Source: Alteromonadaceae bacterium
GTDB taxonomy: Bacteria; Pseudomonadota; Gammaproteobacteria; Enterobacterales; Alteromonadaceae
Direction: 5' to 3'
DNA length: 64,000 bases
Assembly: GCA_013373625.1 (NCBI GenBank)
Contig: JABXHM010000008.1
Location: 62,001 to 126,000, forward strand
Shown here: positions 1 to 64,000 of the stretch, one piece after another
Layout: each line of letters begins with the position of its first letter
Position numbering within the stretch: position 1 is the first letter of the stretch
Position numbers and translations under genes: made by a program
Notes under the pieces: model-generated
What the model was told of the DNA's origin: nothing
Databases searched by the model: none
Seen by the model: only the letters and a program-made list of their open reading frames with translations

Positions 1-1
1 T

Positions 2-250
2 ATTGAGCATTGTGCTCAACGAGGACAGCGAACCTGGACTTGTATGATTTACCTGAACGATGCGTTTAGTGGTGGGTATACTACGTTTACGCAACTCGAT
101 CTCACTGTAAAACCAAAAACTGGTAAAGCCCTGCTGTGGAACAATTTGAATAAAGATGGTCGCCCCAATGCGCGGTCCATGCACTTTGCTGAACCCGTTA
201 CCAACGGCAGTAAAGTCGTGATTACGAAGTGGTTCAGAGACAGAAAGTAA
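2..250 (+). CDS. Prolyl 4-hydroxylase-like 2-oxoglutarate/Fe(II) oxygenase, C-terminal part (5' end outside window)
   Basis: The reading frame is already open at the window edge and 82 residues are visible. They match the end of the double-stranded beta-helix of prolyl-4-hydroxylase-type dioxygenases: GQRTWT followed by MIYLND, then GGYTTF, a PKTGKALLWNN strand, the distal iron-binding histidine in MHFAEPV, and the GSKVVITKWFRD ending in which the lysine would bind 2-oxoglutarate. The proximal HxD iron ligands lie upstream and are not visible, so activity cannot be judged. Such bacterial enzymes hydroxylate prolyl or other side chains using O2 and 2-oxoglutarate; the target here is unknown. 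An ATG at 44 is internal and is not the start. No clear terminator follows. The family call is fairly safe; the substrate is not. Confidence 0.72.
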   Translation: MEHCAQRGQRTWTCMIYLNDAFSGGYTTFTQLDLTVKPKTGKALLWNNLNKDGRPNARSMHFAEPVTNGSKVVITKWFRDRK

Positions 251-414
251 CTCAATATCCCTTTGTAGCTGTCATTTTTTTATCAAACACTTACCACACA
301 ACTCAGCGTAATTTTCATCAAATTCAAAAGGGTACCCTGGTGTTTTGAGGCGCTTTATGATCGCGTTAAGCATAAAGCCGGTAAAACTCAAAAAAAATCA
401 GCGCAAATTAAAAG

Positions 415-448
415 TTGTAACATAACTGTCACCCTTCTCTATTAGTCT
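415..448 (+). promoter_or_regulatory. Putative PhoB box and promoter upstream of the triple-module lipoprotein
   Basis: Two heptamers, TTGTAAC (415-421) and CTGTCAC (426-432), are separated by ATAA, giving the 11-bp period of PhoB-binding half-sites. The arrangement copies the E. coli Pho box layout (CTGTCAT-4 bp-TTGTCAC). About 10 bp downstream lies a weak -10-like element (TATTAG at 440-445 or TAGTCT at 443-448), the spacing expected when PhoB replaces the -35 contact. The coding start is at 494. Binding is inferred, not shown. Confidence 0.6.
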
Positions 449-493
449 TGCATCGTCTTAAAAATCCAAAATGAATTTTACTGGGAGAAATCG

Positions 494-3400
494 ATGGCAG
501 TTCGTAATGTATTTAAGGTAAGTGCAATTACAACAGCGCTTATCCTTGCTGGTTGCGGTGGCGACATTAATATCAATGAAGGTGATGAGGTTGTAGCACC
601 AACAACCCCTCCAACAACACCCACTACACCTACCACCCCTACAACACCTGACGTTGATACGCCTGCATCATTAGGTTTAGCCACCGACGTATCAAGCGAA
701 TTTCCAGACATTACAGACAAACCGGTATATCGCGTAGATGCGGATTTGACTGTTGCCCAGGACATGACTCTAACCAATGACACGCACTGGATCATCAAAG
801 GGCGATTTGCCGTCGGTAATGACAATGCAGATCCAGCGGTACTGACCATTCAAGCCGGTACCACCGTAATCGGCGAAGACGGCGATGATTTCCTGGTTGT
901 GCGTCGTGGTTCTCAAATTGATGCGTCAGGTTCAGCATCACAGCCTATTACAATGACGTCGATTGAAGATGTTACAGGTCAGGAAACCTCTATCGGTCAA
1001 TGGGGTGGTGTCGTCTTGTTGGGTAATGCACCAACCAATCTGTGTAATACAGGTGATGACGCCAGTACATCAGAAGACGAGTTAGTGAATTGCGGTGTGT
1101 CTGCCGAAGGTGATGCGGGTCTCTACGGCGGTAATAACCCGGAAGACAATTCTGGTACGCTGGAATATGTCGTGGTGAAACACGCCGGTAAAGCTCTGGC
1201 TTCAGGTGATGAACTCAATGGTATTTCATTTGCAGGTATCGGCTCAGGCACCACAGTAAATCACATTCAGGTGCATCAGAACCTGGATGACGGTATCGAA
1301 TTCTTCGGTGGTACGGTTAGCGTGAGCAACGTCGTTCTGACTGACATCGGTGATGACTCACTGGATTGGTCATTCGGTTGGACTGGTAGTGCTACCAACG
1401 TCTACATTCAGCAAAGCGCTGACGGCGGTGATAACGCGATTGAAGCCGATAATAATGAAGATAATCCAGGTTGGTTACCACTGACCAAGCCAACTGTTTC
1501 TAACGTAACCATTGTCAGTGCCGATGGCACAAACGGTGTGCGTCTGCGTAACGGCACGGCCGGCGTGCTATCTAACGTACTGGTAACCGGCTCAACACTG
1601 GCGCAAAATTGTTTACGTGTTAATGGCGCAGAGTCTATTGCTAATGCTGAGTCTGGAGAGTTATCAATTACTGACTCGGTCGTTGCCTGTGAAACACCGG
1701 CCAATAACTTTGGTAGCGATACCATTGACGGCGGCACCACTCAAGAGTGGTTTGAAGGTCAAAGCGGAAATAGTGTTTTAACCACTGCCGAATTAATGCT
1801 CGAAGACAATGGCTATTTCCCCATGGCGAACTCTCCGCTGGTCTTAGGTGGCGGCGATTATATTGGTGCTTTTAATCCGGCTGCGGCCGATTGGACGGCA
1901 GGCTGGACGGTTGGCGTTAATGGTGGTTTCCCTGAAGATGTTAACAATGCCTTCGAACAAGGACTGGCGACAGACGTTTCTGCTAACTTCCCTGCGCTGA
2001 CTGATAAGCCTGTTTACGAAGTCATGGCCGATACAACTTTTACCAGCGATGTCACGTTTACCAACGATGCATACTGGCTGCTCAAAGGTCGCGTTGCAGT
2101 AGGTAACGATAACGAAGATAGCGCAGTGCTTTACATTGAACAAGGCACCACGGTATTTGGCGAAGAGGGCGATGACTTCCTGGTTGTTCGTCGTGGCTCG
2201 CAAATCAACGCTGCTGGTAACGCAAATGCCCCAATCACCTTTACGTCGGTACAAGATCTGACGGGCGATGAAACATCAATTGGTCAGTGGGGTGGTCTGG
2301 TATTACTTGGTAATGCACCGACCAACTTGTGTAATACTGGTGACGATGCAGCGACTTCTGAAGCTGAACTCACCAACTGTGGCGTTGCTGCCGAAGGTGA
2401 TGCTGGTCTGTATGGCGGCAACAATCCTGCGGATAACTCTGGTGTCATGCGTTATGTACTGGTTAAGCATGCCGGGCGTGCATTAGCCGCTGGCGATGAG
2501 CTAAACGGTATTTCATTTGCGGGTATTGGTTCCGGTACTGAAATCGAATACATCCAGGTTCACCAGAACCTGGATGACGGTGTTGAATTCTTTGGCGGTA
2601 CAGTCAGTGTGCGTAACATTGTATTGACTGACATTGGTGATGATTCATTGGATTGGTCATTTGGCTGGACGGGTAACGCACAAAACGTGTATATCCAACA
2701 AAGTGCAGCAGGCGGCGATAACGCTATCGAAGCAGATAATAACGAAGATAACCCAGCCTGGACGCCATTAACTACACCCACTATTTCGAACGTGACTATT
2801 GTTGGCGCCGATGGCACTAATGGTGTACGTCTGCGCAACGGTACTGCGGGTACGATTCGTAACCTGGTTGTTACCGCAGGCGAAGGCTATTCAAACTGCC
2901 TGCGTGTTAACGGTGCAGAGGCGATAGCCAATGCAGAGAGCGGCAGCTTGTCAGTCGAAAACAGTGTTGTCGCCTGTGAGGCGGATAGCAACTTTGGTTC
3001 AGACACTATCAGCGGTGGATCAACCCAAGCCTGGTTTAGCGGACAAACTGGCAACAATGTGATGACTGCCGATGCCCTAATGCTCTCTACGGATGGTTAC
3101 ACGCCTCGCTCAGGCTCTCCGCTACTGGGTGCCGGTGTGGATATGTCCGATGTAAATGACTTCTTCCTGCCAACCAATTATATCGGTGCTTTTGATGGCG
3201 ACACGAACTGGATGGAAGGCTGGACGGTCGCCGTGGCTGATTCAGTACCTGCTGATGTGACCAATGCGTTAGCGCAAGGGTTAGCGACAGATGCATCTGC
3301 TGATTTCCCTGAAATAACTGATAAGCCGGTTTATCGAATTACGCCAGATACCGTATTTACCAACGATGTGGTACTAAGCAATGATGCTCACTGGCTGATT

Positions 3401-4567
3401 AAAGGTCGTGCTGCGGTTGGTGAAGACAATAGCCAGAGCGCAACCTTATACATTCAGCGCGGAACAACGGTATTCGGCGAAGACGGTGACGACTTCCTGG
3501 TAGTGCGTCGTGGCTCTAAAATTGAAGCGTCTGGTACAGCTACTCTGCCTATCACATTTACCTCTTCAGAAGATATGACGGGACAGGAAACGTCAATTGG
3601 TCAATGGGGTGGTCTGGTTATTTTAGGTAATGCCCCGACTAACCTGTGTAATACCGGTGACGATGGCGCCACCTCTGATGACGAACTGGCCAACTGTGGT
3701 GTCAGTGCCGAAGGTGATGCTGGCTTGTACGGCGGTAATAACCCGGAAGATAACTCAGGTACCATGCGCTACGTTATCGTAAAGCATGCTGGTAAGGCGC
3801 TAGCTGCAGGCGATGAACTAAACGGCATCTCTTTTGCCGGCGTGGGCAGCGGCACAGAAGTTGACTTTATTCAGGTCCACGAAAACCTCGACGATGGTGT
3901 AGAGTTCTTTGGCGGTACAGTCAATGTCAGTCACTTAGTACTCACTGAAATTGGCGATGATTCTTTGGACTGGTCGTTTGGCTGGACCGGTAAAGCCCAG
4001 TACGTGGTGATCAAGCAGGGTACTGAAGGTGGCGATAACGCGTTTGAAGCCGACAATAACGAAGACAACCCCGCCTGGACACCTTTAACAACGCCTACCG
4101 TATCGAATGTAACCATCATTGGTGCAGCAGGGACAAATGGTGTGCGATTACGTAACGGCACTGCCGGTACGATTAAGAATCTGGTGGTCACAGGTGGTGC
4201 AGACTACAGCAACTGCCTGCGTGTCAACGGTGATGAATCCATTGCCAATGCTGCCAACGGCAGCCTGACCGTCACCCATTCAACGGTCGCTTGTGAATCC
4301 GGTAGCGCCTTTGGTTCTGATACCATCGACGGTGCATCAACCGAAGCATGGTTCAGTGGTCAGGATGGCAACAGCATTGTGGCTTCAGCGGCTGACCTGA
4401 ACTTTACTGCGACAGGTTATTTCCCTGCCAGTGATTCAGTGTTGCTAGGTTCGGGCTTTGACGCTTCATCGCTGGATGTGTTCTTTGATAGCACCGATTA
4501 TCAAGGTGCATTCGATGGCGAAACCAACTGGACACTGGGGTGGGTAACTGTAGGTCTGCAAGACTAA
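494..4567 (+). CDS. Large surface lipoprotein with three tandem ~430-residue modules
   Basis: This 1357-residue protein starts with a lipoprotein signal peptide (lipobox LAGC, Cys21), then a Thr/Pro-rich linker of TTP repeats at about residues 35-52. Three homologous modules follow at about 60-488, 489-927 and 928-1357. Each opens with GLATD and contains FLVVRRGS, TSIGQWGG, LLGNAPTNLCNTGDD, LYGGNNP, HAGKAL-type, GGTV and GDDSLDWSFGWTG motifs. Each has four cysteines in two pairs (NLCNTGDD/NCGV and NCLRVNG/ACE), probably disulfides. The short repeated strands and the many Gly, Asn and Asp residues suggest a right-handed beta-helix. Similar single-module proteins occur beside TonB-dependent receptors in Bacteroidetes and Proteobacteria; their ligand is not known to me. 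The receptor gene follows directly and a Pho-box-like site precedes, so a surface substrate-binding role under phosphate limitation is inferred. The start has a GGGAGA site 6-7 nt upstream. Confidence 0.75.
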   Translation: MAVRNVFKVSAITTALILAGCGGDININEGDEVVAPTTPPTTPTTPTTPTTPDVDTPASLGLATDVSSEFPDITDKPVYRVDADLTVAQDMTLTNDTHWIIKGRFAVGNDNADPAVLTIQAGTTVIGEDGDDFLVVRRGSQIDASGSASQPITMTSIEDVTGQETSIGQWGGVVLLGNAPTNLCNTGDDASTSEDELVNCGVSAEGDAGLYGGNNPEDNSGTLEYVVVKHAGKALASGDELNGISFAGIGSGTTVNHIQVHQNLDDGIEFFGGTVSVSNVVLTDIGDDSLDWSFGWTGSATNVYIQQSADGGDNAIEADNNEDNPGWLPLTKPTVSNVTIVSADGTNGVRLRNGTAGVLSNVLVTGSTLAQNCLRVNGAESIANAESGELSITDSVVACETPANNFGSDTIDGGTTQEWFEGQSGNSVLTTAELMLEDNGYFPMANSPLVLGGGDYIGAFNPAAADWTAGWTVGVNGGFPEDVNNAFEQGLATDVSANFPALTDKPVYEVMADTTFTSDVTFTNDAYWLLKGRVAVGNDNEDSAVLYIEQGTTVFGEEGDDFLVVRRGSQINAAGNANAPITFTSVQDLTGDETSIGQWGGLVLLGNAPTNLCNTGDDAATSEAELTNCGVAAEGDAGLYGGNNPADNSGVMRYVLVKHAGRALAAGDELNGISFAGIGSGTEIEYIQVHQNLDDGVEFFGGTVSVRNIVLTDIGDDSLDWSFGWTGNAQNVYIQQSAAGGDNAIEADNNEDNPAWTPLTTPTISNVTIVGADGTNGVRLRNGTAGTIRNLVVTAGEGYSNCLRVNGAEAIANAESGSLSVENSVVACEADSNFGSDTISGGSTQAWFSGQTGNNVMTADALMLSTDGYTPRSGSPLLGAGVDMSDVNDFFLPTNYIGAFDGDTNWMEGWTVAVADSVPADVTNALAQGLATDASADFPEITDKPVYRITPDTVFTNDVVLSNDAHWLIKGRAAVGEDNSQSATLYIQRGTTVFGEDGDDFLVVRRGSKIEASGTATLPITFTSSEDMTGQETSIGQWGGLVILGNAPTNLCNTGDDGATSDDELANCGVSAEGDAGLYGGNNPEDNSGTMRYVIVKHAGKALAAGDELNGISFAGVGSGTEVDFIQVHENLDDGVEFFGGTVNVSHLVLTEIGDDSLDWSFGWTGKAQYVVIKQGTEGGDNAFEADNNEDNPAWTPLTTPTVSNVTIIGAAGTNGVRLRNGTAGTIKNLVVTGGADYSNCLRVNGDESIANAANGSLTVTHSTVACESGSAFGSDTIDGASTEAWFSGQDGNSIVASAADLNFTATGYFPASDSVLLGSGFDASSLDVFFDSTDYQGAFDGETNWTLGWVTVGLQD

Positions 4568-4583
4568 TACCTTGATAAAAAAG

Positions 4584-4616
4584 AAAAGCTAAGGCGCTTT
4601 GCGCCTTGGCTTTCTT
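4584..4616 (+). terminator. Intergenic hairpin terminator, possibly leaky, between lipoprotein and receptor
   Basis: GCTAAGGCGC (4588-4597), a TTT loop and GCGCCTTGGC (4601-4610) form a 10-bp stem with one G-T pair, followed by TTTCTT. The flanks AAGAAA and TTTCTT are also complementary. It lies 20 nt after the lipoprotein stop and about 40 nt before the receptor start, so it may set the ratio of lipoprotein to receptor rather than separate them fully. Confidence 0.7.
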
Positions 4617-4658
4617 GTTAAGGGATATGTAGACGACGGTTCCAGAGGAGTTTAATAA

Positions 4659-7358
4659 ATGAAAACAACACAAAAGTCAGTGATGCAAATTGGCAGTCTG
4701 TCACTGGCCATCGCCACCATACTTGGATCATCCTTGCTGCCTGCCAGCGTATTGGCACAGCAAAGCGAAGAAGAAGCTATAGAAGAAGTGGTAGCAACCG
4801 GCACACGTCTTAAAGGGACTGCAACAGCGGTGTTACAAGAGCGTCAGAATCAAGCCTTTGTTGCCGATATTCTGGGCGCGGAGCAAATTTCCCGCACGGG
4901 GGATAGCGATGCGGCTTCAGCACTGCGCAGGGTTACCGGCCTTACATTAGTTGATGGTAAGTTTATTTATGTCCGTGGTTTGGGGGAACGCTATTCAAGC
5001 ACTCAGTTAAATGGTATGACCGTGCCTAGTCCGGATCCAACCCGCTCGGTAGTACCACTGGATTTATTTCCATCAAGCATTATTGAAAGCCTGAATGTGC
5101 AAAAGTCTTTCTCGCCAAATATGCCGGGCCACTTTGGTGGTGGTAATGTAAATATCCGGACTAAGTCTATCCCTACCGATTTTGTCTTTAATATTACTGG
5201 TGGTTTGGGCTGGAACACGGAAAACAGCAGTAATGACGGTATGTTTTACGCCGGTGGTGGCGATGACTGGTCGGGACGTGATGATGGCACCCGCGCACTA
5301 CCTTCAATTATTGCGGCGGGCCTGAATGCAAACGGTTCGCCGGGCTTTGAGGGAGATTCGTCACGAACGCTGGCCGAGACCCAGGCAATCTTAGATTCAT
5401 TTAACTGGGATATCGGACCGACCGAAAAATCAGCAGATCCGAATATGTCTCTGGGTATGACGCTGGGTAACAATTATGTTTTCGACGATGACAGCGTATT
5501 GGGTTTTTTAGCCACCGTCGCATACAGTAATCAGTGGTTAGTTACAGAGGAACAGCTCGGTAACGATATCGGCGGTGGTCAGGAAAATCCTCGCTTCACC
5601 AAATATCGCGACATGATTTCAACTGAGCAAAATGTCAATTGGAGTGGCATGTTCAATGTCGGCTATGAGTTAAACAGTAATCATAAAGTCGAACTGGTCA
5701 ATATGATTTTACACGACATGCGCGATCGTCTTCGTGATGGTTCGTATTTCGATGACAGTGAATCTGTGCCCGGTGTTGAAGAGTTTCGCCGTATGGATAT
5801 CATTTTTGAAGAGCGTGAAATGGTGTCTTCGCAGTTAAAAGGGACGCATAACTTCCTCGATTTGCTGGGCGGTGTTTATTTTGACTGGTACGCAGGAACC
5901 AGTCGCGCATCACGAAGTGCTCCGGACATTATGGAAGCAACCTTTCAGCAATTTTATGACGATGCAGGCAATATTGAGCTGGAACGTCTGGATGATACGC
6001 CCGGAACCAACCTGAACCGCCAGTTCCAGGTACTCGAAGATCAGTCTGACACCTATGGCTTTAACGTCTCGACCGCCTTTTTTGGCAGCGGTTACGATAT
6101 TGAAGTGAAGGGGGGTTTTGACTATTACGAGAAAACCCGTGATGCCAACAACATCGACCTGGCTATTCGTAACTTTGCCATTACCGACGAGTACAAAGTC
6201 GGTAATCGCCTGGATCAGATATTTACTGAAGAAAATATCTACAACGACGATTTTTACACCAGCTCGACAGGCCGAAATCTGTATCAGGATAATACCGGCG
6301 AGGGTGATAAATACTCTGCAGCAAGCAAGCTTACCGCTGGATATTTAATGGTTGATGCGTTCTTTAATAATAAATGGCGTGTTAGTGGTGGAGCGCGTTG
6401 GGAAGAGTTCCAGCAGGTGTCTATCCCATTTGTTGAGCACTCTGATAAATTTGCACTGGATACCGCTGACATTGTCGAAGCAATATACAACGAAGATGAC
6501 ATCCTTCCGTCACTGGCATTGACGTATATCAAGAGTGAAGAAACCCAGTTTCGGTTGAACGTGAGCCAAACACTCATCCGTCCTGATTTACGTGATATCA
6601 GTACGACTTTCTTTATCGACCCGCTTACTGAGTTCCTGGTACGTGGCTCGCCCTCATTGGTTGAAACTGAACTAACGAATGTGGATTTCCGTTGGGAATG
6701 GTACATGTCGCAAGGGAATAACCTGTCGGTAGCAGTCTTTTATAAAGACATGGAAAACCCTATCGAAATGGTTCAGTTTGATGGCGGTGAAGGGGTTCCT
6801 CAGTTACTTACTGCCAATGGTAAAACTGGTGAACTGTATGGTGTGGAAGTTGAATTTTTACACGATTTAACCTTTGTTGACGATTCACTGAGCAACTTTT
6901 TCTTCTCGGGTAACATGACCTTGTCTGACTCCGAAGTGAAAATAGGTAGTGATGACCAAAATTCGCTGTTCTCACAGCAAGCCAGACAAGCCTATGGTGG
7001 TACTGTCACGGCAACAATCACTAACGATGTGCGACGCTTAGTTGGCCATTCTGAGTGGGTTGCCAATGTACAGTTCGGCTGGGACTCAGATAACGGCGAA
7101 CACTCTGCATCGTTGGTGTATAACGCCTTTGGTGAGCGCATTATTGCACCAGGTGTACGCGGCTTTGAAGACGGTATAGAGAATCCGTTCCATTCACTGG
7201 ATTTTGTTTATACCTATTACCCGGACTTTAATACCACGGTAAAACTGCGTGTGCAGAACCTGCTTAACGATGATAAGGAAATTGCTCAGGAAGGACTCCT
7301 GTTGCGCAGGGAAACGGTTGGTACAGGTATCAGTGCCAGCGTCAAGTATGAGTTTTAA
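4659..7358 (+). CDS. TonB-dependent outer-membrane receptor
   Basis: The 899-residue protein has a signal peptide ending near LAQQ (about residue 34), an acidic segment EEAIEEVVATGTR that holds the likely TonB box, and a plug domain with FIYVRGLGERYSSTQLNGM and the downstream FGGGNVNIRTK strand that usually closes the plug. The rest consists of alternating beta-strand segments and ends in aromatic Phe (SVKYEF), as expected for a 22-strand barrel. The start at 4659 is preceded by AGAGGAG at good spacing. These receptors import scarce ligands using energy from TonB-ExbB-ExbD, whose genes follow in this window. The substrate cannot be read from sequence. Co-location with the lipoprotein suggests a receptor/surface-lipoprotein pair. 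Confidence 0.93.
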   Translation: MKTTQKSVMQIGSLSLAIATILGSSLLPASVLAQQSEEEAIEEVVATGTRLKGTATAVLQERQNQAFVADILGAEQISRTGDSDAASALRRVTGLTLVDGKFIYVRGLGERYSSTQLNGMTVPSPDPTRSVVPLDLFPSSIIESLNVQKSFSPNMPGHFGGGNVNIRTKSIPTDFVFNITGGLGWNTENSSNDGMFYAGGGDDWSGRDDGTRALPSIIAAGLNANGSPGFEGDSSRTLAETQAILDSFNWDIGPTEKSADPNMSLGMTLGNNYVFDDDSVLGFLATVAYSNQWLVTEEQLGNDIGGGQENPRFTKYRDMISTEQNVNWSGMFNVGYELNSNHKVELVNMILHDMRDRLRDGSYFDDSESVPGVEEFRRMDIIFEEREMVSSQLKGTHNFLDLLGGVYFDWYAGTSRASRSAPDIMEATFQQFYDDAGNIELERLDDTPGTNLNRQFQVLEDQSDTYGFNVSTAFFGSGYDIEVKGGFDYYEKTRDANNIDLAIRNFAITDEYKVGNRLDQIFTEENIYNDDFYTSSTGRNLYQDNTGEGDKYSAASKLTAGYLMVDAFFNNKWRVSGGARWEEFQQVSIPFVEHSDKFALDTADIVEAIYNEDDILPSLALTYIKSEETQFRLNVSQTLIRPDLRDISTTFFIDPLTEFLVRGSPSLVETELTNVDFRWEWYMSQGNNLSVAVFYKDMENPIEMVQFDGGEGVPQLLTANGKTGELYGVEVEFLHDLTFVDDSLSNFFFSGNMTLSDSEVKIGSDDQNSLFSQQARQAYGGTVTATITNDVRRLVGHSEWVANVQFGWDSDNGEHSASLVYNAFGERIIAPGVRGFEDGIENPFHSLDFVYTYYPDFNTTVKLRVQNLLNDDKEIAQEGLLLRRETVGTGISASVKYEF

Positions 7359-7367
7359 ATGACAATA

Positions 7368-7394
7368 AAAGCCCGGTTTGCCGGGCTTTTTTTT
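7368..7394 (+). terminator. Rho-independent terminator after the TonB-dependent receptor
   Basis: GCCCGG (7371-7376), loop TTTG, CCGGGC (7381-7386), then eight T residues. It closes the lipoprotein-receptor unit and separates it from the TonB operon, which therefore needs its own promoter. Confidence 0.9.
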
Positions 7395-7483
7395 GACTTC
7401 GTTATACCCCACATTCGGGGGTCTGAATTTATTGATGCACTAAAACTGTTTTAAAAGCGCAATCAAAACGGTTTATGACAGTT

Positions 7484-7517
7484 ATGTAATAAAATTGTCA
7501 CAGAAAGACCCTATCCT
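7484..7517 (+). promoter_or_regulatory. Putative PhoB box and -10 upstream of the DUF3450-TonB operon
   Basis: ATGTAAT (7484-7490), spacer AAAA, TTGTCAC (7495-7501) give two half-sites with 11-bp periodicity. A weaker third half-site, TTATGAC, lies in phase at 7473-7479. TATCCT at 7512-7517 starts 10 bp after the box, the usual distance of the -10 element in PhoB-activated promoters. The first gene begins at 7576. Confidence 0.6.
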
Positions 7518-7575
7518 ACGGCCAGAATTTTAGATCGTCGGAGATTCCGACTTCGTTAATAAAAGGTTTTTCTTT

Positions 7576-8331
7576 ATGAAGCTTTTAAATACTTTGATGC
7601 TAAGTACGGCACTTTTGTCGGCATCAGCATTTGCACAGGAGCAGGACTTAGATCCGGCCATTGATGCTGCAAAGGAAATTAATGAGTCTGCTGCAAAGTC
7701 GCAGCAAAAAATTAATGGCATCACTGATCAGATTGACAGCAAGTTGCAACAATTTAAAACACTGAACAAAGAGATCGAAGGGTTAGAGATCTATAACAGT
7801 CAGTTGCTCAAGCAGATTGCCAATCAGGAACAGGAAATGGCTGACCTGAATGCTGCAATAGACGAAGTGTCGGTCATCGAACGTCAGATTACGCCGTTAA
7901 TGATCCGCATGATTAACGGCCTGGAGCAATTTATTGAACTCGATGTACCGTTTTTGCCCGAAGAGCGCAGTGAACGTATATCCAGCCTTAAATCTATGAT
8001 GGACCGTGCTGACGTCGCTGCGTCTGAAAAATTCCGCCGGGTTATGGAAGCTTACCAGGTAGAGATGGACTATGGCCGCACCATGGAAGCCTACACCGGT
8101 TTGCACGAAATTAACGGTCAGGAACGTGACGTCGAGTTTTTGCGTTTAGGTCGTACCGCGTTGATTTATCAAACCCGCGATGCCGGTATGCAGGGCGTCT
8201 GGAACAAACAAACCCGTCAATGGGAAGAGCTTGATAGTTCTTACCGCACGCAGGTAACCAAAGCGTTACGTATGGCCAAAAAGCAATTAGCACCTGACTT
8301 GTTAATGCTGCCAGTTGCGATTACAGACTAA
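7576..8331 (+). CDS. DUF3450 family periplasmic coiled-coil protein
   Basis: The product has 251 residues with a signal peptide cleaved near SAFAQEQ (about residue 20). Long heptad-rich helices follow from about 25 to 110 (AAKSQQKINGITDQI, LQQFKTLNKEIEGLE), then a conserved globular part containing LDVPFLPEERSERI, a hallmark of DUF3450, and a C-terminal segment with GMQGVWNKQTRQWEEL. DUF3450 genes regularly precede a TtpC-type ExbB, ExbB, ExbD and TonB, as here. The gene is first in a tightly spaced operon: the next start is about 11 nt past the stop. A periplasmic partner of the TtpC/TonB complex is the likely role. The family assignment is strong; the molecular function is not known. Confidence 0.88.
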   Translation: MKLLNTLMLSTALLSASAFAQEQDLDPAIDAAKEINESAAKSQQKINGITDQIDSKLQQFKTLNKEIEGLEIYNSQLLKQIANQEQEMADLNAAIDEVSVIERQITPLMIRMINGLEQFIELDVPFLPEERSERISSLKSMMDRADVAASEKFRRVMEAYQVEMDYGRTMEAYTGLHEINGQERDVEFLRLGRTALIYQTRDAGMQGVWNKQTRQWEELDSSYRTQVTKALRMAKKQLAPDLLMLPVAITD

Positions 8332-8342
8332 GAGGACGAAAA

Positions 8343-9710
8343 GTGATGTTGAAATCGTTTAAATCAATCGTATTTGGTCTGGCTGCTGCGAGCATCAGTT
8401 TAGGGGCCGTTGCACAAAGTGACCGCGCGCTGGATCTTGATGCGCTACTCAAACAGCTCGAAGAAGGGAAATTTGCCCAGACTCAACAAAATAAACAGCG
8501 CGAGCAACAGTTTATGGCTCAGCGTGCAGAGCAGGATCGCATTCTGCGTGAAACCGAACAACTGCGCGCACGTACGCTGCAAACGTCAGAACAGTTAGAA
8601 ACCCAGTTTGAAGAAAACGAGTTTAAGCTGGCAGACTTAAACGAAGCGCTAACCGCTCGTTTGGGTTCATTAAAAGAATTGTTTGGTGTATTACAGCAGG
8701 TCGCTGGCGACACTAAAAACAAATTTTATAACTCCACTATTTCTGCCGAAATTTCTGGCCGTGCTGAGTTTTTAGATCAGTTGGCACAGGACATGGGCTC
8801 CAGCTCAAAACTCGCGTCGATCGATGAAATCGAGCGTGTATGGTTTGAAATTCAGCGCGAAATGACCCAGTCAGGCAAAGTCACTAAATTTAATACTGAT
8901 GTGGTGGAAGCCGGTGGCGCCAAAGTGAACAAAGAAGTGGTTCGCGTTGGTCCGTTTGCCCTGGTTGCCGATGGAAAATATCTCGAATACAACGGTGTTA
9001 CCGGTACGGTTTCTGAGTTAATTCGTCAACCTGCTGATCGTTATGGTGATTCAGCAGCGGAACTTCAGGCGTCAAGTGGTGAACTGGTGAAGTTTGGTAT
9101 CGATCCTACTGGTGGCTCTATTCTTGGTCTGTTGGTGCAAGCCCCTAACCTGCAAGAACGTGTTGAGCAGGGCGGAGTTGTGGGTTACATCATTTTAATT
9201 GTTGGTGCCTTTGGTTTATTACTGTCTATTGAGCGTTTGTTTACGCTGACCATTATTCGTACCAAGGTAAACAGCCAGCTCAAGTCGAGTGAAGTTAAAA
9301 CCAATAACCCGTTGGGCCGCGTGTTGAAAGTGCGTGAAGAGCACCCGAATGCTGATACCGAAGCGCTGGAGCTGCATTTAACCGAAGCCATTTTGGCCGA
9401 AGTACCCAAGCTGGGACGTAACCTGAGCATCATTAAAATCATCTCGGTTGTCGCACCACTTATGGGATTACTCGGAACGGTAACCGGTATGATCAATACC
9501 TTCCAGGCTATTACCCTGTTTGGTACCGGTGACCCTAAATTAATGGCCGGTGGTATTTCTACCGCATTGGTAACGACGGTACTGGGTTTGGTTGTTGCGA
9601 TCCCAACTACCTTACTCTACGCCATGCTCAATACGCGCAGTAAAAACATTGTTTATATTTTGCAGGAACAAGCTGCTGGTGTAATCGCAGAGCGCGCTGA
9701 GCGGAGCTAA
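8343..9710 (+). CDS. ttpC: TtpC-like long ExbB/TolQ-family protein
   Basis: The 455-residue protein has a signal peptide (AVAQSDR near residue 25), a long periplasmic coiled-coil region (about 30-270) rich in Gln and Glu, and a C-terminal MotA/TolQ/ExbB proton-channel domain. That domain has membrane segments near 280-300 (GYIILIVGAFGLLLSIE), 365-390 (VVAPLMGLLGTVTGMINTF) and 400-430 (GGISTALVTTVLGLVVAIPTTLLYA). The GLLGTVTGM motif is the classic TolQ/ExbB signature. The extended form corresponds to TtpC of Vibrio TonB2 systems, where it is a fourth component needed for transport. A GTG at 8343 and an ATG at 8346 are both possible starts after AGAGG; spacing slightly favours GTG. Confidence 0.88.
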   Translation: MMLKSFKSIVFGLAAASISLGAVAQSDRALDLDALLKQLEEGKFAQTQQNKQREQQFMAQRAEQDRILRETEQLRARTLQTSEQLETQFEENEFKLADLNEALTARLGSLKELFGVLQQVAGDTKNKFYNSTISAEISGRAEFLDQLAQDMGSSSKLASIDEIERVWFEIQREMTQSGKVTKFNTDVVEAGGAKVNKEVVRVGPFALVADGKYLEYNGVTGTVSELIRQPADRYGDSAAELQASSGELVKFGIDPTGGSILGLLVQAPNLQERVEQGGVVGYIILIVGAFGLLLSIERLFTLTIIRTKVNSQLKSSEVKTNNPLGRVLKVREEHPNADTEALELHLTEAILAEVPKLGRNLSIIKIISVVAPLMGLLGTVTGMINTFQAITLFGTGDPKLMAGGISTALVTTVLGLVVAIPTTLLYAMLNTRSKNIVYILQEQAAGVIAERAERS

Positions 9711-9715
9711 GCATT

Positions 9716-10234
9716 ATGATCGAGTTTCTCGAGGCAATACGTGACTTTACAGAAACCGGAGGCCAGGTACTCCTGGTTATAGGGTTACTGATATTTGTGA
9801 TGTGGCTTTTGATCCTCGAACGGGCGCTGTACCTGCTGATTTGGCACAAAAACTTACGTAAAGACGCGGTAGCAATGTGGAAAGCACGGGACGATAGAAC
9901 GTCCTGGTATGCTGAACAGGTTCGTTCCAAGATGATTTCGTCGTTAACGATCAAACTTAACGGCAGCATTCCGGTCATTCAGGCATTGGTGGCACTGTGT
10001 CCGCTATTGGGTTTGATGGGAACCGTTACCGGTATGATCGAAGTTTTTGATGTTATGGCTATCTCAGGTTCAGGCAATGCCCGTTCGATGGCATCCGGTG
10101 TCTCTAAAGCCACTATTCCTACTATGGCAGGAATGGTCGGGGCTCTGTCGGGAGTGTTTGCGTCAACCTGGTTGAACCGCAAAGTAAAAACCGAACGAGC
10201 TCACTTAGAAGAGTCCCTGATTAAGCGCAAATAA
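9716..10234 (+). CDS. exbB2: ExbB-family proton channel protein (TonB2-type)
   Basis: The 172-residue product has three predicted membrane segments: about 17-37 (GQVLLVIGLLIFVMWLLIL), 90-110 (ALVALCPLLGLMGTVTGMI) and 130-150 (ATIPTMAGMVGALSGVFAST). PLLGLMGTVTGMI is the conserved ExbB/TolQ motif. It lacks the long N-terminal extension of the gene before it and matches ExbB2 of Vibrio and Shewanella in size. With ExbD it would form the inner-membrane proton-driven motor that energises TonB. It starts 5 nt after the upstream stop, consistent with one transcript. Confidence 0.92.
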   Translation: MIEFLEAIRDFTETGGQVLLVIGLLIFVMWLLILERALYLLIWHKNLRKDAVAMWKARDDRTSWYAEQVRSKMISSLTIKLNGSIPVIQALVALCPLLGLMGTVTGMIEVFDVMAISGSGNARSMASGVSKATIPTMAGMVGALSGVFASTWLNRKVKTERAHLEESLIKRK

Positions 10235-10302
10235 GCCGAGGCCGTGGGCACGCTGTTTAACGATGTTATAAGCGGGCCCCATAAGTAAGGTAATAAAGAA
10301 TT

Positions 10303-10710
10303 ATGAAACAGCATTTTCAAAACCTGGTTGATGAAGAAGAAGCCACTATCGATATGACGCCTATGCTGGACGTTGTATTCATTATGTTGATTTTCTTCAT
10401 CGTAACAGCGTCGTTTGTAAAAGAAGCTGGTATCGACGTTAACCGTCCCGAAGCGGCTACCGCAGTGAAAAAAGATCGCGCTAATGTGCTGATTGCTATT
10501 TCAGATAAGGGCGAAATTTGGATCAATAAACGCCGCATCGATGTGCGGGCGGTACAAGCCAATATAGAACGCCTACATGCGGAGAATCCGCAGGGAACAG
10601 TGGTTATTCAGGCTGACAGAAAGGCCACTACCGATACGCTGATCAAAGTAATGGACGCATCCCGGGCTGCCGGTGTTTATGATGTGTCAATTGCAGCGCA
10701 AGAGCCATAA
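10303..10710 (+). CDS. exbD2: ExbD/TolR-family biopolymer transport protein
   Basis: The 135-residue protein has a short cytoplasmic N-terminus, one membrane helix at about 20-42 and a periplasmic C-terminal domain. IDMTPMLDVVFIMLIFFIVT contains the conserved membrane aspartate (MLDVVF) that carries protons in ExbD/TolR. The periplasmic part has the usual strands (VLIAISDKGEIWINKRRI, GTVVIQADRKATTDTLIKVMD). It partners ExbB in powering TonB. A 68-nt gap separates it from exbB2, with no terminator visible, and the tonB start lies 13 nt after its stop. Confidence 0.94.
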   Translation: MKQHFQNLVDEEEATIDMTPMLDVVFIMLIFFIVTASFVKEAGIDVNRPEAATAVKKDRANVLIAISDKGEIWINKRRIDVRAVQANIERLHAENPQGTVVIQADRKATTDTLIKVMDASRAAGVYDVSIAAQEP

Positions 10711-10723
10711 GCGAGCACAGACT

Positions 10724-11335
10724 ATGTCACGATTTTTAATCGCATTTGTTGTATCACTGGCGATTACGTTGGGATTGTTCTTTTTGATGCAGTCGCTCAT
10801 TAAAATGGGTGGCAGTGCATTGACCGAGCCTCCGAAAGGCAGCGTACTCGACTTTGTGCGTATCAAGCCCGAAGAGCAGGTACAGAAAAAAGAGCGTAAG
10901 CCACGCAAGCCGCCAAAGCCGGAAGAGCCGCCACCGCAAATGGAGTCGCCGCAAATGGACTCGCCAAACCCGGACTCGGACGGCAACGCTATGGCGTTTG
11001 GCGCTGATGTAGGCGATGGCATGGCACTCGAAGGCGGCGGTCTGGCACTTGAGTCCGGTGACGGCGAGTACCTGCCAATTGTAAAGGTCGCGCCGGTTTA
11101 TCCGCGTCGTGCTTTACAGCGCGGTATTGAAGGCTTTGTTATTGTTGAATTCACGGTAAATAAGCTCGGTGCAGTCAAAGACGTTTATGTTGTCGAAGCC
11201 AACCCCGAAGGGATCTTTGAACAGGCAGCTATGGATGCTGCGATGAAATTCAAATATAAACCACGGGTTGTTAATGGCGAGCCAACGGAAGTTTCTGGTG
11301 TGCAAAACCGTATTACTTTCCAGATAGACGGGTAA
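10724..11335 (+). CDS. tonB2: TonB-family energy transducer
   Basis: The 203-residue protein starts at the ATG at 10724 (MSRFLIAF). An earlier in-frame start would overlap exbD2 and add a non-membrane leader. One N-terminal membrane helix (about 4-24) is followed by a charged Pro/Lys/Glu linker (KPRKPPKPEEPPPQ) that spans the periplasm, a Gly/Asp-rich stretch, and a TonB C-terminal domain with PVYPRRALQRGIEGFVIVEF and FKYKPRVVNGEPTEV. The linker is short, as in the TonB2 class, which often relies on TtpC-like partners to reach receptors. It contacts the TonB box of receptors such as those at 4659 and 32966. Confidence 0.94.
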   Translation: MSRFLIAFVVSLAITLGLFFLMQSLIKMGGSALTEPPKGSVLDFVRIKPEEQVQKKERKPRKPPKPEEPPPQMESPQMDSPNPDSDGNAMAFGADVGDGMALEGGGLALESGDGEYLPIVKVAPVYPRRALQRGIEGFVIVEFTVNKLGAVKDVYVVEANPEGIFEQAAMDAAMKFKYKPRVVNGEPTEVSGVQNRITFQIDG

Positions 11336-11342
11336 TGATAGT

Positions 11343-12665
11343 ATGAAGCAATCACTTTCTAAATCCCTATTGTCCTTCGCTGTGGCTGGGGTACTGGTGA
11401 CCGGTGCAAGCGGTGTGTTCGCAACGTTACTGGCAACCAATGCAGTGGCGCAGGAACAAAAAGCCAGCGACAAGCCCACCCGCCGTACGCCGGCGTTGCG
11501 CTCAAAAGTATATGAGCAGCTGGCCCGTGCGCAGGAACAGGCCGATAGCGGCAACCTGTCCGAAGCGATCGATATTCTTGATTTGGTAAAAAGTAAAGCC
11601 GATTCCATGAACAGCTATGAGCTGGCTATGATGTATAACTTTTACGGTTTTATTTATTACAACGATGAACAATACGATAACGCGCTGCAAAACTTTGCCG
11701 AAGTTGTAAAACAGCAACCGATCCCGGAAAGTTTTGAAATGAGCACGCTGTTTAGCTTAGCGCAGTTAAACCTGATGCAAGGTAACTATGCTGACAGTAT
11801 TGAGTACTTAGAACGTTGGGAAAACCTCAATACCGGTAAAATTCCGCCTAAAAATCTTGTTATAAAAGCGCAGGCGTACTATCAGAACAAACAGTATGAA
11901 GAAGCCGCCGGGTTTATTACTCAGGCCATTAAAGGCCATGAAGATGAAGGTATGATCCCGGACGAGGGCTGGCTTATTTTGCAACGCGCCATTTATTACG
12001 AGCTAAAACAGCCTGAGAAGGTTAAAGACGTGCTGGTAAAAATGGTGAAGTTGTTTAATGAGCCGAAATACTGGATTCAACTGGCCGGAATGTTTGGCGA
12101 ATTAGGCGAAGAGAAAAAGCAGTTAGCGATTATGGAAGCGGCTTACCAGCAGGGGTATGTGACTTCTGCCGCTGATATCTTCAACTTAGCGCAGCTGTAT
12201 TACTATCACAAAGCACCGTATAAGGGTGCCCGGTTAATGGAACAGGCTTTAAACGAGGGAGTGCTGGAGAAAAACCTGCGTAACCTTAAATTTTTGGGGC
12301 AAACCTGGACCTTGGCTAAAGAACAGGATAAAGCAGTACCTGTTATGGCTCAGGCCGCCAGCCTGGCTGATGATGGTGAGCTGGATGCCCAGTTAGCGCA
12401 AATTTATCTCAATATGGAAAAATGGGATAACGCCATTACGTCAGCAGATAATGCACTGAACAAAGGTGAGTTGCGTAACCCTGGAATTCCTTATCTTATA
12501 AAGGGAATGGCGCTCTATAATAAGAAGCAGTATGCCACGGCACTTGATGTGCTGGCAGAAGCTGAGAAATACCAGTCGAGTCGCGGCATGGCACAACAAT
12601 GGTCAAAATTTGTTGAGGCGGAGAAATCCAGCAGCGAGCAAATTCAGGCAGAGCTGGGTTCTTAA
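11343..12665 (+). CDS. TPR-repeat protein of the TonB2-type operon
   Basis: The 440-residue secreted protein has a signal peptide (cleavage near NAVAQEQ, about residue 36) followed by many tetratricopeptide-like helices. Examples are ELAMMYNFYGFIYYNDEQYDNAL, AQLNLMQGNYADSIEYLERW, AQAYYQNKQYEEAAGFITQA and IKGMALYNKKQYATALDVL. It ends the operon, 8 nt after tonB2 and just before a terminator. TPR proteins at this position are common in Alteromonadales TonB2 loci and may scaffold the periplasmic DUF3450-TtpC-TonB assembly; that role is inferred. No enzyme motif is visible. Confidence 0.87.
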   Translation: MKQSLSKSLLSFAVAGVLVTGASGVFATLLATNAVAQEQKASDKPTRRTPALRSKVYEQLARAQEQADSGNLSEAIDILDLVKSKADSMNSYELAMMYNFYGFIYYNDEQYDNALQNFAEVVKQQPIPESFEMSTLFSLAQLNLMQGNYADSIEYLERWENLNTGKIPPKNLVIKAQAYYQNKQYEEAAGFITQAIKGHEDEGMIPDEGWLILQRAIYYELKQPEKVKDVLVKMVKLFNEPKYWIQLAGMFGELGEEKKQLAIMEAAYQQGYVTSAADIFNLAQLYYYHKAPYKGARLMEQALNEGVLEKNLRNLKFLGQTWTLAKEQDKAVPVMAQAASLADDGELDAQLAQIYLNMEKWDNAITSADNALNKGELRNPGIPYLIKGMALYNKKQYATALDVLAEAEKYQSSRGMAQQWSKFVEAEKSSSEQIQAELGS

Positions 12666-12691
12666 CAGTACCGATTCAGTTCGATGGGTAA

Positions 12692-12721
12692 AAAGGCCGG
12701 TTTTTTAAACCGGCTTTTTTG
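12692..12721 (+). terminator. Terminator of the TonB2-type operon
   Basis: GCCGGTTT (12696-12703), loop TTT, AAACCGGC (12707-12714), then a run of T. It lies about 30 nt after the TPR gene stop. Confidence 0.92.
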
Positions 12722-12839
12722 TTGAGGCTGACCCATCCTAAATAGCGTTATGCTCCAAAGTTTGAGAATGGCGAACCAGTACTGGCACAAAATAATGTTG
12801 TACAGCTCGATTTTAAAATGTCGCGCTAATATAAAACTA

Positions 12840-14156
12840 TCAGGCGGATTTAAAAGGTAGCATGGCTGTATCAATGTCCTTAACGTCACAGCTACTTAAC
12901 GATAAAAACTGTACCTGCTCGTATATAGCCTGTGCATGACCGTCGATGATTGTGCCCGCCGATCCCATGCAGTGACTGCGCAGTTTAGCTAGGTTGTGTA
13001 ATAGGTGAATAAGCACTGCCACGTGGCTACTGGCCATTTGTCTGATTTGGCTAAACGCTGTATCAATAACGCCGGTAAAGGTAAACGTCCGGCGTTTAAG
13101 CCAGACTTCAGTGTCTTTATTTATCAAACATTCTGCCGGGAATTCCCGGGAGGTTATCTGCATACACACGCCGCTGAGTTTGTCGATGCACGTGATGGCT
13201 GTGTTAGGATCGTTAATGCCCGGCGATAGTGCACGCAACGCCACTTCCACCAACTGATTAATGGCAAACTCGGGATCCTGAATGGGGGTGCGATTGGCAC
13301 CCAATACCACAGCCTGTCGTAACGCAGTAAACTCTTCTTCAAGCGATGGCTGATAACAGTGGATGGTAAATAATGCTTCTCCGGTCAACACATGATCGCC
13401 GCTGCGCACGTGGAGTTCACAGCCAGAAACCAACGTCGGAGACTGGTTAAGAAAACTGGCATAGTTAACGGTTTGCACGTAACCACTACTCATCGCTTTC
13501 AATGTGACTGAAAAATCACCCTGCGGCGTTGCCCATTGCCGGGCAACCGGTCGAAACGACGATTCAGACTCAGGCACCGGCAATAACGAATCAATATTGC
13601 TTTCAAAGTGCGCTACACAATTGGCAATGACTTGATCTGCCTGAATTGACCGGGATACGTGATGAATAAAATAAATAATAGTCACGCAATCGACAAGCGC
13701 TAAAAAGGTGGTGACACCAGCCAGCATGGATATAGCGTCCTGGTTGCTACTAATGGATGACAGGTGATGCAATGAAATCAGGCAAAACAGGAAAGTCGAT
13801 ACCAATATACCCAAAACGGCCTGAGTACTGCGGTCATGCATAAAGTTACGAATTAATCGCGGGCCAAACTGGCTTGAGGCAAGGGTGAGTGACACGATTG
13901 TCATTGAAAAAGCGATACTGGTCACCGTGATCATGGCACCCGCGACAGTGGATAACAGCTGCTGAACTCCATCCTGGGTTACTAACGGAATAAGCGGTCT
14001 TATGAACTCGGGTAAGAATGCGCGTTCAATTACTGACAAGCAGGTGTAGCAGGTGGCGGCACTGCAGCCCATCATCAATATAGGGATAAACCAGTAACTG
14101 GTCGATAGTGACTCCCAAATTACCCGTATCCGTGTGGCGACAAGCCTTAATGTCAT
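12840..14156 (-). CDS. DUF2254 family integral membrane protein
   Basis: The 438-residue protein has four hydrophobic segments in its N-terminal half: about 20-40 (YWFIPILMMGCSAATCYT), 66-90 (LLSTVAGAMITVTSIAFSM), 112-130 (AVLGILVSTFLFCLIS) and 140-160. The signature SIAFSMTIVSLTLASSQFGPRL is typical of DUF2254. The soluble C-terminal half contains ALSPGINDPNTAITCIDKL, also conserved in the family. The family's function is unknown. The gene is monocistronic, convergent to the TonB operon and divergent from the membrane protein at 14309; the 150 bp between these starts must hold both promoters. No terminator of its own was recognised. Confidence 0.85.
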   Translation of the reverse strand: MTLRLVATRIRVIWESLSTSYWFIPILMMGCSAATCYTCLSVIERAFLPEFIRPLIPLVTQDGVQQLLSTVAGAMITVTSIAFSMTIVSLTLASSQFGPRLIRNFMHDRSTQAVLGILVSTFLFCLISLHHLSSISSNQDAISMLAGVTTFLALVDCVTIIYFIHHVSRSIQADQVIANCVAHFESNIDSLLPVPESESSFRPVARQWATPQGDFSVTLKAMSSGYVQTVNYASFLNQSPTLVSGCELHVRSGDHVLTGEALFTIHCYQPSLEEEFTALRQAVVLGANRTPIQDPEFAINQLVEVALRALSPGINDPNTAITCIDKLSGVCMQITSREFPAECLINKDTEVWLKRRTFTFTGVIDTAFSQIRQMASSHVAVLIHLLHNLAKLRSHCMGSAGTIIDGHAQAIYEQVQFLSLSSCDVKDIDTAMLPFKSA

Positions 14157-14308
14157 TCAGTTACCTGCTTAAAATGTCAGTTAATCAGTTTGCTGTTCGA
14201 TCAACGTTACAGCGATTAGCGCTAACGATTTGGATTGATTAGTGCTTTTGTAATAATGAGCACTAGTATATCTTATCGACAGGGAAAGTAAGCAGGCTTA
14301 TTTGCTAC

Positions 14309-15085
14309 ATGGCGATTGATTACCGCAACTATTCAAGGACAGATCTTGAAGAAGCCCTCAGGGCTATCGACAAAGTGCGTTTTCCTCACAGCGTAGCGCA
14401 AATTCAGCAATTACTTGCAGAGATGAAAGAGAACGAGGCCAATGATGTGCATCCTGATGATGAAATTCTGCTCCCTGAGCCGGAAACTGCAGAGCACGCG
14501 CAGCACAAGGTGCTGGGGACACTGGCTTTAGTCCTTTGCGGGCTGACTTTCGGCGCTATGCTCTTGCCGGTTTATTTTCATTCTTTCTTGCTCAGTTATG
14601 AAATGGTAGCGCCATTGACGTGGGCGGCCTGGCTGGTAGGCGCGGCCGCATTTGTGCTGACATGCAGACACATGCTCCGTACCCGCTTTTTGCGCAATGC
14701 CAATGCGAATTTGCTGGCGAAAGGTAAACGTCCCATGACAGTGAATTCCAGTCGACGACTTTTCGGCGCACTGGGTGGGGCGCTGATAGTGGCGGTGTTT
14801 GTCGCAATAGCTACTTATCGGGGCGCACCGGCGGCATTGCATCTTTACGTGCTGGATACGCAGCAAGCAACACAGCAGGTAACGATTGCATCCTTGCCTC
14901 GTAGCTACCGCCGTAAGCACTGTAACGGCAAAATTTATCTAAAAGAATACGGAAACCAGTTATTTAACTATGTGTGTCAGATAATCCCAAAAGCACAATG
15001 GGAAAAACTTCGTCCCGGGCAAAAAATTTATTTGCGGGGTAGCCGTTCGTCGTTTGGGTTTCTGGCAAAAGATATCACACTATAA
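14309..15085 (+). CDS. Hypothetical membrane protein
   Basis: I do not recognise this 258-residue protein. An N-terminal acidic soluble part of about 70 residues (YSRTDLEEALRAIDKVRFP) is followed by membrane segments near 72-95 (VLGTLALVLCGLTFGAMLLPV), 100-122 (APLTWAAWLVGAAAFVLTC) and 150-170 (LFGALGGALIVAVFVAIAT). A C-terminal domain of about 85 residues with two cysteines (KHCNGKIYLKEYG, YVCQII) is probably periplasmic. The start is the ATG at 14309; a better upstream start was not found. It stands alone between a divergent DUF2254 gene and a separately transcribed secreted protein. It looks like a real gene from its codon use and hydrophobic pattern. Confidence 0.7.
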   Translation: MAIDYRNYSRTDLEEALRAIDKVRFPHSVAQIQQLLAEMKENEANDVHPDDEILLPEPETAEHAQHKVLGTLALVLCGLTFGAMLLPVYFHSFLLSYEMVAPLTWAAWLVGAAAFVLTCRHMLRTRFLRNANANLLAKGKRPMTVNSSRRLFGALGGALIVAVFVAIATYRGAPAALHLYVLDTQQATQQVTIASLPRSYRRKHCNGKIYLKEYGNQLFNYVCQIIPKAQWEKLRPGQKIYLRGSRSSFGFLAKDITL

Positions 15086-15220
15086 GCATGTCATTCGTCA
15101 GGGCTGACAGCTTATAAAAACCGTTTTATAGGTGTGCACAACACCCTGGAATAACGGTGCATTTTTACTATTAGCCGTGCACTCCGGATTGCACACTTAG
15201 TTTTAATCAAAGGATTGAAT

Positions 15221-16561
15221 ATGAAATTACTCATTGGCTCGCTCTGGTTACTTTCTCTTATCGGAGCTTACTGGTTTGGGGCGATACAACCCAGCTCTGG
15301 CCTTGATTCTGCCCCCGATCTGCAAGCGACGGCTAGTCAGCACGTTAAACCATCCTCTGAACACGCGTCTGCTTCCGAACGGATGACCAATGCTGCCCCC
15401 TTGTTAACCAGCGCAGATGTTATACAGCGGGGAGGCGCGGAGGTGAATCAACCCGCGACAGTAATGTCGGTGGATGACGTAGTCAACAAAACCCAGCAAT
15501 TGTTGCAAGGTACTGGTTTTACTGCGTCTATGTCAAAACTGGTGGAGGCTTACCTGCTAATCGAGAAGCTTGATTTAGCGCAAGTGATTGATGCCCTTGG
15601 ACTGATTGAATTTGGCAGCTCACCGGGGGAGATGCAAATAGTACGGCTCTATTTGAGTCGGCTTGCCGAACTAGCACCCATGCAGGCAATGGATTATGTT
15701 ACTCAGCAATTTGAAGACAGGCGCAACAAAAAAATGGCTGCATCGACGGTGCTGGCGGTATGGGCAGATAAAGAGCCGCAGGCTGCCCTTGATTGGTACA
15801 TAAACCAACCTTCAGACACACATAGCGATGACCTGGGAAATTTAGTTTTACTTGGGCTGTTTGCCAATGTCGCCCGGCAGGATCTTAATCAGGCCCTGAA
15901 CACCTTAACAACGTCACTGGACAGTGATGATTATAAAGCCATTGATATGGCCATTCGCGGCACTGCCAGCGCTTTAAACAGCACAGAGGACTTTGAGCTG
16001 TTGTTGGAACGGGTGCAGGCAATGGATAATGACAAGGCACTGGAAATAGTTATTGCCAACTGGGTCAATAAAGATCCCTATACAGCACTGGCCAAAATGG
16101 AAACCCTGGGTGACGATACGCGCTCAAAAGAACTTGAGCGAAATGTATTTCGCAGCTGGATGTACAGAGACCCGGATACCGCTGTTGAGACCTATATGCA
16201 AAGCGCTCCGCCCGGTGAAAGGCAGGGCCGGGCCAAAATGGTGGCGCGAACACTGAGTATGGATAATCCACAAAAGGCATTGGATTGGCTACAAAAACAA
16301 CCTGATATTAACACTGAGGGGTTATTTAGTGAGGTGCTTCACAATGCGAGCTTTCGAAATCCGCAATTTGCTGAAGATAATCTGCATTTAGTTACTGATC
16401 CCGACAAACTTAAAAGTTTAACCGCCGATATATACCGCACCTATGGTCGGTATAGTCAGACCAAAGCTGATGCGTTTTTAGCCAGACAACCGGCTAAGCT
16501 GCGGGAACAAGTGTTAGAAGATATTAAATTAGTAGAAGAGTACAGAAAAAACAATCACTAG
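15221..16561 (+). CDS. Secreted or membrane-anchored helical-repeat protein of unknown function
   Basis: The start is the ATG at 15221, six nt after AAGGA; a TTG two codons earlier is less likely. The 446-residue product has an N-terminal hydrophobic segment (LLIGSLWLLSLIGAYWFGA), a low-complexity Ser/Ala linker, then a long alpha-helical body. At least four degenerate repeats share an aromatic residue, an acidic-Pro pair and an alanine-rich helix: VWADKEPQAALDW (about 180), NWVNKDPYTAL (about 281), SWMYRDPDTAV (about 312) and SMDNPQKALDW (about 346). This resembles HEAT/TPR-like solenoids, and protein binding is a fair guess. No catalytic motif is visible. It stands alone, with repeated GTGCAC sequences upstream. 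Confidence 0.72.
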   Translation: MKLLIGSLWLLSLIGAYWFGAIQPSSGLDSAPDLQATASQHVKPSSEHASASERMTNAAPLLTSADVIQRGGAEVNQPATVMSVDDVVNKTQQLLQGTGFTASMSKLVEAYLLIEKLDLAQVIDALGLIEFGSSPGEMQIVRLYLSRLAELAPMQAMDYVTQQFEDRRNKKMAASTVLAVWADKEPQAALDWYINQPSDTHSDDLGNLVLLGLFANVARQDLNQALNTLTTSLDSDDYKAIDMAIRGTASALNSTEDFELLLERVQAMDNDKALEIVIANWVNKDPYTALAKMETLGDDTRSKELERNVFRSWMYRDPDTAVETYMQSAPPGERQGRAKMVARTLSMDNPQKALDWLQKQPDINTEGLFSEVLHNASFRNPQFAEDNLHLVTDPDKLKSLTADIYRTYGRYSQTKADAFLARQPAKLREQVLEDIKLVEEYRKNNH

Positions 16562-16709
16562 TGGCAGCAATACTGACCAACAGACTCTTGTTAAGGCGTT
16601 GAGGCCATTACGTAAGCAGCGATGAAATTGCTGCACGTGAGCGTATTTCCTTTTAGCTGGATTGCATTGAATAGCCTAAAGGCGTGGACCCCGGCACAGT
16701 TTTGAATGG

Positions 16710-17225
16710 TTACAGCAGCGCATTCTGACGTGGTCGCTGAATAATCCAGCGCGCTACATCCTGGCGCAGAAATTTATACAATAACCCCCCTATGCCTCCC
16801 GCCAGCGCCTGCCACATTTGTGCAGCGAAAGAACGCGTGCCGGCAATCAGAGTGACATCCATAATGGGGTGCATTACTGCCAGCATTGCCAGCATAGCGA
16901 GAGCCCCGGCAATGGGATGCAGCCAATTACTACTCAGCTTCAGAAAGCGGCCGAGTTTGCCACTAATAAAAAACGCTATGGCGAGTGAGGCAAGTATCGC
17001 TGAGCCATACTTTGGCAGTAAGCCCCACCAGTCAAGTACCATATGCTTAAGCCATAAGTTGCCATCAATATTGACACCTAATGAGCTAAGTTCGAGGAGT
17101 ACAAATTGTGATTGCGATAAACTTGCCAGAGTATAAGTGGCCAGCCAGGCGATGAGCAGTGCACCGGCTTTGGTAAAGGGGCTAATATCTGACGAAACTT
17201 CATATACCACTTCATTTGTCGACAT
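16710..17225 (-). CDS. Hypothetical polytopic membrane protein
   Basis: The chosen start (17225) gives 171 residues (MSTNEVVYEV) preceded by a purine-rich AGAAAGAAG. A longer frame reaching 17285 would begin with a cysteine-rich non-hydrophobic leader and is rejected. Membrane segments are visible near 20-37 (GALLIAWLATYTLASLS), 66-86 (YGSAILASLAIAFFIS), 98-115 (HPIAGALAMLAMLAVM) and possibly 125-145. The C-terminus is basic (DVARWIIQRPRQ), so it is probably cytoplasmic. I do not recognise a family. It diverges from the sugar dehydrogenase gene at 17399 and shares the 173-bp region between them. Confidence 0.65.
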   Translation of the reverse strand: MSTNEVVYEVSSDISPFTKAGALLIAWLATYTLASLSQSQFVLLELSSLGVNIDGNLWLKHMVLDWWGLLPKYGSAILASLAIAFFISGKLGRFLKLSSNWLHPIAGALAMLAMLAVMHPIMDVTLIAGTRSFAAQMWQALAGGIGGLLYKFLRQDVARWIIQRPRQNALL

Positions 17226-17322
17226 GGAACTTCTTTCTCTCAAACTGCACAAAACACGACGCGGCAGGCAGGGGCGGCAATACAATACGTTTCCTGCCTT
17301 CTTGCGATGATAACAACATTAC

Positions 17323-17353
17323 TTGCAATAAAGCGCAACACAAATCGTATAAT
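17323..17353 (+). promoter_or_regulatory. Putative sigma-70 promoter of the PQQ-type sugar dehydrogenase
   Basis: A perfect TATAAT lies at 17348-17353, with TTGCAA at 17323-17328 as a -35 candidate and a rather long 19-bp spacer. Transcription would begin near 17360, downstream of the longest possible reading frame, which supports the ATG at 17399 as the true start. Confidence 0.5.
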
Positions 17354-17398
17354 TTCATGCTAAGCTGCACACTACAAGTTGTTGATAGTCTGATAGGT

Positions 17399-18568
17399 AT
17401 GATCAAAGCGTTACAGCGGCAAGGTAAGCGTTTAGCAGGGGCAATGCTAGCAGTCCAAATACTGTTGTTATCACCTGTGAATGCTGATGTTCCTCCTCCG
17501 CTTACTGGTAATTTTCATCAAACCCAGGTTGCTGGGTATCTAAGTCACCCCTGGGCAGTCGTGGAGAACCCGTTAGGAGGATGGCTGATAACTGAACGCA
17601 ACGGTACTATTGTTGAGTATACCCACGCCGGAGAACGTTTGGAAATCCCCCTTATAATTGATGGCCTCTACGTAGACGGCCAGGGTGGCCTGCTTGACAT
17701 TGTGCTCAGTGATGACTTTATTGAATCACGCAGAGTCTATCTCAGCTATGCTATCGGCACTGCACAAAGCAATTATTTGGCTATGGGAACAACGGTACTC
17801 ATTGGTGATTCCCCTCAGGTACAAACGCTGTTTAAGGTTACAACCAGCAAAGATACCCCGGTTCATTTTGGTGGCCGGTTACTGAAAATGCCTGATGGCA
17901 GTTGGTTATTAACCAGCGGCGATGGCTTTGACTATCGAGAGCAGGCCCAACGTAAAAATAGTCATTTAGGCAAGGTTCTGCGGTTTAATACCGATGGTAC
18001 GCCGCACAGTGAGAACCCGTTTTACACACCTGAACACACACCTGAGAGTTATATTTACACGCTTGGACATCGCAATCCTCAGGGGATGGTGCGCGATAGT
18101 GTCACCGGCAATATCTGGCTAAATGAACATGGTCCTGCTGGTGGCGACGAAATTAACTTGTTAAGGGCCGGTAATAATTATGGCTGGCCGGTTGTGACGT
18201 TGGGAGAGGACTATTCAGGGGCGCAAATTACGCCTTTTGATCACTACCCGGGCATGACTGATCCTAAAGTCAACTGGACGCCATCAATTGCCCCCTCATC
18301 GATGGCGATTTATCAGGAAGAAGTCTTTACAACGTTAAATAATCACCTGTTGGTGAGCAGCCTGAAAGATAGGGCACTCTATGCTGTCGCTTTAGACCAA
18401 AATCCCATGTCGGCGGTGCAAATCTTTGCTACTATAAATGAACGTTTACGTGACGTGATAGTGGGTCGTGATGGGGCAATTTATCTATTGACCGATGGCG
18501 AACGAGCTCGGCTCATGCGCTTTTCGCCGTTGCGTGATGAAGGTGTCCCGGAACACAGCTTGCGGTAA
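17399..18568 (+). CDS. PQQ-dependent sugar dehydrogenase family protein
   Basis: From the ATG at 17399 the protein has 389 residues with a signal peptide (AMLAVQILLLSPVNADV). The mature part is a six-bladed beta-propeller of the soluble glucose dehydrogenase/YliI class: HPWAVVENPLGGWLITERNGTI in blade 1, GGRLLKMPDGSWLLTSGDG, LGKVLRFNTDGT, and the family hallmarks LGHRNPQGM and NEHGPAGGDEINLL, then NNYGWP. These supply PQQ and calcium ligands in characterised members, which oxidise aldose sugars in the periplasm. No PQQ biosynthesis gene is in the window, and the exact substrate is unknown. Upstream in-frame starts would place non-hydrophobic sequence before the signal peptide. Confidence 0.85.
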   Translation: MIKALQRQGKRLAGAMLAVQILLLSPVNADVPPPLTGNFHQTQVAGYLSHPWAVVENPLGGWLITERNGTIVEYTHAGERLEIPLIIDGLYVDGQGGLLDIVLSDDFIESRRVYLSYAIGTAQSNYLAMGTTVLIGDSPQVQTLFKVTTSKDTPVHFGGRLLKMPDGSWLLTSGDGFDYREQAQRKNSHLGKVLRFNTDGTPHSENPFYTPEHTPESYIYTLGHRNPQGMVRDSVTGNIWLNEHGPAGGDEINLLRAGNNYGWPVVTLGEDYSGAQITPFDHYPGMTDPKVNWTPSIAPSSMAIYQEEVFTTLNNHLLVSSLKDRALYAVALDQNPMSAVQIFATINERLRDVIVGRDGAIYLLTDGERARLMRFSPLRDEGVPEHSLR

Positions 18569-18649
18569 CCGCACTGCACATTACATTAGCCTGTTGCACT
18601 TAATAGTCTGCCTGAATGGCGGCTATAACCGCGCGAAAGTGCAGAAACA

Positions 18650-18678
18650 TTCAAATTTGTTATATATGCCGTTATAAT
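18650..18678 (+). promoter_or_regulatory. Putative sigma-70 promoter of acnB
   Basis: TATAAT at 18673-18678 with TTCAAA at 18650-18655, spacer 17 bp. It lies about 70 nt before the acnB GTG start, leaving a short leader. Confidence 0.6.
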
Positions 18679-18750
18679 TCCGGCGTTTAAATAGTCACTT
18701 CCTGTTCCAAGACCGTCTGACTGTACAGGAATAACCATGAGGAAAACATC

Positions 18751-21363
18751 GTGTTAGAAGATTATCGCAAACACGTAGAAGAGCGTGCTGCTGAAGGAAT
18801 TCCACCAAAACCGTTGAATGCGGAACAAGTAGCCGGGTTAGTAGAATTACTTAAAAATCCCCCTGCTGGTGAAGAAGCATTTCTGCTTGAACTGCTTTCT
18901 GAGCGAGTCCCTCCTGGTGTTGACGAAGCGGCTTATGTTAAAGCGGGCTTCTTAAGTGCAATCGTTAAAGGCGAAGACAGCAGTCCTTTAATCAGTAAAG
19001 AAAAGGGTGTTGAGTTACTGGGTAACATGCACGGTGGTTACAACATCATTACGTTGGTTGAACTGCTTGACGATGCTGATCTGGCGCCTTTGGCGGCCAA
19101 AGAACTCAAGCATACTCTGCTCATGTTTGATGCCTTCCACGATGTGGAAGAAAAGCACAAAGCCGGTAACGCCATCGCGACAGACGTGATCAAATCCTGG
19201 GCCGAAGCAGAGTGGTTCACATCACGTCCGACTCTGGCAGACAAAATCACCTATTCAGTGTTTAAAGTCACGGGTGAAACCAATACCGATGACTTATCCC
19301 CTGCACCTGATGCCTGGTCGCGCCCTGATATTCCGTTGCACGCACTGGCTGCCTACAAGATGACCCGCGATGGCTTAGAGCCGGAAGAGCACGGCGTTAA
19401 AGGCCCCATGAAGCAAATTGAAGACGTAAAAGCCAAAGGCCATCCGGTTGCTTTCGTCGGTGATGTTGTGGGCACGGGTTCTTCACGTAAATCAGCAACA
19501 AACTCTGTACTGTGGTTCTTCGGTGAAGATTTGCCAGGCGTTCCTAACAAACGCGGTGGTGGTGTTTGTATTGGTAGTAAAGTGGCGCCAATCTTCTTTA
19601 ACACAATGGAAGATGCCGGTGCGTTGGTATTTGAAGCCGACGTTGAAAAAATGAACATGGGTGATGTGATCGACATCTACCCGTATGAAGGCAAAATCAC
19701 TAACAGCGAAACCGGTGAAGTGCTGGCTGAGTACAGTTATAAGTCTAAGGTTATTCTGGACGAAGTACGCGCTGGTGGCCGTATCAACCTGATCATTGGT
19801 CGTGGCTTAACCGATAAAGCCCGGGAGTCTCTGGGCCTTGGTCCGACTGACTTGTTCCGTACACCTGAGCAACCTGCTGACAGTGGTAAAGGTTTCTCGT
19901 TAGCACAGAAAATGGTGGGTAAGGCCTGTGGTGTAGAAGGTATTCGTCCGGGCACCTATTGCGAACCCAAAATGACGACCGTAGGCTCTCAGGATACTAC
20001 CGGCCCGATGACCCGGGACGAACTGAAAGATCTGGCGTGTCTTGGCTTTACTGCTGACTTAACCATGCAATCGTTCTGTCACACTGCGGCGTATCCTAAG
20101 CCGGTAGATATTGACACCCAGCACACGCTGCCTGACTTTATTATGAACCGTGGCGGTGTGTCATTGCGCCCTGGTGACGGTATCATTCACAGCTGGTTAA
20201 ACCGTATGCTACTGCCTGATACAGTAGGTACGGGTGGAGATTCACATACCCGTTTCCCACTGGGTATCTCATTCCCGGCTGGTTCTGGTCTGGTTGCCTT
20301 TGCTGCGGCAACGGGTGTTATGCCTTTGGATATGCCTGAGTCAATTCTGGTGCGCTTTAAAGGTGAACGTCAGCCTGGTATCACCTTGCGTGATCTGGTT
20401 CATGCGATCCCACTTTACGGCATCAAGCAAGGCCTTCTGACCGTTGAGAAAAAAGGTAAGATTAATCAGTTCTCAGGTCGAATTCTGGAAATTGAAGGTC
20501 TGGAAGATCTGACAGTAGAACAGGCTTTTGAATTGTCTGATGCCTCTGCTGAGCGTTCAGCGGCAGGGTGTACTATTAATCTGTCTGAAGAGTCGATTGC
20601 CGAATATCTGCGCTCTAACGTAACCATGTTACGTTGGATGATTAACGAAGGTTATGGCGATCCGCGCACGCTTGAGCGTCGTGCCCAGAAGATGGAAGAG
20701 TGGCTGGCTAATCCGCAACTGATGCGTGCCGATGCTGATGCTGAATATTCGTCGGTCATTGAGATTGATTTAAATGAAATCAAAGAGCCTATCGTGTGCT
20801 GCCCGAACGATCCGGATGATGCCAAGACATTGTCTGAAGTAGCCGGCGACCACGTAGATGAAGTGTTTATTGGCTCGTGCATGACCAACATCGGTCACTT
20901 CCGTGCAGCGGGTAAATTACTCGACAACTACGGCAAAACGCTACCTACACGGTTATGGATCTCACCACCAACCAAGATGGATAAAGCCCAGTTGATGGAA
21001 GAAGGTTACTACAACATTTACGGCCGGGTGGGCGTACGGACTGAAATGCCGGGTTGTTCATTGTGTATGGGTAATCAGGCACGTGTAGACGCTGGCGCTA
21101 CGGTTCTTTCTACTTCTACCCGTAACTTCCCTAATCGTTTAGGTGATGGCGCTAATGTGTACCTGACTTCAGCTGAACTGGCGGCGGTGGGAGCCATTAT
21201 TGGTCGTCTGCCAACTGCGGCTGAATACATGGAGTATGCAGGTAAAATCGACTCTATGGCGGCAGATGTTTACCGTTACCTGAACTTCGATAAGATGGAC
21301 AGCTTCAAGAAAGCTGAAGAAGAAGCCAAGGCAAACATCATTCCGACGTTGAATGTTGCCTGA
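18751..21363 (+). CDS. acnB: Bifunctional aconitate hydratase 2 / 2-methylisocitrate dehydratase
   Basis: The 870-residue protein matches AcnB in length and domain order: an N-terminal HEAT-like domain ([20 protein letters not shown]), the swivel domain placed before the catalytic domains ([32 protein letters not shown]), and the Fe-S catalytic core. Core cysteines are visible in [12 protein letters not shown] and [14 protein letters not shown], with a further motif [22 protein letters not shown]. The enzyme interconverts citrate and isocitrate in the TCA cycle using a [4Fe-4S] cluster. The start is GTG with AGGAAA upstream. It is monocistronic, with its own promoter and terminator. Confidence 0.97.
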
Positions 21364-21381
21364 CTTAGCATATAAACTACG

Positions 21382-21413
21382 AAGCCGGGCACCGTGAGGG
21401 TCCGGCTTTTTTT
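21382..21413 (+). terminator. Terminator after acnB
   Basis: AAGCCGG (21382-21388) pairs with CCGGCTT (21402-21408) around a 13-nt loop that can pair further, followed by a T run. Confidence 0.88.
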
Positions 21414-21436
21414 ATGCTTATCTTAAAGGGAAAGAA

Positions 21437-21889
21437 ATGAAAACTCGCAATTTAATAAAAACAAAACTTATCGCATCAATGGTGCTGGTATTAAGCGCTT
21501 TGTTTAGCGTTTGCCATGTCAGTGCAGTTGAGTTTGAAAGAGCGCGAGTCACAGTCAAAGATATTAACCTCGAAGTAGAATATGCAAAAACCTTTGAACA
21601 GCGTGTTCAGGGGCTGATGTTTCGCAAAACATTGTGCAGTAGCTGCGGTATGTTGTTTAAATTTGACCCGGAAAGACAAGCTAGCATGTGGATGAAGAAT
21701 ACCTTTATTCCATTGGATGTGGCATTTATCGACAGAAATGGCGTAATCACTGATATTAAACCGTTAGAGCCCCAGGACTTAACGTCTGTAGGAGCATCTA
21801 CATTGGTGAGATACGCACTCGAAATGAATCAAGGCTGGTTTGCTGAGCATGATATACATGTTGGTGACCAGTTGACTGTCAATCCATAA
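21437..21889 (+). CDS. DUF192 family secreted protein
   Basis: The 150-residue protein has a signal peptide or N-terminal anchor (LIASMVLVLSALFSVCHVSA) and one DUF192 domain from about 35 to the end. Its landmarks are EYAKTFEQRVQGLMFRKTL, GMLFKFDPERQASMWMKNTFIPLDVAFID and the ending GWFAEHDIHVGDQLTV. DUF192 proteins are small beta-rich, mostly exported proteins of unknown function. Two cysteines (LCSSCGM) lie close together and could form a disulfide or bind metal; the second precedes the conserved GMLF. It sits between the acnB terminator and lysC, and may share a transcript with lysC (36-nt gap). Confidence 0.85.
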   Translation: MKTRNLIKTKLIASMVLVLSALFSVCHVSAVEFERARVTVKDINLEVEYAKTFEQRVQGLMFRKTLCSSCGMLFKFDPERQASMWMKNTFIPLDVAFIDRNGVITDIKPLEPQDLTSVGASTLVRYALEMNQGWFAEHDIHVGDQLTVNP

Positions 21890-21925
21890 CGTTGAGATGA
21901 TCTCAGCGGATGTACGGAGAACAAT

Positions 21926-23275
21926 GTGAGTAACCCGTTAACTATTGCAAAATTCGGCGGCACCAGTGTTGCCACTTATCCTGCGATGCAAAATTGTGCG
22001 CGCATCGTTGCCACCAATCCTGGCACACGCATTGTCGTCGTCAGTGCGTCAGCTGGTGTCACTAATCATTTAGTCAGTCTGGCCCACACCGCGCTGACCC
22101 AGGAGCAGATTGCCGAAATTTGCCAGTCGATTACCGACATAGAGCACGCCATACTCAAAGAGCTGAAGGATCAGGAGAGCGTGAAAGCCAAGCTTGATGA
22201 TCTACTTGAGGAAGTCAGTAATCTCGCGTTTCATGAAGAAATACTGCATCGTGCAGACTTAAAGGATCAGTTGCTATCGATGGGCGAACGCATGTCATCA
22301 TTGATGTTCAGCGCTGTGCTGGCTGAAGAGAATGTCGCGACAATTAACTTTGATGTACGTAAGGTGTTGCGCACTGACAGTGAGTTTGGTGCCGCGGTAC
22401 CTCAGCTTGAAGCTATTGCAGATAACGCTCAGCAGTTATTAAAGCCGGAAATTGATAATGCCATTGTGGTGACGCAAGGCTTCGTGGGCGCCGATGAAGA
22501 AGGCCGCACTACTACACTGGGACGTGGCGGCTCAGACTTCACTGCTGCATTGCTGGCTGAAGCTGTTGGCGCTGAAGTGTGCGAAATATGGACAGACGTT
22601 ACCGGTGTTTATACCACTGATCCGCGCATTACTTCGGCAGCTCATCCTTTGCCAGAATTGAGCTTTGAAGAGGCCGCTGAAATGGCCACGTTTGGCGCAA
22701 AAGTGTTGCATCCGGCGACCATGGAGCCAGCGGTTCGTAAAGATATCAAAGTGTTTGTAGGATCCAGTAAAGAGCCTGAAAAAGGCGGCACCTGGATTGT
22801 CAGAGATTGTCAGCATGAGCCATCATACCGTGCCATTACCCGCCGCAAAGAGCAGGTTATGGTTACCGTTAAGACCCCCAAAATGATGTATGCCCAGGGG
22901 TTCTTACAACAGGTTTTTGCAATTATCGCAAAGCATAAACTCAGTGTTGATCTGGTCACAACCTCTGAAATATCGGTGGCATTCACCTTAGATAATCCAG
23001 CCAACTCGGTAGCGCAGCGGCTCAATCGTGAAACCATTGCAGAACTGGAAACTATATGTGATGTCACGGTGGAGCATGGTTTTGATTTGGTCACCGTCGT
23101 AGGTAACCATATGCAAACCGGTAAAGGGGTCTCGAGTAAAATTTTTGCCGCCGTGTCTGATTACAACTTACGCATGATTTGTTTTGGTGCTAACCCGCAT
23201 AACATTTCATTATTGGTTAATGAAGCAGATAGCAGCGAAATTGTCACTGTATTACACAAAGCGTTATTTGAATAA
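21926..23275 (+). CDS. lysC: Lysine-sensitive aspartate kinase III
   Basis: The 449-residue monofunctional aspartokinase has the KFGGTSVATY motif at the N-terminus, TTLGRGGSDFTAALLAEAVGA in the kinase core, WTDVTGVYTTDPR, and a tandem ACT regulatory region (GFLQQVFAIIAKHKLSVDLVTTSE) closely resembling E. coli LysC. It phosphorylates aspartate, the first step to lysine, threonine and methionine. No fused homoserine dehydrogenase is present. The start is GTG at 21926, after CGGAGA; the overlapping ATG at 21924 is followed at once by a stop. The gap to the preceding gene holds an inverted repeat, GTTGAGAT-G-ATCTCAGC (21891-21907), which could be an operator. The gap is too short for a lysine riboswitch. 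Confidence 0.95.
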   Translation: MSNPLTIAKFGGTSVATYPAMQNCARIVATNPGTRIVVVSASAGVTNHLVSLAHTALTQEQIAEICQSITDIEHAILKELKDQESVKAKLDDLLEEVSNLAFHEEILHRADLKDQLLSMGERMSSLMFSAVLAEENVATINFDVRKVLRTDSEFGAAVPQLEAIADNAQQLLKPEIDNAIVVTQGFVGADEEGRTTTLGRGGSDFTAALLAEAVGAEVCEIWTDVTGVYTTDPRITSAAHPLPELSFEEAAEMATFGAKVLHPATMEPAVRKDIKVFVGSSKEPEKGGTWIVRDCQHEPSYRAITRRKEQVMVTVKTPKMMYAQGFLQQVFAIIAKHKLSVDLVTTSEISVAFTLDNPANSVAQRLNRETIAELETICDVTVEHGFDLVTVVGNHMQTGKGVSSKIFAAVSDYNLRMICFGANPHNISLLVNEADSSEIVTVLHKALFE

Positions 23276-23307
23276 CGCTATACCCCAGTAAGGTAAATAA
23301 CCGCAGC

Positions 23308-23342
23308 CTAAGCGCACGCAGTCACTGCCTTTGTGCGCTTAG
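23308..23342. terminator. Hairpin between convergent lysC and diguanylate cyclase genes
   Basis: CTAAGCGCAC (23308-23317) and GTGCGCTTAG (23333-23342) form a perfect 10-bp stem with a 15-nt loop. The T tracts on both sides are poor, so termination is likely but not certain. Confidence 0.5.
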
Positions 23343-23349
23343 TCTGGTT

Positions 23350-25032
23350 TTACGCAGATGATGAGGGTTGCGGCGGTGTATACATTACCCAGCAATTACG
23401 CCCCCGTCGTTTCGCTAAATACAATGCTTCGTCTGCTTCTTCGATAGTCGGAGGTATAAGCCTGCCGTTAAGCTCCTGACTCAATGTAATACCGATACTG
23501 ATAGTGACATGGTCAGCAACCCCGCTAAAGTCGTGCGGGATCTGAGCCATTTTAAATGCATCCAGAATCTGTTGTGCCACGCTTTGGGCACCGCTGGCTG
23601 AAGTATCTGGCAGGAGTATGGCAAACTCTTCCCCCCCATAGCGGGCCAATTCATCGGTTTTACGCGGCAATTGCAACTGTAGTAACTCTGCGACCTGTTT
23701 TAAACAACGGTCTCCCTCACTGTGCCCGTAATTATCGTTATATTGCTTAAAGTAATCGACATCGAGCAGCAGAATGGCCAGCGGGGTGCGCCGCCGTGAA
23801 GCAATTGACAGTGCGTGATTGTAACGTTGGTCAAATGCCCGTCTGTTCGCAATACCGGTGAGGGCATCACTCATACTCATTTCTTCCAGTGTTTTCTTTT
23901 GCAATTCAATAGTATAAACAAACTGTTCGAAACTCTGAGCGAGCTCTGTTATTTCATCGTTACCCGATACAGTTATGATCTGGCTACTGTCTTCAGCTCG
24001 CTGTAAGACCTGGTTTCTGAGTGTTTTCAGGCGACTGACCACAAAGCGGTGAATAAATACCGCAAAACCGATGTAGGCAAGCAGTACCACAAGAAAAATT
24101 GAGCTTACTTGCTTGATCTGGCGCTTTACCAGTCGTGTCGTATCTGCAGCGCGTGCGAGTACGGCTTCGTTTATCTGGTGAGATTCAAACTCGTTTAAGC
24201 GGGCATAATCTGTAATTAAATTGCGGATTAAATTGCTTCTTCCCTGCACTCTGCCAAGAATTTTAAGCTGCGACTGTCGCAGTGCTACCAAGCCCTTCGA
24301 CGGCGCTAAAACAATCTCTTCCAACCGTTGTATTTTAACATCTATATTTTCTTGTTTGGCAGTGGGGTTGTTCATTGCCTGATCTGACATCGCCGAAATT
24401 TGCTGGCTTAATAATCGTTGTTGCTGACGAATTAAGCTGAGTTGATCCAGAGTCAGCAATTCACCTGCCAGTATTACGGCCTTAGCAAAATCCATTTGCC
24501 AATGTGAATGATCAGGTTCTGATGACAACAGCATCGGTAATTTTTGTATTTCACTGAACACTGCGTACATGTTTACTTGCTGGCGCAGGATATCGTTATT
24601 TACCTCAATTTTTTGGGTGACTAACGCATTGAGTTCGTCGAGTTCATGTTTAATGGATGTCACCTGAGCCAGAATGTAGTTATTATTTTGCGGCATCACA
24701 CCAGTACTATCACTGCCAGATAATTGTTGATTGATTGCTTTTAACGCGATGCGTTGCATGGCTTCAGAATTTGCCATGGAAAGTTGTTCGGTCACCGTTA
24801 AAAGCAAGTTCATCTGGGCATAAAGTTGGCCAGCATTAATAACACTCGGAATGGATTCTGAGGTAATAGAATTTAACGTCTGCTCAAAAGATTTAAGTTT
24901 GAGAAGGGTAATCAGCGCCAGCACCGCAATGGCAGCAATCAGCGTTACCAGACTTATATTAATAATACTCGCCAGCGAGTATAGTCGTTTACTGGCTACC
25001 AGCTCGTTAAGATGGGAAGACCGGTCATTCAT
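23350..25032 (-). CDS. Transmembrane diguanylate cyclase with periplasmic helical sensor domain
   Basis: Starting at 25032 the protein has 560 residues. A membrane helix at about 20-42 (SLVTLIAAIAVLALITLL) is followed by a ~260-residue helical periplasmic region, a second helix (SIFLVVLLAYIGFAVFIH), a HAMP-like linker and a C-terminal GGDEF domain. The active-site motif is GGEEF (LARYGGEEFAILLP), and the RxxD inhibitory site is intact five residues earlier (RKTD). The protein should therefore make c-di-GMP from GTP and be product-inhibited. The ATG overlaps the stop of the upstream nucleotidase-like gene by 8 nt (ATGAATGA), implying translational coupling. A periplasmic sensor plus a co-translated periplasmic partner suggests ligand control. 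No EAL domain is present. Confidence 0.92.
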   Translation of the reverse strand: MNDRSSHLNELVASKRLYSLASIINISLVTLIAAIAVLALITLLKLKSFEQTLNSITSESIPSVINAGQLYAQMNLLLTVTEQLSMANSEAMQRIALKAINQQLSGSDSTGVMPQNNNYILAQVTSIKHELDELNALVTQKIEVNNDILRQQVNMYAVFSEIQKLPMLLSSEPDHSHWQMDFAKAVILAGELLTLDQLSLIRQQQRLLSQQISAMSDQAMNNPTAKQENIDVKIQRLEEIVLAPSKGLVALRQSQLKILGRVQGRSNLIRNLITDYARLNEFESHQINEAVLARAADTTRLVKRQIKQVSSIFLVVLLAYIGFAVFIHRFVVSRLKTLRNQVLQRAEDSSQIITVSGNDEITELAQSFEQFVYTIELQKKTLEEMSMSDALTGIANRRAFDQRYNHALSIASRRRTPLAILLLDVDYFKQYNDNYGHSEGDRCLKQVAELLQLQLPRKTDELARYGGEEFAILLPDTSASGAQSVAQQILDAFKMAQIPHDFSGVADHVTISIGITLSQELNGRLIPPTIEEADEALYLAKRRGRNCWVMYTPPQPSSSA

Positions 25033-26539
25033 TATTACTACCAGCACCGTTATTTGAAGAAAAAACAATACGCCCGGTTGAAGGTGGCTCCAGTAGCGGC
25101 TGACGTTTGAACACACTGATCACTATATCGGCTATTAGTGGTGTTACTTGTTGGCTAAATAGCATTTCTTCCGCTTCCTTCAAACTTTCATAGCCGTCAC
25201 CACCACCTGCCGTAAAATCAGATGTCGCCAGGGTATAGACTTGTGTCTGTTCAACCGGTTCGCCGTTTACCAATACGTGTTTCACACGTTGTCCCGGTGG
25301 CGCTGTAAGTTCAACCTCAAAACGCATACCAGATACATGTGGGAAGCGCCCGGATACCCTTTCAATCTCGCTAACGCCATTTTCCAGTGCCGCTATCAAT
25401 TGCTTGCCGGTTACCTTTAATACTTTTATATGGCTACGAAAAGGAAGTTCGGCGGCGATATCTTCACGGGTTAACGTGTGGCCTGCCTGGTAGCGTCGCT
25501 CGCCCCGAATTGTGCCGCCATTAATGATTGCTATGTCGGAGTGGCTGGCGGTTCGAAGCGCATCAGTGACCAGACTGCCAAAGACGTTTTCAGCGGTGCG
25601 AACCGCATAACGCTCGGTATTCATAGGGGTATTGAGGACTGCAACTTTTTCATTCAGTAATGCCGATATTCGCTGAGTATACGTATTGACCTGTTCCGCG
25701 ATCGCAGGCGCTTCGGGTAAGGTCTTTAAAGGCACTTGAGAAACTGTAAAAGAAGCACTTTCTGTAGTGTCTGCCGGCAACTTAAAGGAAACTACTGCGG
25801 CCGTGCTCTGCTGAGTAATAAATACGTAACCGGGAGCATATTGTGTCGATAATGCAACAGATGGGTCGAAATGAGGGTCGGTTCTAAACACTATATCAAT
25901 GGCCGAATCATTGAGCATTTGGTTCACAAAAGGATGCTCGCTTGACACCATGAGGACCACAATATCTGCGCCTGCGTTCCGCAGTTGTTCAGCTCGCTTG
26001 TAAAGCAAATCAGCGGAGCTATCTACTTGAAGGCGAGTTAACCTGAAATCGTCAAGAACCGCCTCATGTATAGCGACGAGAACGCCGACCTTTACGTTAT
26101 TCTTTTCAATAATTAAATGGTCTTTGAGGCCATCGATATTATTTTGAGTTACCGGGTCAACTGCATTGCTCAGAATAAATGGAAATGCCGCTTCATACGA
26201 CCGTAGTGACAGTTCATCTTCAAAAAAACTGAACTCCCGCTTGGCTACTGCCATGGCATCAGGTTCAAGGCTGTTTAGCACATCGATAATGTGGGCACCG
26301 CGGTCAAGTGAAGACAGTAAACTCGGTGCTAAGCTGGCACCGCCAAACAAAAATATGGTTGGCTGTTGCTCACGACTTTGGGTCAGTAAGGTAGCAAGTT
26401 GAGCGTAGTTGCCGCCGGGATCATCAATGAGAGGCATTTCAGCAGCGTAAATAAGGGTTAAATTACGTGTCGAGCCGTGAATCGAAGTGGAAAAAACGGC
26501 TAGCAATAATAGCAATGGTAAGCCACGAATGAAAAGCAT
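25025..26539 (-). CDS. 5'-nucleotidase-family protein with degenerate metallophosphatase site
   Basis: The start at 26539 yields 504 residues with a signal peptide (LPLLLLLAVFSTSIHG). The fold is that of UshA-type nucleotidases: N-terminal metallophosphatase domain (about 25-270) and C-terminal substrate-binding domain (about 310-480). The C-terminal domain keeps its hallmarks: AIINGGTIRGERR, ELPFRSHIKVLKVTGKQL and TAGGGDGYESL. The N-terminal domain has lost its metal ligands. The usual HTNDxHG strand reads IYAAEMPL, the GDxxxGS loop reads GGASLAPS, GNHEFD reads AKREFSF, and the GHxH ending reads RTDPHF. It is therefore probably not an active phosphatase. Co-translation with the diguanylate cyclase suggests that it binds a nucleotide-like ligand and signals. 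A longer frame to 26629 is rejected because the signal peptide starts at 26539. Confidence 0.85.
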   Translation of the reverse strand: MLFIRGLPLLLLLAVFSTSIHGSTRNLTLIYAAEMPLIDDPGGNYAQLATLLTQSREQQPTIFLFGGASLAPSLLSSLDRGAHIIDVLNSLEPDAMAVAKREFSFFEDELSLRSYEAAFPFILSNAVDPVTQNNIDGLKDHLIIEKNNVKVGVLVAIHEAVLDDFRLTRLQVDSSADLLYKRAEQLRNAGADIVVLMVSSEHPFVNQMLNDSAIDIVFRTDPHFDPSVALSTQYAPGYVFITQQSTAAVVSFKLPADTTESASFTVSQVPLKTLPEAPAIAEQVNTYTQRISALLNEKVAVLNTPMNTERYAVRTAENVFGSLVTDALRTASHSDIAIINGGTIRGERRYQAGHTLTREDIAAELPFRSHIKVLKVTGKQLIAALENGVSEIERVSGRFPHVSGMRFEVELTAPPGQRVKHVLVNGEPVEQTQVYTLATSDFTAGGGDGYESLKEAEEMLFSQQVTPLIADIVISVFKRQPLLEPPSTGRIVFSSNNGAGSNNE

Positions 26540-26770
26540 CACTGCTGTGGTTCCTGTTATTCTATTTACCGCTAATATAGCAGAAAAAATCACCGATTCC
26601 TTAAAATAAGGAATGGAAACCAGTAACATAAGTCAAGACGGTCTACTATGATGACGGTTCTGTTCCTACTCTTTAGCACTTACCGGATATGGCTAGGCTA
26701 TGAATACAGCGGTCTTCACGATAGTATAGCGTTACATAATTTACGTTATTGGAAGTACAACTGAATTTCT

Positions 26771-27187
26771 ATGATCCAAATAACTTCAGGCATGAGTATT
26801 GCCGAAAAAGAAATTGAACTGCAGGCTATTCGCGCCCAGGGAAGCGGTGGTCAGAATGTCAATAAAGTGAGCTCAGCTATTCACTTACGTTTTGATGTGC
26901 AGGCGTCGTCATTGACTGATTTGATGAAGAGCCGGTTACTGAATTGTCGTGACAGCAGACTTACCTCAGATGGCGTTATGGTAATTAAAGCTCAGCAATA
27001 CCGAACGCAAGAGCAAAACCGGGAAGATGCCATAGAGCGCCTTAAAGAATGGATAATCAGCAATACTACAGTGCAAAAAAAACGACGCGCCACTCGGGTC
27101 AGTAGAGCGGTTAAAGCGCGTCGCAAAGAATCAAAGCAAGCCAACAGTCAACGCAAACAACAACGCAAAAAAGTCAGCGTTGACTAA
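26771..27187 (+). CDS. arfB: Alternative ribosome-rescue factor / peptidyl-tRNA hydrolase ArfB
   Basis: The 138-residue protein is a class I release-factor-like domain without codon-recognition domains. The catalytic GGQ motif is at residues 26-28 (AQGSGGQNVNKVSSAIHLRF). The C-terminal tail is strongly basic (KKRRATRVSRAVKARRKESK, then RKQQRKK), as needed to enter the mRNA channel of stalled ribosomes. Length and layout match E. coli YaeJ/ArfB. It hydrolyses peptidyl-tRNA on non-stop ribosomes. It is monocistronic, divergent from the nucleotidase-like gene and convergent with the lipoprotein at 27218. Confidence 0.95.
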   Translation: MIQITSGMSIAEKEIELQAIRAQGSGGQNVNKVSSAIHLRFDVQASSLTDLMKSRLLNCRDSRLTSDGVMVIKAQQYRTQEQNREDAIERLKEWIISNTTVQKKRRATRVSRAVKARRKESKQANSQRKQQRKKVSVD

Positions 27188-27217
27188 CGGGTTAGTGCGT
27201 ACGGTTTAAAAGCCGTG

Positions 27218-28390
27218 TCAGGGGACAGTGAGAGCAACGGATATAATGCCTCCTCTGGTGGTGCCGAAATACACTTCGTTGGTTGACGTGTTTGCCCATG
27301 CCATGCTTCTCACACCACCAAAAATTACATTGCCTTCAAAGTTTTCCCACGCAAACTCGCGCCAGCTTTCACCGCTATCGAGACTGACTTCCACCACAAA
27401 CGCCTGCGGATTTTCAAAATTTTTGTTCCATCCGGCGGTGACCCAAAGATTGGGGCGGTCGGGGTGAATAAGCAGGTCAAAATAAAATCGGGATGTTGTA
27501 TTGGTTCGAACCGGTTGCCAGCTTATGCCGTTATCGATAGTCCGGATCAGACCGCCCTCGCCGGTCGCTACAAAGTCACCTTCTTTTGCGTTGACGGGCA
27601 CAATTGAGCGAATTGTTGAGGGCACAGGGAGCAGATCCTCACCGCTCACATCGATAACAGTTTCTGTTCCCTCGGTATAAGTGTCTGGCTGTGACGATAA
27701 AACATCAAATCGTCTCAGCAGTGGGTTTTCAATGGCGCCCTGACCTCCGTAAAAAAAGATTTCGGTATTATCGACAGCGTCTGCTGAAGGGATATTAATC
27801 AGTGCCCTGTAACCGCGTGCAAAACCATTCCAAAAGCCGCTGATTGCTTGCCAGGTTGTGCCAAAATCCAGTGATTCGGCAAACACCTGTGTACCCACTG
27901 CGTAGAGCTTTTGACCCGAAAAATCACTGGCTAACTGGTATAAAGGTTCCTGAGTAATCTCAGATATTTTTGCTGAGCCGCCAAAGTTATTAGCAACTGT
28001 ACTCCAGGTATTGCCCATGTCGCGACTGCGTATTAGCATCGAATTATTGCTGTTGTCAGCGCCGACAATTGCCAGCCAGTGATCGTCATCAACGATGAGA
28101 AAATCCTGTATCTGCCAGCGGTCAGGGGTAACCAGTTGCCAGCTGTCATTGCTGTGTATGTACAGACCGCCACTGGTAGCTGCCACGCTCATTAAAGACT
28201 GAGAGTCTTGCGGATCTGCATTCAGGCGGGTGATTTCATTAACGGTTAAGCCGGATAATTCACGGGAACGTATTTCTACATTAAGCTCCGTTGATGGGAT
28301 TGCAACGGGTGGCGGACTATCCTGACATGCAGTGAGCAAAACGAAAGACGTCAATGTTAAGGTAAATAATTGAAGTTTTGTATAAGACAT
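27218..28390 (-). CDS. Asp-box (BNR-like) beta-propeller lipoprotein
   Basis: The 390-residue protein has a lipoprotein signal peptide (lipobox LTAC, Cys22). Four Asp-box motifs of the S/T-x-D-x-G-x-x-W type are visible: SRDMGNTW, SLDFGTTW, TIDNGISW and SLDSGESW. This predicts a sialidase- or YCF48-like beta-propeller. No catalytic residues of a glycosidase are recognisable, so a binding or assembly role is as likely as an enzyme. It sits upstream of, and divergent from, the PhoD-like phosphatase, with 356 bp between the two starts. Specific function is unknown. Confidence 0.75.
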   Translation of the reverse strand: MSYTKLQLFTLTLTSFVLLTACQDSPPPVAIPSTELNVEIRSRELSGLTVNEITRLNADPQDSQSLMSVAATSGGLYIHSNDSWQLVTPDRWQIQDFLIVDDDHWLAIVGADNSNNSMLIRSRDMGNTWSTVANNFGGSAKISEITQEPLYQLASDFSGQKLYAVGTQVFAESLDFGTTWQAISGFWNGFARGYRALINIPSADAVDNTEIFFYGGQGAIENPLLRRFDVLSSQPDTYTEGTETVIDVSGEDLLPVPSTIRSIVPVNAKEGDFVATGEGGLIRTIDNGISWQPVRTNTTSRFYFDLLIHPDRPNLWVTAGWNKNFENPQAFVVEVSLDSGESWREFAWENFEGNVIFGGVRSMAWANTSTNEVYFGTTRGGIISVALTVP

Positions 28391-28746
28391 GGTGAAACAC
28401 TACAGACCTTTGTGACGCTAAAGAGCTCCAGTTATAGCGCATTATCTAAGGTGTTTTGATACGCAGAGTCCGAAAAATGCAACTATTCATCCGGATTATT
28501 TGTTGTAATGAAAAGCGGGCTGTCAACCTGAGTTCGTCGCTATCTTGTATCGTGAGCACAATGCTACGCCATGGTCCGCGAGCGCTGCAACACATAATAG
28601 AATACTCATTGTTGTCAGGTATTTAACTCTGCTGCGTTGAGACTTAAACCAGGGTTTTTAATAAATGGTGAAGTCGCCATTTAATCGTCATAAACCTTTG
28701 TTAACCTTTCATATTATCTTCTTTTTCACTTTTACTAGAGCAACTT
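28391..28746. other. Intergenic region between divergent Asp-box lipoprotein and PhoD genes
   Basis: This 356-bp stretch must hold two divergent promoters. On the plus strand TCGTCAT-AAAC (28685-28695) resembles one PhoB half-site with its spacer, and CTTTCAT (28706-28712) another, but their phase (21 bp) and the poor middle sequence make a Pho box doubtful. No ORF, RNA gene or repeat was recognised. Confidence 0.4.
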
Positions 28747-30438
28747 ATGGACCGTAGGCAATTTATAAAATTCACTTCAGCAGCGGGAAGCAGCCTGCTT
28801 ATCAGTACTGGTTTGGCCGGCTGTACTGCCAACCAGTCGCTATCATCTGATAAGGTACATTTCACGCACGGCGTGGCCAGTGGCGATCCACTTGCTTACG
28901 CCGTCATTATCTGGACTCGTGCTGTGCCAAGTGGTGTGAACTCAGCGACAATACGCTGGGAACTGGCAACAGACAGTAGCTTTTCCACTATCGTGGCCAG
29001 CGGCGATACAAAAGCAGAAAAGACCCGGGACTTTACTGTTAAAGTTGATGTTCAGGGCTTACAACCGGCTACGCGCTATTTTTACCGTTTTCGTACAGCT
29101 GGCCAGTTATCTGTAACCGGTGAAACACTGACATTACCTGTTGGTCATGTGGACAGCGTCAATCTTGGCGTTTTCTCGTGTTCCAACTACCCGGCTGGCT
29201 ATTTTACGCCGTATCAGCTGGCTGCTGATGACGCCAGCATTGACTATGTTTTGCATTTGGGTGACTACATTTATGAATACTCCAGTACTGGCTACGCCAC
29301 TGAACATGCTCAAGAAATTGGCCGTACGTTAGCCGTTGATAATGAAAATGAAATTTACACACTCACCGATTACCGAAATCGCTACGCGAAATATCGCACG
29401 GACAATGGGTTATTAGCGCTACACCAGCGCAAACCATTTATTGTTGTGTGGGATGACCATGAAATTGCCAACGATACCTATAAAGATGGCGCCCAAAATC
29501 ATACCGCTGATGAGGGGGATTTTTATGTCCGCAAGGCAGCGGCTATTCAGGCTTACTTTGAGTGGTTGCCTATTCGTCCGCCGTTAGGTGAAAGCCAGCC
29601 GCAGATTTATCGTCAGTTCCAGTTTGGTGATCTGATTAACCTGTACATGCTTGATACCCGCGTGATCGGGCGAGATAAGCAACTCAACTACAAAGATTAT
29701 CGTGATGCTCAAAGCGGCAATTTTGATACCGACAGGTTTAAGGCGGATTTACTGAATCCAAATCGTTCAATTATGGGTAAAGCACAAGCTGACTGGTTTA
29801 TTGAAGCATTAGCGTTATCGCAAAATAAGGCACAATGGCAAGTGATTGGTCAACAACTGCTCATGGCCAGAATGTTTTTTCCCAGCGAAGTCTTTACCGG
29901 TGTGCCGCGTAACGAAATCGCGGCGAATATTCAGCGTTTGGCCGATTTACAACGACGCCAGCAAGCTGGCGAAATCCTTTCTGCGAAAGATACTCAGTCT
30001 CTGCAATCAAAGATGGCTTATAACCTTGATGCGTGGGATGGTTATCCCATTGAGCGGGAGCGTGTTGTAAACGCTTTTTCTGCCTGTGATAAACCAGTGA
30101 TTGCATTAGCAGGTGATACGCACAACGCCTGGCATAATTTGCTTACAACTCAGGAGGGCCAGGTGGCTGCAGTTGAATTAGGCGTATCCAGTGTGTCGTC
30201 GCCCGGCATGGAAGGGTATTTGCAAATGAATGCGGAGGTGGCTGAGCAGGTCGCTCAAGATTTACCTGATCTGATTACCGATCTTCAATACTGCAATATG
30301 CACCAAAGGGGTTATCTGACGGTGAACTTTACACCGCAAAAAGCCATTGCAACCTGGGTATTTGTTGACACTGTTATGCAAGCTCAGGCTAATGTTGCCG
30401 CAACGCACCAGATTGAAATATCCCCCGACGCTATTTAG
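28747..30438 (+). CDS. phoD: PhoD-type alkaline phosphatase/phosphodiesterase, Tat-exported
   Basis: The 563-residue protein begins with a twin-arginine signal (DRRQFIKFT) that also contains a lipobox-like LAGC (Cys26), so it may be a Tat-exported lipoprotein. A PhoD N-terminal beta-sandwich follows (FTHGVASGDPLAYAVIIWTR). The catalytic domain has FSCSNYPAGYF with the cysteine that binds iron in B. subtilis PhoD, HLGDYIYEY, VWDDHEIANDTYKDG and ALAGDTHNAWHN. All metal-site motifs look intact. PhoD releases phosphate from phosphate esters outside the cytoplasm. It converges on a TonB-dependent receptor that has a strong Pho-box-like site, and shares a terminator with it. Regulation of phoD itself by PhoB is not clear from the sequence. 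Confidence 0.92.
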   Translation: MDRRQFIKFTSAAGSSLLISTGLAGCTANQSLSSDKVHFTHGVASGDPLAYAVIIWTRAVPSGVNSATIRWELATDSSFSTIVASGDTKAEKTRDFTVKVDVQGLQPATRYFYRFRTAGQLSVTGETLTLPVGHVDSVNLGVFSCSNYPAGYFTPYQLAADDASIDYVLHLGDYIYEYSSTGYATEHAQEIGRTLAVDNENEIYTLTDYRNRYAKYRTDNGLLALHQRKPFIVVWDDHEIANDTYKDGAQNHTADEGDFYVRKAAAIQAYFEWLPIRPPLGESQPQIYRQFQFGDLINLYMLDTRVIGRDKQLNYKDYRDAQSGNFDTDRFKADLLNPNRSIMGKAQADWFIEALALSQNKAQWQVIGQQLLMARMFFPSEVFTGVPRNEIAANIQRLADLQRRQQAGEILSAKDTQSLQSKMAYNLDAWDGYPIERERVVNAFSACDKPVIALAGDTHNAWHNLLTTQEGQVAAVELGVSSVSSPGMEGYLQMNAEVAEQVAQDLPDLITDLQYCNMHQRGYLTVNFTPQKAIATWVFVDTVMQAQANVAATHQIEISPDAI

Positions 30439-30530
30439 CCTGTAGATGTTTGTGCTGGCGAAGGTATTGCGGCGCCAGCGCAATTTGAGGCTGGTTGGCT
30501 AGCCGTTATTGATTCGACTGATATTAATTA

Positions 30531-30570
30531 AAAAAAGCCCGGTACTTCGTTTTGAAGGCCGGGCTTTTTT
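30531..30570. terminator. Bidirectional terminator between phoD and the second TonB-dependent receptor
   Basis: GCCCGG (30537-30542) pairs with CCGGGC (30559-30564). An inner CTTC/GAAG stem is possible. An A run precedes and a T run follows, so it can act on both strands. Confidence 0.9.
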
Positions 30571-30596
30571 ATCGGTGTCTATGCCTGTCGGGGTAA

Positions 30597-32966
30597 TTAA
30601 AAGTTGGCGTAAAAACGAACCCCAATGATTTGCGGCATACCTCGAACATTAGTCGGGATACCGATACCGCCACCGGTGTTGCCCGCATCAATAAGGTAAT
30701 CTTCATCGAATAAGTTGTTGGCATACACTTCATAAGCATAGAGTGAGTTCTGTGCCTGAAGTTTAATGGCAATATCGGTAAGTGAATAAGCGTCCTGAGA
30801 GGAGCCGGGGTAGTTACTACTTTCAAAGAAAACTTCTGACTGATAGGTGGTCGTCCAGTTGAAGCTTAATGCCCAGTTGTCGATATCAAAGCGCTTATAA
30901 ATATTAAGCGCAGTGCTCACATCCGGCGCCAGGCGGAACTTATTGCCACCATACTGAAACTCGCTGCCATCGGCAGTTTCGTCAGCAAATCTGGCATCAA
31001 GTAAACCCAGAGAGGCCATCACACGGAAACTGTCATCGGGATGGTAGGTTGCCGTTGCTTCAAAGCCAGACATGGTCGAGTCACCGACCGTTACTGTGTA
31101 AGACTGCAGGGTTTCAATGTCAGTGTAGGATTGCTGGTAATCGCTATACTGGTAGGTAAATAACGCACTGCTGACGGTAAAATTGCGGTTTTGGTATTTT
31201 AAGCCGACGTCGAAACTATCGACGGTTTCAGCTTTAGTGATGGTCACACTGCTATCGCTATTTACATTGACTACCGGCGAACGTCGTCCCTGGGCATAGT
31301 TAGCGTAGAGGTTCCAGTTGTCGCTGACATCGTAACTAATGGCTACCCGTGGCAAGGTATCACTGAAATCTCCCTCACCGGAAAACGTAAATTCGCCGGC
31401 GGCCGTTGTGTAGGTGTTTGTGGAGGATCTCGACTCGTCAATATAGCGCAGACCTGCCGTCAGGTTCAGCTCAGGTGTAATATAATATGAAGCCTCCGCG
31501 ACATAAGAAACGATATCCAGCGACGCCTCAAAAATGTAGGGGCCCTGCAGTAAAATGGCATCAAAGTCAGGGTTTGAAATTGGCGATCCGTCTGCATTGA
31601 ACAGTGAACTTACTAAAATTTCGCGCAATGCCTGAATTTCTTCCAATGTGGCATCGGTAGCAATGTTTTGGTTAAGTGGAATGGATGAGCCTTGTTCCAA
31701 CGATGCTTTTACTGCATCAAAGGTGCCGCGGACCCAGGGGTCGACCATGGCAGTATAAGGCATAATCGAGTCATCCTGACTCATCGATGCGCCAATGAAG
31801 CCAGCAAAACGGTCTAAATCATCGTAAACAAAACGTACAGAAGCGCCTTTTAACTTAGCGTCATTATCAAAATAAGCATCCTGTATACGCAGTGCTGAAC
31901 CATCTGCATCGAATCCTTCTGATACTTCAACGTCTTTATAATAGGCGTCAGCGCGCAGCGTATAAAAATCACTGAGATTGTAGGTGGCAGTAAGATCATA
32001 TGACTGCAGGGTTCGCTCGATACCCAGCTCATCCCCCATACTGAACTCTGCGGCGGTATAAGGGCTGGTATCGCCGCCTTTAGGGGCGATTGAACCTGAC
32101 TTAAAAGCTATGCCAGGCTGATCATTGTATTCAAGAGAAGCCCGGCCAATCAGTTCCAGTTTATCGATTTGTGAACGCCAGGTAGCTCGAATTGCTTGCA
32201 CCGATGTACCTTGCAAGTCTTCGCTGCTGCATTTCACTGCGTTGCCATTATGATCATAGGTATCAGCATTGCCATAATAAGCGTTATCGGTACACGCCTG
32301 GTTTTCTACGATGCCATCCATTTCGCGATACAAACCGGCAACACGAAATGCGTTGTTGCTGTTAACCTGACGGTTAAACATAAATTCGGCTTCCTGGCCG
32401 TCTTCGCTGTTATAACCTAACTGTATTCTGGCTGTATTTTCATATTCGGGCAGTGCTGAATGGATACTCATCGCGCCATTAGCTGCCGCGACGCCAAACA
32501 GGGTAGGCTGTGGACCTTTGAGCACCTCCACGCGGTTTATGTCGTATAACGCCACACTGGCAACGGTTTTTTTGCTGATATCAAAACCGTCCTGGTATAC
32601 CGATATACGCGGTGTGGCAGACACCGATGAAACATCGTCAGTGACCCCACGAATACTAAAAGAGGGCAAGCTAACAGCCTGTTCCTGAATTTGTACGTTC
32701 GGTAATACCCTTGCAAGTTGATCTAACTGCATGGTATTTGTGCGTTTCAGATAATCACCTGAGATGACATCCATAGTCACAGGCACTTCCATAAGAGATT
32801 GCTCTCGCATTTGTGCGGTGACGGTTATCTCCTCAATGTAGTGACCATTATTGGTTTGCTCTGTCGCGTCGTCAGGTGTTGCCTGATCTTGCGCCCAGAC
32901 CGGAGAAAAAGCTGTTGAGCAGGCGCTCAATATGGCGCTTGCCAGCACCGTACGGGAAAAATTCAT
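30597..32966 (-). CDS. TonB-dependent outer-membrane receptor, probably Pho-regulated
   Basis: The 789-residue protein has a signal peptide (cleavage near PVWAQDQ), a TonB-box-like YIEEITVTAQ at about residues 43-52, and a plug domain with LDQLARVLPNVQI, SFSIRGV and VEVLKGPQPTLFGVAAANGAM. A beta-barrel follows with the typical late motif YANYAQGRRSP and a C-terminal Phe (IGVRFYANF). The protein resembles the iron-complex/nutrient receptor class, but no substrate can be read. A triple Pho-box-like element lies about 100 bp upstream and a PhoD phosphatase is its convergent neighbour, so uptake of a phosphorylated compound is the best guess. Confidence 0.93.
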   Translation of the reverse strand: MNFSRTVLASAILSACSTAFSPVWAQDQATPDDATEQTNNGHYIEEITVTAQMREQSLMEVPVTMDVISGDYLKRTNTMQLDQLARVLPNVQIQEQAVSLPSFSIRGVTDDVSSVSATPRISVYQDGFDISKKTVASVALYDINRVEVLKGPQPTLFGVAAANGAMSIHSALPEYENTARIQLGYNSEDGQEAEFMFNRQVNSNNAFRVAGLYREMDGIVENQACTDNAYYGNADTYDHNGNAVKCSSEDLQGTSVQAIRATWRSQIDKLELIGRASLEYNDQPGIAFKSGSIAPKGGDTSPYTAAEFSMGDELGIERTLQSYDLTATYNLSDFYTLRADAYYKDVEVSEGFDADGSALRIQDAYFDNDAKLKGASVRFVYDDLDRFAGFIGASMSQDDSIMPYTAMVDPWVRGTFDAVKASLEQGSSIPLNQNIATDATLEEIQALREILVSSLFNADGSPISNPDFDAILLQGPYIFEASLDIVSYVAEASYYITPELNLTAGLRYIDESRSSTNTYTTAAGEFTFSGEGDFSDTLPRVAISYDVSDNWNLYANYAQGRRSPVVNVNSDSSVTITKAETVDSFDVGLKYQNRNFTVSSALFTYQYSDYQQSYTDIETLQSYTVTVGDSTMSGFEATATYHPDDSFRVMASLGLLDARFADETADGSEFQYGGNKFRLAPDVSTALNIYKRFDIDNWALSFNWTTTYQSEVFFESSNYPGSSQDAYSLTDIAIKLQAQNSLYAYEVYANNLFDEDYLIDAGNTGGGIGIPTNVRGMPQIIGVRFYANF

Positions 32967-33068
32967 TTAGTATGTCCTTGAAAAGATGTGAACGCACATG
33001 CAGGCGTTACACAATTGAAAATTCAGGCGTAAATTACTGGAATTTAAAGACAATTTAATGAATCAATA

Positions 33069-33097
33069 GTGACAGTCAGGTAACACTATTGTGACGG
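33069..33097 (-). promoter_or_regulatory. Putative triple-half-site PhoB box upstream of the second TonB-dependent receptor
   Basis: Read on the minus strand, CCGTCAC (33097-33091), spacer AATA, GTGTTAC (33086-33080), spacer CTGA, CTGTCAC (33075-33069) give three heptamers in perfect 11-bp phase. Ten bp further on lies TTAAAT, a possible -10 element (4/6). This is the strongest Pho-box-like match in the window. Confidence 0.68.
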
Positions 33098-33227
33098 TTG
33101 GGGTCACAAGAACACGTCACATATGGCGTTAGGTGTGGGGTGAAGCCATTGTGAGTGAGGGATTAGCCGGTGTTTTTCGGTGTATTAAGTGGTATCAGAG
33201 TGTATCTGCGAAATGGGGCAGGGTGAA

Positions 33228-33258
33228 AATAAAAAAGGCTGTCATAATGACAGCCTTT
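33228..33258 (-). terminator. Terminator of the chemoreceptor gene
   Basis: AAAGGCTGTCA (33234-33244), loop TAA, TGACAGCCTTT (33248-33258) form an 11-bp stem. On the minus strand it is followed by a T-rich tract. Confidence 0.88.
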
Positions 33259-33311
33259 CATTTGTATTGAGTGTGATAGCAAACCAAACTTTTGATTTGC
33301 TGCGCGTCCGT

Positions 33312-35336
33312 CTACACCTTAAATTGTCTGATTGAACTTTGCAGCTCTTCGGCCAGTCTGGCTACTTCTTCACTGGACTCAGACGTTTGTTGTGCACCAA
33401 TGGTGGTTTCTTCAGCGATACCAACAATGGTCTCCAGTTTCTCACTGATATCCTGTGATACCAGATTTTGCTCTTTAGCCGATTGTTCAATCTGGCTGCT
33501 CACGTCATGGGCGCGTCTGACAGCATCAGAAATAATATCCAGCGCCTGCGTTGCAAGCACGGTTTGTTCAACGCACTTAGCGGTTTGCTCTTTACCCTGG
33601 TCCATGACCGACACGGCCTTTTCTGCACCTTCTTGCAGTACTTCAATCATCGCGTTGATTTCCTGCGTAGACTCCTGAGTACGGCTGGCCAATGTGCGAA
33701 CTTCATCGGCAACGACGGCAAAGCCCCGACCTTGTTCGCCGGCCCGAGCCGCTTCTATGGCCGCATTCAATGCCAGTAAGTTGGTTTGGTCGGCAATGCC
33801 ACGGATAACATCCAAAATGCTACCGATGCTAGCACTGTCCTGGTTTAATTTATGGATAACCTGGGCCGCTTCGTCTACGTCACGGGCAAGCACTTCAATA
33901 ATGGCCTTGTTTTCCAGAGAAATATCACGAACTTTATTAGACTCGTGGTCAGCGTTACGAATTTCGAGCAGTGTGTTTTCCGCATTTTGCGTGACCATTT
34001 GCGACGTTGAATGCATCTCAGTGGTCGCCGTTGCTACATGAGCAATTTGTGCTTTTTGATCCTGAATAGACTTAGTGGTTTGCGTGGTTACCGCTGAGGT
34101 TTCTTCCGACGCTGCTGCCAATTGCTCAGCACGAACATTGATGCCGCGAATAAGTTCTTTCAGACTACCAATCAGTTTGTTACAGTTTTTCGCCAGTTGA
34201 CCAAACTCATCTTTCTTGGAGTCATCGAGATAATGGGTCAGATCGCCGGAAGAGGCGACATTAAGAAGCTCGTTAACTTTAGCCAGAGGCACAGTGATTG
34301 CGTTAACGGTTTTATACCCGGTAAACAGCGCCACTATTAACGACACAAGTACGATGACTAATACCAGTGTGGTACCAAAGCTGACACTGCTGGTGACTTG
34401 TTGCTCGAGTGTTTTAACTTTAGCATCAGTGAGCTGCAGCAATGCTTCGAGCTCGGCTACCGCTTGTGCGGCCATATCTTCTGATGCTGACAACGCTTGC
34501 TCAGCCTGATTCCGAAGTTTCAAACGAGACACGTGTAACTGAACTACACCATCGCTGCCGGTGACCGCATCAATTGCTCCTTGAACCAGTGTTTCAACTT
34601 CACTAAGTGTACCGGAGCTATCTTGTCCATTGGCCGCCGCCATCAACGCATCGAGCTGCTCGTTGATAGCATCTACGGCAAATTTTACTTCGTTGCCCAG
34701 TGTGTCGGCACGCACCAGTGTTTGCGTTTTAATGTAGTCAGAGGTGACCGTGATAAGCGTTAACAGACGTGTTTCGAGTTCACCACCCAACTCGGATGCG
34801 CGACGCAGGTTACTATTACTTGCTACTGCATCCAAATCGCTAAAATCGAGTAGGTAAGTCGATGCATCATCTGCGTTGTCCTCAACGTCCATCAGTCGGT
34901 TCTCTACGTCGTTGCGGCGGGCGAGATACTGATTGTGGTTTTGATACAGACTGGTGACGGTGGTTAAATAGTCTTTAGAGATGCCATTAACGCTCTTTAC
35001 TGCAGCGCTTAACTGAGGGTCATCTTTAACCGTTACCGCTAACGACTCGTAGGCGTTGTTAAATTCCTGACTGGCCGCTTCAAAACTGGCTTGTTTTTCT
35101 TTTACGGTGGCAATTTCGTCAGAAACGAAGGCTTCAAAAGTGAGTCGGCCCATATTCAAAAAAGACGCTTTTAAAGTGTTACTGCCTATCACTGTTGGTA
35201 CGGCGACAGTATTGACTTCGCCAACGTCATGTTGCACTGAGCGAAGGCTGCCGAGTGATACCAGACTAATAATGACCAGTAGCGCGCTTATAGTGACAAA
35301 GCCGAGTATAATTCTCGCTTTAACTGTTAGATTCAT
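33312..35336 (-). CDS. Methyl-accepting chemotaxis protein
   Basis: From the second of two adjacent ATGs (35336; five nt after AGGAG) the protein has 674 residues. It has a first membrane helix ([20 protein letters not shown]), a long helical periplasmic sensor of about 280 residues, a second helix ([19 protein letters not shown]), a HAMP domain and a cytoplasmic signalling domain. The signalling tip is [34 protein letters not shown], given here only to mark the conserved hairpin. The ligand domain is of the four-helix-bundle type without a recognisable PAS or Cache fold. No CheR-binding pentapeptide ends the protein. No other chemotaxis genes are nearby, so it feeds the general pathway; the ligand is unknown. 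Confidence 0.94.
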
Positions 35337-35602
35337 CATAACTCCTGGAGCAATCTTATAGTTTTTCGTTTGCCAAACAAAGTTGAACGCTACCTGTTCG
35401 GGTGTCTGGTTCTTGCATTATTGCAACACACATAACCTTCTCTCTACGCGAAACTCGTTCGTTCACAATATACAGCTTAGAGAAATTGTACTGCATCTTC
35501 CATTTATACCAATCTTTTAAAGTTGATACAAAAGTATTAGAAACTTTCTGTCTTTATACAAGGAAAGAGCATGGCTTTGTATCGGAAGATACAACAAAAA
35601 GT

Positions 35603-36409
35603 TTATGCTTTAATTGAAATTGTTTGCCTTGAGTCTTTGCACCAGGCTGTAAGTGAATTGCCCCAAACATATCCGGTATCCAGTGCTAAAAACTGAGGGG
35701 AATCCGTTTTACCTAAAAGCGCCGCCCAATGACCAAATATAATAGTGTGTGAGGCCGGAAGTTTTGTATTATCCACATTAAACCAGGGCTCAAGAGATGG
35801 AGGCGCATCGCCGGGTGCACATTTAGCGGTTAAGTTGAGTTCTTTACCCTTACGAATGAAGCGCATCCGGGTGGTTGCGTTAATTATAAAGCGCTGGCGC
35901 TTGATACCGGTGAGTTTCTCCTGCCATTTTTCCGGACCATCACCATACATGTTTTCCAGTAGTTGCAGCCAATTGTCACTGCGTAGTTGCGCGCTAATTT
36001 CATTGCTCAGGGACAGTAATTGCTCAACTGACCAGCCAGGGTAAAGACCGGCATGAACCATGGTGTGATGCTCGTCGATGCTCATTGCCAGCGGCCATTG
36101 CCGGTACCAGTCAATAATGTCTGCAAGACCGGGCGAGTTTAATAGCGGTTGCAGGTTATCTTTGCGCTTGGCTTTCTTTATGCCCTGAGTAACCGCTAAA
36201 AAATGCAGATCGTGGTTTCCCAATACACATTGAAAGCTCGAGCCTAAATCACGTAATAGCTCAATGGTGCTCAGAGAGTCCTCACCCCGGGCGATCAAAT
36301 CACCAACCGTGTAGAGGGTATCCTTGGTTGGGTCGAAAGCCACTGTATTGAGTAGTTTGCGAAGTCCGGAATAACAACCCTGAATATCGCCGACGATATA
36401 AGCAGCCAT
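35603..36409 (-). CDS. apaH: Symmetrical bis(5'-nucleosyl)-tetraphosphatase
   Basis: The 268-residue metallophosphatase has the family motifs YIVGDIQGCYSGL, YTVGDLIARGEDS and VLGNHDLHFLAV, and the later IFGHWAALLG. It cleaves Ap4A symmetrically to two ADP and also removes Np4 caps from RNA in E. coli. It is the last gene of the lptD-surA-pdxA-rsmA-apaG-apaH cluster, starting 3 nt after apaG. The 260 bp downstream to the chemoreceptor promoter show no clear terminator. Confidence 0.96.
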   Translation of the reverse strand: MAAYIVGDIQGCYSGLRKLLNTVAFDPTKDTLYTVGDLIARGEDSLSTIELLRDLGSSFQCVLGNHDLHFLAVTQGIKKAKRKDNLQPLLNSPGLADIIDWYRQWPLAMSIDEHHTMVHAGLYPGWSVEQLLSLSNEISAQLRSDNWLQLLENMYGDGPEKWQEKLTGIKRQRFIINATTRMRFIRKGKELNLTAKCAPGDAPPSLEPWFNVDNTKLPASHTIIFGHWAALLGKTDSPQFLALDTGYVWGNSLTAWCKDSRQTISIKA

Positions 36410-36412
36410 AAA

Positions 36413-36811
36413 TTAATTAATAATATTGGGCAAGGCGAGCCTGAAAGGGGCGATGGGCACTCTGAAGGTTTCACCATCAGCCGATGTCATATCGTAATAG
36501 CCCTGCATAGTGCCTACTTCGGTATCAATCACTGAGCCACTGGTATACTGAAAACTATCACCGGGCCTGATAGTGGGCTTTTTACCCACGACACCTTCAC
36601 CACTCACCTCGGTTTGTTTACCATTAGCATCCGTGACCAGCCAGTAGCGATGGGTTAATTTAACGTCGAAAGCATTATTATTAATCACGGTAATCTGATA
36701 AGCAAAAGCGAACTTTTCGCTGTCTGAGGGCAGATGCTCGGGGAGATGTCGGGTGACGACTTTTACCGTCACCAGTTCTGCCGGATTATGTTCAGTTTTC
36801 GATGCTGTCAT
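36413..36811 (-). CDS. apaG: ApaG (CorD) family protein
   Basis: The start at 36811 gives 132 residues; an ATG two codons earlier (36817) and a longer frame are less likely because of ribosome-site spacing. The fibronectin-like fold is recognised by [39 protein letters not shown] and GTMQGYYDM. ApaG binds divalent metal in related proteins and has no proven enzyme activity. The coding region overlaps the end of rsmA by about 20 nt, so the two are probably translationally coupled. Confidence 0.93.
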
Positions 36812-37604
36812 GTTCATGTACCCAATTGGCAATAATGGCAAAATCTTCTAGCGACAATGTTTCTGCGCGTCGCACCGGATCCAAGCCTAACTCACGTAAC
36901 TGTGTTTCACTGATACACTCTTTCAGGCTATTGCGTATGGTTTTCCTGCGTTGATTAAACGCCATTGTGGATACGCGTTCAAGGGTTTTTACATCAGCAA
37001 CATCTACTGGTGGTTGCTTATGCGGGGCCAGCCGGACCACTGCCGAGTCGACTTTTGGCGGCGGAATAAAAGCACCTGGCGGCACATTAAGTACCGGCTG
37101 GACCTGACAATAGTACTGCGTCATTATCGACAAGCGGCCATAATTTTTGTTACCTGGTGACGCAGCGAGTCGATTAACCACTTCCTTTTGCAACATAAAA
37201 TGCATGTCCTGAATAAGATGGGCGTACTTAAACAGGTGGAACATAATAGGGGTTGAAATATTGTAAGGCAGGTTGCCAAAAACGCGCAGTAGGGCGCCGT
37301 CTTTCGCAAGTGGCGTGAAATCGACGGTGAGCGCGTCCTGTTCGATAATCGTGAGCTTCTTATTGTGAAATGGGTGGTGGCGTAGCCGTTCAGCTAAATC
37401 ACGGTCCAACTCGATGACCGTCAAGGCATTAACCCGTTCACAAACCGGGTCTGTGAGAGCGCCTAATCCCGGACCAATTTCAAGCAGGTTTTCGCCGTCT
37501 GCCGGATTAATTGCGTCAACGATTTGTTCGATAACAAAGGTATCGTTAAGAAAGTTTTGCCCGAAGCGCTTGCGCGCGGTATGACCTAAGTGGGTTTTAT
37601 TCAT
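36792..37604 (-). CDS. rsmA: 16S rRNA dimethyladenosine transferase
   Basis: The 270-residue protein (start [16 protein letters not shown]) has the KsgA motifs: RFGQNFL, the SAM-binding [24 protein letters not shown], and the catalytic NLPY ([14 protein letters not shown]). It dimethylates two adjacent adenines near the 3' end of 16S rRNA in a late assembly step. The start overlaps the pdxA stop by 8 nt (ATGAATAA). Longer frames to 37625 add residues not found in the family. Confidence 0.97.
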
Positions 37605-38583
37605 TTCTAATGGTAGCCATCTCAATTGCTTTATTCATCGCTTTGGTAAAGCTACCGCTATCAGCCTGGCCTTTGCCGGCAAGATCCAGTGCAGTGCCGT
37701 GATCGACGGAAGTACGAATAAAGGGTAATCCCAGTGTGATATTTACAGATTCACCAAAGCCTTTATATTTTAGCACAGGCAGACCCTGATCATGGTACAT
37801 GGCTAATACAACATCGGCGTTTTCCAGATACTTAGGCTGAAAAATAGTATCGGCAGGTAAAGGCCCGGTGATGTTAATTCCCTGCTCGCGCAGCTCATCA
37901 AGTGCCGGCGAAATAGTTTCTATTTCCTCGCGACCTATGTGGCCGTCTTCACCTGCATGGGGGTTGAGTCCACACACATAAATACGAGGTTTGGTAATAT
38001 TAAATTTGAGCGTCAGGTCGGTATGGATAATGTGAATCACTTTATGCAGGCGTTCACGTGTTATCGCCCGGGATACATATTCAAGAGGGATATGCGTGGT
38101 GGCTAATGCTACGTTCAGGCCTTCTGTTGAAAGTAACATCACAACATCAATGGTATTTGATTGATGGGCGAAGAATTCCGTATGGCCACTAAAAGAAATA
38201 CCCGCTTTATTGATAATGCCTTTATTAACCGGGCCGGTGACAACCGCATCAAAATCGCCTTCGATATTTGCCTGACAAGCCTGACGCAGCGTTTCGACCA
38301 CATAGTGGCCGTTATCGCTGTCTAACACACCAGGAATCACGGGTGCAGAAACTGGAATTGGCTGTATAAACAGCTCACCTTTTTCCTGAATGCGGTTTTC
38401 CCCGTTTTCATAAGGGGTTAGTTTGAGAGGATAGTTAAGCGCGCTGGCGCGCTCTAACATCATATTCTCGTCGGCAAAAATAACCAGTTGCGCTGACCAT
38501 TGTTGTTGAGCGAGTTCAATGATCAGATCGGGGCCCACGCCAGCAGGTTCGCCTGGCGTGACGGCGATTTTCAGGGGTGTCAT
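37597..38583 (-). CDS. pdxA: 4-hydroxythreonine-4-phosphate dehydrogenase
   Basis: The 328-residue enzyme shows ITPGEPAG-like [14 protein letters not shown] at the N-terminus, [21 protein letters not shown], metal-binding histidines including [13 protein letters not shown], and [14 protein letters not shown]. It oxidises 4-phosphohydroxy-threonine in the deoxyxylulose-dependent pyridoxal phosphate route; pdxJ, the next enzyme, is at 48070. It sits 16 nt downstream of surA and overlaps rsmA. Confidence 0.97.
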
Positions 38584-38599
38584 AAGCAGACCTTAATTT

Positions 38600-39883
38600 T
38601 TATTCACTAAGGACTTCGATATAAGCCGAGTCACGCATTTCACGTAACCAGTTCTCGCTTTCTTCTGCAAATTTACGATTGAACAGAAGTTGATAGGCTT
38701 TATCTTCCTTGCGTTGTTCGGTGGCATCGTCAATACGTCTGTCCAACAACTGGATAAGATGCCAGCCGTGTTGGGTACGTACCGGATCACTGTACTCGCC
38801 AGGCTCTAAATTAGCCAGCGCTTGCTTAAATTCAGGCACGTACATTTCAGGATTTGCCCAACCCAGCTCACCACCACGTAATGCCGAGCCTGGATCTGCA
38901 GAGTGTTCTTTGGCCAGTTCTGCGAAATCCGCTTCATCTGCCAGTACTTGCTCTTTAAACTTAATCAGCATTTTTTTAGCACGTTCTTCACTCAGAATAA
39001 TTGATGGTTCAATTAAAATATGCCGCGCATTAACTTCTTCAACTTCTACGACCTCAATACCACGTGTATCGATAATCTTTAATATATGAAAGCCGGCGCC
39101 ACTTCTGATCGGGCCAATGAGTTCACCTTTGCGCTTGCCCTGCACGGCTTCAGCAAACAGCGTCGGCATGGCGTTAATATTCATCCAGCCCATATTACCG
39201 CCATCTAATGCTTCTGAACCCGATGATGCCGCAATCGCCAGTCGAGCAAATTCGGAGCCGTCATTAAGCAGTTTCAACACCCGGTCCGCCCGCTCACGTG
39301 CTTCGGCAACGCCCTCGTCAGTTAAATCAGGTGGGAATCCTATCAGTATATGACCAAGCTCGTACTCAGCCTGCTCAGAACCTTGCTGTTCGATCACATC
39401 TACTAAATTAGCGATTTCCTGGGGGGTTATATATATACGGCGGCGAACATTGGCTCGACGTACCTCGCCCATAATCATTTCTTCGCGGATCTGTTCACGA
39501 TAATCATCGTAGCTGATCCCCTGGCGCATAAGTTCTTCACGCACCTGCGGGACGGTTGCGCCCTCGCTGGCGGCAATGTTAGCAATGGTTTGGTCAAGCT
39601 GGGGGTCACTCACCTGAATGCCCATGCGTTCAGCCATTTGCAGTTGCAAATTTCTCAAAATTAAACGCTCTATTGCCTGGGTTCTTAGCGCTGCATCCGA
39701 GGGTAAATCCCGGTTATTGGCAGCGGCTTCCGCTTTTACTTCACTAACCAGTTTGTTGACTTCGCTCTCCAGTACGACACCCTGGTCTACAATAACAGCG
39801 ACTCTGTCGAGCATCTGTGTTTGGGCCAAGACAGGTAAACTAATTACCAGACTTAAAAACAAACCCTGAATAAAATACTTCAT
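38600..39883 (-). CDS. surA: Periplasmic chaperone and peptidyl-prolyl isomerase SurA
   Basis: The 427-residue protein has a signal peptide (cleavage near VLAQTQ), an N-terminal SurA helical domain (VAVIVDQGVVLESEVNKLV), and two PpiC parvulin domains at about 172-273 (YELGHILIGFP, GGNMGWMN) and 283-383 (VNARHILIEPS, GGELGWANPEMYVPEF, GWHLIQLLDRR). SurA escorts outer-membrane proteins, including LptD encoded just upstream, to the BAM complex. Gene order lptD-surA is the standard gammaproteobacterial one. Confidence 0.97.
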   Translation of the reverse strand: MKYFIQGLFLSLVISLPVLAQTQMLDRVAVIVDQGVVLESEVNKLVSEVKAEAAANNRDLPSDAALRTQAIERLILRNLQLQMAERMGIQVSDPQLDQTIANIAASEGATVPQVREELMRQGISYDDYREQIREEMIMGEVRRANVRRRIYITPQEIANLVDVIEQQGSEQAEYELGHILIGFPPDLTDEGVAEARERADRVLKLLNDGSEFARLAIAASSGSEALDGGNMGWMNINAMPTLFAEAVQGKRKGELIGPIRSGAGFHILKIIDTRGIEVVEVEEVNARHILIEPSIILSEERAKKMLIKFKEQVLADEADFAELAKEHSADPGSALRGGELGWANPEMYVPEFKQALANLEPGEYSDPVRTQHGWHLIQLLDRRIDDATEQRKEDKAYQLLFNRKFAEESENWLREMRDSAYIEVLSE

Positions 39884-39927
39884 AAACTCTCTTGCTTGTT
39901 GTGAATATTGCCAGGTTACCGGCGCAT

Positions 39928-42261
39928 TTAATTTAACACATACGGCTGACGGTAGCCGAACATGCCATCCTCGAGCATGGCTCGGTTAGACCGTGAAGAG
40001 CCGATTCCCTTAAATATGAAGTCCAACCCAATACGAGTGTCAAACTCATCCGTATTTTGTTGCCCAACAGTATCATAGCGATTTGTCAGGCTTCGCTGTG
40101 CGACGATACGAATCGCCCAGCAACAGGATTCATACTGTACTCCAAAATAGTTTTCGATGCTTCTGTCTCGTTCTATATCCCGGTATGAACGGCCTACAAC
40201 CTGCCAGTTTTTGGCGATAGGCCAGGACGCTGACAGCCCCATCTGATCAATCATCTCACCGGATAAGTCGCGCACAAACCGGTGACTCATTTGAATGAGC
40301 CGCTGAGCATCCTTGCGGTATTCCAACACCATACTGCTGCGTTCAACTTTGTCGTTGTCTGTTGCTATTTGCATAGTTGTATGGACAAACCAACTGTCAT
40401 CAAAACGCCAGTCAAGTTCGGCAGCAAGTGCAGAACGGTTTCGATCATCAACACTGCTCGTTACCTGAGTGTCAGATAAATAAAATATCTGACCCAAACT
40501 TACCACGAATTGTTCCCGGTTGGCGGCATCAATTATTCTTGACGTTACGCCGACGGTAATTTGGTCATTATCGCTAATTCTGTCAAGACCGGTGAATTCC
40601 TGACCACGAAATAATCCATTAACATCGGTGAGCAGGTTGGTCGTATCGTACAAACCAATATTCGATTGGTCTTCGTACGACGTATAAAGGTACTGTAATT
40701 TAGGCTCTAAAGTGATCGTAACATCATTGCCAAACAGATTATCTGCTTTTTCTAAATACAGTGTACTAAACAGCCGACCTTGTTTAAGTGTTCGGTTAAC
40801 CTCTTCGTCGAGCTGCGTATTGTCAATATTTCGCTGCCGATAATAAGTGTTCATGACCGTCATTTCAGCGGTAACTTCACCCCAGTAACGCTGATAGGGC
40901 AGGGCTATCGTGGGTGCTACGTGCCAGCGCAGTGCATTAGGCTGTGTTTGCAGGGCATTATTAAAATAGGCGAGTTCTGAGTCCAGCTTAAAGGTCAGTA
41001 AGCGGGTTAAATCACTGCGCCACTGGAGTCTGGCTTCTGGTAACGCCCGATAGATAGCCTCGTAGTCACCCAGGGTATCAAAATCTCGCATATAGAGGCT
41101 AAAATCCAACGACTGACTGTAATAATCCAGGCCAACTGTTTGGTTAATGGTTGTATCTGAACGGTTATAAAAATCTGATCCCAAATCAACAATATAATTG
41201 TTATCGCTGATGCCATTGTAATCGACATTCAGCTGCCAGTTGTCACTTAACATGCCATGATGCTGATAGCGATAAAAGTAACGGCTGTCATCTGATGCCA
41301 GACGAGTATCATTGTTCAGGTATTCCACATGCAGCTGGCCGTCAGATGCGTTGGTTAAATAACGAAATTCGGTTTTTAACTGCATACCCCGATTGCTCAT
41401 TAGTCGGGGCGAAATTGTCATGTCATAATTGGGTGCAATATTCCAGTAATAGGGCTGCTCGTAACTCACGCCCGTGGCAGTGGAGCTGCTGATTACAGGA
41501 AACAGCAGACCAGATTGACGTTGATTACTGACCGGAAATGCAAAATAAGGCAGGTATAGTAACGGCACATCGCCAATATAAAAACGCGTATGACGTGCTT
41601 CGCCCAGCGTTTCCCCTGCGGCTATACTGATCTCTGATGCTTCCAGTCGCCAATCCTGTTGATTCATCGGGCAGGTGGTAAAACTCACTTGTTGCAATGA
41701 AATGCCCTGATCAACACCAATATCGATTTCTCCAGCAGTACCATGACCCACAAAACCCGTTAGCTGGTATAACGTGTTCTCTAATTTAAGTTGCTGTTCA
41801 GCTGAGTCGACATTCAAATAGTCACTTTGGACGCTTAGTTCAGGGCTCTGATAGCGGACATTACCACTGGCATTCAGTGCCCGTCCATTTTCTGACACCC
41901 TGGCTGTCTCAGCTTGAATGACTGCCCGATCAGTCACTATATTTACATTACCGTCAAAGCTGGCAAATTCATTTTCGAGAATTTCAGCGGTATCGGAGGT
42001 GACCGCAATCTGCTTTTTTTGCATAAGCTGGCTGTTGTCAAACGGGGCTGGTGTCACGACACAAAGGGAGTCTGTGGCGAGATTAGGCTCTTGCGCATTC
42101 CCGGTTGCCGGCATTGCGGCAACAATGCTAACCATCAGTAACAATAAGCTAACGCGCTTTAAGCATATAGTTTTATATGTAAAGCGGCTCGCTGAAAGTG
42201 CTTCAGTGCAGCAATCGGCCGGGCAAATGGATTTCCCGTATTGTGAATTATTCAACAGCAA
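39928..42261 (-). CDS. lptD: LPS-assembly outer-membrane protein LptD
   Basis: The 777-residue form given here starts at a TTG and is the longest sensible one. A hydrophobic signal core (SLLLLMVSIVAAMPATGNA) is followed by CVV, where the first conserved Cys lies, an OstA/LptA-like jellyroll (FASFDGNVNIVTDRAVIQAETARV), and a large beta-barrel with LLYLPYFAFPVSNQRQSG and VGRSYRDIE. A CC pair (YESCCWAIRI) near the C-terminus fits the inter-domain disulfides that DsbC isomerises. LptD with LptE inserts LPS into the outer leaflet. No ATG or GTG is found at a sensible place before the signal core, so the start is uncertain. A sigma-70-like promoter lies at 42323-42351. Confidence 0.93.
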   Translation of the reverse strand: MLLNNSQYGKSICPADCCTEALSASRFTYKTICLKRVSLLLLMVSIVAAMPATGNAQEPNLATDSLCVVTPAPFDNSQLMQKKQIAVTSDTAEILENEFASFDGNVNIVTDRAVIQAETARVSENGRALNASGNVRYQSPELSVQSDYLNVDSAEQQLKLENTLYQLTGFVGHGTAGEIDIGVDQGISLQQVSFTTCPMNQQDWRLEASEISIAAGETLGEARHTRFYIGDVPLLYLPYFAFPVSNQRQSGLLFPVISSSTATGVSYEQPYYWNIAPNYDMTISPRLMSNRGMQLKTEFRYLTNASDGQLHVEYLNNDTRLASDDSRYFYRYQHHGMLSDNWQLNVDYNGISDNNYIVDLGSDFYNRSDTTINQTVGLDYYSQSLDFSLYMRDFDTLGDYEAIYRALPEARLQWRSDLTRLLTFKLDSELAYFNNALQTQPNALRWHVAPTIALPYQRYWGEVTAEMTVMNTYYRQRNIDNTQLDEEVNRTLKQGRLFSTLYLEKADNLFGNDVTITLEPKLQYLYTSYEDQSNIGLYDTTNLLTDVNGLFRGQEFTGLDRISDNDQITVGVTSRIIDAANREQFVVSLGQIFYLSDTQVTSSVDDRNRSALAAELDWRFDDSWFVHTTMQIATDNDKVERSSMVLEYRKDAQRLIQMSHRFVRDLSGEMIDQMGLSASWPIAKNWQVVGRSYRDIERDRSIENYFGVQYESCCWAIRIVAQRSLTNRYDTVGQQNTDEFDTRIGLDFIFKGIGSSRSNRAMLEDGMFGYRQPYVLN

Positions 42262-42322
42262 AGTTTCGTTCTCAGGCTCTTTTAGCAGATGGCCAGCGTA
42301 GGGATATTAAAATCAGGCGCTA

Positions 42323-42351
42323 ATTCTATGCACTTCGTCGTCAATTACCAA
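42323..42351 (-). promoter_or_regulatory. Putative sigma-70 promoter of the lptD-surA-pdxA-rsmA-apaGH operon
   Basis: On the minus strand TTGGTA (42351-42346) and TAGAAT (42328-42323) are 17 bp apart. Transcription would start near 42316, about 55 nt before the TTG proposed for lptD. No sigma-E-type promoter was recognised. Confidence 0.5.
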
Positions 42352-42553
42352 CTAAAGACCGTAAAAAAAACGAAAAATTCATGTGTGACCCATATTTCGT
42401 GGCTAAATAGGGGTGATCAGTCATCTTCTCATACGCTTTACCTTTGGTTATAGTGCTTTCTTTATACTTTGTTACTTAAACTATTAAAAAGTAACGGAGC
42501 CACCAGGCCACTTCAATAAAGTGCCTATTGGATTAACGTTTCTGGGGGATTCC

Positions 42554-43387
42554 ATGCCAATTTGGGGCAGAGTACTGGGCTTTATTTTTGGAATGATGTT
42601 TTTAAAGTTACCGGGTGCCATTTTAGGGTTGCTGGTTGGCTATATGTTTGACAAAGGGTACAGCCAGGATTTTGGCCGGGTAGGAGGCTTTGGTCGTTTT
42701 TTCTCTAGTCAGGATGGATTGCAGCAACAAGCTATCTTTTTTCACAGTTTGTTTGCTGCGCTTGGCCATTTGGCCAAATCAGACGGTAAAGTGACCCCGT
42801 CTGAAATCAAGATTGCAACCAATCTTATGGATGACATGCAGTTGCAGGGCGAGGCCAGACAAGAGGCCCAGCAAGCTTTCAGAGAGGGAAAAGAACGCGA
42901 CTTTCCCATCAATGATATGCTTAAGCAGTTACATGAGTCTTGTCACGGACGCCGGGATATTCTGCAAGTATTCCTGGAAATACTCATTCAGGCCGCTTTT
43001 GCGGACGGTCGATTGGCGAGTGAAGAATATCACGTGCTGGAAAAGGTCGCTAAAGCGCTGGGTTTTAACCGTCGCGATTTAGATTACCTTATTGCCATGT
43101 TCGAAGCGGAGGTTCGGTTTCGTGCAACGGGACAGCGACATCAACAATACAAGTCTGGTCAACCTGATGGCCCTTCTCTTGATGACGCCTATGCGATTTT
43201 AGGCGTAACGGCCAATGACGATGAAAAAGCCATTAAACGTGCATACCGAAAACGTATGTCTGAGCACCATCCGGACAAACTGGCCTCCAAAGGACTACCT
43301 GAACAGGCTATGGAAATAGCCAAGCGCAAGGCGCAGGATATTCAGGCCGCTTATGAAATGGTCAAGCAACAGCGGCACTTTAAGTGA
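42554..43387 (+). CDS. djlA: Co-chaperone DjlA
   Basis: The start at 42554 (MPIWGRVLG) follows a GGGGG ribosome site and gives 277 residues; an upstream GTG adds 11 unlikely residues. A single N-terminal membrane helix with Gly-rich face (GLLVGYMFDKGYSQDF) is followed by a TerB-like helical domain (about 60-170) and a C-terminal J domain (about 210-277) containing the essential HPD (SEHHPDKLASKG). DjlA stimulates DnaK from the inner membrane. xerD overlaps its stop by 4 nt. Divergent lptD and djlA is a familiar gammaproteobacterial arrangement. Confidence 0.95.
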   Translation: MPIWGRVLGFIFGMMFLKLPGAILGLLVGYMFDKGYSQDFGRVGGFGRFFSSQDGLQQQAIFFHSLFAALGHLAKSDGKVTPSEIKIATNLMDDMQLQGEARQEAQQAFREGKERDFPINDMLKQLHESCHGRRDILQVFLEILIQAAFADGRLASEEYHVLEKVAKALGFNRRDLDYLIAMFEAEVRFRATGQRHQQYKSGQPDGPSLDDAYAILGVTANDDEKAIKRAYRKRMSEHHPDKLASKGLPEQAMEIAKRKAQDIQAAYEMVKQQRHFK

Positions 43388-44301
43388 GCATTGTGCTGCC
43401 TTTACCGCGACCAACTGATGTCACCTTGATTGACGCGTTTATCGAAATGCTATGGCTGGAAAAAGGCCTGAGTGATAATACCCAACAGAGCTATCAACGT
43501 GATTTATGCCACCTAAGCAGCTTTTTGCGCTTTGCTGAAGGACCTGAACTGTTGCAGGTAACCTTACATGATTTGCAGGATTACCTGGCATTTCGCGACC
43601 GTCAGGGACTCTCTGCACGCAGCACACAGCGCAATATAAGCGCCTTGCGACAGTTTTTTCGATACTTAGTGGTAGAAACACTGCGCAAAGATAATCCGGT
43701 CACTCAACTGGCTATTCCTAAAGCGGCCAAAAAGTTACCAGGAACACTCAGCGAAGCCGATGTTGATGCACTGCTCGAGTCACCCGACTCCGGCGACCCA
43801 ATTGAATGTCGGGACAAGGCAATGCTGGAAGTATTGTATGCAACAGGGTTACGGGTGAGTGAGTTGACCGGGCTCAGATTGTCAGAAATCAGCCTTAACC
43901 AGGGTGTGGTAAGGGTAATGGGTAAAGGTAACAAAGAGCGTTTAGTGCCACTCGGTGAAAACGCAATGGATGCATTGCAAGCATATTTGTCAGACGCCCG
44001 CCCGGCATTAATGAAGCACCAGACTGACGTGGTGTTTGTCAGTAAACGTGGCGTGCAGATGACCCGGCAGACATTCTGGCACCGTATAAAGTATTATGCG
44101 ATTAAAGCCGGTATTCAAACTGAACTGTCGCCGCATACGTTGCGACATGCGTTTGCTACGCATTTGCTCAACCATGGCGCCGACTTACGAGTCGTGCAAA
44201 TGTTATTGGGGCATAGTGATTTATCGACAACGCAGATATATACCCATGTAGCCACGGAGCGTTTACAGAACTTAATAGACACACATCACCCGCGGGGATA
44301 A
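43384..44301 (+). CDS. xerD: Site-specific tyrosine recombinase XerD
   Basis: The 305-residue protein has an N-terminal SAM-like core-binding domain (LIDAFIEMLWLEKGLSDNTQQSY) and the catalytic domain. The catalytic set is complete: Arg in YATGLRVSELTGL, Lys in GKGNKERLVPLG, His/Arg in SPHTLRHAFATHLL, His in LLGHSDLSTTQIYTH, with the nucleophilic Tyr in the last motif. It resolves chromosome dimers at dif together with XerC and FtsK. The GTG start overlaps the djlA stop (GTGA). This is the chromosomal housekeeping recombinase and is not evidence of a mobile element. Confidence 0.96.
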   Translation: MSIVLPLPRPTDVTLIDAFIEMLWLEKGLSDNTQQSYQRDLCHLSSFLRFAEGPELLQVTLHDLQDYLAFRDRQGLSARSTQRNISALRQFFRYLVVETLRKDNPVTQLAIPKAAKKLPGTLSEADVDALLESPDSGDPIECRDKAMLEVLYATGLRVSELTGLRLSEISLNQGVVRVMGKGNKERLVPLGENAMDALQAYLSDARPALMKHQTDVVFVSKRGVQMTRQTFWHRIKYYAIKAGIQTELSPHTLRHAFATHLLNHGADLRVVQMLLGHSDLSTTQIYTHVATERLQNLIDTHHPRG

Positions 44302-44502
44302 CCGCAATTGTGTGAAGTTTGTTGTGAGTCACCTAATATTATCGGTGGCGGTCATATTAAAAATGCGAATTTTTGTTACACTAGAGCGAATTTTACGGCC
44401 AGAACCCGGTCTTATTGATAATATTGGGTTAGCAAAGTTGAACGTTAAATGCCGGTCGGGGAGAGATATGAAGTTTCTGACGGGCTTTACAGGAGTAAAT
44501 GA

Positions 44503-45234
44503 ATGAAGTTTTTTCTGCGCAGTGTTGCAGTGGTGTTGAGTGTTTTTTCTGTGAGTCTGGCGGCAAGCGTGCTGGCCAACGCGCCAGAAACCGATAGCGT
44601 CAAAGCAAAAATTGAATCCACACTAAAATGGCGTGTCGACTCGATTGCCGATTCTCCGGTTGACGGCCTGCTCCAGATCGGTACTGAGAATGGTCTGTTT
44701 TATGTGAGCAAAGACGGGACTTACCTGCTGCAGGCCCGGGTGTACAACCTTGATGCTGACATGCGCAACGAAACCGAACTGGCACTGGCTGACATGCGGG
44801 TCGAAGGGCTTAAACAATTTGAAGACTCTGCTATCGAATTTAAAGCCGACAATGAGAAATATGTCGTCACAGTGTTTACCGATACCACCTGCGGGTATTG
44901 CCGTAAGCTGCACGAACAAATTGATGAATACAACGACGCGGGCATTACCGTGCGTTATTTAGCGTATCCGCGTGCCGGACTGAATAGCCCGGTATACCGG
45001 GAAATGGTGTCAGTATGGTGTTCAGCCGATCCGAAGCAAGCCATGACGAATGCTAAGGATGGCAGCAGTATTACGCCGTCCAGTTGCGACAACGATATTG
45101 CAGAGCAATTTAAATTCGGGCGCCGGATAGGCGTGAATGGCACACCTAATATTGTACTGAACGATGGCAGTGTAATACCCGGCTATCAACCACCGGCACA
45201 GCTGTTAATGGCGCTGGAGCAAGCTGCAGGTTAA
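44503..45234 (+). CDS. dsbC: Periplasmic protein-disulfide isomerase DsbC
   Basis: The 243-residue protein has a signal peptide (cleavage near VLANAPE), an N-terminal dimerisation domain (about 27-85, DGLLQIGTENGLFYVSKDG) and a thioredoxin fold with the CGYC active site at about residues 130-133. A second cysteine pair (VWCSADP and SSCDND) and the cis-proline loop GVNGTPNIVLNDG are present. It repairs wrong disulfides, including those of LptD. It lies between xerD and recJ, the standard order, and ends at a strong hairpin. Confidence 0.96.
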   Translation: MKFFLRSVAVVLSVFSVSLAASVLANAPETDSVKAKIESTLKWRVDSIADSPVDGLLQIGTENGLFYVSKDGTYLLQARVYNLDADMRNETELALADMRVEGLKQFEDSAIEFKADNEKYVVTVFTDTTCGYCRKLHEQIDEYNDAGITVRYLAYPRAGLNSPVYREMVSVWCSADPKQAMTNAKDGSSITPSSCDNDIAEQFKFGRRIGVNGTPNIVLNDGSVIPGYQPPAQLLMALEQAAG

Positions 45235-45262
45235 CCGCAAAGAGGTATCCGCTGGCATAAAT

Positions 45263-45297
45263 AATGGCGCAGTTCGTTATCGGACTGCGCCATTTTC
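45263..45297 (+). terminator. Hairpin terminator after dsbC
   Basis: AATGGCGCAGT (45263-45273) and ACTGCGCCATT (45284-45294) form an 11-bp stem with a 10-nt loop, then TT-rich sequence. The T tract is short, so some read-through into recJ is possible. Confidence 0.65.
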
Positions 45298-45327
45298 ATA
45301 ACAACATTTCGACGGCAAAAGTACATT

Positions 45328-47049
45328 ATGGGATTACCAATCCGTCGCCGGTCTCTGACCGCGGCTTTTGACGCAAATTTGCATCCGGTTATTGAGCGTG
45401 TTTATCGTGGCCGTGACATTCACGCTACAGAGCAGCTGGTGACCGGCGCTCAGGCTCTATTGCATTACCGCGATTTACTCGGTTGCGAACGCGCTGCTGA
45501 ACATATTGCTGATGCAATCATTAACCGCAGAGCGATTACCATTATTGGCGACTTCGATGCTGACGGGGCGACCAGTACCGCGCTGTGTTTGCTCGCCCTG
45601 GGTCAGATGGGGGCAACGTCGGTAGATTACCTGGTGCCCAACCGCTTTGATTTTGGTTATGGGTTGTCACCTGAGATTGTCGAGCTGGCAGGGCAGCGCG
45701 GTACGCCCCTGATTATAACGGTGGATAACGGCATTTCCTGTCATGCGGGCGTAGAGCGCGCCAATGCGCTGGGTATGGATGTCATAGTCACTGATCACCA
45801 TTTACCCGGGGAAACGCTGCCAGCCGCAACGGCGATTGTGAACCCCAATCAACCGGATTGTCGTTTCCCGTCGAAAAACTTAGCCGGCGTTGGCGTTGCC
45901 TTCTATTTGATGCTGGCGTTGCGGGCGCAATTACAACAACGTGGCTGGTTTGAAGAAAGCGGTTCACCTGCCCCGAACTTAGCTAATTTGCTGGATATCG
46001 TAGCGGTAGGCACGGTTGCTGATGTTGTGCCGCTTGATCAAAATAATCGTATTTTAGTTCATCAGGGGTTGCAGCGCATTCGCGCCGGCCAGTGCCGAGC
46101 TGGCATAACTGCCTTATTGGATGTGGCGAAGCGTCATGCCGGACGCATCAGCGCGACCGATTTAGGTTTTGTTGTTGGGCCGCGCTTAAATGCTGCCGGA
46201 AGGCTCGATGATATGGCGGCGGGTATAGAGTGTCTGATGTGTAGCGACCCCATGGAAGCGCGCGCCAGAGCGACGGAACTAGACCGGCTTAATCAGCAAC
46301 GACGCACCATTGAACAGGAAATGAAACAACAGGCACAGGAAGTACTGGCCAGTATTCGTATTGATGACACAGCACCGCCAGCGGCTATTGTATTATTCGA
46401 TGAGAGTTTTCATCAGGGTGTTATAGGTATTGTTGCGGGGCGCCTGAAAGATGAATACAAACGTCCTACAATTGTCTTTGCCCGGCAGGATGATAACACT
46501 ATTAAAGGCTCTGCACGTTCAATTAGCGGCGTGCACATTCGCGATATACTGGAAGCAGTAAGTACGGCGGCGCCGGGTCTTATCGACAAGTTTGGTGGTC
46601 ATGCGGCGGCCGCGGGGTTGTCGCTACCGGCTGAGCACCTTGACGCTTTTACGCAGGCGTTTACGGCGCATGTTAGCAAAGCGCTGGAAAAGGTTGACGA
46701 CCCAAACGTTATTTTAACCGACGGGCCGCTGGATGCTGATGTCCTGAATCTTCCGCTGGCGCAATCGTTACGTCAGGCAGGCCCTTTCGGACAAGGTTTC
46801 CAACCGCCGCTGTTCGATGGTGAATTTCGTCTAATCCAACAACGGATCGTGGGTGAATGTCACTTGAAAATGGTGCTGGCACACCCTGACAGTGGTGAGG
46901 AGTTTGATGCTATCGCATTTAACATCGATACCGATGTATGGCCTGATGCGTCAATAAAACAGGTGCAATTGGCGTATCAGCTTGATGTGAATTATTATCG
47001 GGGTCGTGAATCCTTACAATTATTAGTAGAGGCAATTGCCCCCCTATGA
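45328..47049 (+). CDS. recJ: Single-stranded-DNA-specific 5'-3' exonuclease RecJ
   Basis: The 573-residue protein has the DHH phosphoesterase motifs IIGDFDADGATSTALC, TVDNGISCHAGVE and VTDHHLPGETLP, and DHHA1 motif GGHAAAAGLSL, followed by a C-terminal OB-like domain. These residues bind the two metal ions that cleave DNA. RecJ degrades single-stranded DNA in recombination and mismatch repair. The next small gene overlaps by 4 nt and recO follows closely, so recombination genes are grouped. Confidence 0.96.
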   Translation: MGLPIRRRSLTAAFDANLHPVIERVYRGRDIHATEQLVTGAQALLHYRDLLGCERAAEHIADAIINRRAITIIGDFDADGATSTALCLLALGQMGATSVDYLVPNRFDFGYGLSPEIVELAGQRGTPLIITVDNGISCHAGVERANALGMDVIVTDHHLPGETLPAATAIVNPNQPDCRFPSKNLAGVGVAFYLMLALRAQLQQRGWFEESGSPAPNLANLLDIVAVGTVADVVPLDQNNRILVHQGLQRIRAGQCRAGITALLDVAKRHAGRISATDLGFVVGPRLNAAGRLDDMAAGIECLMCSDPMEARARATELDRLNQQRRTIEQEMKQQAQEVLASIRIDDTAPPAAIVLFDESFHQGVIGIVAGRLKDEYKRPTIVFARQDDNTIKGSARSISGVHIRDILEAVSTAAPGLIDKFGGHAAAAGLSLPAEHLDAFTQAFTAHVSKALEKVDDPNVILTDGPLDADVLNLPLAQSLRQAGPFGQGFQPPLFDGEFRLIQQRIVGECHLKMVLAHPDSGEEFDAIAFNIDTDVWPDASIKQVQLAYQLDVNYYRGRESLQLLVEAIAPL

Positions 47050-47315
47050 CGGTAGATAAGTTACTTAAACGCCATCAGGATCTGACTCACAGCGAGAATG
47101 TTAAAGTTGTTTCTCATGTGCAGCGTGAAGAAGGTGAATGGGTGCGCCACACGGTTATGGTTGAAAACGTCGATGTCCCGTTTGTTTTTAAACGCACCAG
47201 GCACTATCAGAGTCTCACCGGCGCCAGGGTAAATATGACATATTATCGTATCGTCGAGTCGGTTGCTGGAATGGACTTTGAGCAAATGAAAGTGGTCAGA
47301 ATTAAACGCGCTTAA
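47046..47315 (+). CDS. Small conserved protein of unknown function between recJ and recO
   Basis: The 89-residue product is translated from an ATG that overlaps the recJ stop (ATGA), and recO starts 12 nt after it. It is highly charged, without membrane segment, signal peptide or known domain. It has about eight predicted beta-strand-like stretches (VKVVSHVQREEG, WVRHTVMVENVDVPFVFKRTRHY) and few helices. I do not recognise a family name. Tight coupling on both sides makes it a real gene and hints at a role with RecJ or RecO, but that is only positional inference. Confidence 0.8.
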   Translation: MTVDKLLKRHQDLTHSENVKVVSHVQREEGEWVRHTVMVENVDVPFVFKRTRHYQSLTGARVNMTYYRIVESVAGMDFEQMKVVRIKRA

Positions 47316-47327
47316 CGAGAGCTTACT

Positions 47328-48026
47328 ATGCTTCAAAGCTGGCTAAACGCCTACGTGCTGCACCGCCGTCCCTACAGAGAGACAAGCTTCATTGTGGATT
47401 TTTTTAGTCTCGAGCTGGGGCGTATCAGTGCGGTCGCGCGCGGCGTTCGCAGTGCAAAATCGGATCGGCGCAGTTTGTTGCAACCGTTCCAGTCGCTGCG
47501 CATTCAACTCAGTGGTAAAGCGGATTTAAAGAATCTCACGCAGCTTGAAGCAGCTGGCCCAATGAATAGTCTGGGGGGAGAATCGCTTTATTGCGCGTTA
47601 TATGTCAATGAACTCACTAATCGTGTGCTACCGGCAGGTTTGGAAGCCCCGGATCTGTTTGCTCGGTATGCCGATACACTGGCAGGGCTGCAACAATCCC
47701 CACACAGCCAGGCGGAAGTATTGCGCCACTACGAACTGGCATTGCTTCAGGAGTTGGGCGTGATGCCGGACTTTAGAACTGATGCCGCAACAGAACAGCC
47801 CATTGAACCTTCTGTGCACTACGAGTTAATCCCGGAACTTGGATTCTGCGCTGTAAAGCAGTCGTCACGATTGAGCTTTCTGGGGAGTGAACTGTTATTG
47901 CTGCAGGACGGTATATTCAATCAGCAAAGTTTGCCGGTAGCTAAACGTTTGTGTCGCATTGCATTACACCCTTATGTGGGCGATAAACCGTTGAAAAGTC
48001 GGGAGCTGTTTTTGGCCTCGCGCTGA
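47328..48026 (+). CDS. recO: DNA repair protein RecO
   Basis: The 232-residue protein starts with the RecO OB-fold (AYVLHRRPYRETSFIVDFFSLELGRISAVARGVR) followed by an all-helical domain (LYVNELTNRVLPAG, LRHYELALLQELG). It helps RecA load on SSB-coated DNA in the RecFOR pathway. The spacing to the upstream small gene is 12 nt; pdxJ follows 43 nt after the stop, the common recO-pdxJ-acpS order. Confidence 0.94.
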   Translation: MLQSWLNAYVLHRRPYRETSFIVDFFSLELGRISAVARGVRSAKSDRRSLLQPFQSLRIQLSGKADLKNLTQLEAAGPMNSLGGESLYCALYVNELTNRVLPAGLEAPDLFARYADTLAGLQQSPHSQAEVLRHYELALLQELGVMPDFRTDAATEQPIEPSVHYELIPELGFCAVKQSSRLSFLGSELLLLQDGIFNQQSLPVAKRLCRIALHPYVGDKPLKSRELFLASR

Positions 48027-48069
48027 ATCACTGATACAATCTAAGCTAATTTAACTCTAGGCTCTGTTA

Positions 48070-48816
48070 ATGAAAGATATTCTACTTGGCGTCAATATTG
48101 ACCATATCGCCACGTTGCGAAATGCCCGTGGTACGTCATACCCTGATCCGGTTCACGCCGCAGATATAGCCGAACGCGCCGGTGCTGACGGGATTACCGT
48201 GCACTTGCGTGAAGATCGCCGGCACATTAAAGACCGTGATGTAACGATTCTGGCCCAAACCGTTAATACACGCCTCAACCTGGAAATGGCGGTCACCGAT
48301 GAAATGCTCAACATCGCTGAACAGGTTAAGCCTGTCTTTTGTTGTCTGGTCCCTGAAAAACGGGCAGAACTAACCACCGAAGGGGGCCTGGATGTCGCAG
48401 GTAATCTGAGTCGTATTAGCGAAGCATGTCAACGCCTTGCACAAGCGAACATTTTGGTATCGCTGTTTATTGACGGTGATGAACGCCAGCTTGATGCAGC
48501 CAAAGCGACAGGGGCGCCCTTTATTGAAATTCACACCGGCCACTATGCCGATGCGACCAGTGAGCACGAGCAACTTACGCACCTGGCGCAGATCCGCCGT
48601 GGTGTTGAGTATGCCGACCAACTGGGACTGAAAGTAAATGCAGGACATGGTTTGCATTACCACAACGTTAAGCCGATTGCCGCCATTCCGCAGTTAATTG
48701 AGCTTAATATTGGCCACGCTATTATTGCCCGAGCGGCGTTTGACGGCTTGCATACAGCCGTGGCTGATATGCGCCGCCTGATGCAGGAAGCCCGCTTACA
48801 AGCTCAGTTTTCTTAA
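48070..48816 (+). CDS. pdxJ: Pyridoxine 5'-phosphate synthase
   Basis: The 248-residue TIM barrel has the family start [17 protein letters not shown], catalytic residues in [13 protein letters not shown] and [11 protein letters not shown], and the C-terminal phosphate-binding GHGLHYHNV and [12 protein letters not shown]. It condenses deoxyxylulose phosphate with the PdxA product to pyridoxine phosphate. It lies 15 nt upstream of acpS. Confidence 0.97.
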
Positions 48817-48831
48817 GCGCAGGAGTCAACC

Positions 48832-49212
48832 ATGGCCATTGCCGGCTTAGGTACAGATATTGTAGAAATTGCCCGGTTTGATATGGCTGAGGCTGCTCGT
48901 GAGCGTTTGGCCCGGCGCATTCTGACAGCAGAGGAACTGGCCGTTTATGCAGCGCACAAACAACCTGTTCGTTATCTGGCAAAACGCTTCGCCGCGAAAG
49001 AAGCGGCGGTAAAAGCGCTGGGCACCGGTATCGGACGGGGGATTAGCTGGCAACAACTGTGTGTTGTCAATAACGACAATGGTGCGCCGATACTGACGTT
49101 TAACGGTGAGTTTTCAGAAAAATGCAAGTCAAGAGGTATAGTGAGCGCTCACTTATCTTTGTCGGATGAGCAACACTATGCAGTTGCAACGGTTATTCTT
49201 GAAACACCATGA
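48832..49212 (+). CDS. acpS: Holo-[acyl-carrier-protein] synthase
   Basis: The 126-residue protein shows GLGTDIVEIARF at the N-terminus with the magnesium-binding Asp, and the second site FAAKEAAVKALGTGIG. It moves the phosphopantetheine arm of CoA to acyl carrier protein. The motif order and size are standard for AcpS. The rlmD gene starts 9 nt later, suggesting co-transcription. Confidence 0.96.
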   Translation: MAIAGLGTDIVEIARFDMAEAARERLARRILTAEELAVYAAHKQPVRYLAKRFAAKEAAVKALGTGIGRGISWQQLCVVNNDNGAPILTFNGEFSEKCKSRGIVSAHLSLSDEQHYAVATVILETP

Positions 49213-49221
49213 GACAATATA

Positions 49222-50580
49222 ATGGTTAGTATTTATCAGGGCGGTGGAAAAAAACGTAGCGGCGCCAAACGAAAGTCGCCGGGCAATACTCAAACCATTA
49301 CGGTAACTGTCGATGACTGGGAGTCCCGGGGCAGAGGTGTTTGCCGCACTCACCAGCCTATTCTTTTTGTTGATGGTGCCTTGCCCGGTGAAACCTGTCA
49401 GGTTGCAGTTACTCAGCGCAAAAAACAGGTCTGTGAAGGCTACGTCACCAGGGTGCTTGAACCAGCCGCTGAACGCCAGACACCGTTTTGTGCGGTGTAT
49501 TCGCAATGCGGCGGCTGTCAGTTGCAACACGTCGAGCGTGACGCGGCGTTAACCTGGCGACAAGCGGCGCTGGATAGTCAGATCCGTCACAAGCATAATC
49601 TGGCAACACTTAACTGGGTTAGGCCGGTTAAGAGTCATTCTGATCAGTACCGCCGTAAAACCCGACTCGCCATAGATGCCCGCAAAGGTAAACCACTGGC
49701 GCTGGGGTTTCGGGCTCGTAAAAGCGATGCTGTGGTCAATGTTACCGATTGCCCGGTGCTGGAGCCCGGCCTGAATGCCATGCTACCTCCCCTACATCAG
49801 TTGGTTGAGCAGCTTAATGGCCGTGCTGTTATTGGACATATTAGTTTGCTTAGAGCAGATAACGGAATTGGCATAACATTGCGTTGCACGCGGCAACTCA
49901 ATGGTCATGATCAGGAGCAGTTAACCGCTTTTGCCAACGAGCATCAAGTCACGCTGCGTCTGGATTATGGCGACAACAGTGATACCTTATACAACCCGGT
50001 CGAAGAGCTATTGTGTGCGACAGCCGATGGACTGTCGCTGAGCGTCACTACCGAAGACTTTATTCAGGTTAACGGTGACGTAAATCTTGCTATGATTCAT
50101 CAGGCTCTGGACTGGCTGGCTCCCGAGCCTCACCATAAAGTACTGGACTTATTCAGCGGACTAGGTAATTTTTCATTGCCCATGGCAAAACGTTGCGCCA
50201 GTGTTACTGCTGTTGAGGGAGTAACCACAATGGTGCAAAGAGCGAAGAAAATTGCTCATGAGCAAGGCATAGATAATATTCAGTGGTACACCGCCGACCT
50301 CAGTAATGAGGCAGAGCTTGCTGCGCTGGCGATTAAAAAGTACGACAAAGTGCTGCTGGATCCTTCGCGGGAAGGGGCATTTGAGGCCTGTCAGCAGATT
50401 GCCAGTGCCCGGGTTGCTTCGATCGTGTACGTATCTTGCAATCCCGCAACCTTTAATCGGGATCTGGTGCCGCTGTTAGCCGGTGGCTACCGGATTGTGA
50501 AAATCGGCATAATGGAAATGTTTCCGTATACCCAGCATATCGAATCGATGGCGTTACTTGAGCGCGTCGGAAAGGGGTAA
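49222..50580 (+). CDS. rlmD: 23S rRNA (uracil-1939-C5)-methyltransferase
   Basis: The 452-residue protein has a basic N-terminus, a TRAM domain (about 25-85), and a [4Fe-4S] cluster set of cysteines (CAVYSQCGGCQLQH with a later Cys in VTDCPVLE). The methyltransferase domain has VLDLFSGLGNFSLPMA for SAM, LLDPSREGAFEA, and the nucleophilic Cys in VYVSCNPATF. These match RlmD/RumA rather than the RlmC or TrmA paralogues, which lack this combination of TRAM and cluster. It lies 9 nt before relA. Confidence 0.93.
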   Translation: MVSIYQGGGKKRSGAKRKSPGNTQTITVTVDDWESRGRGVCRTHQPILFVDGALPGETCQVAVTQRKKQVCEGYVTRVLEPAAERQTPFCAVYSQCGGCQLQHVERDAALTWRQAALDSQIRHKHNLATLNWVRPVKSHSDQYRRKTRLAIDARKGKPLALGFRARKSDAVVNVTDCPVLEPGLNAMLPPLHQLVEQLNGRAVIGHISLLRADNGIGITLRCTRQLNGHDQEQLTAFANEHQVTLRLDYGDNSDTLYNPVEELLCATADGLSLSVTTEDFIQVNGDVNLAMIHQALDWLAPEPHHKVLDLFSGLGNFSLPMAKRCASVTAVEGVTTMVQRAKKIAHEQGIDNIQWYTADLSNEAELAALAIKKYDKVLLDPSREGAFEACQQIASARVASIVYVSCNPATFNRDLVPLLAGGYRIVKIGIMEMFPYTQHIESMALLERVGKG

Positions 50581-50589
50581 GAGGTAAGT

Positions 50590-52767
50590 ATGGTTTCGAC
50601 CCGAACAGTGCATGAAGAGCACCGTCCACCTTTTGAAGAGTGGCTGGAGAGTCTCAACCTGTCTGACAGTACCGCCCAAAAACTACGTGATATCTCGCAC
50701 ATGCCGGATAAGCTGCTGGTGGGTCAGGAAATGGTAGAAATTCTGCATCAGTTGAATATGGATGATGCTACCCTTCAGGCTGCTTTGGTCTACCCCTATT
50801 GTCAGCAGCATGAATTGACCGACGCGGAAGTGCAGGAAAACTTTGGTGAAGAAATTGAGCAACTGATTATCGGTGTCAGGCGCATGGAAGCTATCCGCAT
50901 GCTGCATAACCGTAAGCAGTCTGATAGCAAATTGTCGGCCCCGGATGAACAGCATATCGACAGTATACGCCGCATGTTACTGGCTATGGTGGAAGATGTT
51001 CGCGCTGTGGTCATTAAAATGGCTGAGCGGATTTGTGCGTTGCAGCAGGTTAAAAAAGCCGACGAAGAAACCCGCGTAATGGTTGCTCGAGAGTGTGCAA
51101 CTATCTATGCGCCGTTGGCGAACAGACTCGGCATTGGTCAGCTTAAGTGGGAACTTGAAGATCTCGCGTTCCGGTATTTACACCCCAACACCTATAAGCA
51201 AATAGCTAAACAACTCGATGGTAAGCGTCGTGAACGGGCTGATTATATTGATAGCATGGTTGAGAATTTACAAACCTTGCTCAATAACGAGCGGATTGAA
51301 GCCGAGGTGTATGGGCGGCCTAAACATATTTACAGCATCTGGAAAAAGATGCAGAAAAAACACCTCACCTTTGAACAATTGTTTGATATACGGGCGGTTC
51401 GTATTATTGCTGAGCGACTGCAGGATTGTTACGCTGCACTAGGCACTGTGCATGCTCACTTTAAGCATATTCCCAAAGAGTTTGACGACTACATAGCAAC
51501 CCCTAAGGCAAATGGCTATCAGTCTATTCACACTGTTATTCTCGGGCCCGAAGGCAAACCGGTAGAAATTCAGATTCGTACCCAGAAAATGCACCAGGAT
51601 GCTGAACTGGGTGTCGCCGCTCACTGGAAATATAAAGAAGGCAGTACTGGCAAGGTATCAGGATACGATGAACGTATAAACTGGTTGCGTAAAATTCTGT
51701 TGTGGCAGGAGGAAGTGGCTGAATCAGGCGACCTGGTAGAAGAACTGCGCAGTCAGGTGTTTGATGATCGTGTGTATGTTTTCACCCCCCGTGGAGATGT
51801 GATTGATTTACCCCAGGGCTCCACACCGGTGGATTTTGCCTATTACATACACAGCAATGTGGGCCATCGATGTATTGGCGCTAAAGTAAATGGCCGGATT
51901 GTGCCTTTCACCTATCAGTTGCAAAGTGGCGACCAGGTCGATGTACTGACCGGTAAAGAGGCTAACCCCTCTCGTGACTGGATGCACCCCGGGCTTGGCC
52001 ACGTGCACTCATCGCGTGCCCGCGCGACTATTCACAGCTTCTTTAAAAAACAAGATAAAGAAAAAAACCAGCATGCGGGTAAAGAACTCCTGGAACGTGA
52101 GCTACATCGTGTTGGATTAGCGCTCAAAATGGCCACAGATGCCTGTGAAAAGTTTAACGTACCTTCGGTAGATGAATTATATGCTGCGATTGGTGCTGGC
52201 GATGTCCGTGTTATGTCGGTGGTGCATTATTTACAGCAATTCCAGGCGCCTCCGCCGGAGCTGGAACTCAGCCCTAAACTTAAAACGCGCAAAACGGCAA
52301 GAGGTAAGAATAAGCCTGACAGCGTAGTAGTGCAGGGGGTGGGTAACCTGATGAGTCAATTAGCCAATTGCTGTCACCCTGTACCGGGCGATCATATTTT
52401 AGGGTATATCACCCAGGGGCGTGGAGTAAGTGTGCACAAAGATAGTTGTGACCAGTTACAGCATTTGCTTAACCAGCATCCGGAGCGACAAATTGAGGTC
52501 AGTTGGTCAGAAGATCTGAATGTAGGCTATGAAGCGAACCTCGACATCGAATGTATCGACCGCACCGGTTTGTTACGCGATATCACTACGGTACTGGCAA
52601 ATGAAGGCGTAGCGCTGCTTGGGGTCAATAGCCTGAGCGACAAACGTCATCAAACTGCGCTTATTGCTATATCAGTTGAAGTTTCCGATGTGGCAAGCTT
52701 AACCCGACTGATCAATAGTCTCAGGCAACTGAAGGATATTATTGATGTCAGACGCAAAACCCACTAA
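50590..52767 (+). CDS. relA: GTP pyrophosphokinase RelA ((p)ppGpp synthetase I)
   Basis: The 725-residue protein has an inactive HD-type domain: the usual HDxxED is replaced (AALVYPYCQQHEL), so it cannot hydrolyse ppGpp. The synthetase domain has GRPKHIYSIWKKM and FDDYIATPKANGYQSIHT, with the EFDD form typical of RelA. A TGS domain (VYVFTPRGDVIDLPQGSTPVDFAY), a zinc-finger/helical region with CCHPVPGD, and a C-terminal ACT domain (DRTGLLRDITTVLANEGV) follow. It makes (p)ppGpp on ribosomes holding uncharged tRNA. mazG overlaps its end by 23 nt. Confidence 0.96.
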   Translation: MVSTRTVHEEHRPPFEEWLESLNLSDSTAQKLRDISHMPDKLLVGQEMVEILHQLNMDDATLQAALVYPYCQQHELTDAEVQENFGEEIEQLIIGVRRMEAIRMLHNRKQSDSKLSAPDEQHIDSIRRMLLAMVEDVRAVVIKMAERICALQQVKKADEETRVMVARECATIYAPLANRLGIGQLKWELEDLAFRYLHPNTYKQIAKQLDGKRRERADYIDSMVENLQTLLNNERIEAEVYGRPKHIYSIWKKMQKKHLTFEQLFDIRAVRIIAERLQDCYAALGTVHAHFKHIPKEFDDYIATPKANGYQSIHTVILGPEGKPVEIQIRTQKMHQDAELGVAAHWKYKEGSTGKVSGYDERINWLRKILLWQEEVAESGDLVEELRSQVFDDRVYVFTPRGDVIDLPQGSTPVDFAYYIHSNVGHRCIGAKVNGRIVPFTYQLQSGDQVDVLTGKEANPSRDWMHPGLGHVHSSRARATIHSFFKKQDKEKNQHAGKELLERELHRVGLALKMATDACEKFNVPSVDELYAAIGAGDVRVMSVVHYLQQFQAPPPELELSPKLKTRKTARGKNKPDSVVVQGVGNLMSQLANCCHPVPGDHILGYITQGRGVSVHKDSCDQLQHLLNQHPERQIEVSWSEDLNVGYEANLDIECIDRTGLLRDITTVLANEGVALLGVNSLSDKRHQTALIAISVEVSDVASLTRLINSLRQLKDIIDVRRKTH

Positions 52768-53560
52768 TCCCGCAGGCGCACTTGAACGGTTACTGCACAT
52801 AATGGTGCGCTTACGCGACCCTGACGGTGGATGCCCGTGGGATGTGCAGCAAACTATGCAGTCGCTAACCCGTTACACCCTGGAAGAGGCGTATGAGGCG
52901 GTAGATGCTATAGAACGTAATGCCCCGGATGAGATTAAAGATGAACTCGGTGATTTGCTGTTTCAAATTGTCTTTTACGCGCAAATTGGCGCCGAGCAAG
53001 AGCTGTTTGATTTTACTGATATCGCTAATGCTATTAGCGATAAAATGGTGCGTCGTCACCCCCATGTGTTTGCAGCAGCACAAACACATGAAAGCCAACT
53101 GGATAAGCAGTGGGAAGCAATAAAAGCAACGGAGCAGGGCGATACGCCAAACGCGCTGCTTGATAGCATACCTGTAGGTTTACCGGCGCTGATGTATGCC
53201 CAAAAAATTCAGAAAAAATGCGCCCGTGTCGGCTTTGATTGGCCCGGCGTGGCGCCGGTACTCGACAAGGTGCGCGAAGAAATCGAAGAAATTCAGGCTG
53301 AATTAGATGCTGAAGAGCGTGATCAGGCTGCCCTGGAGGCCGAAATTGGCGACGCGTTTTTTGCTCTGGTTAATCTTGCCAGGCATTGTCAGGTGGATGC
53401 GGATGCCGCGCTGCGCCGGGCCAGCCAAAAGTTTAGTGGGCGGTTTGGCCAGGTGGAAATCTTAGCAACCTCAATGTACGGCGGTTTGGAAGGACGCGAC
53501 TTAGCCGAGTTGGAGGCATTGTGGCAACAAGTGAAAGCCAGTGAAATTAATCAGCCCTGA
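52745..53560 (+). CDS. mazG: Nucleoside triphosphate pyrophosphohydrolase MazG
   Basis: The 271-residue protein starts at the ATG at 52745 inside the relA end. It has two MazG domains: the first with CPWDVQQTMQSLTRYTLEEAYE and DELGDLLFQIVFYA, the second with VREEIEEIQAELD and EIGDAFFALVNLAR, each with the ExxE/ExxD metal sites. It hydrolyses all NTPs to NMPs and is linked in E. coli to lowering (p)ppGpp, in keeping with its place after relA. No toxin-antitoxin mazEF pair is present. Confidence 0.95.
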   Translation: MSDAKPTNPAGALERLLHIMVRLRDPDGGCPWDVQQTMQSLTRYTLEEAYEAVDAIERNAPDEIKDELGDLLFQIVFYAQIGAEQELFDFTDIANAISDKMVRRHPHVFAAAQTHESQLDKQWEAIKATEQGDTPNALLDSIPVGLPALMYAQKIQKKCARVGFDWPGVAPVLDKVREEIEEIQAELDAEERDQAALEAEIGDAFFALVNLARHCQVDADAALRRASQKFSGRFGQVEILATSMYGGLEGRDLAELEALWQQVKASEINQP

Positions 53561-54458
53561 GGTTATGCTGCTGTTGCAAATGCGTCATCATTGGATGTGG
53601 GTTTACTGTCCATAATGGTTGCTCAAAGGTGACTGTCAGGTTGGGGTTATTCAGATCGAAAATTTGTCTGGTGGGATCCGTGGCCAGCTTCATCGCGCTA
53701 ATATGACGCTGATACTTTTCGAAATATTCCTTTAATTCACCATTTTGTAGCATCCTGAGCAGCCCTGTGTACATGCGCGTCACCAGCTCCGGATGTTTTG
53801 GGGAAACAAAGAAATACTCATAGCTTGGATAACGTAATAGTAAATTCTGCTCAAGCGCTACCTCTTTTTGATTGTGACGTTCTAAATCGTTAAACACTTC
53901 GATAACGTTGCGTGGAAAGTAATCGACCAGGCCTTTTTCAACGGCAGTGAACATCGACGTAAACCACAAGCTCCATGGCGCTCCTTCCACTTGCAGGCCA
54001 TTGTGTTGCAATACCTGCAAATCAGGCCAGTCATCGCCCTGCACACCAAGATAATCCTGTAATGTCTCAAACGTTATATTGGCAGGGAAATGCGCCTGAT
54101 GGGACTGGTTGATCACGAACACACGATAGCCCGCCAGGCCCTGCAGAAGCGGAAAACGAACAGGCAACAGCTGTTGCTCCCGTTGGTCAGAGGTCGCTCC
54201 CCACATTATGTGGCCTTCGCCATTTTGCAGTTTAAGAATTTGCCTTGCCTGAGGCATGGGCTGAGGGTGGGGAATGACTGTCGATTCGCCGTACTCGGGG
54301 GTTAACTCAATAATCCGGCGCAGCACTTTGGTATGGTAGTAACCGTAACCATCGTCAGCAAAGGCGCGGGTAAATATAATCTCCTGCGGTTCACTATGTG
54401 CTGTTGAACTCACCATAAGCAATAAAACTATTGAACAGTAAAGACTTATCCTTCGCAT
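53547..54458 (-). CDS. Periplasmic solute-binding-like protein (transporter substrate-binding fold)
   Basis: The 303-residue protein has a signal peptide (VLLLMVSSTAHSEPQ) and the layout of a bacterial extracellular solute-binding protein family 3 member: EIIFTRAFADDGYGYY, a lobe switch near residue 110, and LVTRMYTGLLRMLQNGELKEYFEKY near the end, the usual closing motif. No permease or ATPase genes are near, so it may be a stand-alone sensor or orphan binding protein. The last 14 nt overlap the convergent mazG end. Ligand unknown. Confidence 0.75.
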   Translation of the reverse strand: MRRISLYCSIVLLLMVSSTAHSEPQEIIFTRAFADDGYGYYHTKVLRRIIELTPEYGESTVIPHPQPMPQARQILKLQNGEGHIMWGATSDQREQQLLPVRFPLLQGLAGYRVFVINQSHQAHFPANITFETLQDYLGVQGDDWPDLQVLQHNGLQVEGAPWSLWFTSMFTAVEKGLVDYFPRNVIEVFNDLERHNQKEVALEQNLLLRYPSYEYFFVSPKHPELVTRMYTGLLRMLQNGELKEYFEKYQRHISAMKLATDPTRQIFDLNNPNLTVTFEQPLWTVNPHPMMTHLQQQHNLRAD

Positions 54459-54564
54459 AACTCAAAACAAATAATCAGGCCCAACCAGTAGATTAGTGTA
54501 TGGATGGTTAATCAGCCAATTATATTTTTTTACGCAATGGGGTTCGCTTTTTGTGCAAATCCTG

Positions 54565-54570
54565 TATAAT
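54565..54570 (+). promoter_or_regulatory. -10 element of the rplM-rpsI promoter
   Basis: A perfect TATAAT, preceded by CTG. The -35 is weak (no TTGACA-like hexamer at 16-18 bp). Transcription would start near 54577 and give a leader of about 145 nt before rplM, long enough for the L13 autoregulation known for E. coli rplM; no structure was assigned. Confidence 0.55.
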
Positions 54571-54724
54571 TCGCGCCCTGCCCAGTTACACCCACTTTGG
54601 GAAAGTGGAAGAATCAATTGACTCGAAGGGGTCATCGCATTGATTTTAGGTGGTTTGAGGTAGTAAAAATTTATAAAAACTAGTTTAAACCAAGTAACGA
54701 ATTACTTTCGGGTGAAATTTAAAA

Positions 54725-55153
54725 ATGAAAACTTTTGTTGCAAAGCCAGAAACGGTTGTACGTGACTGGTATGTGGTTGACGCCACAGACAAAACTCTTG
54801 GTCGCTTAGCTTCAGAAATCGCTCTGCGTTTACGTGGTAAGCATAAGCCTGAGTACACTCCTCACGTTGACACCGGTGATTACATCGTAGTGGTTAACGC
54901 TGAGAAAATTACTGTAACTGGTAATAAAGCGAAGGGCAAAATGTACTACGCTCACTCTGGTTATCCTGGTGGTCTTAAAGAGACCAACTTTGAGAAGCTA
55001 CTCGCTCACAAGCCAGAAATGGTTCTTGAAAAGGCGGTTAAAGGTATGTTGCCAAAAGGTCCTTTGGGTCGTGCAATGTTCCGTAAGCTGAAAGTTTACG
55101 CAGGTGCTGAACACATGCACACTGCACAACAACCTCAAGTATTGGACATTTAA
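54725..55153 (+). CDS. rplM: 50S ribosomal protein L13
   Basis: The 142-residue protein matches L13 throughout: [29 protein letters not shown] at the N-terminus, [16 protein letters not shown], the signature [12 protein letters not shown], and [20 protein letters not shown] near the end. It binds 23S rRNA early in 50S assembly. It precedes rpsI by 12 nt in the universal rplM-rpsI pair. Confidence 0.99.
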
Positions 55154-55165
55154 GGAGCTTATCAC

Positions 55166-55558
55166 ATGGCAGATACTCAATATTACGGCACTGGCCGTCG
55201 CAAAAGTTCTACTGCTCGTGTATTCCTGCGTCCAGGTACAGGAAACATTACAGTAAACAAACGTGCTCTTGACGAGTACTTTGGTCGTGAAACCGAGTGC
55301 ATGGTTGTTCGTCAGCCACTTGAACTGGTAGAACTGACTGAAAAGTTTGACCTTTACGTCACCGTTGTTGGTGGTGGTACAAATGGTCAGGCAGGTGCTA
55401 TTCGTCACGGTATTACCCGTGCACTGATGGAATATGATGAAACACTTCGTCCGGCTCTGCGTAAAGCAGGCTTCGTAACACGTGACGCGCGTCGCGTTGA
55501 ACGTAAGAAAGTGGGTCTTCACAAAGCGCGTAAGCGTCCACAGTTCTCAAAACGTTAA
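55166..55558 (+). CDS. rpsI: 30S ribosomal protein S9
   Basis: The 130-residue protein has [16 protein letters not shown] at the N-terminus, [19 protein letters not shown] in the middle, and the basic C-terminal tail ending KRPQFSKR that reaches the P-site tRNA. It is co-transcribed with rplM and followed by a strong terminator. Confidence 0.99.
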
Positions 55559-56028
55559 TACGTTTTATGATTTTAAAAACCCGGTTATTACCGGGTTTTT
55601 TTATGCCCGTCAATTGGTCTGAACTGCTATATTTATCCGTATGCGGTATAACCGTGTTAATAATCGAAATAAATAATGAAAACAACATTGCCGCGTCAAA
55701 TTAAGCACGAAGCGTGCTATTGTGATAAATTAATGTAAATAATTGGTGTAATAACGGGTAGCAAATTTATACTTTCGTCTCAAGCTAATGATTGGAGCCG
55801 GAAACTTACAAATATTTATCCAGTTAATTCCACTAATTCCTTGTGTTTTGAGGGGGTTTTCTTTTATCATTTTCGGTCGAAAAATAATGACAATCTTTCG
55901 TGTTAAATCGCATCTTTGCCTAATGAGACAGGCGTGATTCGCACGGCAAGTTTAATGAATGCCTGTTAATTAGCTTTATTAAAGCTGATGGCGGTTATTC
56001 ATATTATCCAAAACCTGGAGAAAAGTGG
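55559..56028 (+). other. 470-bp region between rpsI and the petABC operon
   Basis: It holds the rpsI terminator at 55575-55602 and then an AT-rich stretch that must contain the petABC promoter. I see no ORF, RNA gene or repeat, and no promoter good enough to name. Thus the petABC control region is either long or contains an unrecognised element. Confidence 0.5.
55575..55602 (+). terminator. Terminator after rpsI
   Basis: AACCCGG (55578-55584), loop TTATTA, CCGGGTT (55591-55597), then a T run. Confidence 0.92.
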
Positions 56029-56661
56029 ATGAGCAATGTATCTGTAGATGCAAAAGAGTCTGCGCTGAGTGATGACAAACCGCAAGACAATCCGCGTCGC
56101 CGGTTCCTGACCGTTGCGACATCGGTTGTAGGCGGTGTGGGTGTAGTAGGTGCAGCTGTACCTTTCGTTGCGTCCTGGAATCCGAGTGCAAAAGCGAAGG
56201 CGGCCGGTGCTGATATTGAAGTGGATATCAGTGCAATAGAACCTGGCCAGCTGATTCGTGTCATGTGGCGAAGCAAACCGGTGTGGATCGTACGTCGTAC
56301 ACCTGAGATCCTGGCTGAACTTGGCAAACACGAGGACCGGTTACGTGACCCTGACTCTGAAAATGAGCAACAACCCGCTTTTGCGCAAAATCAGTATCGC
56401 TCAATGAAAGAGGAATACCTCATCCTGGTAGGTATTTGTACACATCTTGGTTGCTCTCCACAATACAAGAAAGAAGGTGCCTTTGAAGAGTTTGTAGAAG
56501 GCGTGCCGGATGGCTTTTTCTGCCCTTGTCATGGTTCAAAATTTGATATGGCCGGACGGGTTTTCCAAAACGTACCAGCGCCATTAAACCTGGTTGTGCC
56601 ACCGTATCAGTTTGTTGATGACACAACAGTGATCATTGGTTCAGAAGCGGAGGTTGCGTAA
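56029..56661 (+). CDS. petA: Ubiquinol-cytochrome c reductase, Rieske iron-sulfur subunit
   Basis: The 210-residue protein has a Tat-type N-terminus (NPRRRFLTVATSVV) that remains as the membrane anchor. The C-terminal Rieske domain has both [2Fe-2S] ligand motifs, CTHLGC (about 142-147) and CPCHGS (about 164-169). It passes electrons from ubiquinol at the Qo site to cytochrome c1. It leads the petABC operon, one nt from petB. Confidence 0.98.
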   Translation: MSNVSVDAKESALSDDKPQDNPRRRFLTVATSVVGGVGVVGAAVPFVASWNPSAKAKAAGADIEVDISAIEPGQLIRVMWRSKPVWIVRRTPEILAELGKHEDRLRDPDSENEQQPAFAQNQYRSMKEEYLILVGICTHLGCSPQYKKEGAFEEFVEGVPDGFFCPCHGSKFDMAGRVFQNVPAPLNLVVPPYQFVDDTTVIIGSEAEVA

Positions 56662-56662
56662 C

Positions 56663-57928
56663 ATGCAAGCATTTTTAGCCTGGATTGAAGCACGCATTCC
56701 AATGATGCGTGTCGCCAACATGCACGCCATCCAGTATCCGGCACCCAGAAACATGAACTTCTGGTACGTCTTCGGATTTCTGGCCACTATCGTGTTAGTG
56801 AACCAGATTGTGACTGGTATTTGGTTGACCATGAATTTTAACCCAACCGCTGAAGGCGCATTTGCCTCGGTAGAATTCATTATGCGTGAAGTCGACTATG
56901 GTTGGATTATTCGTTACATGCACAGTACCGGCGCCTCGGCGTTCTTTATTGTGGTGTATCTGCATATGTTCCGTGGCATGATTTACGGATCTTATCAAAA
57001 ACCGCGCGAACTACTGTGGATTTTTGGTATGTTGATTTATCTTGCGCTGATGGCTGAAGCCTTTATGGGTTATGTATTGCCATGGGGGCAAATGTCTTAC
57101 TGGGGCGCACAGGTAATCGTATCGCTGTTCAGTGCCATTCCGGTTATCGGGCCTGATCTGGTGCAATGGATCCAGGGTGACTATGTTATCTCTGGTGCTA
57201 CGTTAAACCGATTCTTTGCCTTGCACGTGATTGCGTTGCCACTGGTCATTGTTATTCTGGTGTTCCTGCACATCATTGCGTTACACGAAGTGGGTTCAAA
57301 CAACCCTGACGGCATCGCCATTAAACACAAAAAAGGCAGTCTGCCTGAGTCTGAAAAAACCAAGTTCGAAATCCATGAGTATTACACCAGCAAGTACGAC
57401 ATTGCTGATGACGTACTGCCATTCTTCCCGCACATTGTGCTTAAAGATTTGGTCGCATTTTGTATTTTCCTCGCAGGTTTCACCTACATTATGTTCTTTG
57501 CTCCGGAGATGGGTGGTAAATTCCTTGAGCATCCTAACTTTGAAATTGCTAACCCACTGAAAACGCCTGAGCATATCTTCCCGGTATGGTATTTCACGCC
57601 GTTTTACGCAATTCTGAAAGCGGTTCCGGATAAGCTGTTTGGAGTTATCGCGATGTTTGGTGCGATTATCTTCCTGTTCCTGTTACCTTGGTTCGACCGC
57701 GGTACAGTTAAGTCCTGGCGCTATCGTAGTGGTCTGCACAAACTCAACCTGATTGTGTTTGCCATTGTATTTATCTTCCTGGGCTACTTAGGTGGCACAC
57801 CGCAGGAAAACTGGAAGATAACTGCTTCACAGATCTTAACGGTAATGTATTTCGGTTTCTTCATCCTGATGTTTATTTACAGCAAGAATGAAACCACCAA
57901 GCCTGTACCAGCGAGGATCCCTAAATGA
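56663..57928 (+). CDS. petB: Ubiquinol-cytochrome c reductase, cytochrome b subunit
   Basis: The start at 56663 (MQAFLAWIEARIP) gives 421 residues with eight membrane helices. Heme-ligand histidines lie in RYMHSTGASAFF/VVYLHMF and in FALHVIALPLVIVILVFLHIIALHE. The Qo-site motif usually written PEWY reads PVWY here (57581-57592). It oxidises ubiquinol and moves electrons across the membrane to the Qi site. It is fused neither to c1 nor split. petC overlaps its stop by 4 nt (ATGA). Confidence 0.98.
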   Translation: MQAFLAWIEARIPMMRVANMHAIQYPAPRNMNFWYVFGFLATIVLVNQIVTGIWLTMNFNPTAEGAFASVEFIMREVDYGWIIRYMHSTGASAFFIVVYLHMFRGMIYGSYQKPRELLWIFGMLIYLALMAEAFMGYVLPWGQMSYWGAQVIVSLFSAIPVIGPDLVQWIQGDYVISGATLNRFFALHVIALPLVIVILVFLHIIALHEVGSNNPDGIAIKHKKGSLPESEKTKFEIHEYYTSKYDIADDVLPFFPHIVLKDLVAFCIFLAGFTYIMFFAPEMGGKFLEHPNFEIANPLKTPEHIFPVWYFTPFYAILKAVPDKLFGVIAMFGAIIFLFLLPWFDRGTVKSWRYRSGLHKLNLIVFAIVFIFLGYLGGTPQENWKITASQILTVMYFGFFILMFIYSKNETTKPVPARIPK

Positions 57929-58659
57929 GAAAAATAATCTGTATTCTGGCGTTGCTGTTGCCGGGAATGGCGATGGCCGCTGGCGGCAATGTACACCTAG
58001 ATAAAGCAAACTACGATTTGACTGATAAAGCCTCATTGCAGCGCGGCGCTAAGTTGTTCATGAACTACTGTCTCGGCTGTCATGGGCAACAATATCAGCG
58101 TTACCAGCGTACGTTTAACGACCTGGGCATTCCTGAAGAACTGGCACAGGAAAATCTGCAGTTCACCGGCGATAAAGTCTCAGACTACATTGAACGTTCA
58201 ATGCCTGCTGAATCTGCGGCGCAATGGTTTGGTGCTGCGCCACCTGATTTAACCCTGGTTGCGCGGGTACGCGGGGCAGATTGGATTTATACTTACCTAC
58301 GTTCATTTTATGTGGATGACTCGCGTCCGTTTGGCGTTAACAACACGGTATTCCCAGAAGTCGGTATGCCACATGTGTTGCAACCGCTCCAGGGAACGCC
58401 ACGTAAAGCAACGGAACAAGCAATGGTTGATGGTGAAATGGTTGAGCGCCACGTCGGCATTAAAAGCGATGGTGACGGCAGTATGAGTGCAGCCGAGTAC
58501 GACCAGGCGGTGCTGGATCTGGTGAACTACCTTGAGTACACGGGTGAACCGTTCCGTTTGCAGTCTGAATCCATTGGTAAATGGGTGTTAATGTTTATTC
58601 TGGTACTGTTTGTGTTTGTTTACTTGCTTAAGAAAGAATTCTGGCGAGACGTGCACTAA
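57925..58659 (+). CDS. petC: Ubiquinol-cytochrome c reductase, cytochrome c1 subunit
   Basis: The 244-residue protein has a signal peptide (LLLPGMAMAAGG), a heme c site CLGCH (about 50-54), the methionine ligand region FPEVGMPHVLQPLQG, and a C-terminal anchor helix (WVLMFILVLFVFVYLLKKEFW). It delivers electrons from the Rieske subunit to soluble cytochromes. The acidic stretch DGDGSMSAAEYD is the family's usual loop before NYLEYTGEP. Confidence 0.97.
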   Translation: MRKIICILALLLPGMAMAAGGNVHLDKANYDLTDKASLQRGAKLFMNYCLGCHGQQYQRYQRTFNDLGIPEELAQENLQFTGDKVSDYIERSMPAESAAQWFGAAPPDLTLVARVRGADWIYTYLRSFYVDDSRPFGVNNTVFPEVGMPHVLQPLQGTPRKATEQAMVDGEMVERHVGIKSDGDGSMSAAEYDQAVLDLVNYLEYTGEPFRLQSESIGKWVLMFILVLFVFVYLLKKEFWRDVH

Positions 58660-58689
58660 TTGTTACTGTTTTATAGTATAATAAATTGC

Positions 58690-58714
58690 TAGGGGGCTTC
58701 TCGCCCCCTTTTTA
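58690..58714 (+). terminator. Terminator after petABC
   Basis: GGGGGC (58692-58697), loop TTCTC, GCCCCC (58703-58708), then a T run. Confidence 0.9.
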
Positions 58715-58778
58715 CTTTAATTTGGACGGGCAGACCTGTCCAGATATGATCGTTTTAATGTATTTCGGAGAAGAATGA

Positions 58779-59411
58779 ATGGCCGTAGCCGCGAATAAGC
58801 GTTCAATAATGACGTTGTTCTCAGACACGATTGATATCTACAGTCACCAGGTTCGTATTGTATTGGCCGAAAAGGGCGTCGGCGTAGAGATTAGTTATAC
58901 TGATCCCACCAAACTGCCTGAAGATCTGATGGATCTTAATCCTTACGGAACCGTACCAACGCTGGTTGATCGTGAGTTAGTGCTGTATAAGTCTCATATC
59001 ATCATGGAATACCTTGATGAGCGTTTTCCTCATCCACCTCTTATGCCTGTTTACCCTGTATCGCGCGGCCAGAGTCGTCTGATGATGCATCGCATTGAGC
59101 AAGACTGGTATAGCCTGGCAGCACAAATTTTCCGTGGTGAAGGTGATGTTGAAACTGCGCGTAATGATTTGCGTGAAGCACTGCTTAGTCTGGCGCCGGT
59201 TTTTGCCGAAATGCCTTACTTTATGAGTGAAGAGTTTAGCCTGGTTGATTGTTACCTGGCACCATTGTTATGGCGTTTGCCAGCATTAGGCATTGAACTT
59301 AACGGCGCAGGTGCTAACGACATTCTTGGTTACATGAACCGGATCTTCTCACGTAGTTCCTTTAAGGCTTCGTTGACCGATCAGGAACGTGAAATTCATA
59401 ACCCGTTATGA
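58779..59411 (+). CDS. sspA: Stringent starvation protein A (GST-like)
   Basis: The 210-residue protein has a glutathione-S-transferase fold without the catalytic residues: a thioredoxin-like N-terminal domain (SIMTLFSDTIDIYSHQVRIVLAEKGV) and a helical C-terminal domain. The PYGTVPTLVDREL and YLDERFPHPPLMP motifs are typical of SspA. It binds RNA polymerase and alters transcription in stationary phase. sspB overlaps its stop (ATGA). It follows petABC, as in many gammaproteobacteria. Confidence 0.96.
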   Translation: MAVAANKRSIMTLFSDTIDIYSHQVRIVLAEKGVGVEISYTDPTKLPEDLMDLNPYGTVPTLVDRELVLYKSHIIMEYLDERFPHPPLMPVYPVSRGQSRLMMHRIEQDWYSLAAQIFRGEGDVETARNDLREALLSLAPVFAEMPYFMSEEFSLVDCYLAPLLWRLPALGIELNGAGANDILGYMNRIFSRSSFKASLTDQEREIHNPL

Positions 59412-59857
59412 GTCAAATGACGTCGAACCAACCCTATTTGCTGAAAGCATTTTTCGACTGGATTGTTGATAATGACTTAACGCCGTACATTGTTGTTGAT
59501 GCCACGAATAGTTTGGTAGATGTACCGCAGGAATTTGTTAAGGATGGTCAGATTGTACTGAATATCTCGCCATCTGCCTGCGTTAATTTTTACCTCGACA
59601 AAGACGGCATTTCTTTTCAGGCCAGGTTCAGCGGGCAACCACGCAGTTTAAGTATGCCATGTGAAGCCGTATTGGCAATTTATGCCCGTGAAAACGGTGC
59701 AGGAACTGTCTTTGCCAGCGAAGCTGAAACGGTCTCTGAAGACCGCGCAGAAAGCGAACCAGCACCGGCTGTCGAAGAAGTAAAATCAGATGTTGAAATA
59801 CCACCGCAAACACCGCCCAAAACCCGTGGTAAGCCAAATCTTAAAATTATTAAATAA
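59408..59857 (+). CDS. sspB: ClpXP adaptor SspB
   Basis: The 149-residue protein has the SspB substrate-binding fold (RxYLLKAFFDWIVDNDLTPYIVVD-like start, NISPSACVNFYLDKDGISF, GQPRSLSMPCEAVLAIYA), an acidic disordered linker, and a basic-hydrophobic tail GKPNLKIIK that matches the ClpX-binding element. It delivers ssrA-tagged proteins to ClpXP. Confidence 0.95.
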   Translation: MSQMTSNQPYLLKAFFDWIVDNDLTPYIVVDATNSLVDVPQEFVKDGQIVLNISPSACVNFYLDKDGISFQARFSGQPRSLSMPCEAVLAIYARENGAGTVFASEAETVSEDRAESEPAPAVEEVKSDVEIPPQTPPKTRGKPNLKIIK

Positions 59858-59892
59858 TTTAGGATCACAGGTATTTCACACCGCTAGACAAG

Positions 59893-59916
59893 ACCGGCCT
59901 GAAGGCCGGTTTTTTA
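59893..59916 (+). terminator. Terminator after sspAB
   Basis: ACCGGCC (59893-59899), loop TGAA, GGCCGGT (59904-59910), then a T run. Confidence 0.93.
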
Positions 59917-60107
59917 TTGTCTGTCATAAGCGACGTATTGCTACAACAAAAAAATGTGAACAATTCGTGATACTTTCGCGAGCTTTATTCCTCACTATCT
60001 CAGTGTCGGGCCCAATCAATACGTTGTTTAAACGTATTCGGCCTATTCATTAATTCATTACCAGCTCAACAACAGTTGGATACTTAGCAGAAAGTGAAGG
60101 AAAGTCC

Positions 60108-60821
60108 ATGAGAATTAAACAACTAACATCATTATTATTAGCTGCCGGTGTAACCGCAATCGCACCGGGTCTGCAAGCCGCAGAACTTGAAGTGTCTGTA
60201 CAAAACTTAACTCGTGGTATGTATTTCACGCCCATTTTAATCTCTGCCCATACGCCTGAACAGCAACTGTTTAATGTAGGCGAAGCGGCCAGCGCCGAGT
60301 TACAGGCAATGGCTGAAGGTGGGAGCATTGCAGGGTTAGCGGACGCTACCGCGGCAATGAGTGCGGATAATATTTTAAATCCAGCCAGCGGCTTACTCAT
60401 GCCGACAGCGTCTACCACTGCAACGTTATCTACTGCTGATACGAATTCGGTATTGTCGATTGTGGCGATGATGTTACCGACCAACGATGGTTTTATAGGT
60501 CTTAATAGCTGGAATATTCCTACCGAGCCTGGCACTTACACTGTATACATCAACGCTTATGATGCCGGGACAGAAGCCAACGACGAAATTCGCGGCGGTG
60601 GTCAGCCGGGTGTTCCCGGGCTGCCCGTGCCCCCTCCACTTGAAGATTTAGTTGGCATGAACGGCAGTGGAATAACGTCTGAAATTGTCAATGATACCGT
60701 TCATATTCACCCCGGAAATCTGGGCGATGACGACAGTCAGGGCGGTAGCAGCGATATTTCAAACACCGTGCAGCGCTGGTTAAACCCTGTTGCCAAGGTC
60801 ACAGTAACGGTATCGGAGTAG
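60108..60821 (+). CDS. Spondin-domain secreted protein
   Basis: The 237-residue protein has a signal peptide (cleavage near GLQAAEL) and one bacterial spondin (Spond_N-like) domain. It starts with VSVQNLTRGMYFTPILISAHT, carries MMLPTNDGFIGL and YDAGTEANDEIRGGG, and ends with VHIHPGNLG and WLNPVAKVTVTV. These are the hallmarks of bacterial spondin proteins, of unknown function but likely surface or metal/ligand binding. The next gene encodes a lipoprotein paralogue, 8 nt after the stop, so they form a pair. A GAAGGAAAG ribosome site precedes the start. Confidence 0.85.
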   Translation: MRIKQLTSLLLAAGVTAIAPGLQAAELEVSVQNLTRGMYFTPILISAHTPEQQLFNVGEAASAELQAMAEGGSIAGLADATAAMSADNILNPASGLLMPTASTTATLSTADTNSVLSIVAMMLPTNDGFIGLNSWNIPTEPGTYTVYINAYDAGTEANDEIRGGGQPGVPGLPVPPPLEDLVGMNGSGITSEIVNDTVHIHPGNLGDDDSQGGSSDISNTVQRWLNPVAKVTVTVSE

Positions 60822-60829
60822 GAGATCTT

Positions 60830-61537
60830 ATGATGTTTCAACAACGATTTTCACTGTCATTAATTGGCCTGGGTTGTTTGGCACTGAGCGCCTGTGGTGG
60901 CAGCAGCAATAATAGCCAACCGGCCCCCGAACCAGATCCTGTTTCGTATAGCTACGAAGTCACTGTACAAAACCTGACTCAGGGGCAGCCACTGTCACCG
61001 GTTGCTATTGTGCTACACAATAATGTAACGCTATGGACGATAGGTGAACCTGCAACGGTAGCACTTGAAGTGCTTGCTGAAGGCGGAGACGGTAGTGATT
61101 TTATTGGCGATGATTCTTTTTATGCGTCGATGACGGGAACAGCCCCCATTGGAGCCGGTGCCAGTGACACGCTCACCATTACCGTTACGGATGAAGCTGA
61201 ATCTTTTATTAGCGTGGCGACCATGCTGGTTAATACCAATGATGCATTTGCCGGTATCAGCGGACACTCACTGGCTGAGTTGACGTTGAACGATACTATG
61301 GTGATGATGCTACCTGTTCTTGATGCCGGGACAGAAGCCAACTCAGAAGCTGCGGGGACTATTCCGGGCCCGGCTGATGACGGTGAAGGTTTTAACAGTG
61401 AGCGCGATGACGCTGACGTTGTCAGTTTTCATCCCGGTGTTGTTTCTGGCGAAGACGGTTTAACACTGTCGGTACTAACAAGCGCGCATCGATTTGATAA
61501 CCCGGCTGTAAAGTTGAGCATTACCCGTGTTGAGTAA
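60830..61537 (+). CDS. Spondin-domain lipoprotein
   Basis: The 235-residue paralogue of the gene before it has a lipoprotein signal peptide (lipobox LSAC, then GGSSNNS) and the same spondin landmarks: VTVQNLTQGQPLSPVAIVLHN, VNTNDAFAGI, DAGTEANSEAAG, VVSFHPG and RFDNPAVKLSITRV. It is probably anchored to the outer membrane, while its partner is soluble in the periplasm or exported. The two may act on the same ligand in different places. Function not known. The regulator gene follows after 105 nt. Confidence 0.85.
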   Translation: MMFQQRFSLSLIGLGCLALSACGGSSNNSQPAPEPDPVSYSYEVTVQNLTQGQPLSPVAIVLHNNVTLWTIGEPATVALEVLAEGGDGSDFIGDDSFYASMTGTAPIGAGASDTLTITVTDEAESFISVATMLVNTNDAFAGISGHSLAELTLNDTMVMMLPVLDAGTEANSEAAGTIPGPADDGEGFNSERDDADVVSFHPGVVSGEDGLTLSVLTSAHRFDNPAVKLSITRVE

Positions 61538-61579
61538 CGGGTAAACCAAAGTCCGCAATAAAAGTAATTCCTCTCCGGT

Positions 61580-61620
61580 CTGTTAAATAAGTGTAAGGTT
61601 CCCTCAGCATTGTCTGAGGG
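61580..61620 (+). promoter_or_regulatory. Regulatory-looking region before the atypical response regulator
   Basis: CTGTTAA (61580-61586), ATAA, GTGTAAG (61591-61597) is a weak Pho-box-like pair in 11-bp phase. Directly after it, CCCTCAG (61601-61607) and CTGAGGG (61614-61620) form a perfect 7-bp inverted repeat with a 6-nt loop and no T tract. The latter may be an operator or a leader hairpin; it does not look like a terminator. Confidence 0.35.
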
Positions 61621-61642
61621 GAAACAGCAGAACGGAGAAGGA

Positions 61643-62356
61643 ATGATTCTAGTTATTAGCAGTGACCGTTTTAAGAGCGGTTCAGTTGTTGCTTGCATTA
61701 AGCGTGTAAGTGCTGAATGTGATATCACCAGCGCCACGAGTCAGGCTGTTCAGCGCTGTATTCAGTTTCAATACCCGGTAGTGATAATTGACAGTTATAC
61801 CCGTCTTGCTAATCATTACGGGATCATTCAGCAACTTCAGCAGAATGTACCTGACTGTGCCATCATCGTTGTCGCGCATCAGGCGTGTGACGCAGAGCGC
61901 ATAATGAGTCTGGAGTTGGGGGCTCAGGATTATATCGAGTACCCGTTTAATCCTGCCGAATTACAAGCGCGGGTACGTGTTCAGTTACGTCGGGCTGCAC
62001 AAGTCAAAAATAAATCCCAGAGCATGCAGAAACTGGTACAAATTGGAGGCTTCGTGATTGACAACAGCTACCATCGCGCTGCTGTCGATGGTGAAGAGTT
62101 GCCCTTAACAGCCAAGGAGTTTGCTTTATTGCACTTTTTAGCCCGTCATCCGGATCAGGTTTTCTCACGTGAACAATTGCTCTCCTCAGTTTGGGGGTAT
62201 CAATATGGCGGTTTTGAACACACTGTGGCCAGTCATGTAAACCGGCTGCGTTCAAAACTGAGTAAAACCAAAGCGGGTGCTCATTTAGTGGAAACTGTCT
62301 GGGGGGTCGGTTACAAATTTAACAGCGCATGTCTTGATATGGTCCGAACAGCGTAA
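61643..62356 (+). CDS. OmpR-family response regulator with degenerate receiver domain
   Basis: The start at 61643 (MILVISSD, after GGAGAAGGA) gives 237 residues. The N-terminal receiver keeps the central Asp (VVIIDS, residue 50) but its acidic pair is SS (residues 6-7). The usual Thr/Ser is Ala78, and the conserved Lys is Tyr100 (YIEYPFN). It probably cannot be phosphorylated in the usual way. The C-terminal winged helix is intact (LPLTAKEFALLHFLARHPDQVFSREQLL, YQYGGFEHTVASHVNRLRSKL, VWGVGYKF) and should bind DNA. No histidine kinase is adjacent. It ends in a bidirectional terminator. Confidence 0.9.
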   Translation: MILVISSDRFKSGSVVACIKRVSAECDITSATSQAVQRCIQFQYPVVIIDSYTRLANHYGIIQQLQQNVPDCAIIVVAHQACDAERIMSLELGAQDYIEYPFNPAELQARVRVQLRRAAQVKNKSQSMQKLVQIGGFVIDNSYHRAAVDGEELPLTAKEFALLHFLARHPDQVFSREQLLSSVWGYQYGGFEHTVASHVNRLRSKLSKTKAGAHLVETVWGVGYKFNSACLDMVRTA

Positions 62357-62421
62357 ACGCTTGGTTCGGCATGAATACACTTAATGTGGGTTGAAGCTAT
62401 CGCTACTGTGCATATGTTCTT

Positions 62422-62453
62422 AAAAACAGCCCGTTATCAGACGGGCTGTTTTT
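62422..62453. terminator. Bidirectional terminator between the regulator and the prolyl oligopeptidase
   Basis: A 13-bp stem, AAAAACAGCCCGT (62422-62434) with ACGGGCTGTTTTT (62441-62453), and loop TATCAG. A and T runs at the ends let it work on both strands. Confidence 0.92.
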
Positions 62454-62467
62454 ATTGTCTGGCGTAC

Positions 62468-64000
62468 TTAGTGAGAGCGGTTAGTCATGAGCTTTTCAGT
62501 CAGATAGGTAAACTCAAGAGCTGCCCGTTTTGCAGTTTCCTGCTGATTTGCCGCTGCTGAGTGGCCGCCGTCAATGTTTTCATAGTACAAAAACGGTTTG
62601 CCCGAGGCTTCAAATAGTCTGGCCATTTTTCGGGCGTGGCCGGGGTGTACCCTGTCGTCCTTTGTAGAGGTCACAAAGAAAGGCTCAGGATAGTCAGTTT
62701 CGGCATGAAAATTATGATACGGGGACATTTTTTCCAGCCACTCACGCTCTTTTGGTACATCGGGAGAACCATACTCGCCCACCCAGCTTGCACCGGCCAG
62801 CAACAAATGAAAACGTAGCATGTCGAGCAGGGGGACCTGCACAATGACGGCGTTCCAGAGATCGGGACGCTGAGTTAGCATCACACCCATTAACAATCCA
62901 CCATTAGATCCGCCTTGTATACCAAGATGCTCTGGTGACGTAAGTTTATGATCTATTAACCATTCACCCACCGCTATAAAGTCATCATAGACAACCTGGC
63001 GATTGGTTTTTAGTCCTGCCTGGTGCCATTTAGGGCCAAACTCACCGCCACCCCGAATATTGGCTAATACGTAAGCGCCGCCGCGCTCCAGCCAAAGCTT
63101 GCCGCGCAGTCCGCTATAGTTTGGACGCATGGATATCTTAAAGCCGCCATAACCATAAAGCAGCGTCGGCGTTTGGCCGTCATGTTTAATCCCTTTTTTG
63201 TGAATAATGAAAAAAGGGATCATGGTGCCATCTTTAGAGGCTACTTCTTTTTGTTCAACAACCAGATCGTCTGCATCGAACCAGCTCGGCAAACTCTTGA
63301 GGTGACTAATATTCCCGGTAGCAGGGGAATAACTCATGAGCGAGTCCGAAGTCAGAAAACCCTCATAATTTATCAGCACAGTAGCTTCGTCCTTATCTGC
63401 AAAAGATACAGAAAGGGTGCCATTTTCCGGTAAATCGAGTTGTTTAATTTTCCAACCAGGCTGGCCTTTAGTCACGGCGAACACTTTACCGACTACGTTA
63501 TCACTTACGGTCATTAACAATTGACCTTTGGTCATGGATACTGACTCAACAGCCTGGCGGTCATTGGGTTCAAATATCACTTCTGGCAAGCTTGCTTGGG
63601 TGATTTGTTCGTTTGCTGAATAAGGCATAGCCAGGAGGCTACCAATTTTAAACTGTGCAGTGGTGTTACCCGCTTTGACTGTCCAGTCCTGGTTAATCGT
63701 AAATACTAACTGTCCCTCGAATAAGCCAATCAGCGAGGACTTTTCCGGGATGGGTAATCGTACCGCTTGTTCATTGCCATCCGGAAAAACAAAGTAGTGC
63801 CGGGTAAAAAATGTGGGCGCAACCACTGCAGCTTGTAACGTGGTGCCATCGTCTTTTTTTACCACAAAAGGAAATACACCGACCTGTTTTTTATTACCGC
63901 TGTAAATGGTTTGCGCTTCGCTCAGTGGCTTGCCCCGTTGCCAGCGTTTAACCGTGGTGGGGTAACCAGAATCAGTAAGTGTTGAGCCATCGCCTCCCCA
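62468..64000 (-). CDS. Prolyl oligopeptidase family (S9A) serine peptidase, C-terminal part (5' end outside window)
   Basis: The frame stays open to the window edge, so about 510 residues of a roughly 700-residue enzyme are visible. The part upstream of 63865 continues the family sequence (SLTDSGYP-like STLTDSGYPTTVKRW). The first portion is the beta-propeller, the rest the alpha/beta-hydrolase domain with nucleophile Ser in GIQGGSNGGLLMG, Asp in STKDDRVHPGHA and His in NIDGGHSAAA. It cleaves short peptides after proline or related residues. No signal peptide can be assessed. It is convergent with the response regulator. Confidence 0.92.
   Translation of the reverse strand, partial: WGGDGSTLTDSGYPTTVKRWQRGKPLSEAQTIYSGNKKQVGVFPFVVKKDDGTTLQAAVVAPTFFTRHYFVFPDGNEQAVRLPIPEKSSLIGLFEGQLVFTINQDWTVKAGNTTAQFKIGSLLAMPYSANEQITQASLPEVIFEPNDRQAVESVSMTKGQLLMTVSDNVVGKVFAVTKGQPGWKIKQLDLPENGTLSVSFADKDEATVLINYEGFLTSDSLMSYSPATGNISHLKSLPSWFDADDLVVEQKEVASKDGTMIPFFIIHKKGIKHDGQTPTLLYGYGGFKISMRPNYSGLRGKLWLERGGAYVLANIRGGGEFGPKWHQAGLKTNRQVVYDDFIAVGEWLIDHKLTSPEHLGIQGGSNGGLLMGVMLTQRPDLWNAVIVQVPLLDMLRFHLLLAGASWVGEYGSPDVPKEREWLEKMSPYHNFHAETDYPEPFFVTSTKDDRVHPGHARKMARLFEASGKPFLYYENIDGGHSAAANQQETAKRAALEFTYLTEKLMTNRSH

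Follow-up and report, generated by a model that had tools for sequence, protein, structure and literature searches.

The window, by which we mean the whole 64,000-nucleotide stretch analysed, opens on the 3' end of a 2OG-Fe(II) oxygenase gene (1-250, forward strand; PF13640), the final gene between a phoB-phoR-PstS-like set and a large lipoprotein gene. The phoB, phoR (PF11808) and PstS-like (PF12849) genes lie just outside the window on the same genome's contig (C18:58367-61427); the PstS-like gene overlaps phoR, and its assigned start is possibly wrong. Throughout, each gene was taken to begin at its first ATG or at the start given by alignment, which may be incorrect for single genes. The lipoprotein (494-4567, forward strand; 1357 aa), predicted to lie at the surface and resembling ElpS, has the lipobox LAGC and three tandem repeats of ~430 aa (about residues 60-487, 488-915 and 916-1357). 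Its Pfam matches to DUF7210, SbsC_C and VPg were under cut-off and were set aside, and SusD homology was rejected because no SusD match was found. Its partner, TonB-dependent receptor 1 (4659-7358, forward strand; PF00593, PF07715), matched no siderophore or heme family, and a sequence search gave no solved relative.

Behind receptor 1, on the same strand, lies a motor operon: a TtpB-like DUF3450 gene (7576-8331; PF11932, 308 bits), a long ExbB/TtpC-like gene for a predicted proton channel subunit (8343-9710; PF01618), ExbB (9716-10234; PF01618), ExbD (10303-10710; PF02472), TonB (10673-11335; PF03544) and, last, a TtpD-like TPR protein (11343-12665; TPR families). This order is that of TonB2-type (Ttp) systems, and the gene set for TonB-dependent uptake is complete, with PF07715 and PF00593, two PF01618, PF02472 and PF03544 all over cut-off. 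A PhoD phosphatase gene (28747-30438, forward strand) lies further along; it matches both PhoD Pfam families over cut-off (PF09423, 339.5 bits; PF16655, 103.6 bits) and the NCBIfam PhoD equivalog under cut-off (313.7 of 1000). Convergent with it is TonB-dependent receptor 2 (30597-32966, reverse strand; PF00593, PF07715), which resembles siderophore receptors under cut-off. The original prediction had named a lipoprotein, two receptors, a complete TonB2-type motor and PhoD, and every one of them is present here.

The three Pho-box-like promoters it described can likewise be read directly off the sequence. The lipoprotein promoter carries TTGTAAC-ATAA-CTGTCAC (415-432, forward strand), with a 10-bp spacer to the -10-like TAGTCT at 443-448; the motor promoter carries ATGTAAT-AAAA-TTGTCAC (7484-7501, forward strand), with a 10-bp spacer to TATCCT at 7512-7517 and an opposite half-site, TATGACAG, immediately upstream. 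Both have the form expected of the Pho regulon, a 7+4+7-base box near a -10-like hexamer. The receptor 2 promoter (33058-33097, reverse strand) has an array of three to four tandem heptamers at 11-bp spacing, CCGTCAC-GTGTTAC-CTGTCAC-(GATTCAT). Taken alone, the window sites are not beyond chance. Among single sites 7484 ranks first (16.6 bits) and 415 third (16.3), with second place (16.4) going to a minus-strand site within the DUF3450 gene, and the receptor 2 promoter scores only 8.2; the best site in each of eight simulated 64-kb sequences scored 11.2 to 19.2. A relaxed Pho pattern was barely enriched genome-wide (51 forward and 44 reverse, against 39 and 40 for the reversed control). We dropped single-site significance as an argument, since the simulations equal the scores and the genome-wide count barely exceeds its control; what raises the sites above chance is position and conservation.

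Conservation is clearest at the motor. All 33 orthologous operons examined have a Pho box there, at 14.2 bits or more, versus none of five promoters of paralogous DUF3450 genes (37-39% identical), which score 3.2-6.9 bits; L277 (a more distant DUF3450 of genome G011, unmatched by the window protein) and DUF3450 matches under the family cut-off were left out. Scored by heptamers within the genus, 30 of 31 motor promoters and 19 of 22 phoB promoters, the positive control, exceed the 99% level of a small background (98 promoters), a level set by its one or two highest scorers. The same level is exceeded by one of 33 receptor 1 promoters and by none for long ExbB (0/31), TPR (0/31) or TonB (0/28). 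Of the three promoters, that of the lipoprotein is weakest: 28 of 32 pass the 95% level and 14 of 32 the 99% level. The receptor 2 array reaches the 99% background level in all ten genomes as three heptamers and in six of the ten as two, its three-heptamer score being 17.8 versus a background maximum of 9.1. Ambiguous promoters were removed before counting (29 in the genus set, 19 in the named-locus set), and the genus-genome and named-locus sets overlap (e.g. G019/L096, G021/L117) and are thus not independent. Among the named loci, 0/72 lipoprotein, 0/33 motor and 1/43 phoB promoters exceed the 99% level that unlabelled genes there set for two heptamers, a comparison that we do not rely on because its background contains strong Pho boxes. 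Some of these are very strong, and probably belong to other Pho genes near phoBR. In the 20 loci that lie outside the genus, boxes are mixed and were kept out of the evidence: the share of random stretches scoring as high runs from 0.007 (L254) to 1.0 (L265), with L247, L251 and L252 at 0.2-0.9.

The position of the module is also conserved. The stretch 494-12665 lies directly downstream of the phoB-phoR-pstS-like genes. Of 20 lipoprotein-bearing genomes of the genus that entered the search for phoB, 17 have phoB some 2.6-3.5 kb upstream of the lipoprotein gene, and two of the other three loci sit at contig ends. Of 75 named loci, 44 have lipoprotein and receptor no more than 10 kb from phoB, in either of two layouts, co-oriented (24) or divergent (20). 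A co-oriented receptor follows the lipoprotein gene in 74 of these 75, the remaining locus being a short contig. Both genes were also detected in all 20 loci from outside the genus, where phoB was not found alongside (best regulators 27-31% identical). In the congeners G012 and G015, phoBR is intact, yet lipoprotein, receptor, PstS-like gene and Pho motor are all missing from the interval that separates it from the acnB block. G011 has a Pho-boxed motor at phoBR with no lipoprotein/receptor pair alongside, and 39 of the 75 named loci have the pair and no motor within the available stretch; motor and pair are therefore separable. Divergence of lipoprotein and receptor is correlated (rho 0.82), and the motor does not track it (DUF3450 rho 0.21). 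At the level of sequence, comparison between genomes establishes the gene content, the phoBR linkage, the conserved Pho boxes, the joint absence and the co-divergence of lipoprotein and receptor; the boxes, together with the position by phoBR and a PstS-like gene, strongly support phosphate control of lipoprotein, receptor and motor.

The lipoprotein unit is modelled as a right-handed beta-helix (AF2 model, pLDDT 94.8). Foldseek of the unit against the PDB returned nothing at E <= 0.001, and the sequence search gave no meaningful solved relative (best E 0.7). VIA-align matched it to beta-helices, with Z of 19.0-22.5 and rmsd of 3.0-4.3 over 250-313 residues among the matches listed, which would give the fold and not the function. 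Nine residues (D218, D219, E222, D240, D241, D244, E270, D272 and R305) are invariant in 43 of 43 alignment rows, with a spacing that may resemble that of GH28. This acidic stripe seems unlike a direct site for the phosphate anion without a metal.

With good probability, we conclude, 494-12665 is an outer-membrane uptake module under the control of PhoB. In phosphate shortage, PhoR-PhoB, encoded about 3 kb upstream, would activate two promoters, one producing the lipoprotein and its TonB-dependent receptor, the other the complete motor (TtpB/DUF3450, TtpC/long ExbB, ExbB, ExbD, TonB and TtpD/TPR). The lipoprotein, with its one to three beta-helix units and their invariant acidic stripe, would most likely bind a polymer or complex that contains phosphorus at the cell surface, or cut it with a metal ion assisting; the receptor, powered by a motor that may serve it alone, would import the product, and periplasmic phosphatases such as PhoD, Pho-boxed in most relatives, would complete the job with the Pst system. 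The more specific form of this proposal, a phosphate-controlled TonB motor devoted to importing phosphorus compounds and a metal-dependent modular beta-helix lipoprotein to capture or cleave a phosphorylated surface polymer, is on balance somewhat doubtful. Alteromonas is a common marine heterotroph, growth in parts of the surface ocean is phosphorus-limited, and to our knowledge the passage of large organic phosphorus across the outer membrane is poorly known. Tying this lipoprotein family to phoBR and a full TonB motor turns a "hypothetical lipoprotein" into a testable import hypothesis; if ElpS of Caulobacter and FI/FII of Flavobacterium work alike, there may be a general bacterial outer-membrane route for phosphorus molecules too large for porins.

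The original prediction went further and joined both loci into one phosphate-starvation programme spread over 33 kb. That lipoprotein, two receptors, motor and PhoD form a single functional unit is barely credible. In its favour, both loci carry Pho sites, PhoD and receptor 2 lie 24 kb downstream in the window, and PhoD-family genes occur 11-15 kb from the lipoprotein in G002, G022 and G040. Against it, receptor 2 and PhoD are remote in all nine of the other genomes in which they occur together: in five they are on a different contig, and in four the distance along the record is about 0.9 Mb or greater. Between the two loci here, moreover, lie genes such as acnB, lysC and GSDH that have no Pho boxes. 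Linkage as a 33-kb unit is largely refuted; receptor 2 and PhoD are a separate second phosphorus-acquisition locus, and the 33-kb span is incidental. Co-regulation of both loci as members of one regulon is likely. The predicted bond between receptor 2 and PhoD holds as adjacency, seen in all ten genomes that have receptor 2, though the window phoD promoter has no clear Pho box (6.6 versus a 95% level of 8.3; 16 of 18 phoD orthologue promoters examined reach at least 8.3). The phosphate-starvation interpretation is thus strongly supported for lipoprotein, receptor and motor and fails in counting receptor 2 and PhoD to the same unit.

Two further readings concern the module itself. One takes the module for a TonB2/TonB3-type system of the ordinary sort, serving iron, heme or glycan uptake, with Pho-like sites that are chance or secondary, as its six-gene motor layout, shared with TonB2 of Vibrio vulnificus, the window's chance-level single sites and the likeness of receptor 2 to siderophore receptors might suggest. 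We consider this very improbable given the contrast between orthologous and paralogous motor promoters, phoBR linkage in two layouts, joint absence despite an intact phoBR, and a receptor 1 without siderophore or heme family matches. The other accepts a Pho-regulon module but not an importer: following a proposal made for ElpS, a shed lipoprotein would activate or anchor phosphatases outside the cell, with the receptor aiding its export, release or sensing. TonB motors power import in well-studied cases, which counts against this, as do the co-divergence of lipoprotein and receptor, expected of physical partners, and the placing of the Alteromonas pair beside a complete TonB motor with its own Pho box and not beside a type II secretion system (T2SS). 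We judge it unlikely. In its favour, ElpS is released in a T2SS-dependent manner and its overproduction boosts extracellular phosphatase activity (PMC2996285), and gspD-gspE-gspF follow lipoprotein and receptor in five of the 20 loci from outside the genus, including L252. The GspD, GspE and GspF of L252 matched nothing at E <= 1e-15 in 34 regions and 75 named loci, and a Pfam scan of 20 window ORFs gave no T2SS genes. Across the ElpS-like family, T2SS adjacency is not a strict trait (five of 20 other loci). In favour of the PhoB-controlled uptake module we also counted the reports, from partial texts, that ElpS- and FI/FII-type relatives are made under phosphate starvation.

By synteny the lipoprotein appears to belong with ElpS, and by published report also with FI/FII, and so is not new in kind. 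In the accessible part of PMC2996285, ElpS (CC0170) of Caulobacter crescentus is a phosphate-starvation lipoprotein beside a TonB receptor, CC0171. The two systems have in common the lipobox LAGC, the pairing with a TonB-dependent receptor and the phosphate-starvation setting, and in five loci, L252 among them, members of the family stand in the ElpS gene order lipoprotein-receptor-T2SS; ElpS is ~50 kDa and adjoins a T2SS, whereas the Alteromonas lipoprotein, likened to it by gene order, has three units and lies near phoBR and a Pho-boxed motor. ElpS itself had no phosphatase activity, elpS deletion had no effect on phosphatase activity, CC0171 was reported to be constitutive and no change in cell phosphate was observed (PMC2996285); on these results transport is not demonstrated in Caulobacter. 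The Caulobacter PhoB regulon takes in T2SS and TonB receptors (PMC11208175, in part), and the part of PMC2536512 available holds nothing on a lipoprotein/receptor/motor locus.

In Flavobacterium johnsoniae, PUSIII and PUSIV pair the lipoproteins FI and FII with TonB-dependent transporters (TBDTs), FII/Fjoh_0545 lying within the phoBR cluster; FI-FIII share 31-36% identity with the Caulobacter protein at 50-54% coverage and were modelled as polygalacturonase-like (PMC8115612, accessible part). Shared with Alteromonas is a lipoprotein and TBDT adjoining phoBR, the low-phosphate induction being that of Flavobacterium, and the likeness rests on published descriptions and gene setting. That system is from another phylum and the text available mentions no TonB motor; Alteromonas adds the PstS-like gene, the motor and modular repeats. 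The SusCD-like PusCD of Bacteroidota also joins a receptor to a surface lipoprotein, with phosphate-depletion induction of its own, but PusD is a SusD-family lipoprotein (PMC8115612) and ours a predicted beta-helix. The original prediction knew of no phosphate-specific TonB system of this make-up; for lipoprotein and receptor these precedents correct it (PMC2996285, PMC8115612), while for the motor it stands, as searches of the open-access literature brought up no account of a TonB motor under Pho control. The closest motors are TonB2 and TonB3 of Vibrio vulnificus, which by described layout have the same six genes from TtpB (DUF3450) to TtpD (TPR) (PMC6957404, accessible part). TonB3, a system with no known substrate, also has an outer-membrane receptor opening its operon, and is under Lrp and CRP according to the title of a work cited there. 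TonB2 transports siderophores and is preceded by a putative Fur box (PMC6957404), whereas in Alteromonas the motor is Pho-boxed and comes after phoBR and the ElpS-like lipoprotein. The new element is this complete, Pho-boxed TonB motor.

The host belongs to Alteromonas in the GTDB sense (Salinimonas included), judging by the close named relatives of the lipoprotein unit, which is 80-86% identical in A. halophila, A. lipotrueae and A. abrolhosensis. The window is C18:62001-126000 of an assembly of 123 contigs and 5.09 Mb, and the genes named in the original prediction were all found in it, each in the expected family. The lipoprotein (494-4567, + strand) is 1357 aa long with a lipobox LAGC and consists of three ~430-aa units, units 1 and 2 being 70% and 73% identical to unit 3; it matched no Pfam or NCBIfam family above the cut-off. 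Behind it on the same strand lie receptor 1 (4659-7358) and the TonB2-type motor operon (7576-12665).

Pfam scans of the upstream flank revealed phoB, phoR (PF11808), a PstS-like gene (PF12849; L211:18435-19427) and a 2OG-Fe(II) oxygenase gene (L002:304-1257), all on the strand of the lipoprotein gene that follows them. The last two lie between phoR and the lipoprotein gene, just upstream of the window; the oxygenase was not found in some relatives. Because phoB ends ~2.9 kb ahead of the window start, this linkage was invisible to the original prediction. In 17/20 same-genus genomes (lipoprotein carriers included in the phoB search), phoB precedes the lipoprotein by ~2.6-3.5 kb; of the three exceptions two lie at contig ends (G005, G016) and one, G011, is genuine.

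The lipoprotein is present in 34/36 same-genus genomes and in 2/24 from the order's other genera. We fetched 34 of these regions, 32 from the genus and two from other genera, omitting G016 for its short contig. Lipoprotein, receptor, DUF3450, long ExbB, TonB and TPR genes were found together in 30/34, the exceptions being G001, with its motor ~12 kb past the receptor; G011, with its motor at phoBR and its pair on a different contig; and G040 and G050, both from other genera. G012 and G015, the two congeners that lack the lipoprotein, retain phoBR and the downstream GSDH-acnB-DUF192-lysC block, with no pair, PstS-like gene or Pho motor in between, and their DUF3450 genes above cut-off belong only to a paralogous motor. 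Among 75 named loci, drawn from the best 80 of 542 relatives and so not representative of the family, a co-oriented receptor follows the lipoprotein in 74 (the remaining locus is a short contig), the motor lies within the stretch examined in 35, and phoB (at least 60% identity) lies <10 kb away in 44. It is co-oriented in 24 of these (Alteromonas, Salinimonas, Aestuariibacter, Glaciecola, Paraglaciecola, Aliiglaciecola, one Aliidiomarina and several MAGs) and divergent in 20 (Rheinheimera, Alishewanella, Arsukibacterium and one MAG), and the existence of both layouts suggests that the linkage arose or was retained on more than one occasion. In three Pseudoalteromonas loci (L099-L101) the motor comes first, followed by lipoprotein and receptor, and the stretch examined contains no phoBR.

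Across 30 regions, receptor 1 identity to the window tracks lipoprotein identity (rho 0.82, p 2e-8), while motor identity does not (DUF3450 rho 0.21, long ExbB 0.05, TonB 0.18, TPR -0.10); identities range over 37-87% for the lipoprotein, 46-84% for receptor 1 and 65-94% for the motor proteins. From these comparisons lipoprotein and receptor 1 seem to change together, ahead of a stable motor, as if the pair (494-7358) were exchanged like a cassette. The number of beta-helix units per lipoprotein differs among genomes, from one to three.

We scored promoters with a matrix built from nine E. coli Pho sites. Upstream of the motor operon the best site, which usually has the form TGTAATAAAACTGTCAC, ends 74-90 bp ahead of the ATG and scored 14.2-22.4 bits in 31/31 genomes, the window counted; G001 and G011, scored in addition, gave 16.6 and 17.3. 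Upstream of the paralogous DUF3450 gene (37-39% identical) the site scored 3.2-6.9 bits in 5/5. A separate test scored heptamers against a background of 98 unlabelled promoters from the genus. Its two-heptamer 99% level was reached by 30/31 motor promoters and by 19/22 phoB promoters, our positive control. Lipoprotein promoters reached it in 14/32 and the 95% level in 28/32, their best site being a 7-4-7 repeat that ends 58-68 bp ahead of the ATG in 22/34 loci. The negatives at the 99% level were receptor 1 1/33, long ExbB 0/31, TPR 0/31, TonB 0/28, PhoR 1/22 and, between phoR and the lipoprotein, PstS-like 1/31 and oxygenase 0/9. In the named loci, the two-heptamer 99% level of the local background, which itself holds very strong boxes, was reached by 0/72 lipoprotein, 0/33 motor and only 1/43 phoB promoters; medians there (lipoprotein 11.8, motor 14.3, phoB 13.5, versus receptor 1 2.8, TPR 1.0, TonB 0.6) agree in direction with the genus result. 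In the window, box (415-432 and 7484-7501, both + strand) and -10-like hexamer are separated by exactly 10 bp at both the lipoprotein and motor promoters.

Receptor 2 (30597-32966, - strand) was found in 10/22 same-genus genomes searched, and PhoD (window 28747-30438, + strand) adjoins it in 10/10. Six of ten receptor-2 promoters reached the two-heptamer 99% level, and all ten reached the 99% level when scored as three consecutive heptamers (window 33058-33097, - strand). At 6.6, the promoter of the window's own phoD stays below the Pho-box score that marks the 95% background level; 16/18 fetched PhoD orthologs are at or above that level and 14/18 at or above the 99% level. In the nine other genomes receptor 2 lies on a different contig from the lipoprotein (five) or at least ~0.9 Mb away along the record (four), and the 33-kb span, proposed as one unit, is therefore peculiar to the window's genome among those examined. 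Behind the motor of genome G002 sits a different PhoD (L082:17048-18658; 38% identity to that of the window) with a good three-heptamer Pho array; it comes after a DUF2254 gene and two uncharacterized genes that are found behind the window's motor as well.

The own genome encodes four ExbD proteins, one of them 2 kb from a paralogous DUF3450 gene (37% identical; L268, G000:C33:54341-57370) with no Pho box in its upstream stretch; this region looks like a second TonB2-type motor. A 5'-nucleotidase C-terminal domain protein (25025-26629, - strand) could add nucleotide scavenging; a Pho box was looked for at its gene and none was seen. The adjacent GGDEF/HAMP ORF (23350-25116, - strand) overlaps this gene by 92 bases, and its start is perhaps wrong. 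A 448-aa protein (15215-16561, + strand) has no Pfam match and recurs behind the motor in loci L070 and L082 at 35-38% identity.

An AlphaFold model of a single lipoprotein unit (pLDDT 94.8) predicts a right-handed beta-helix like those of alginate epimerases, NosD, tailspikes and polygalacturonases (Z 19.0-22.5, rmsd 3.0-4.3 among the matches listed). Nine residues, D218, D219, E222, D240, D241, D244, E270, D272 and R305, are invariant in 43/43 units and spaced about one helical turn apart along the sequence, a spacing that we take to resemble that of GH28 enzymes; from this alignment we infer a putative metal or catalytic stripe. The family occurs in 30/299 genomes drawn from the phylum. We compared 20 loci outside the genus (one from the same family, three from the same class, sixteen from other classes): lipoprotein and receptor were both found in 20/20, followed by gspD-gspE-gspF in five (L251, L252, L255, L259, L261), with L263 left out of this count as it has only a weak GspE-like match.

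We conclude that the lipoprotein-receptor-motor module is very likely under phosphate control, and its best explanation is probably import of a phosphorus compound. Because 5/20 loci share the gene order lipoprotein-receptor-gspD-gspE-gspF, published for the Caulobacter ElpS locus (CC0170-CC0171; PMC2996285), we tentatively place the lipoprotein in an ElpS-like family by synteny. ElpS is reported to be made under phosphate starvation and its overproduction raises extracellular phosphatase activity, ElpS itself being no phosphatase (PMC2996285). Flavobacterium FI-FIII are described as ElpS relatives strongly induced on phosphate depletion, FI being the most abundant exoprotein and one of the three sitting in a phoBR cluster together with a receptor (PMC8115612). 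The view that no phosphate-specific TonB system of this make-up is known is half right: the pairing of such a lipoprotein and receptor is already known in kind in phosphate starvation, while no description of a complete TonB2-type motor that sits beside phoBR and carries a Pho box of its own was found in the open-access literature searched. This motor would be the new element.
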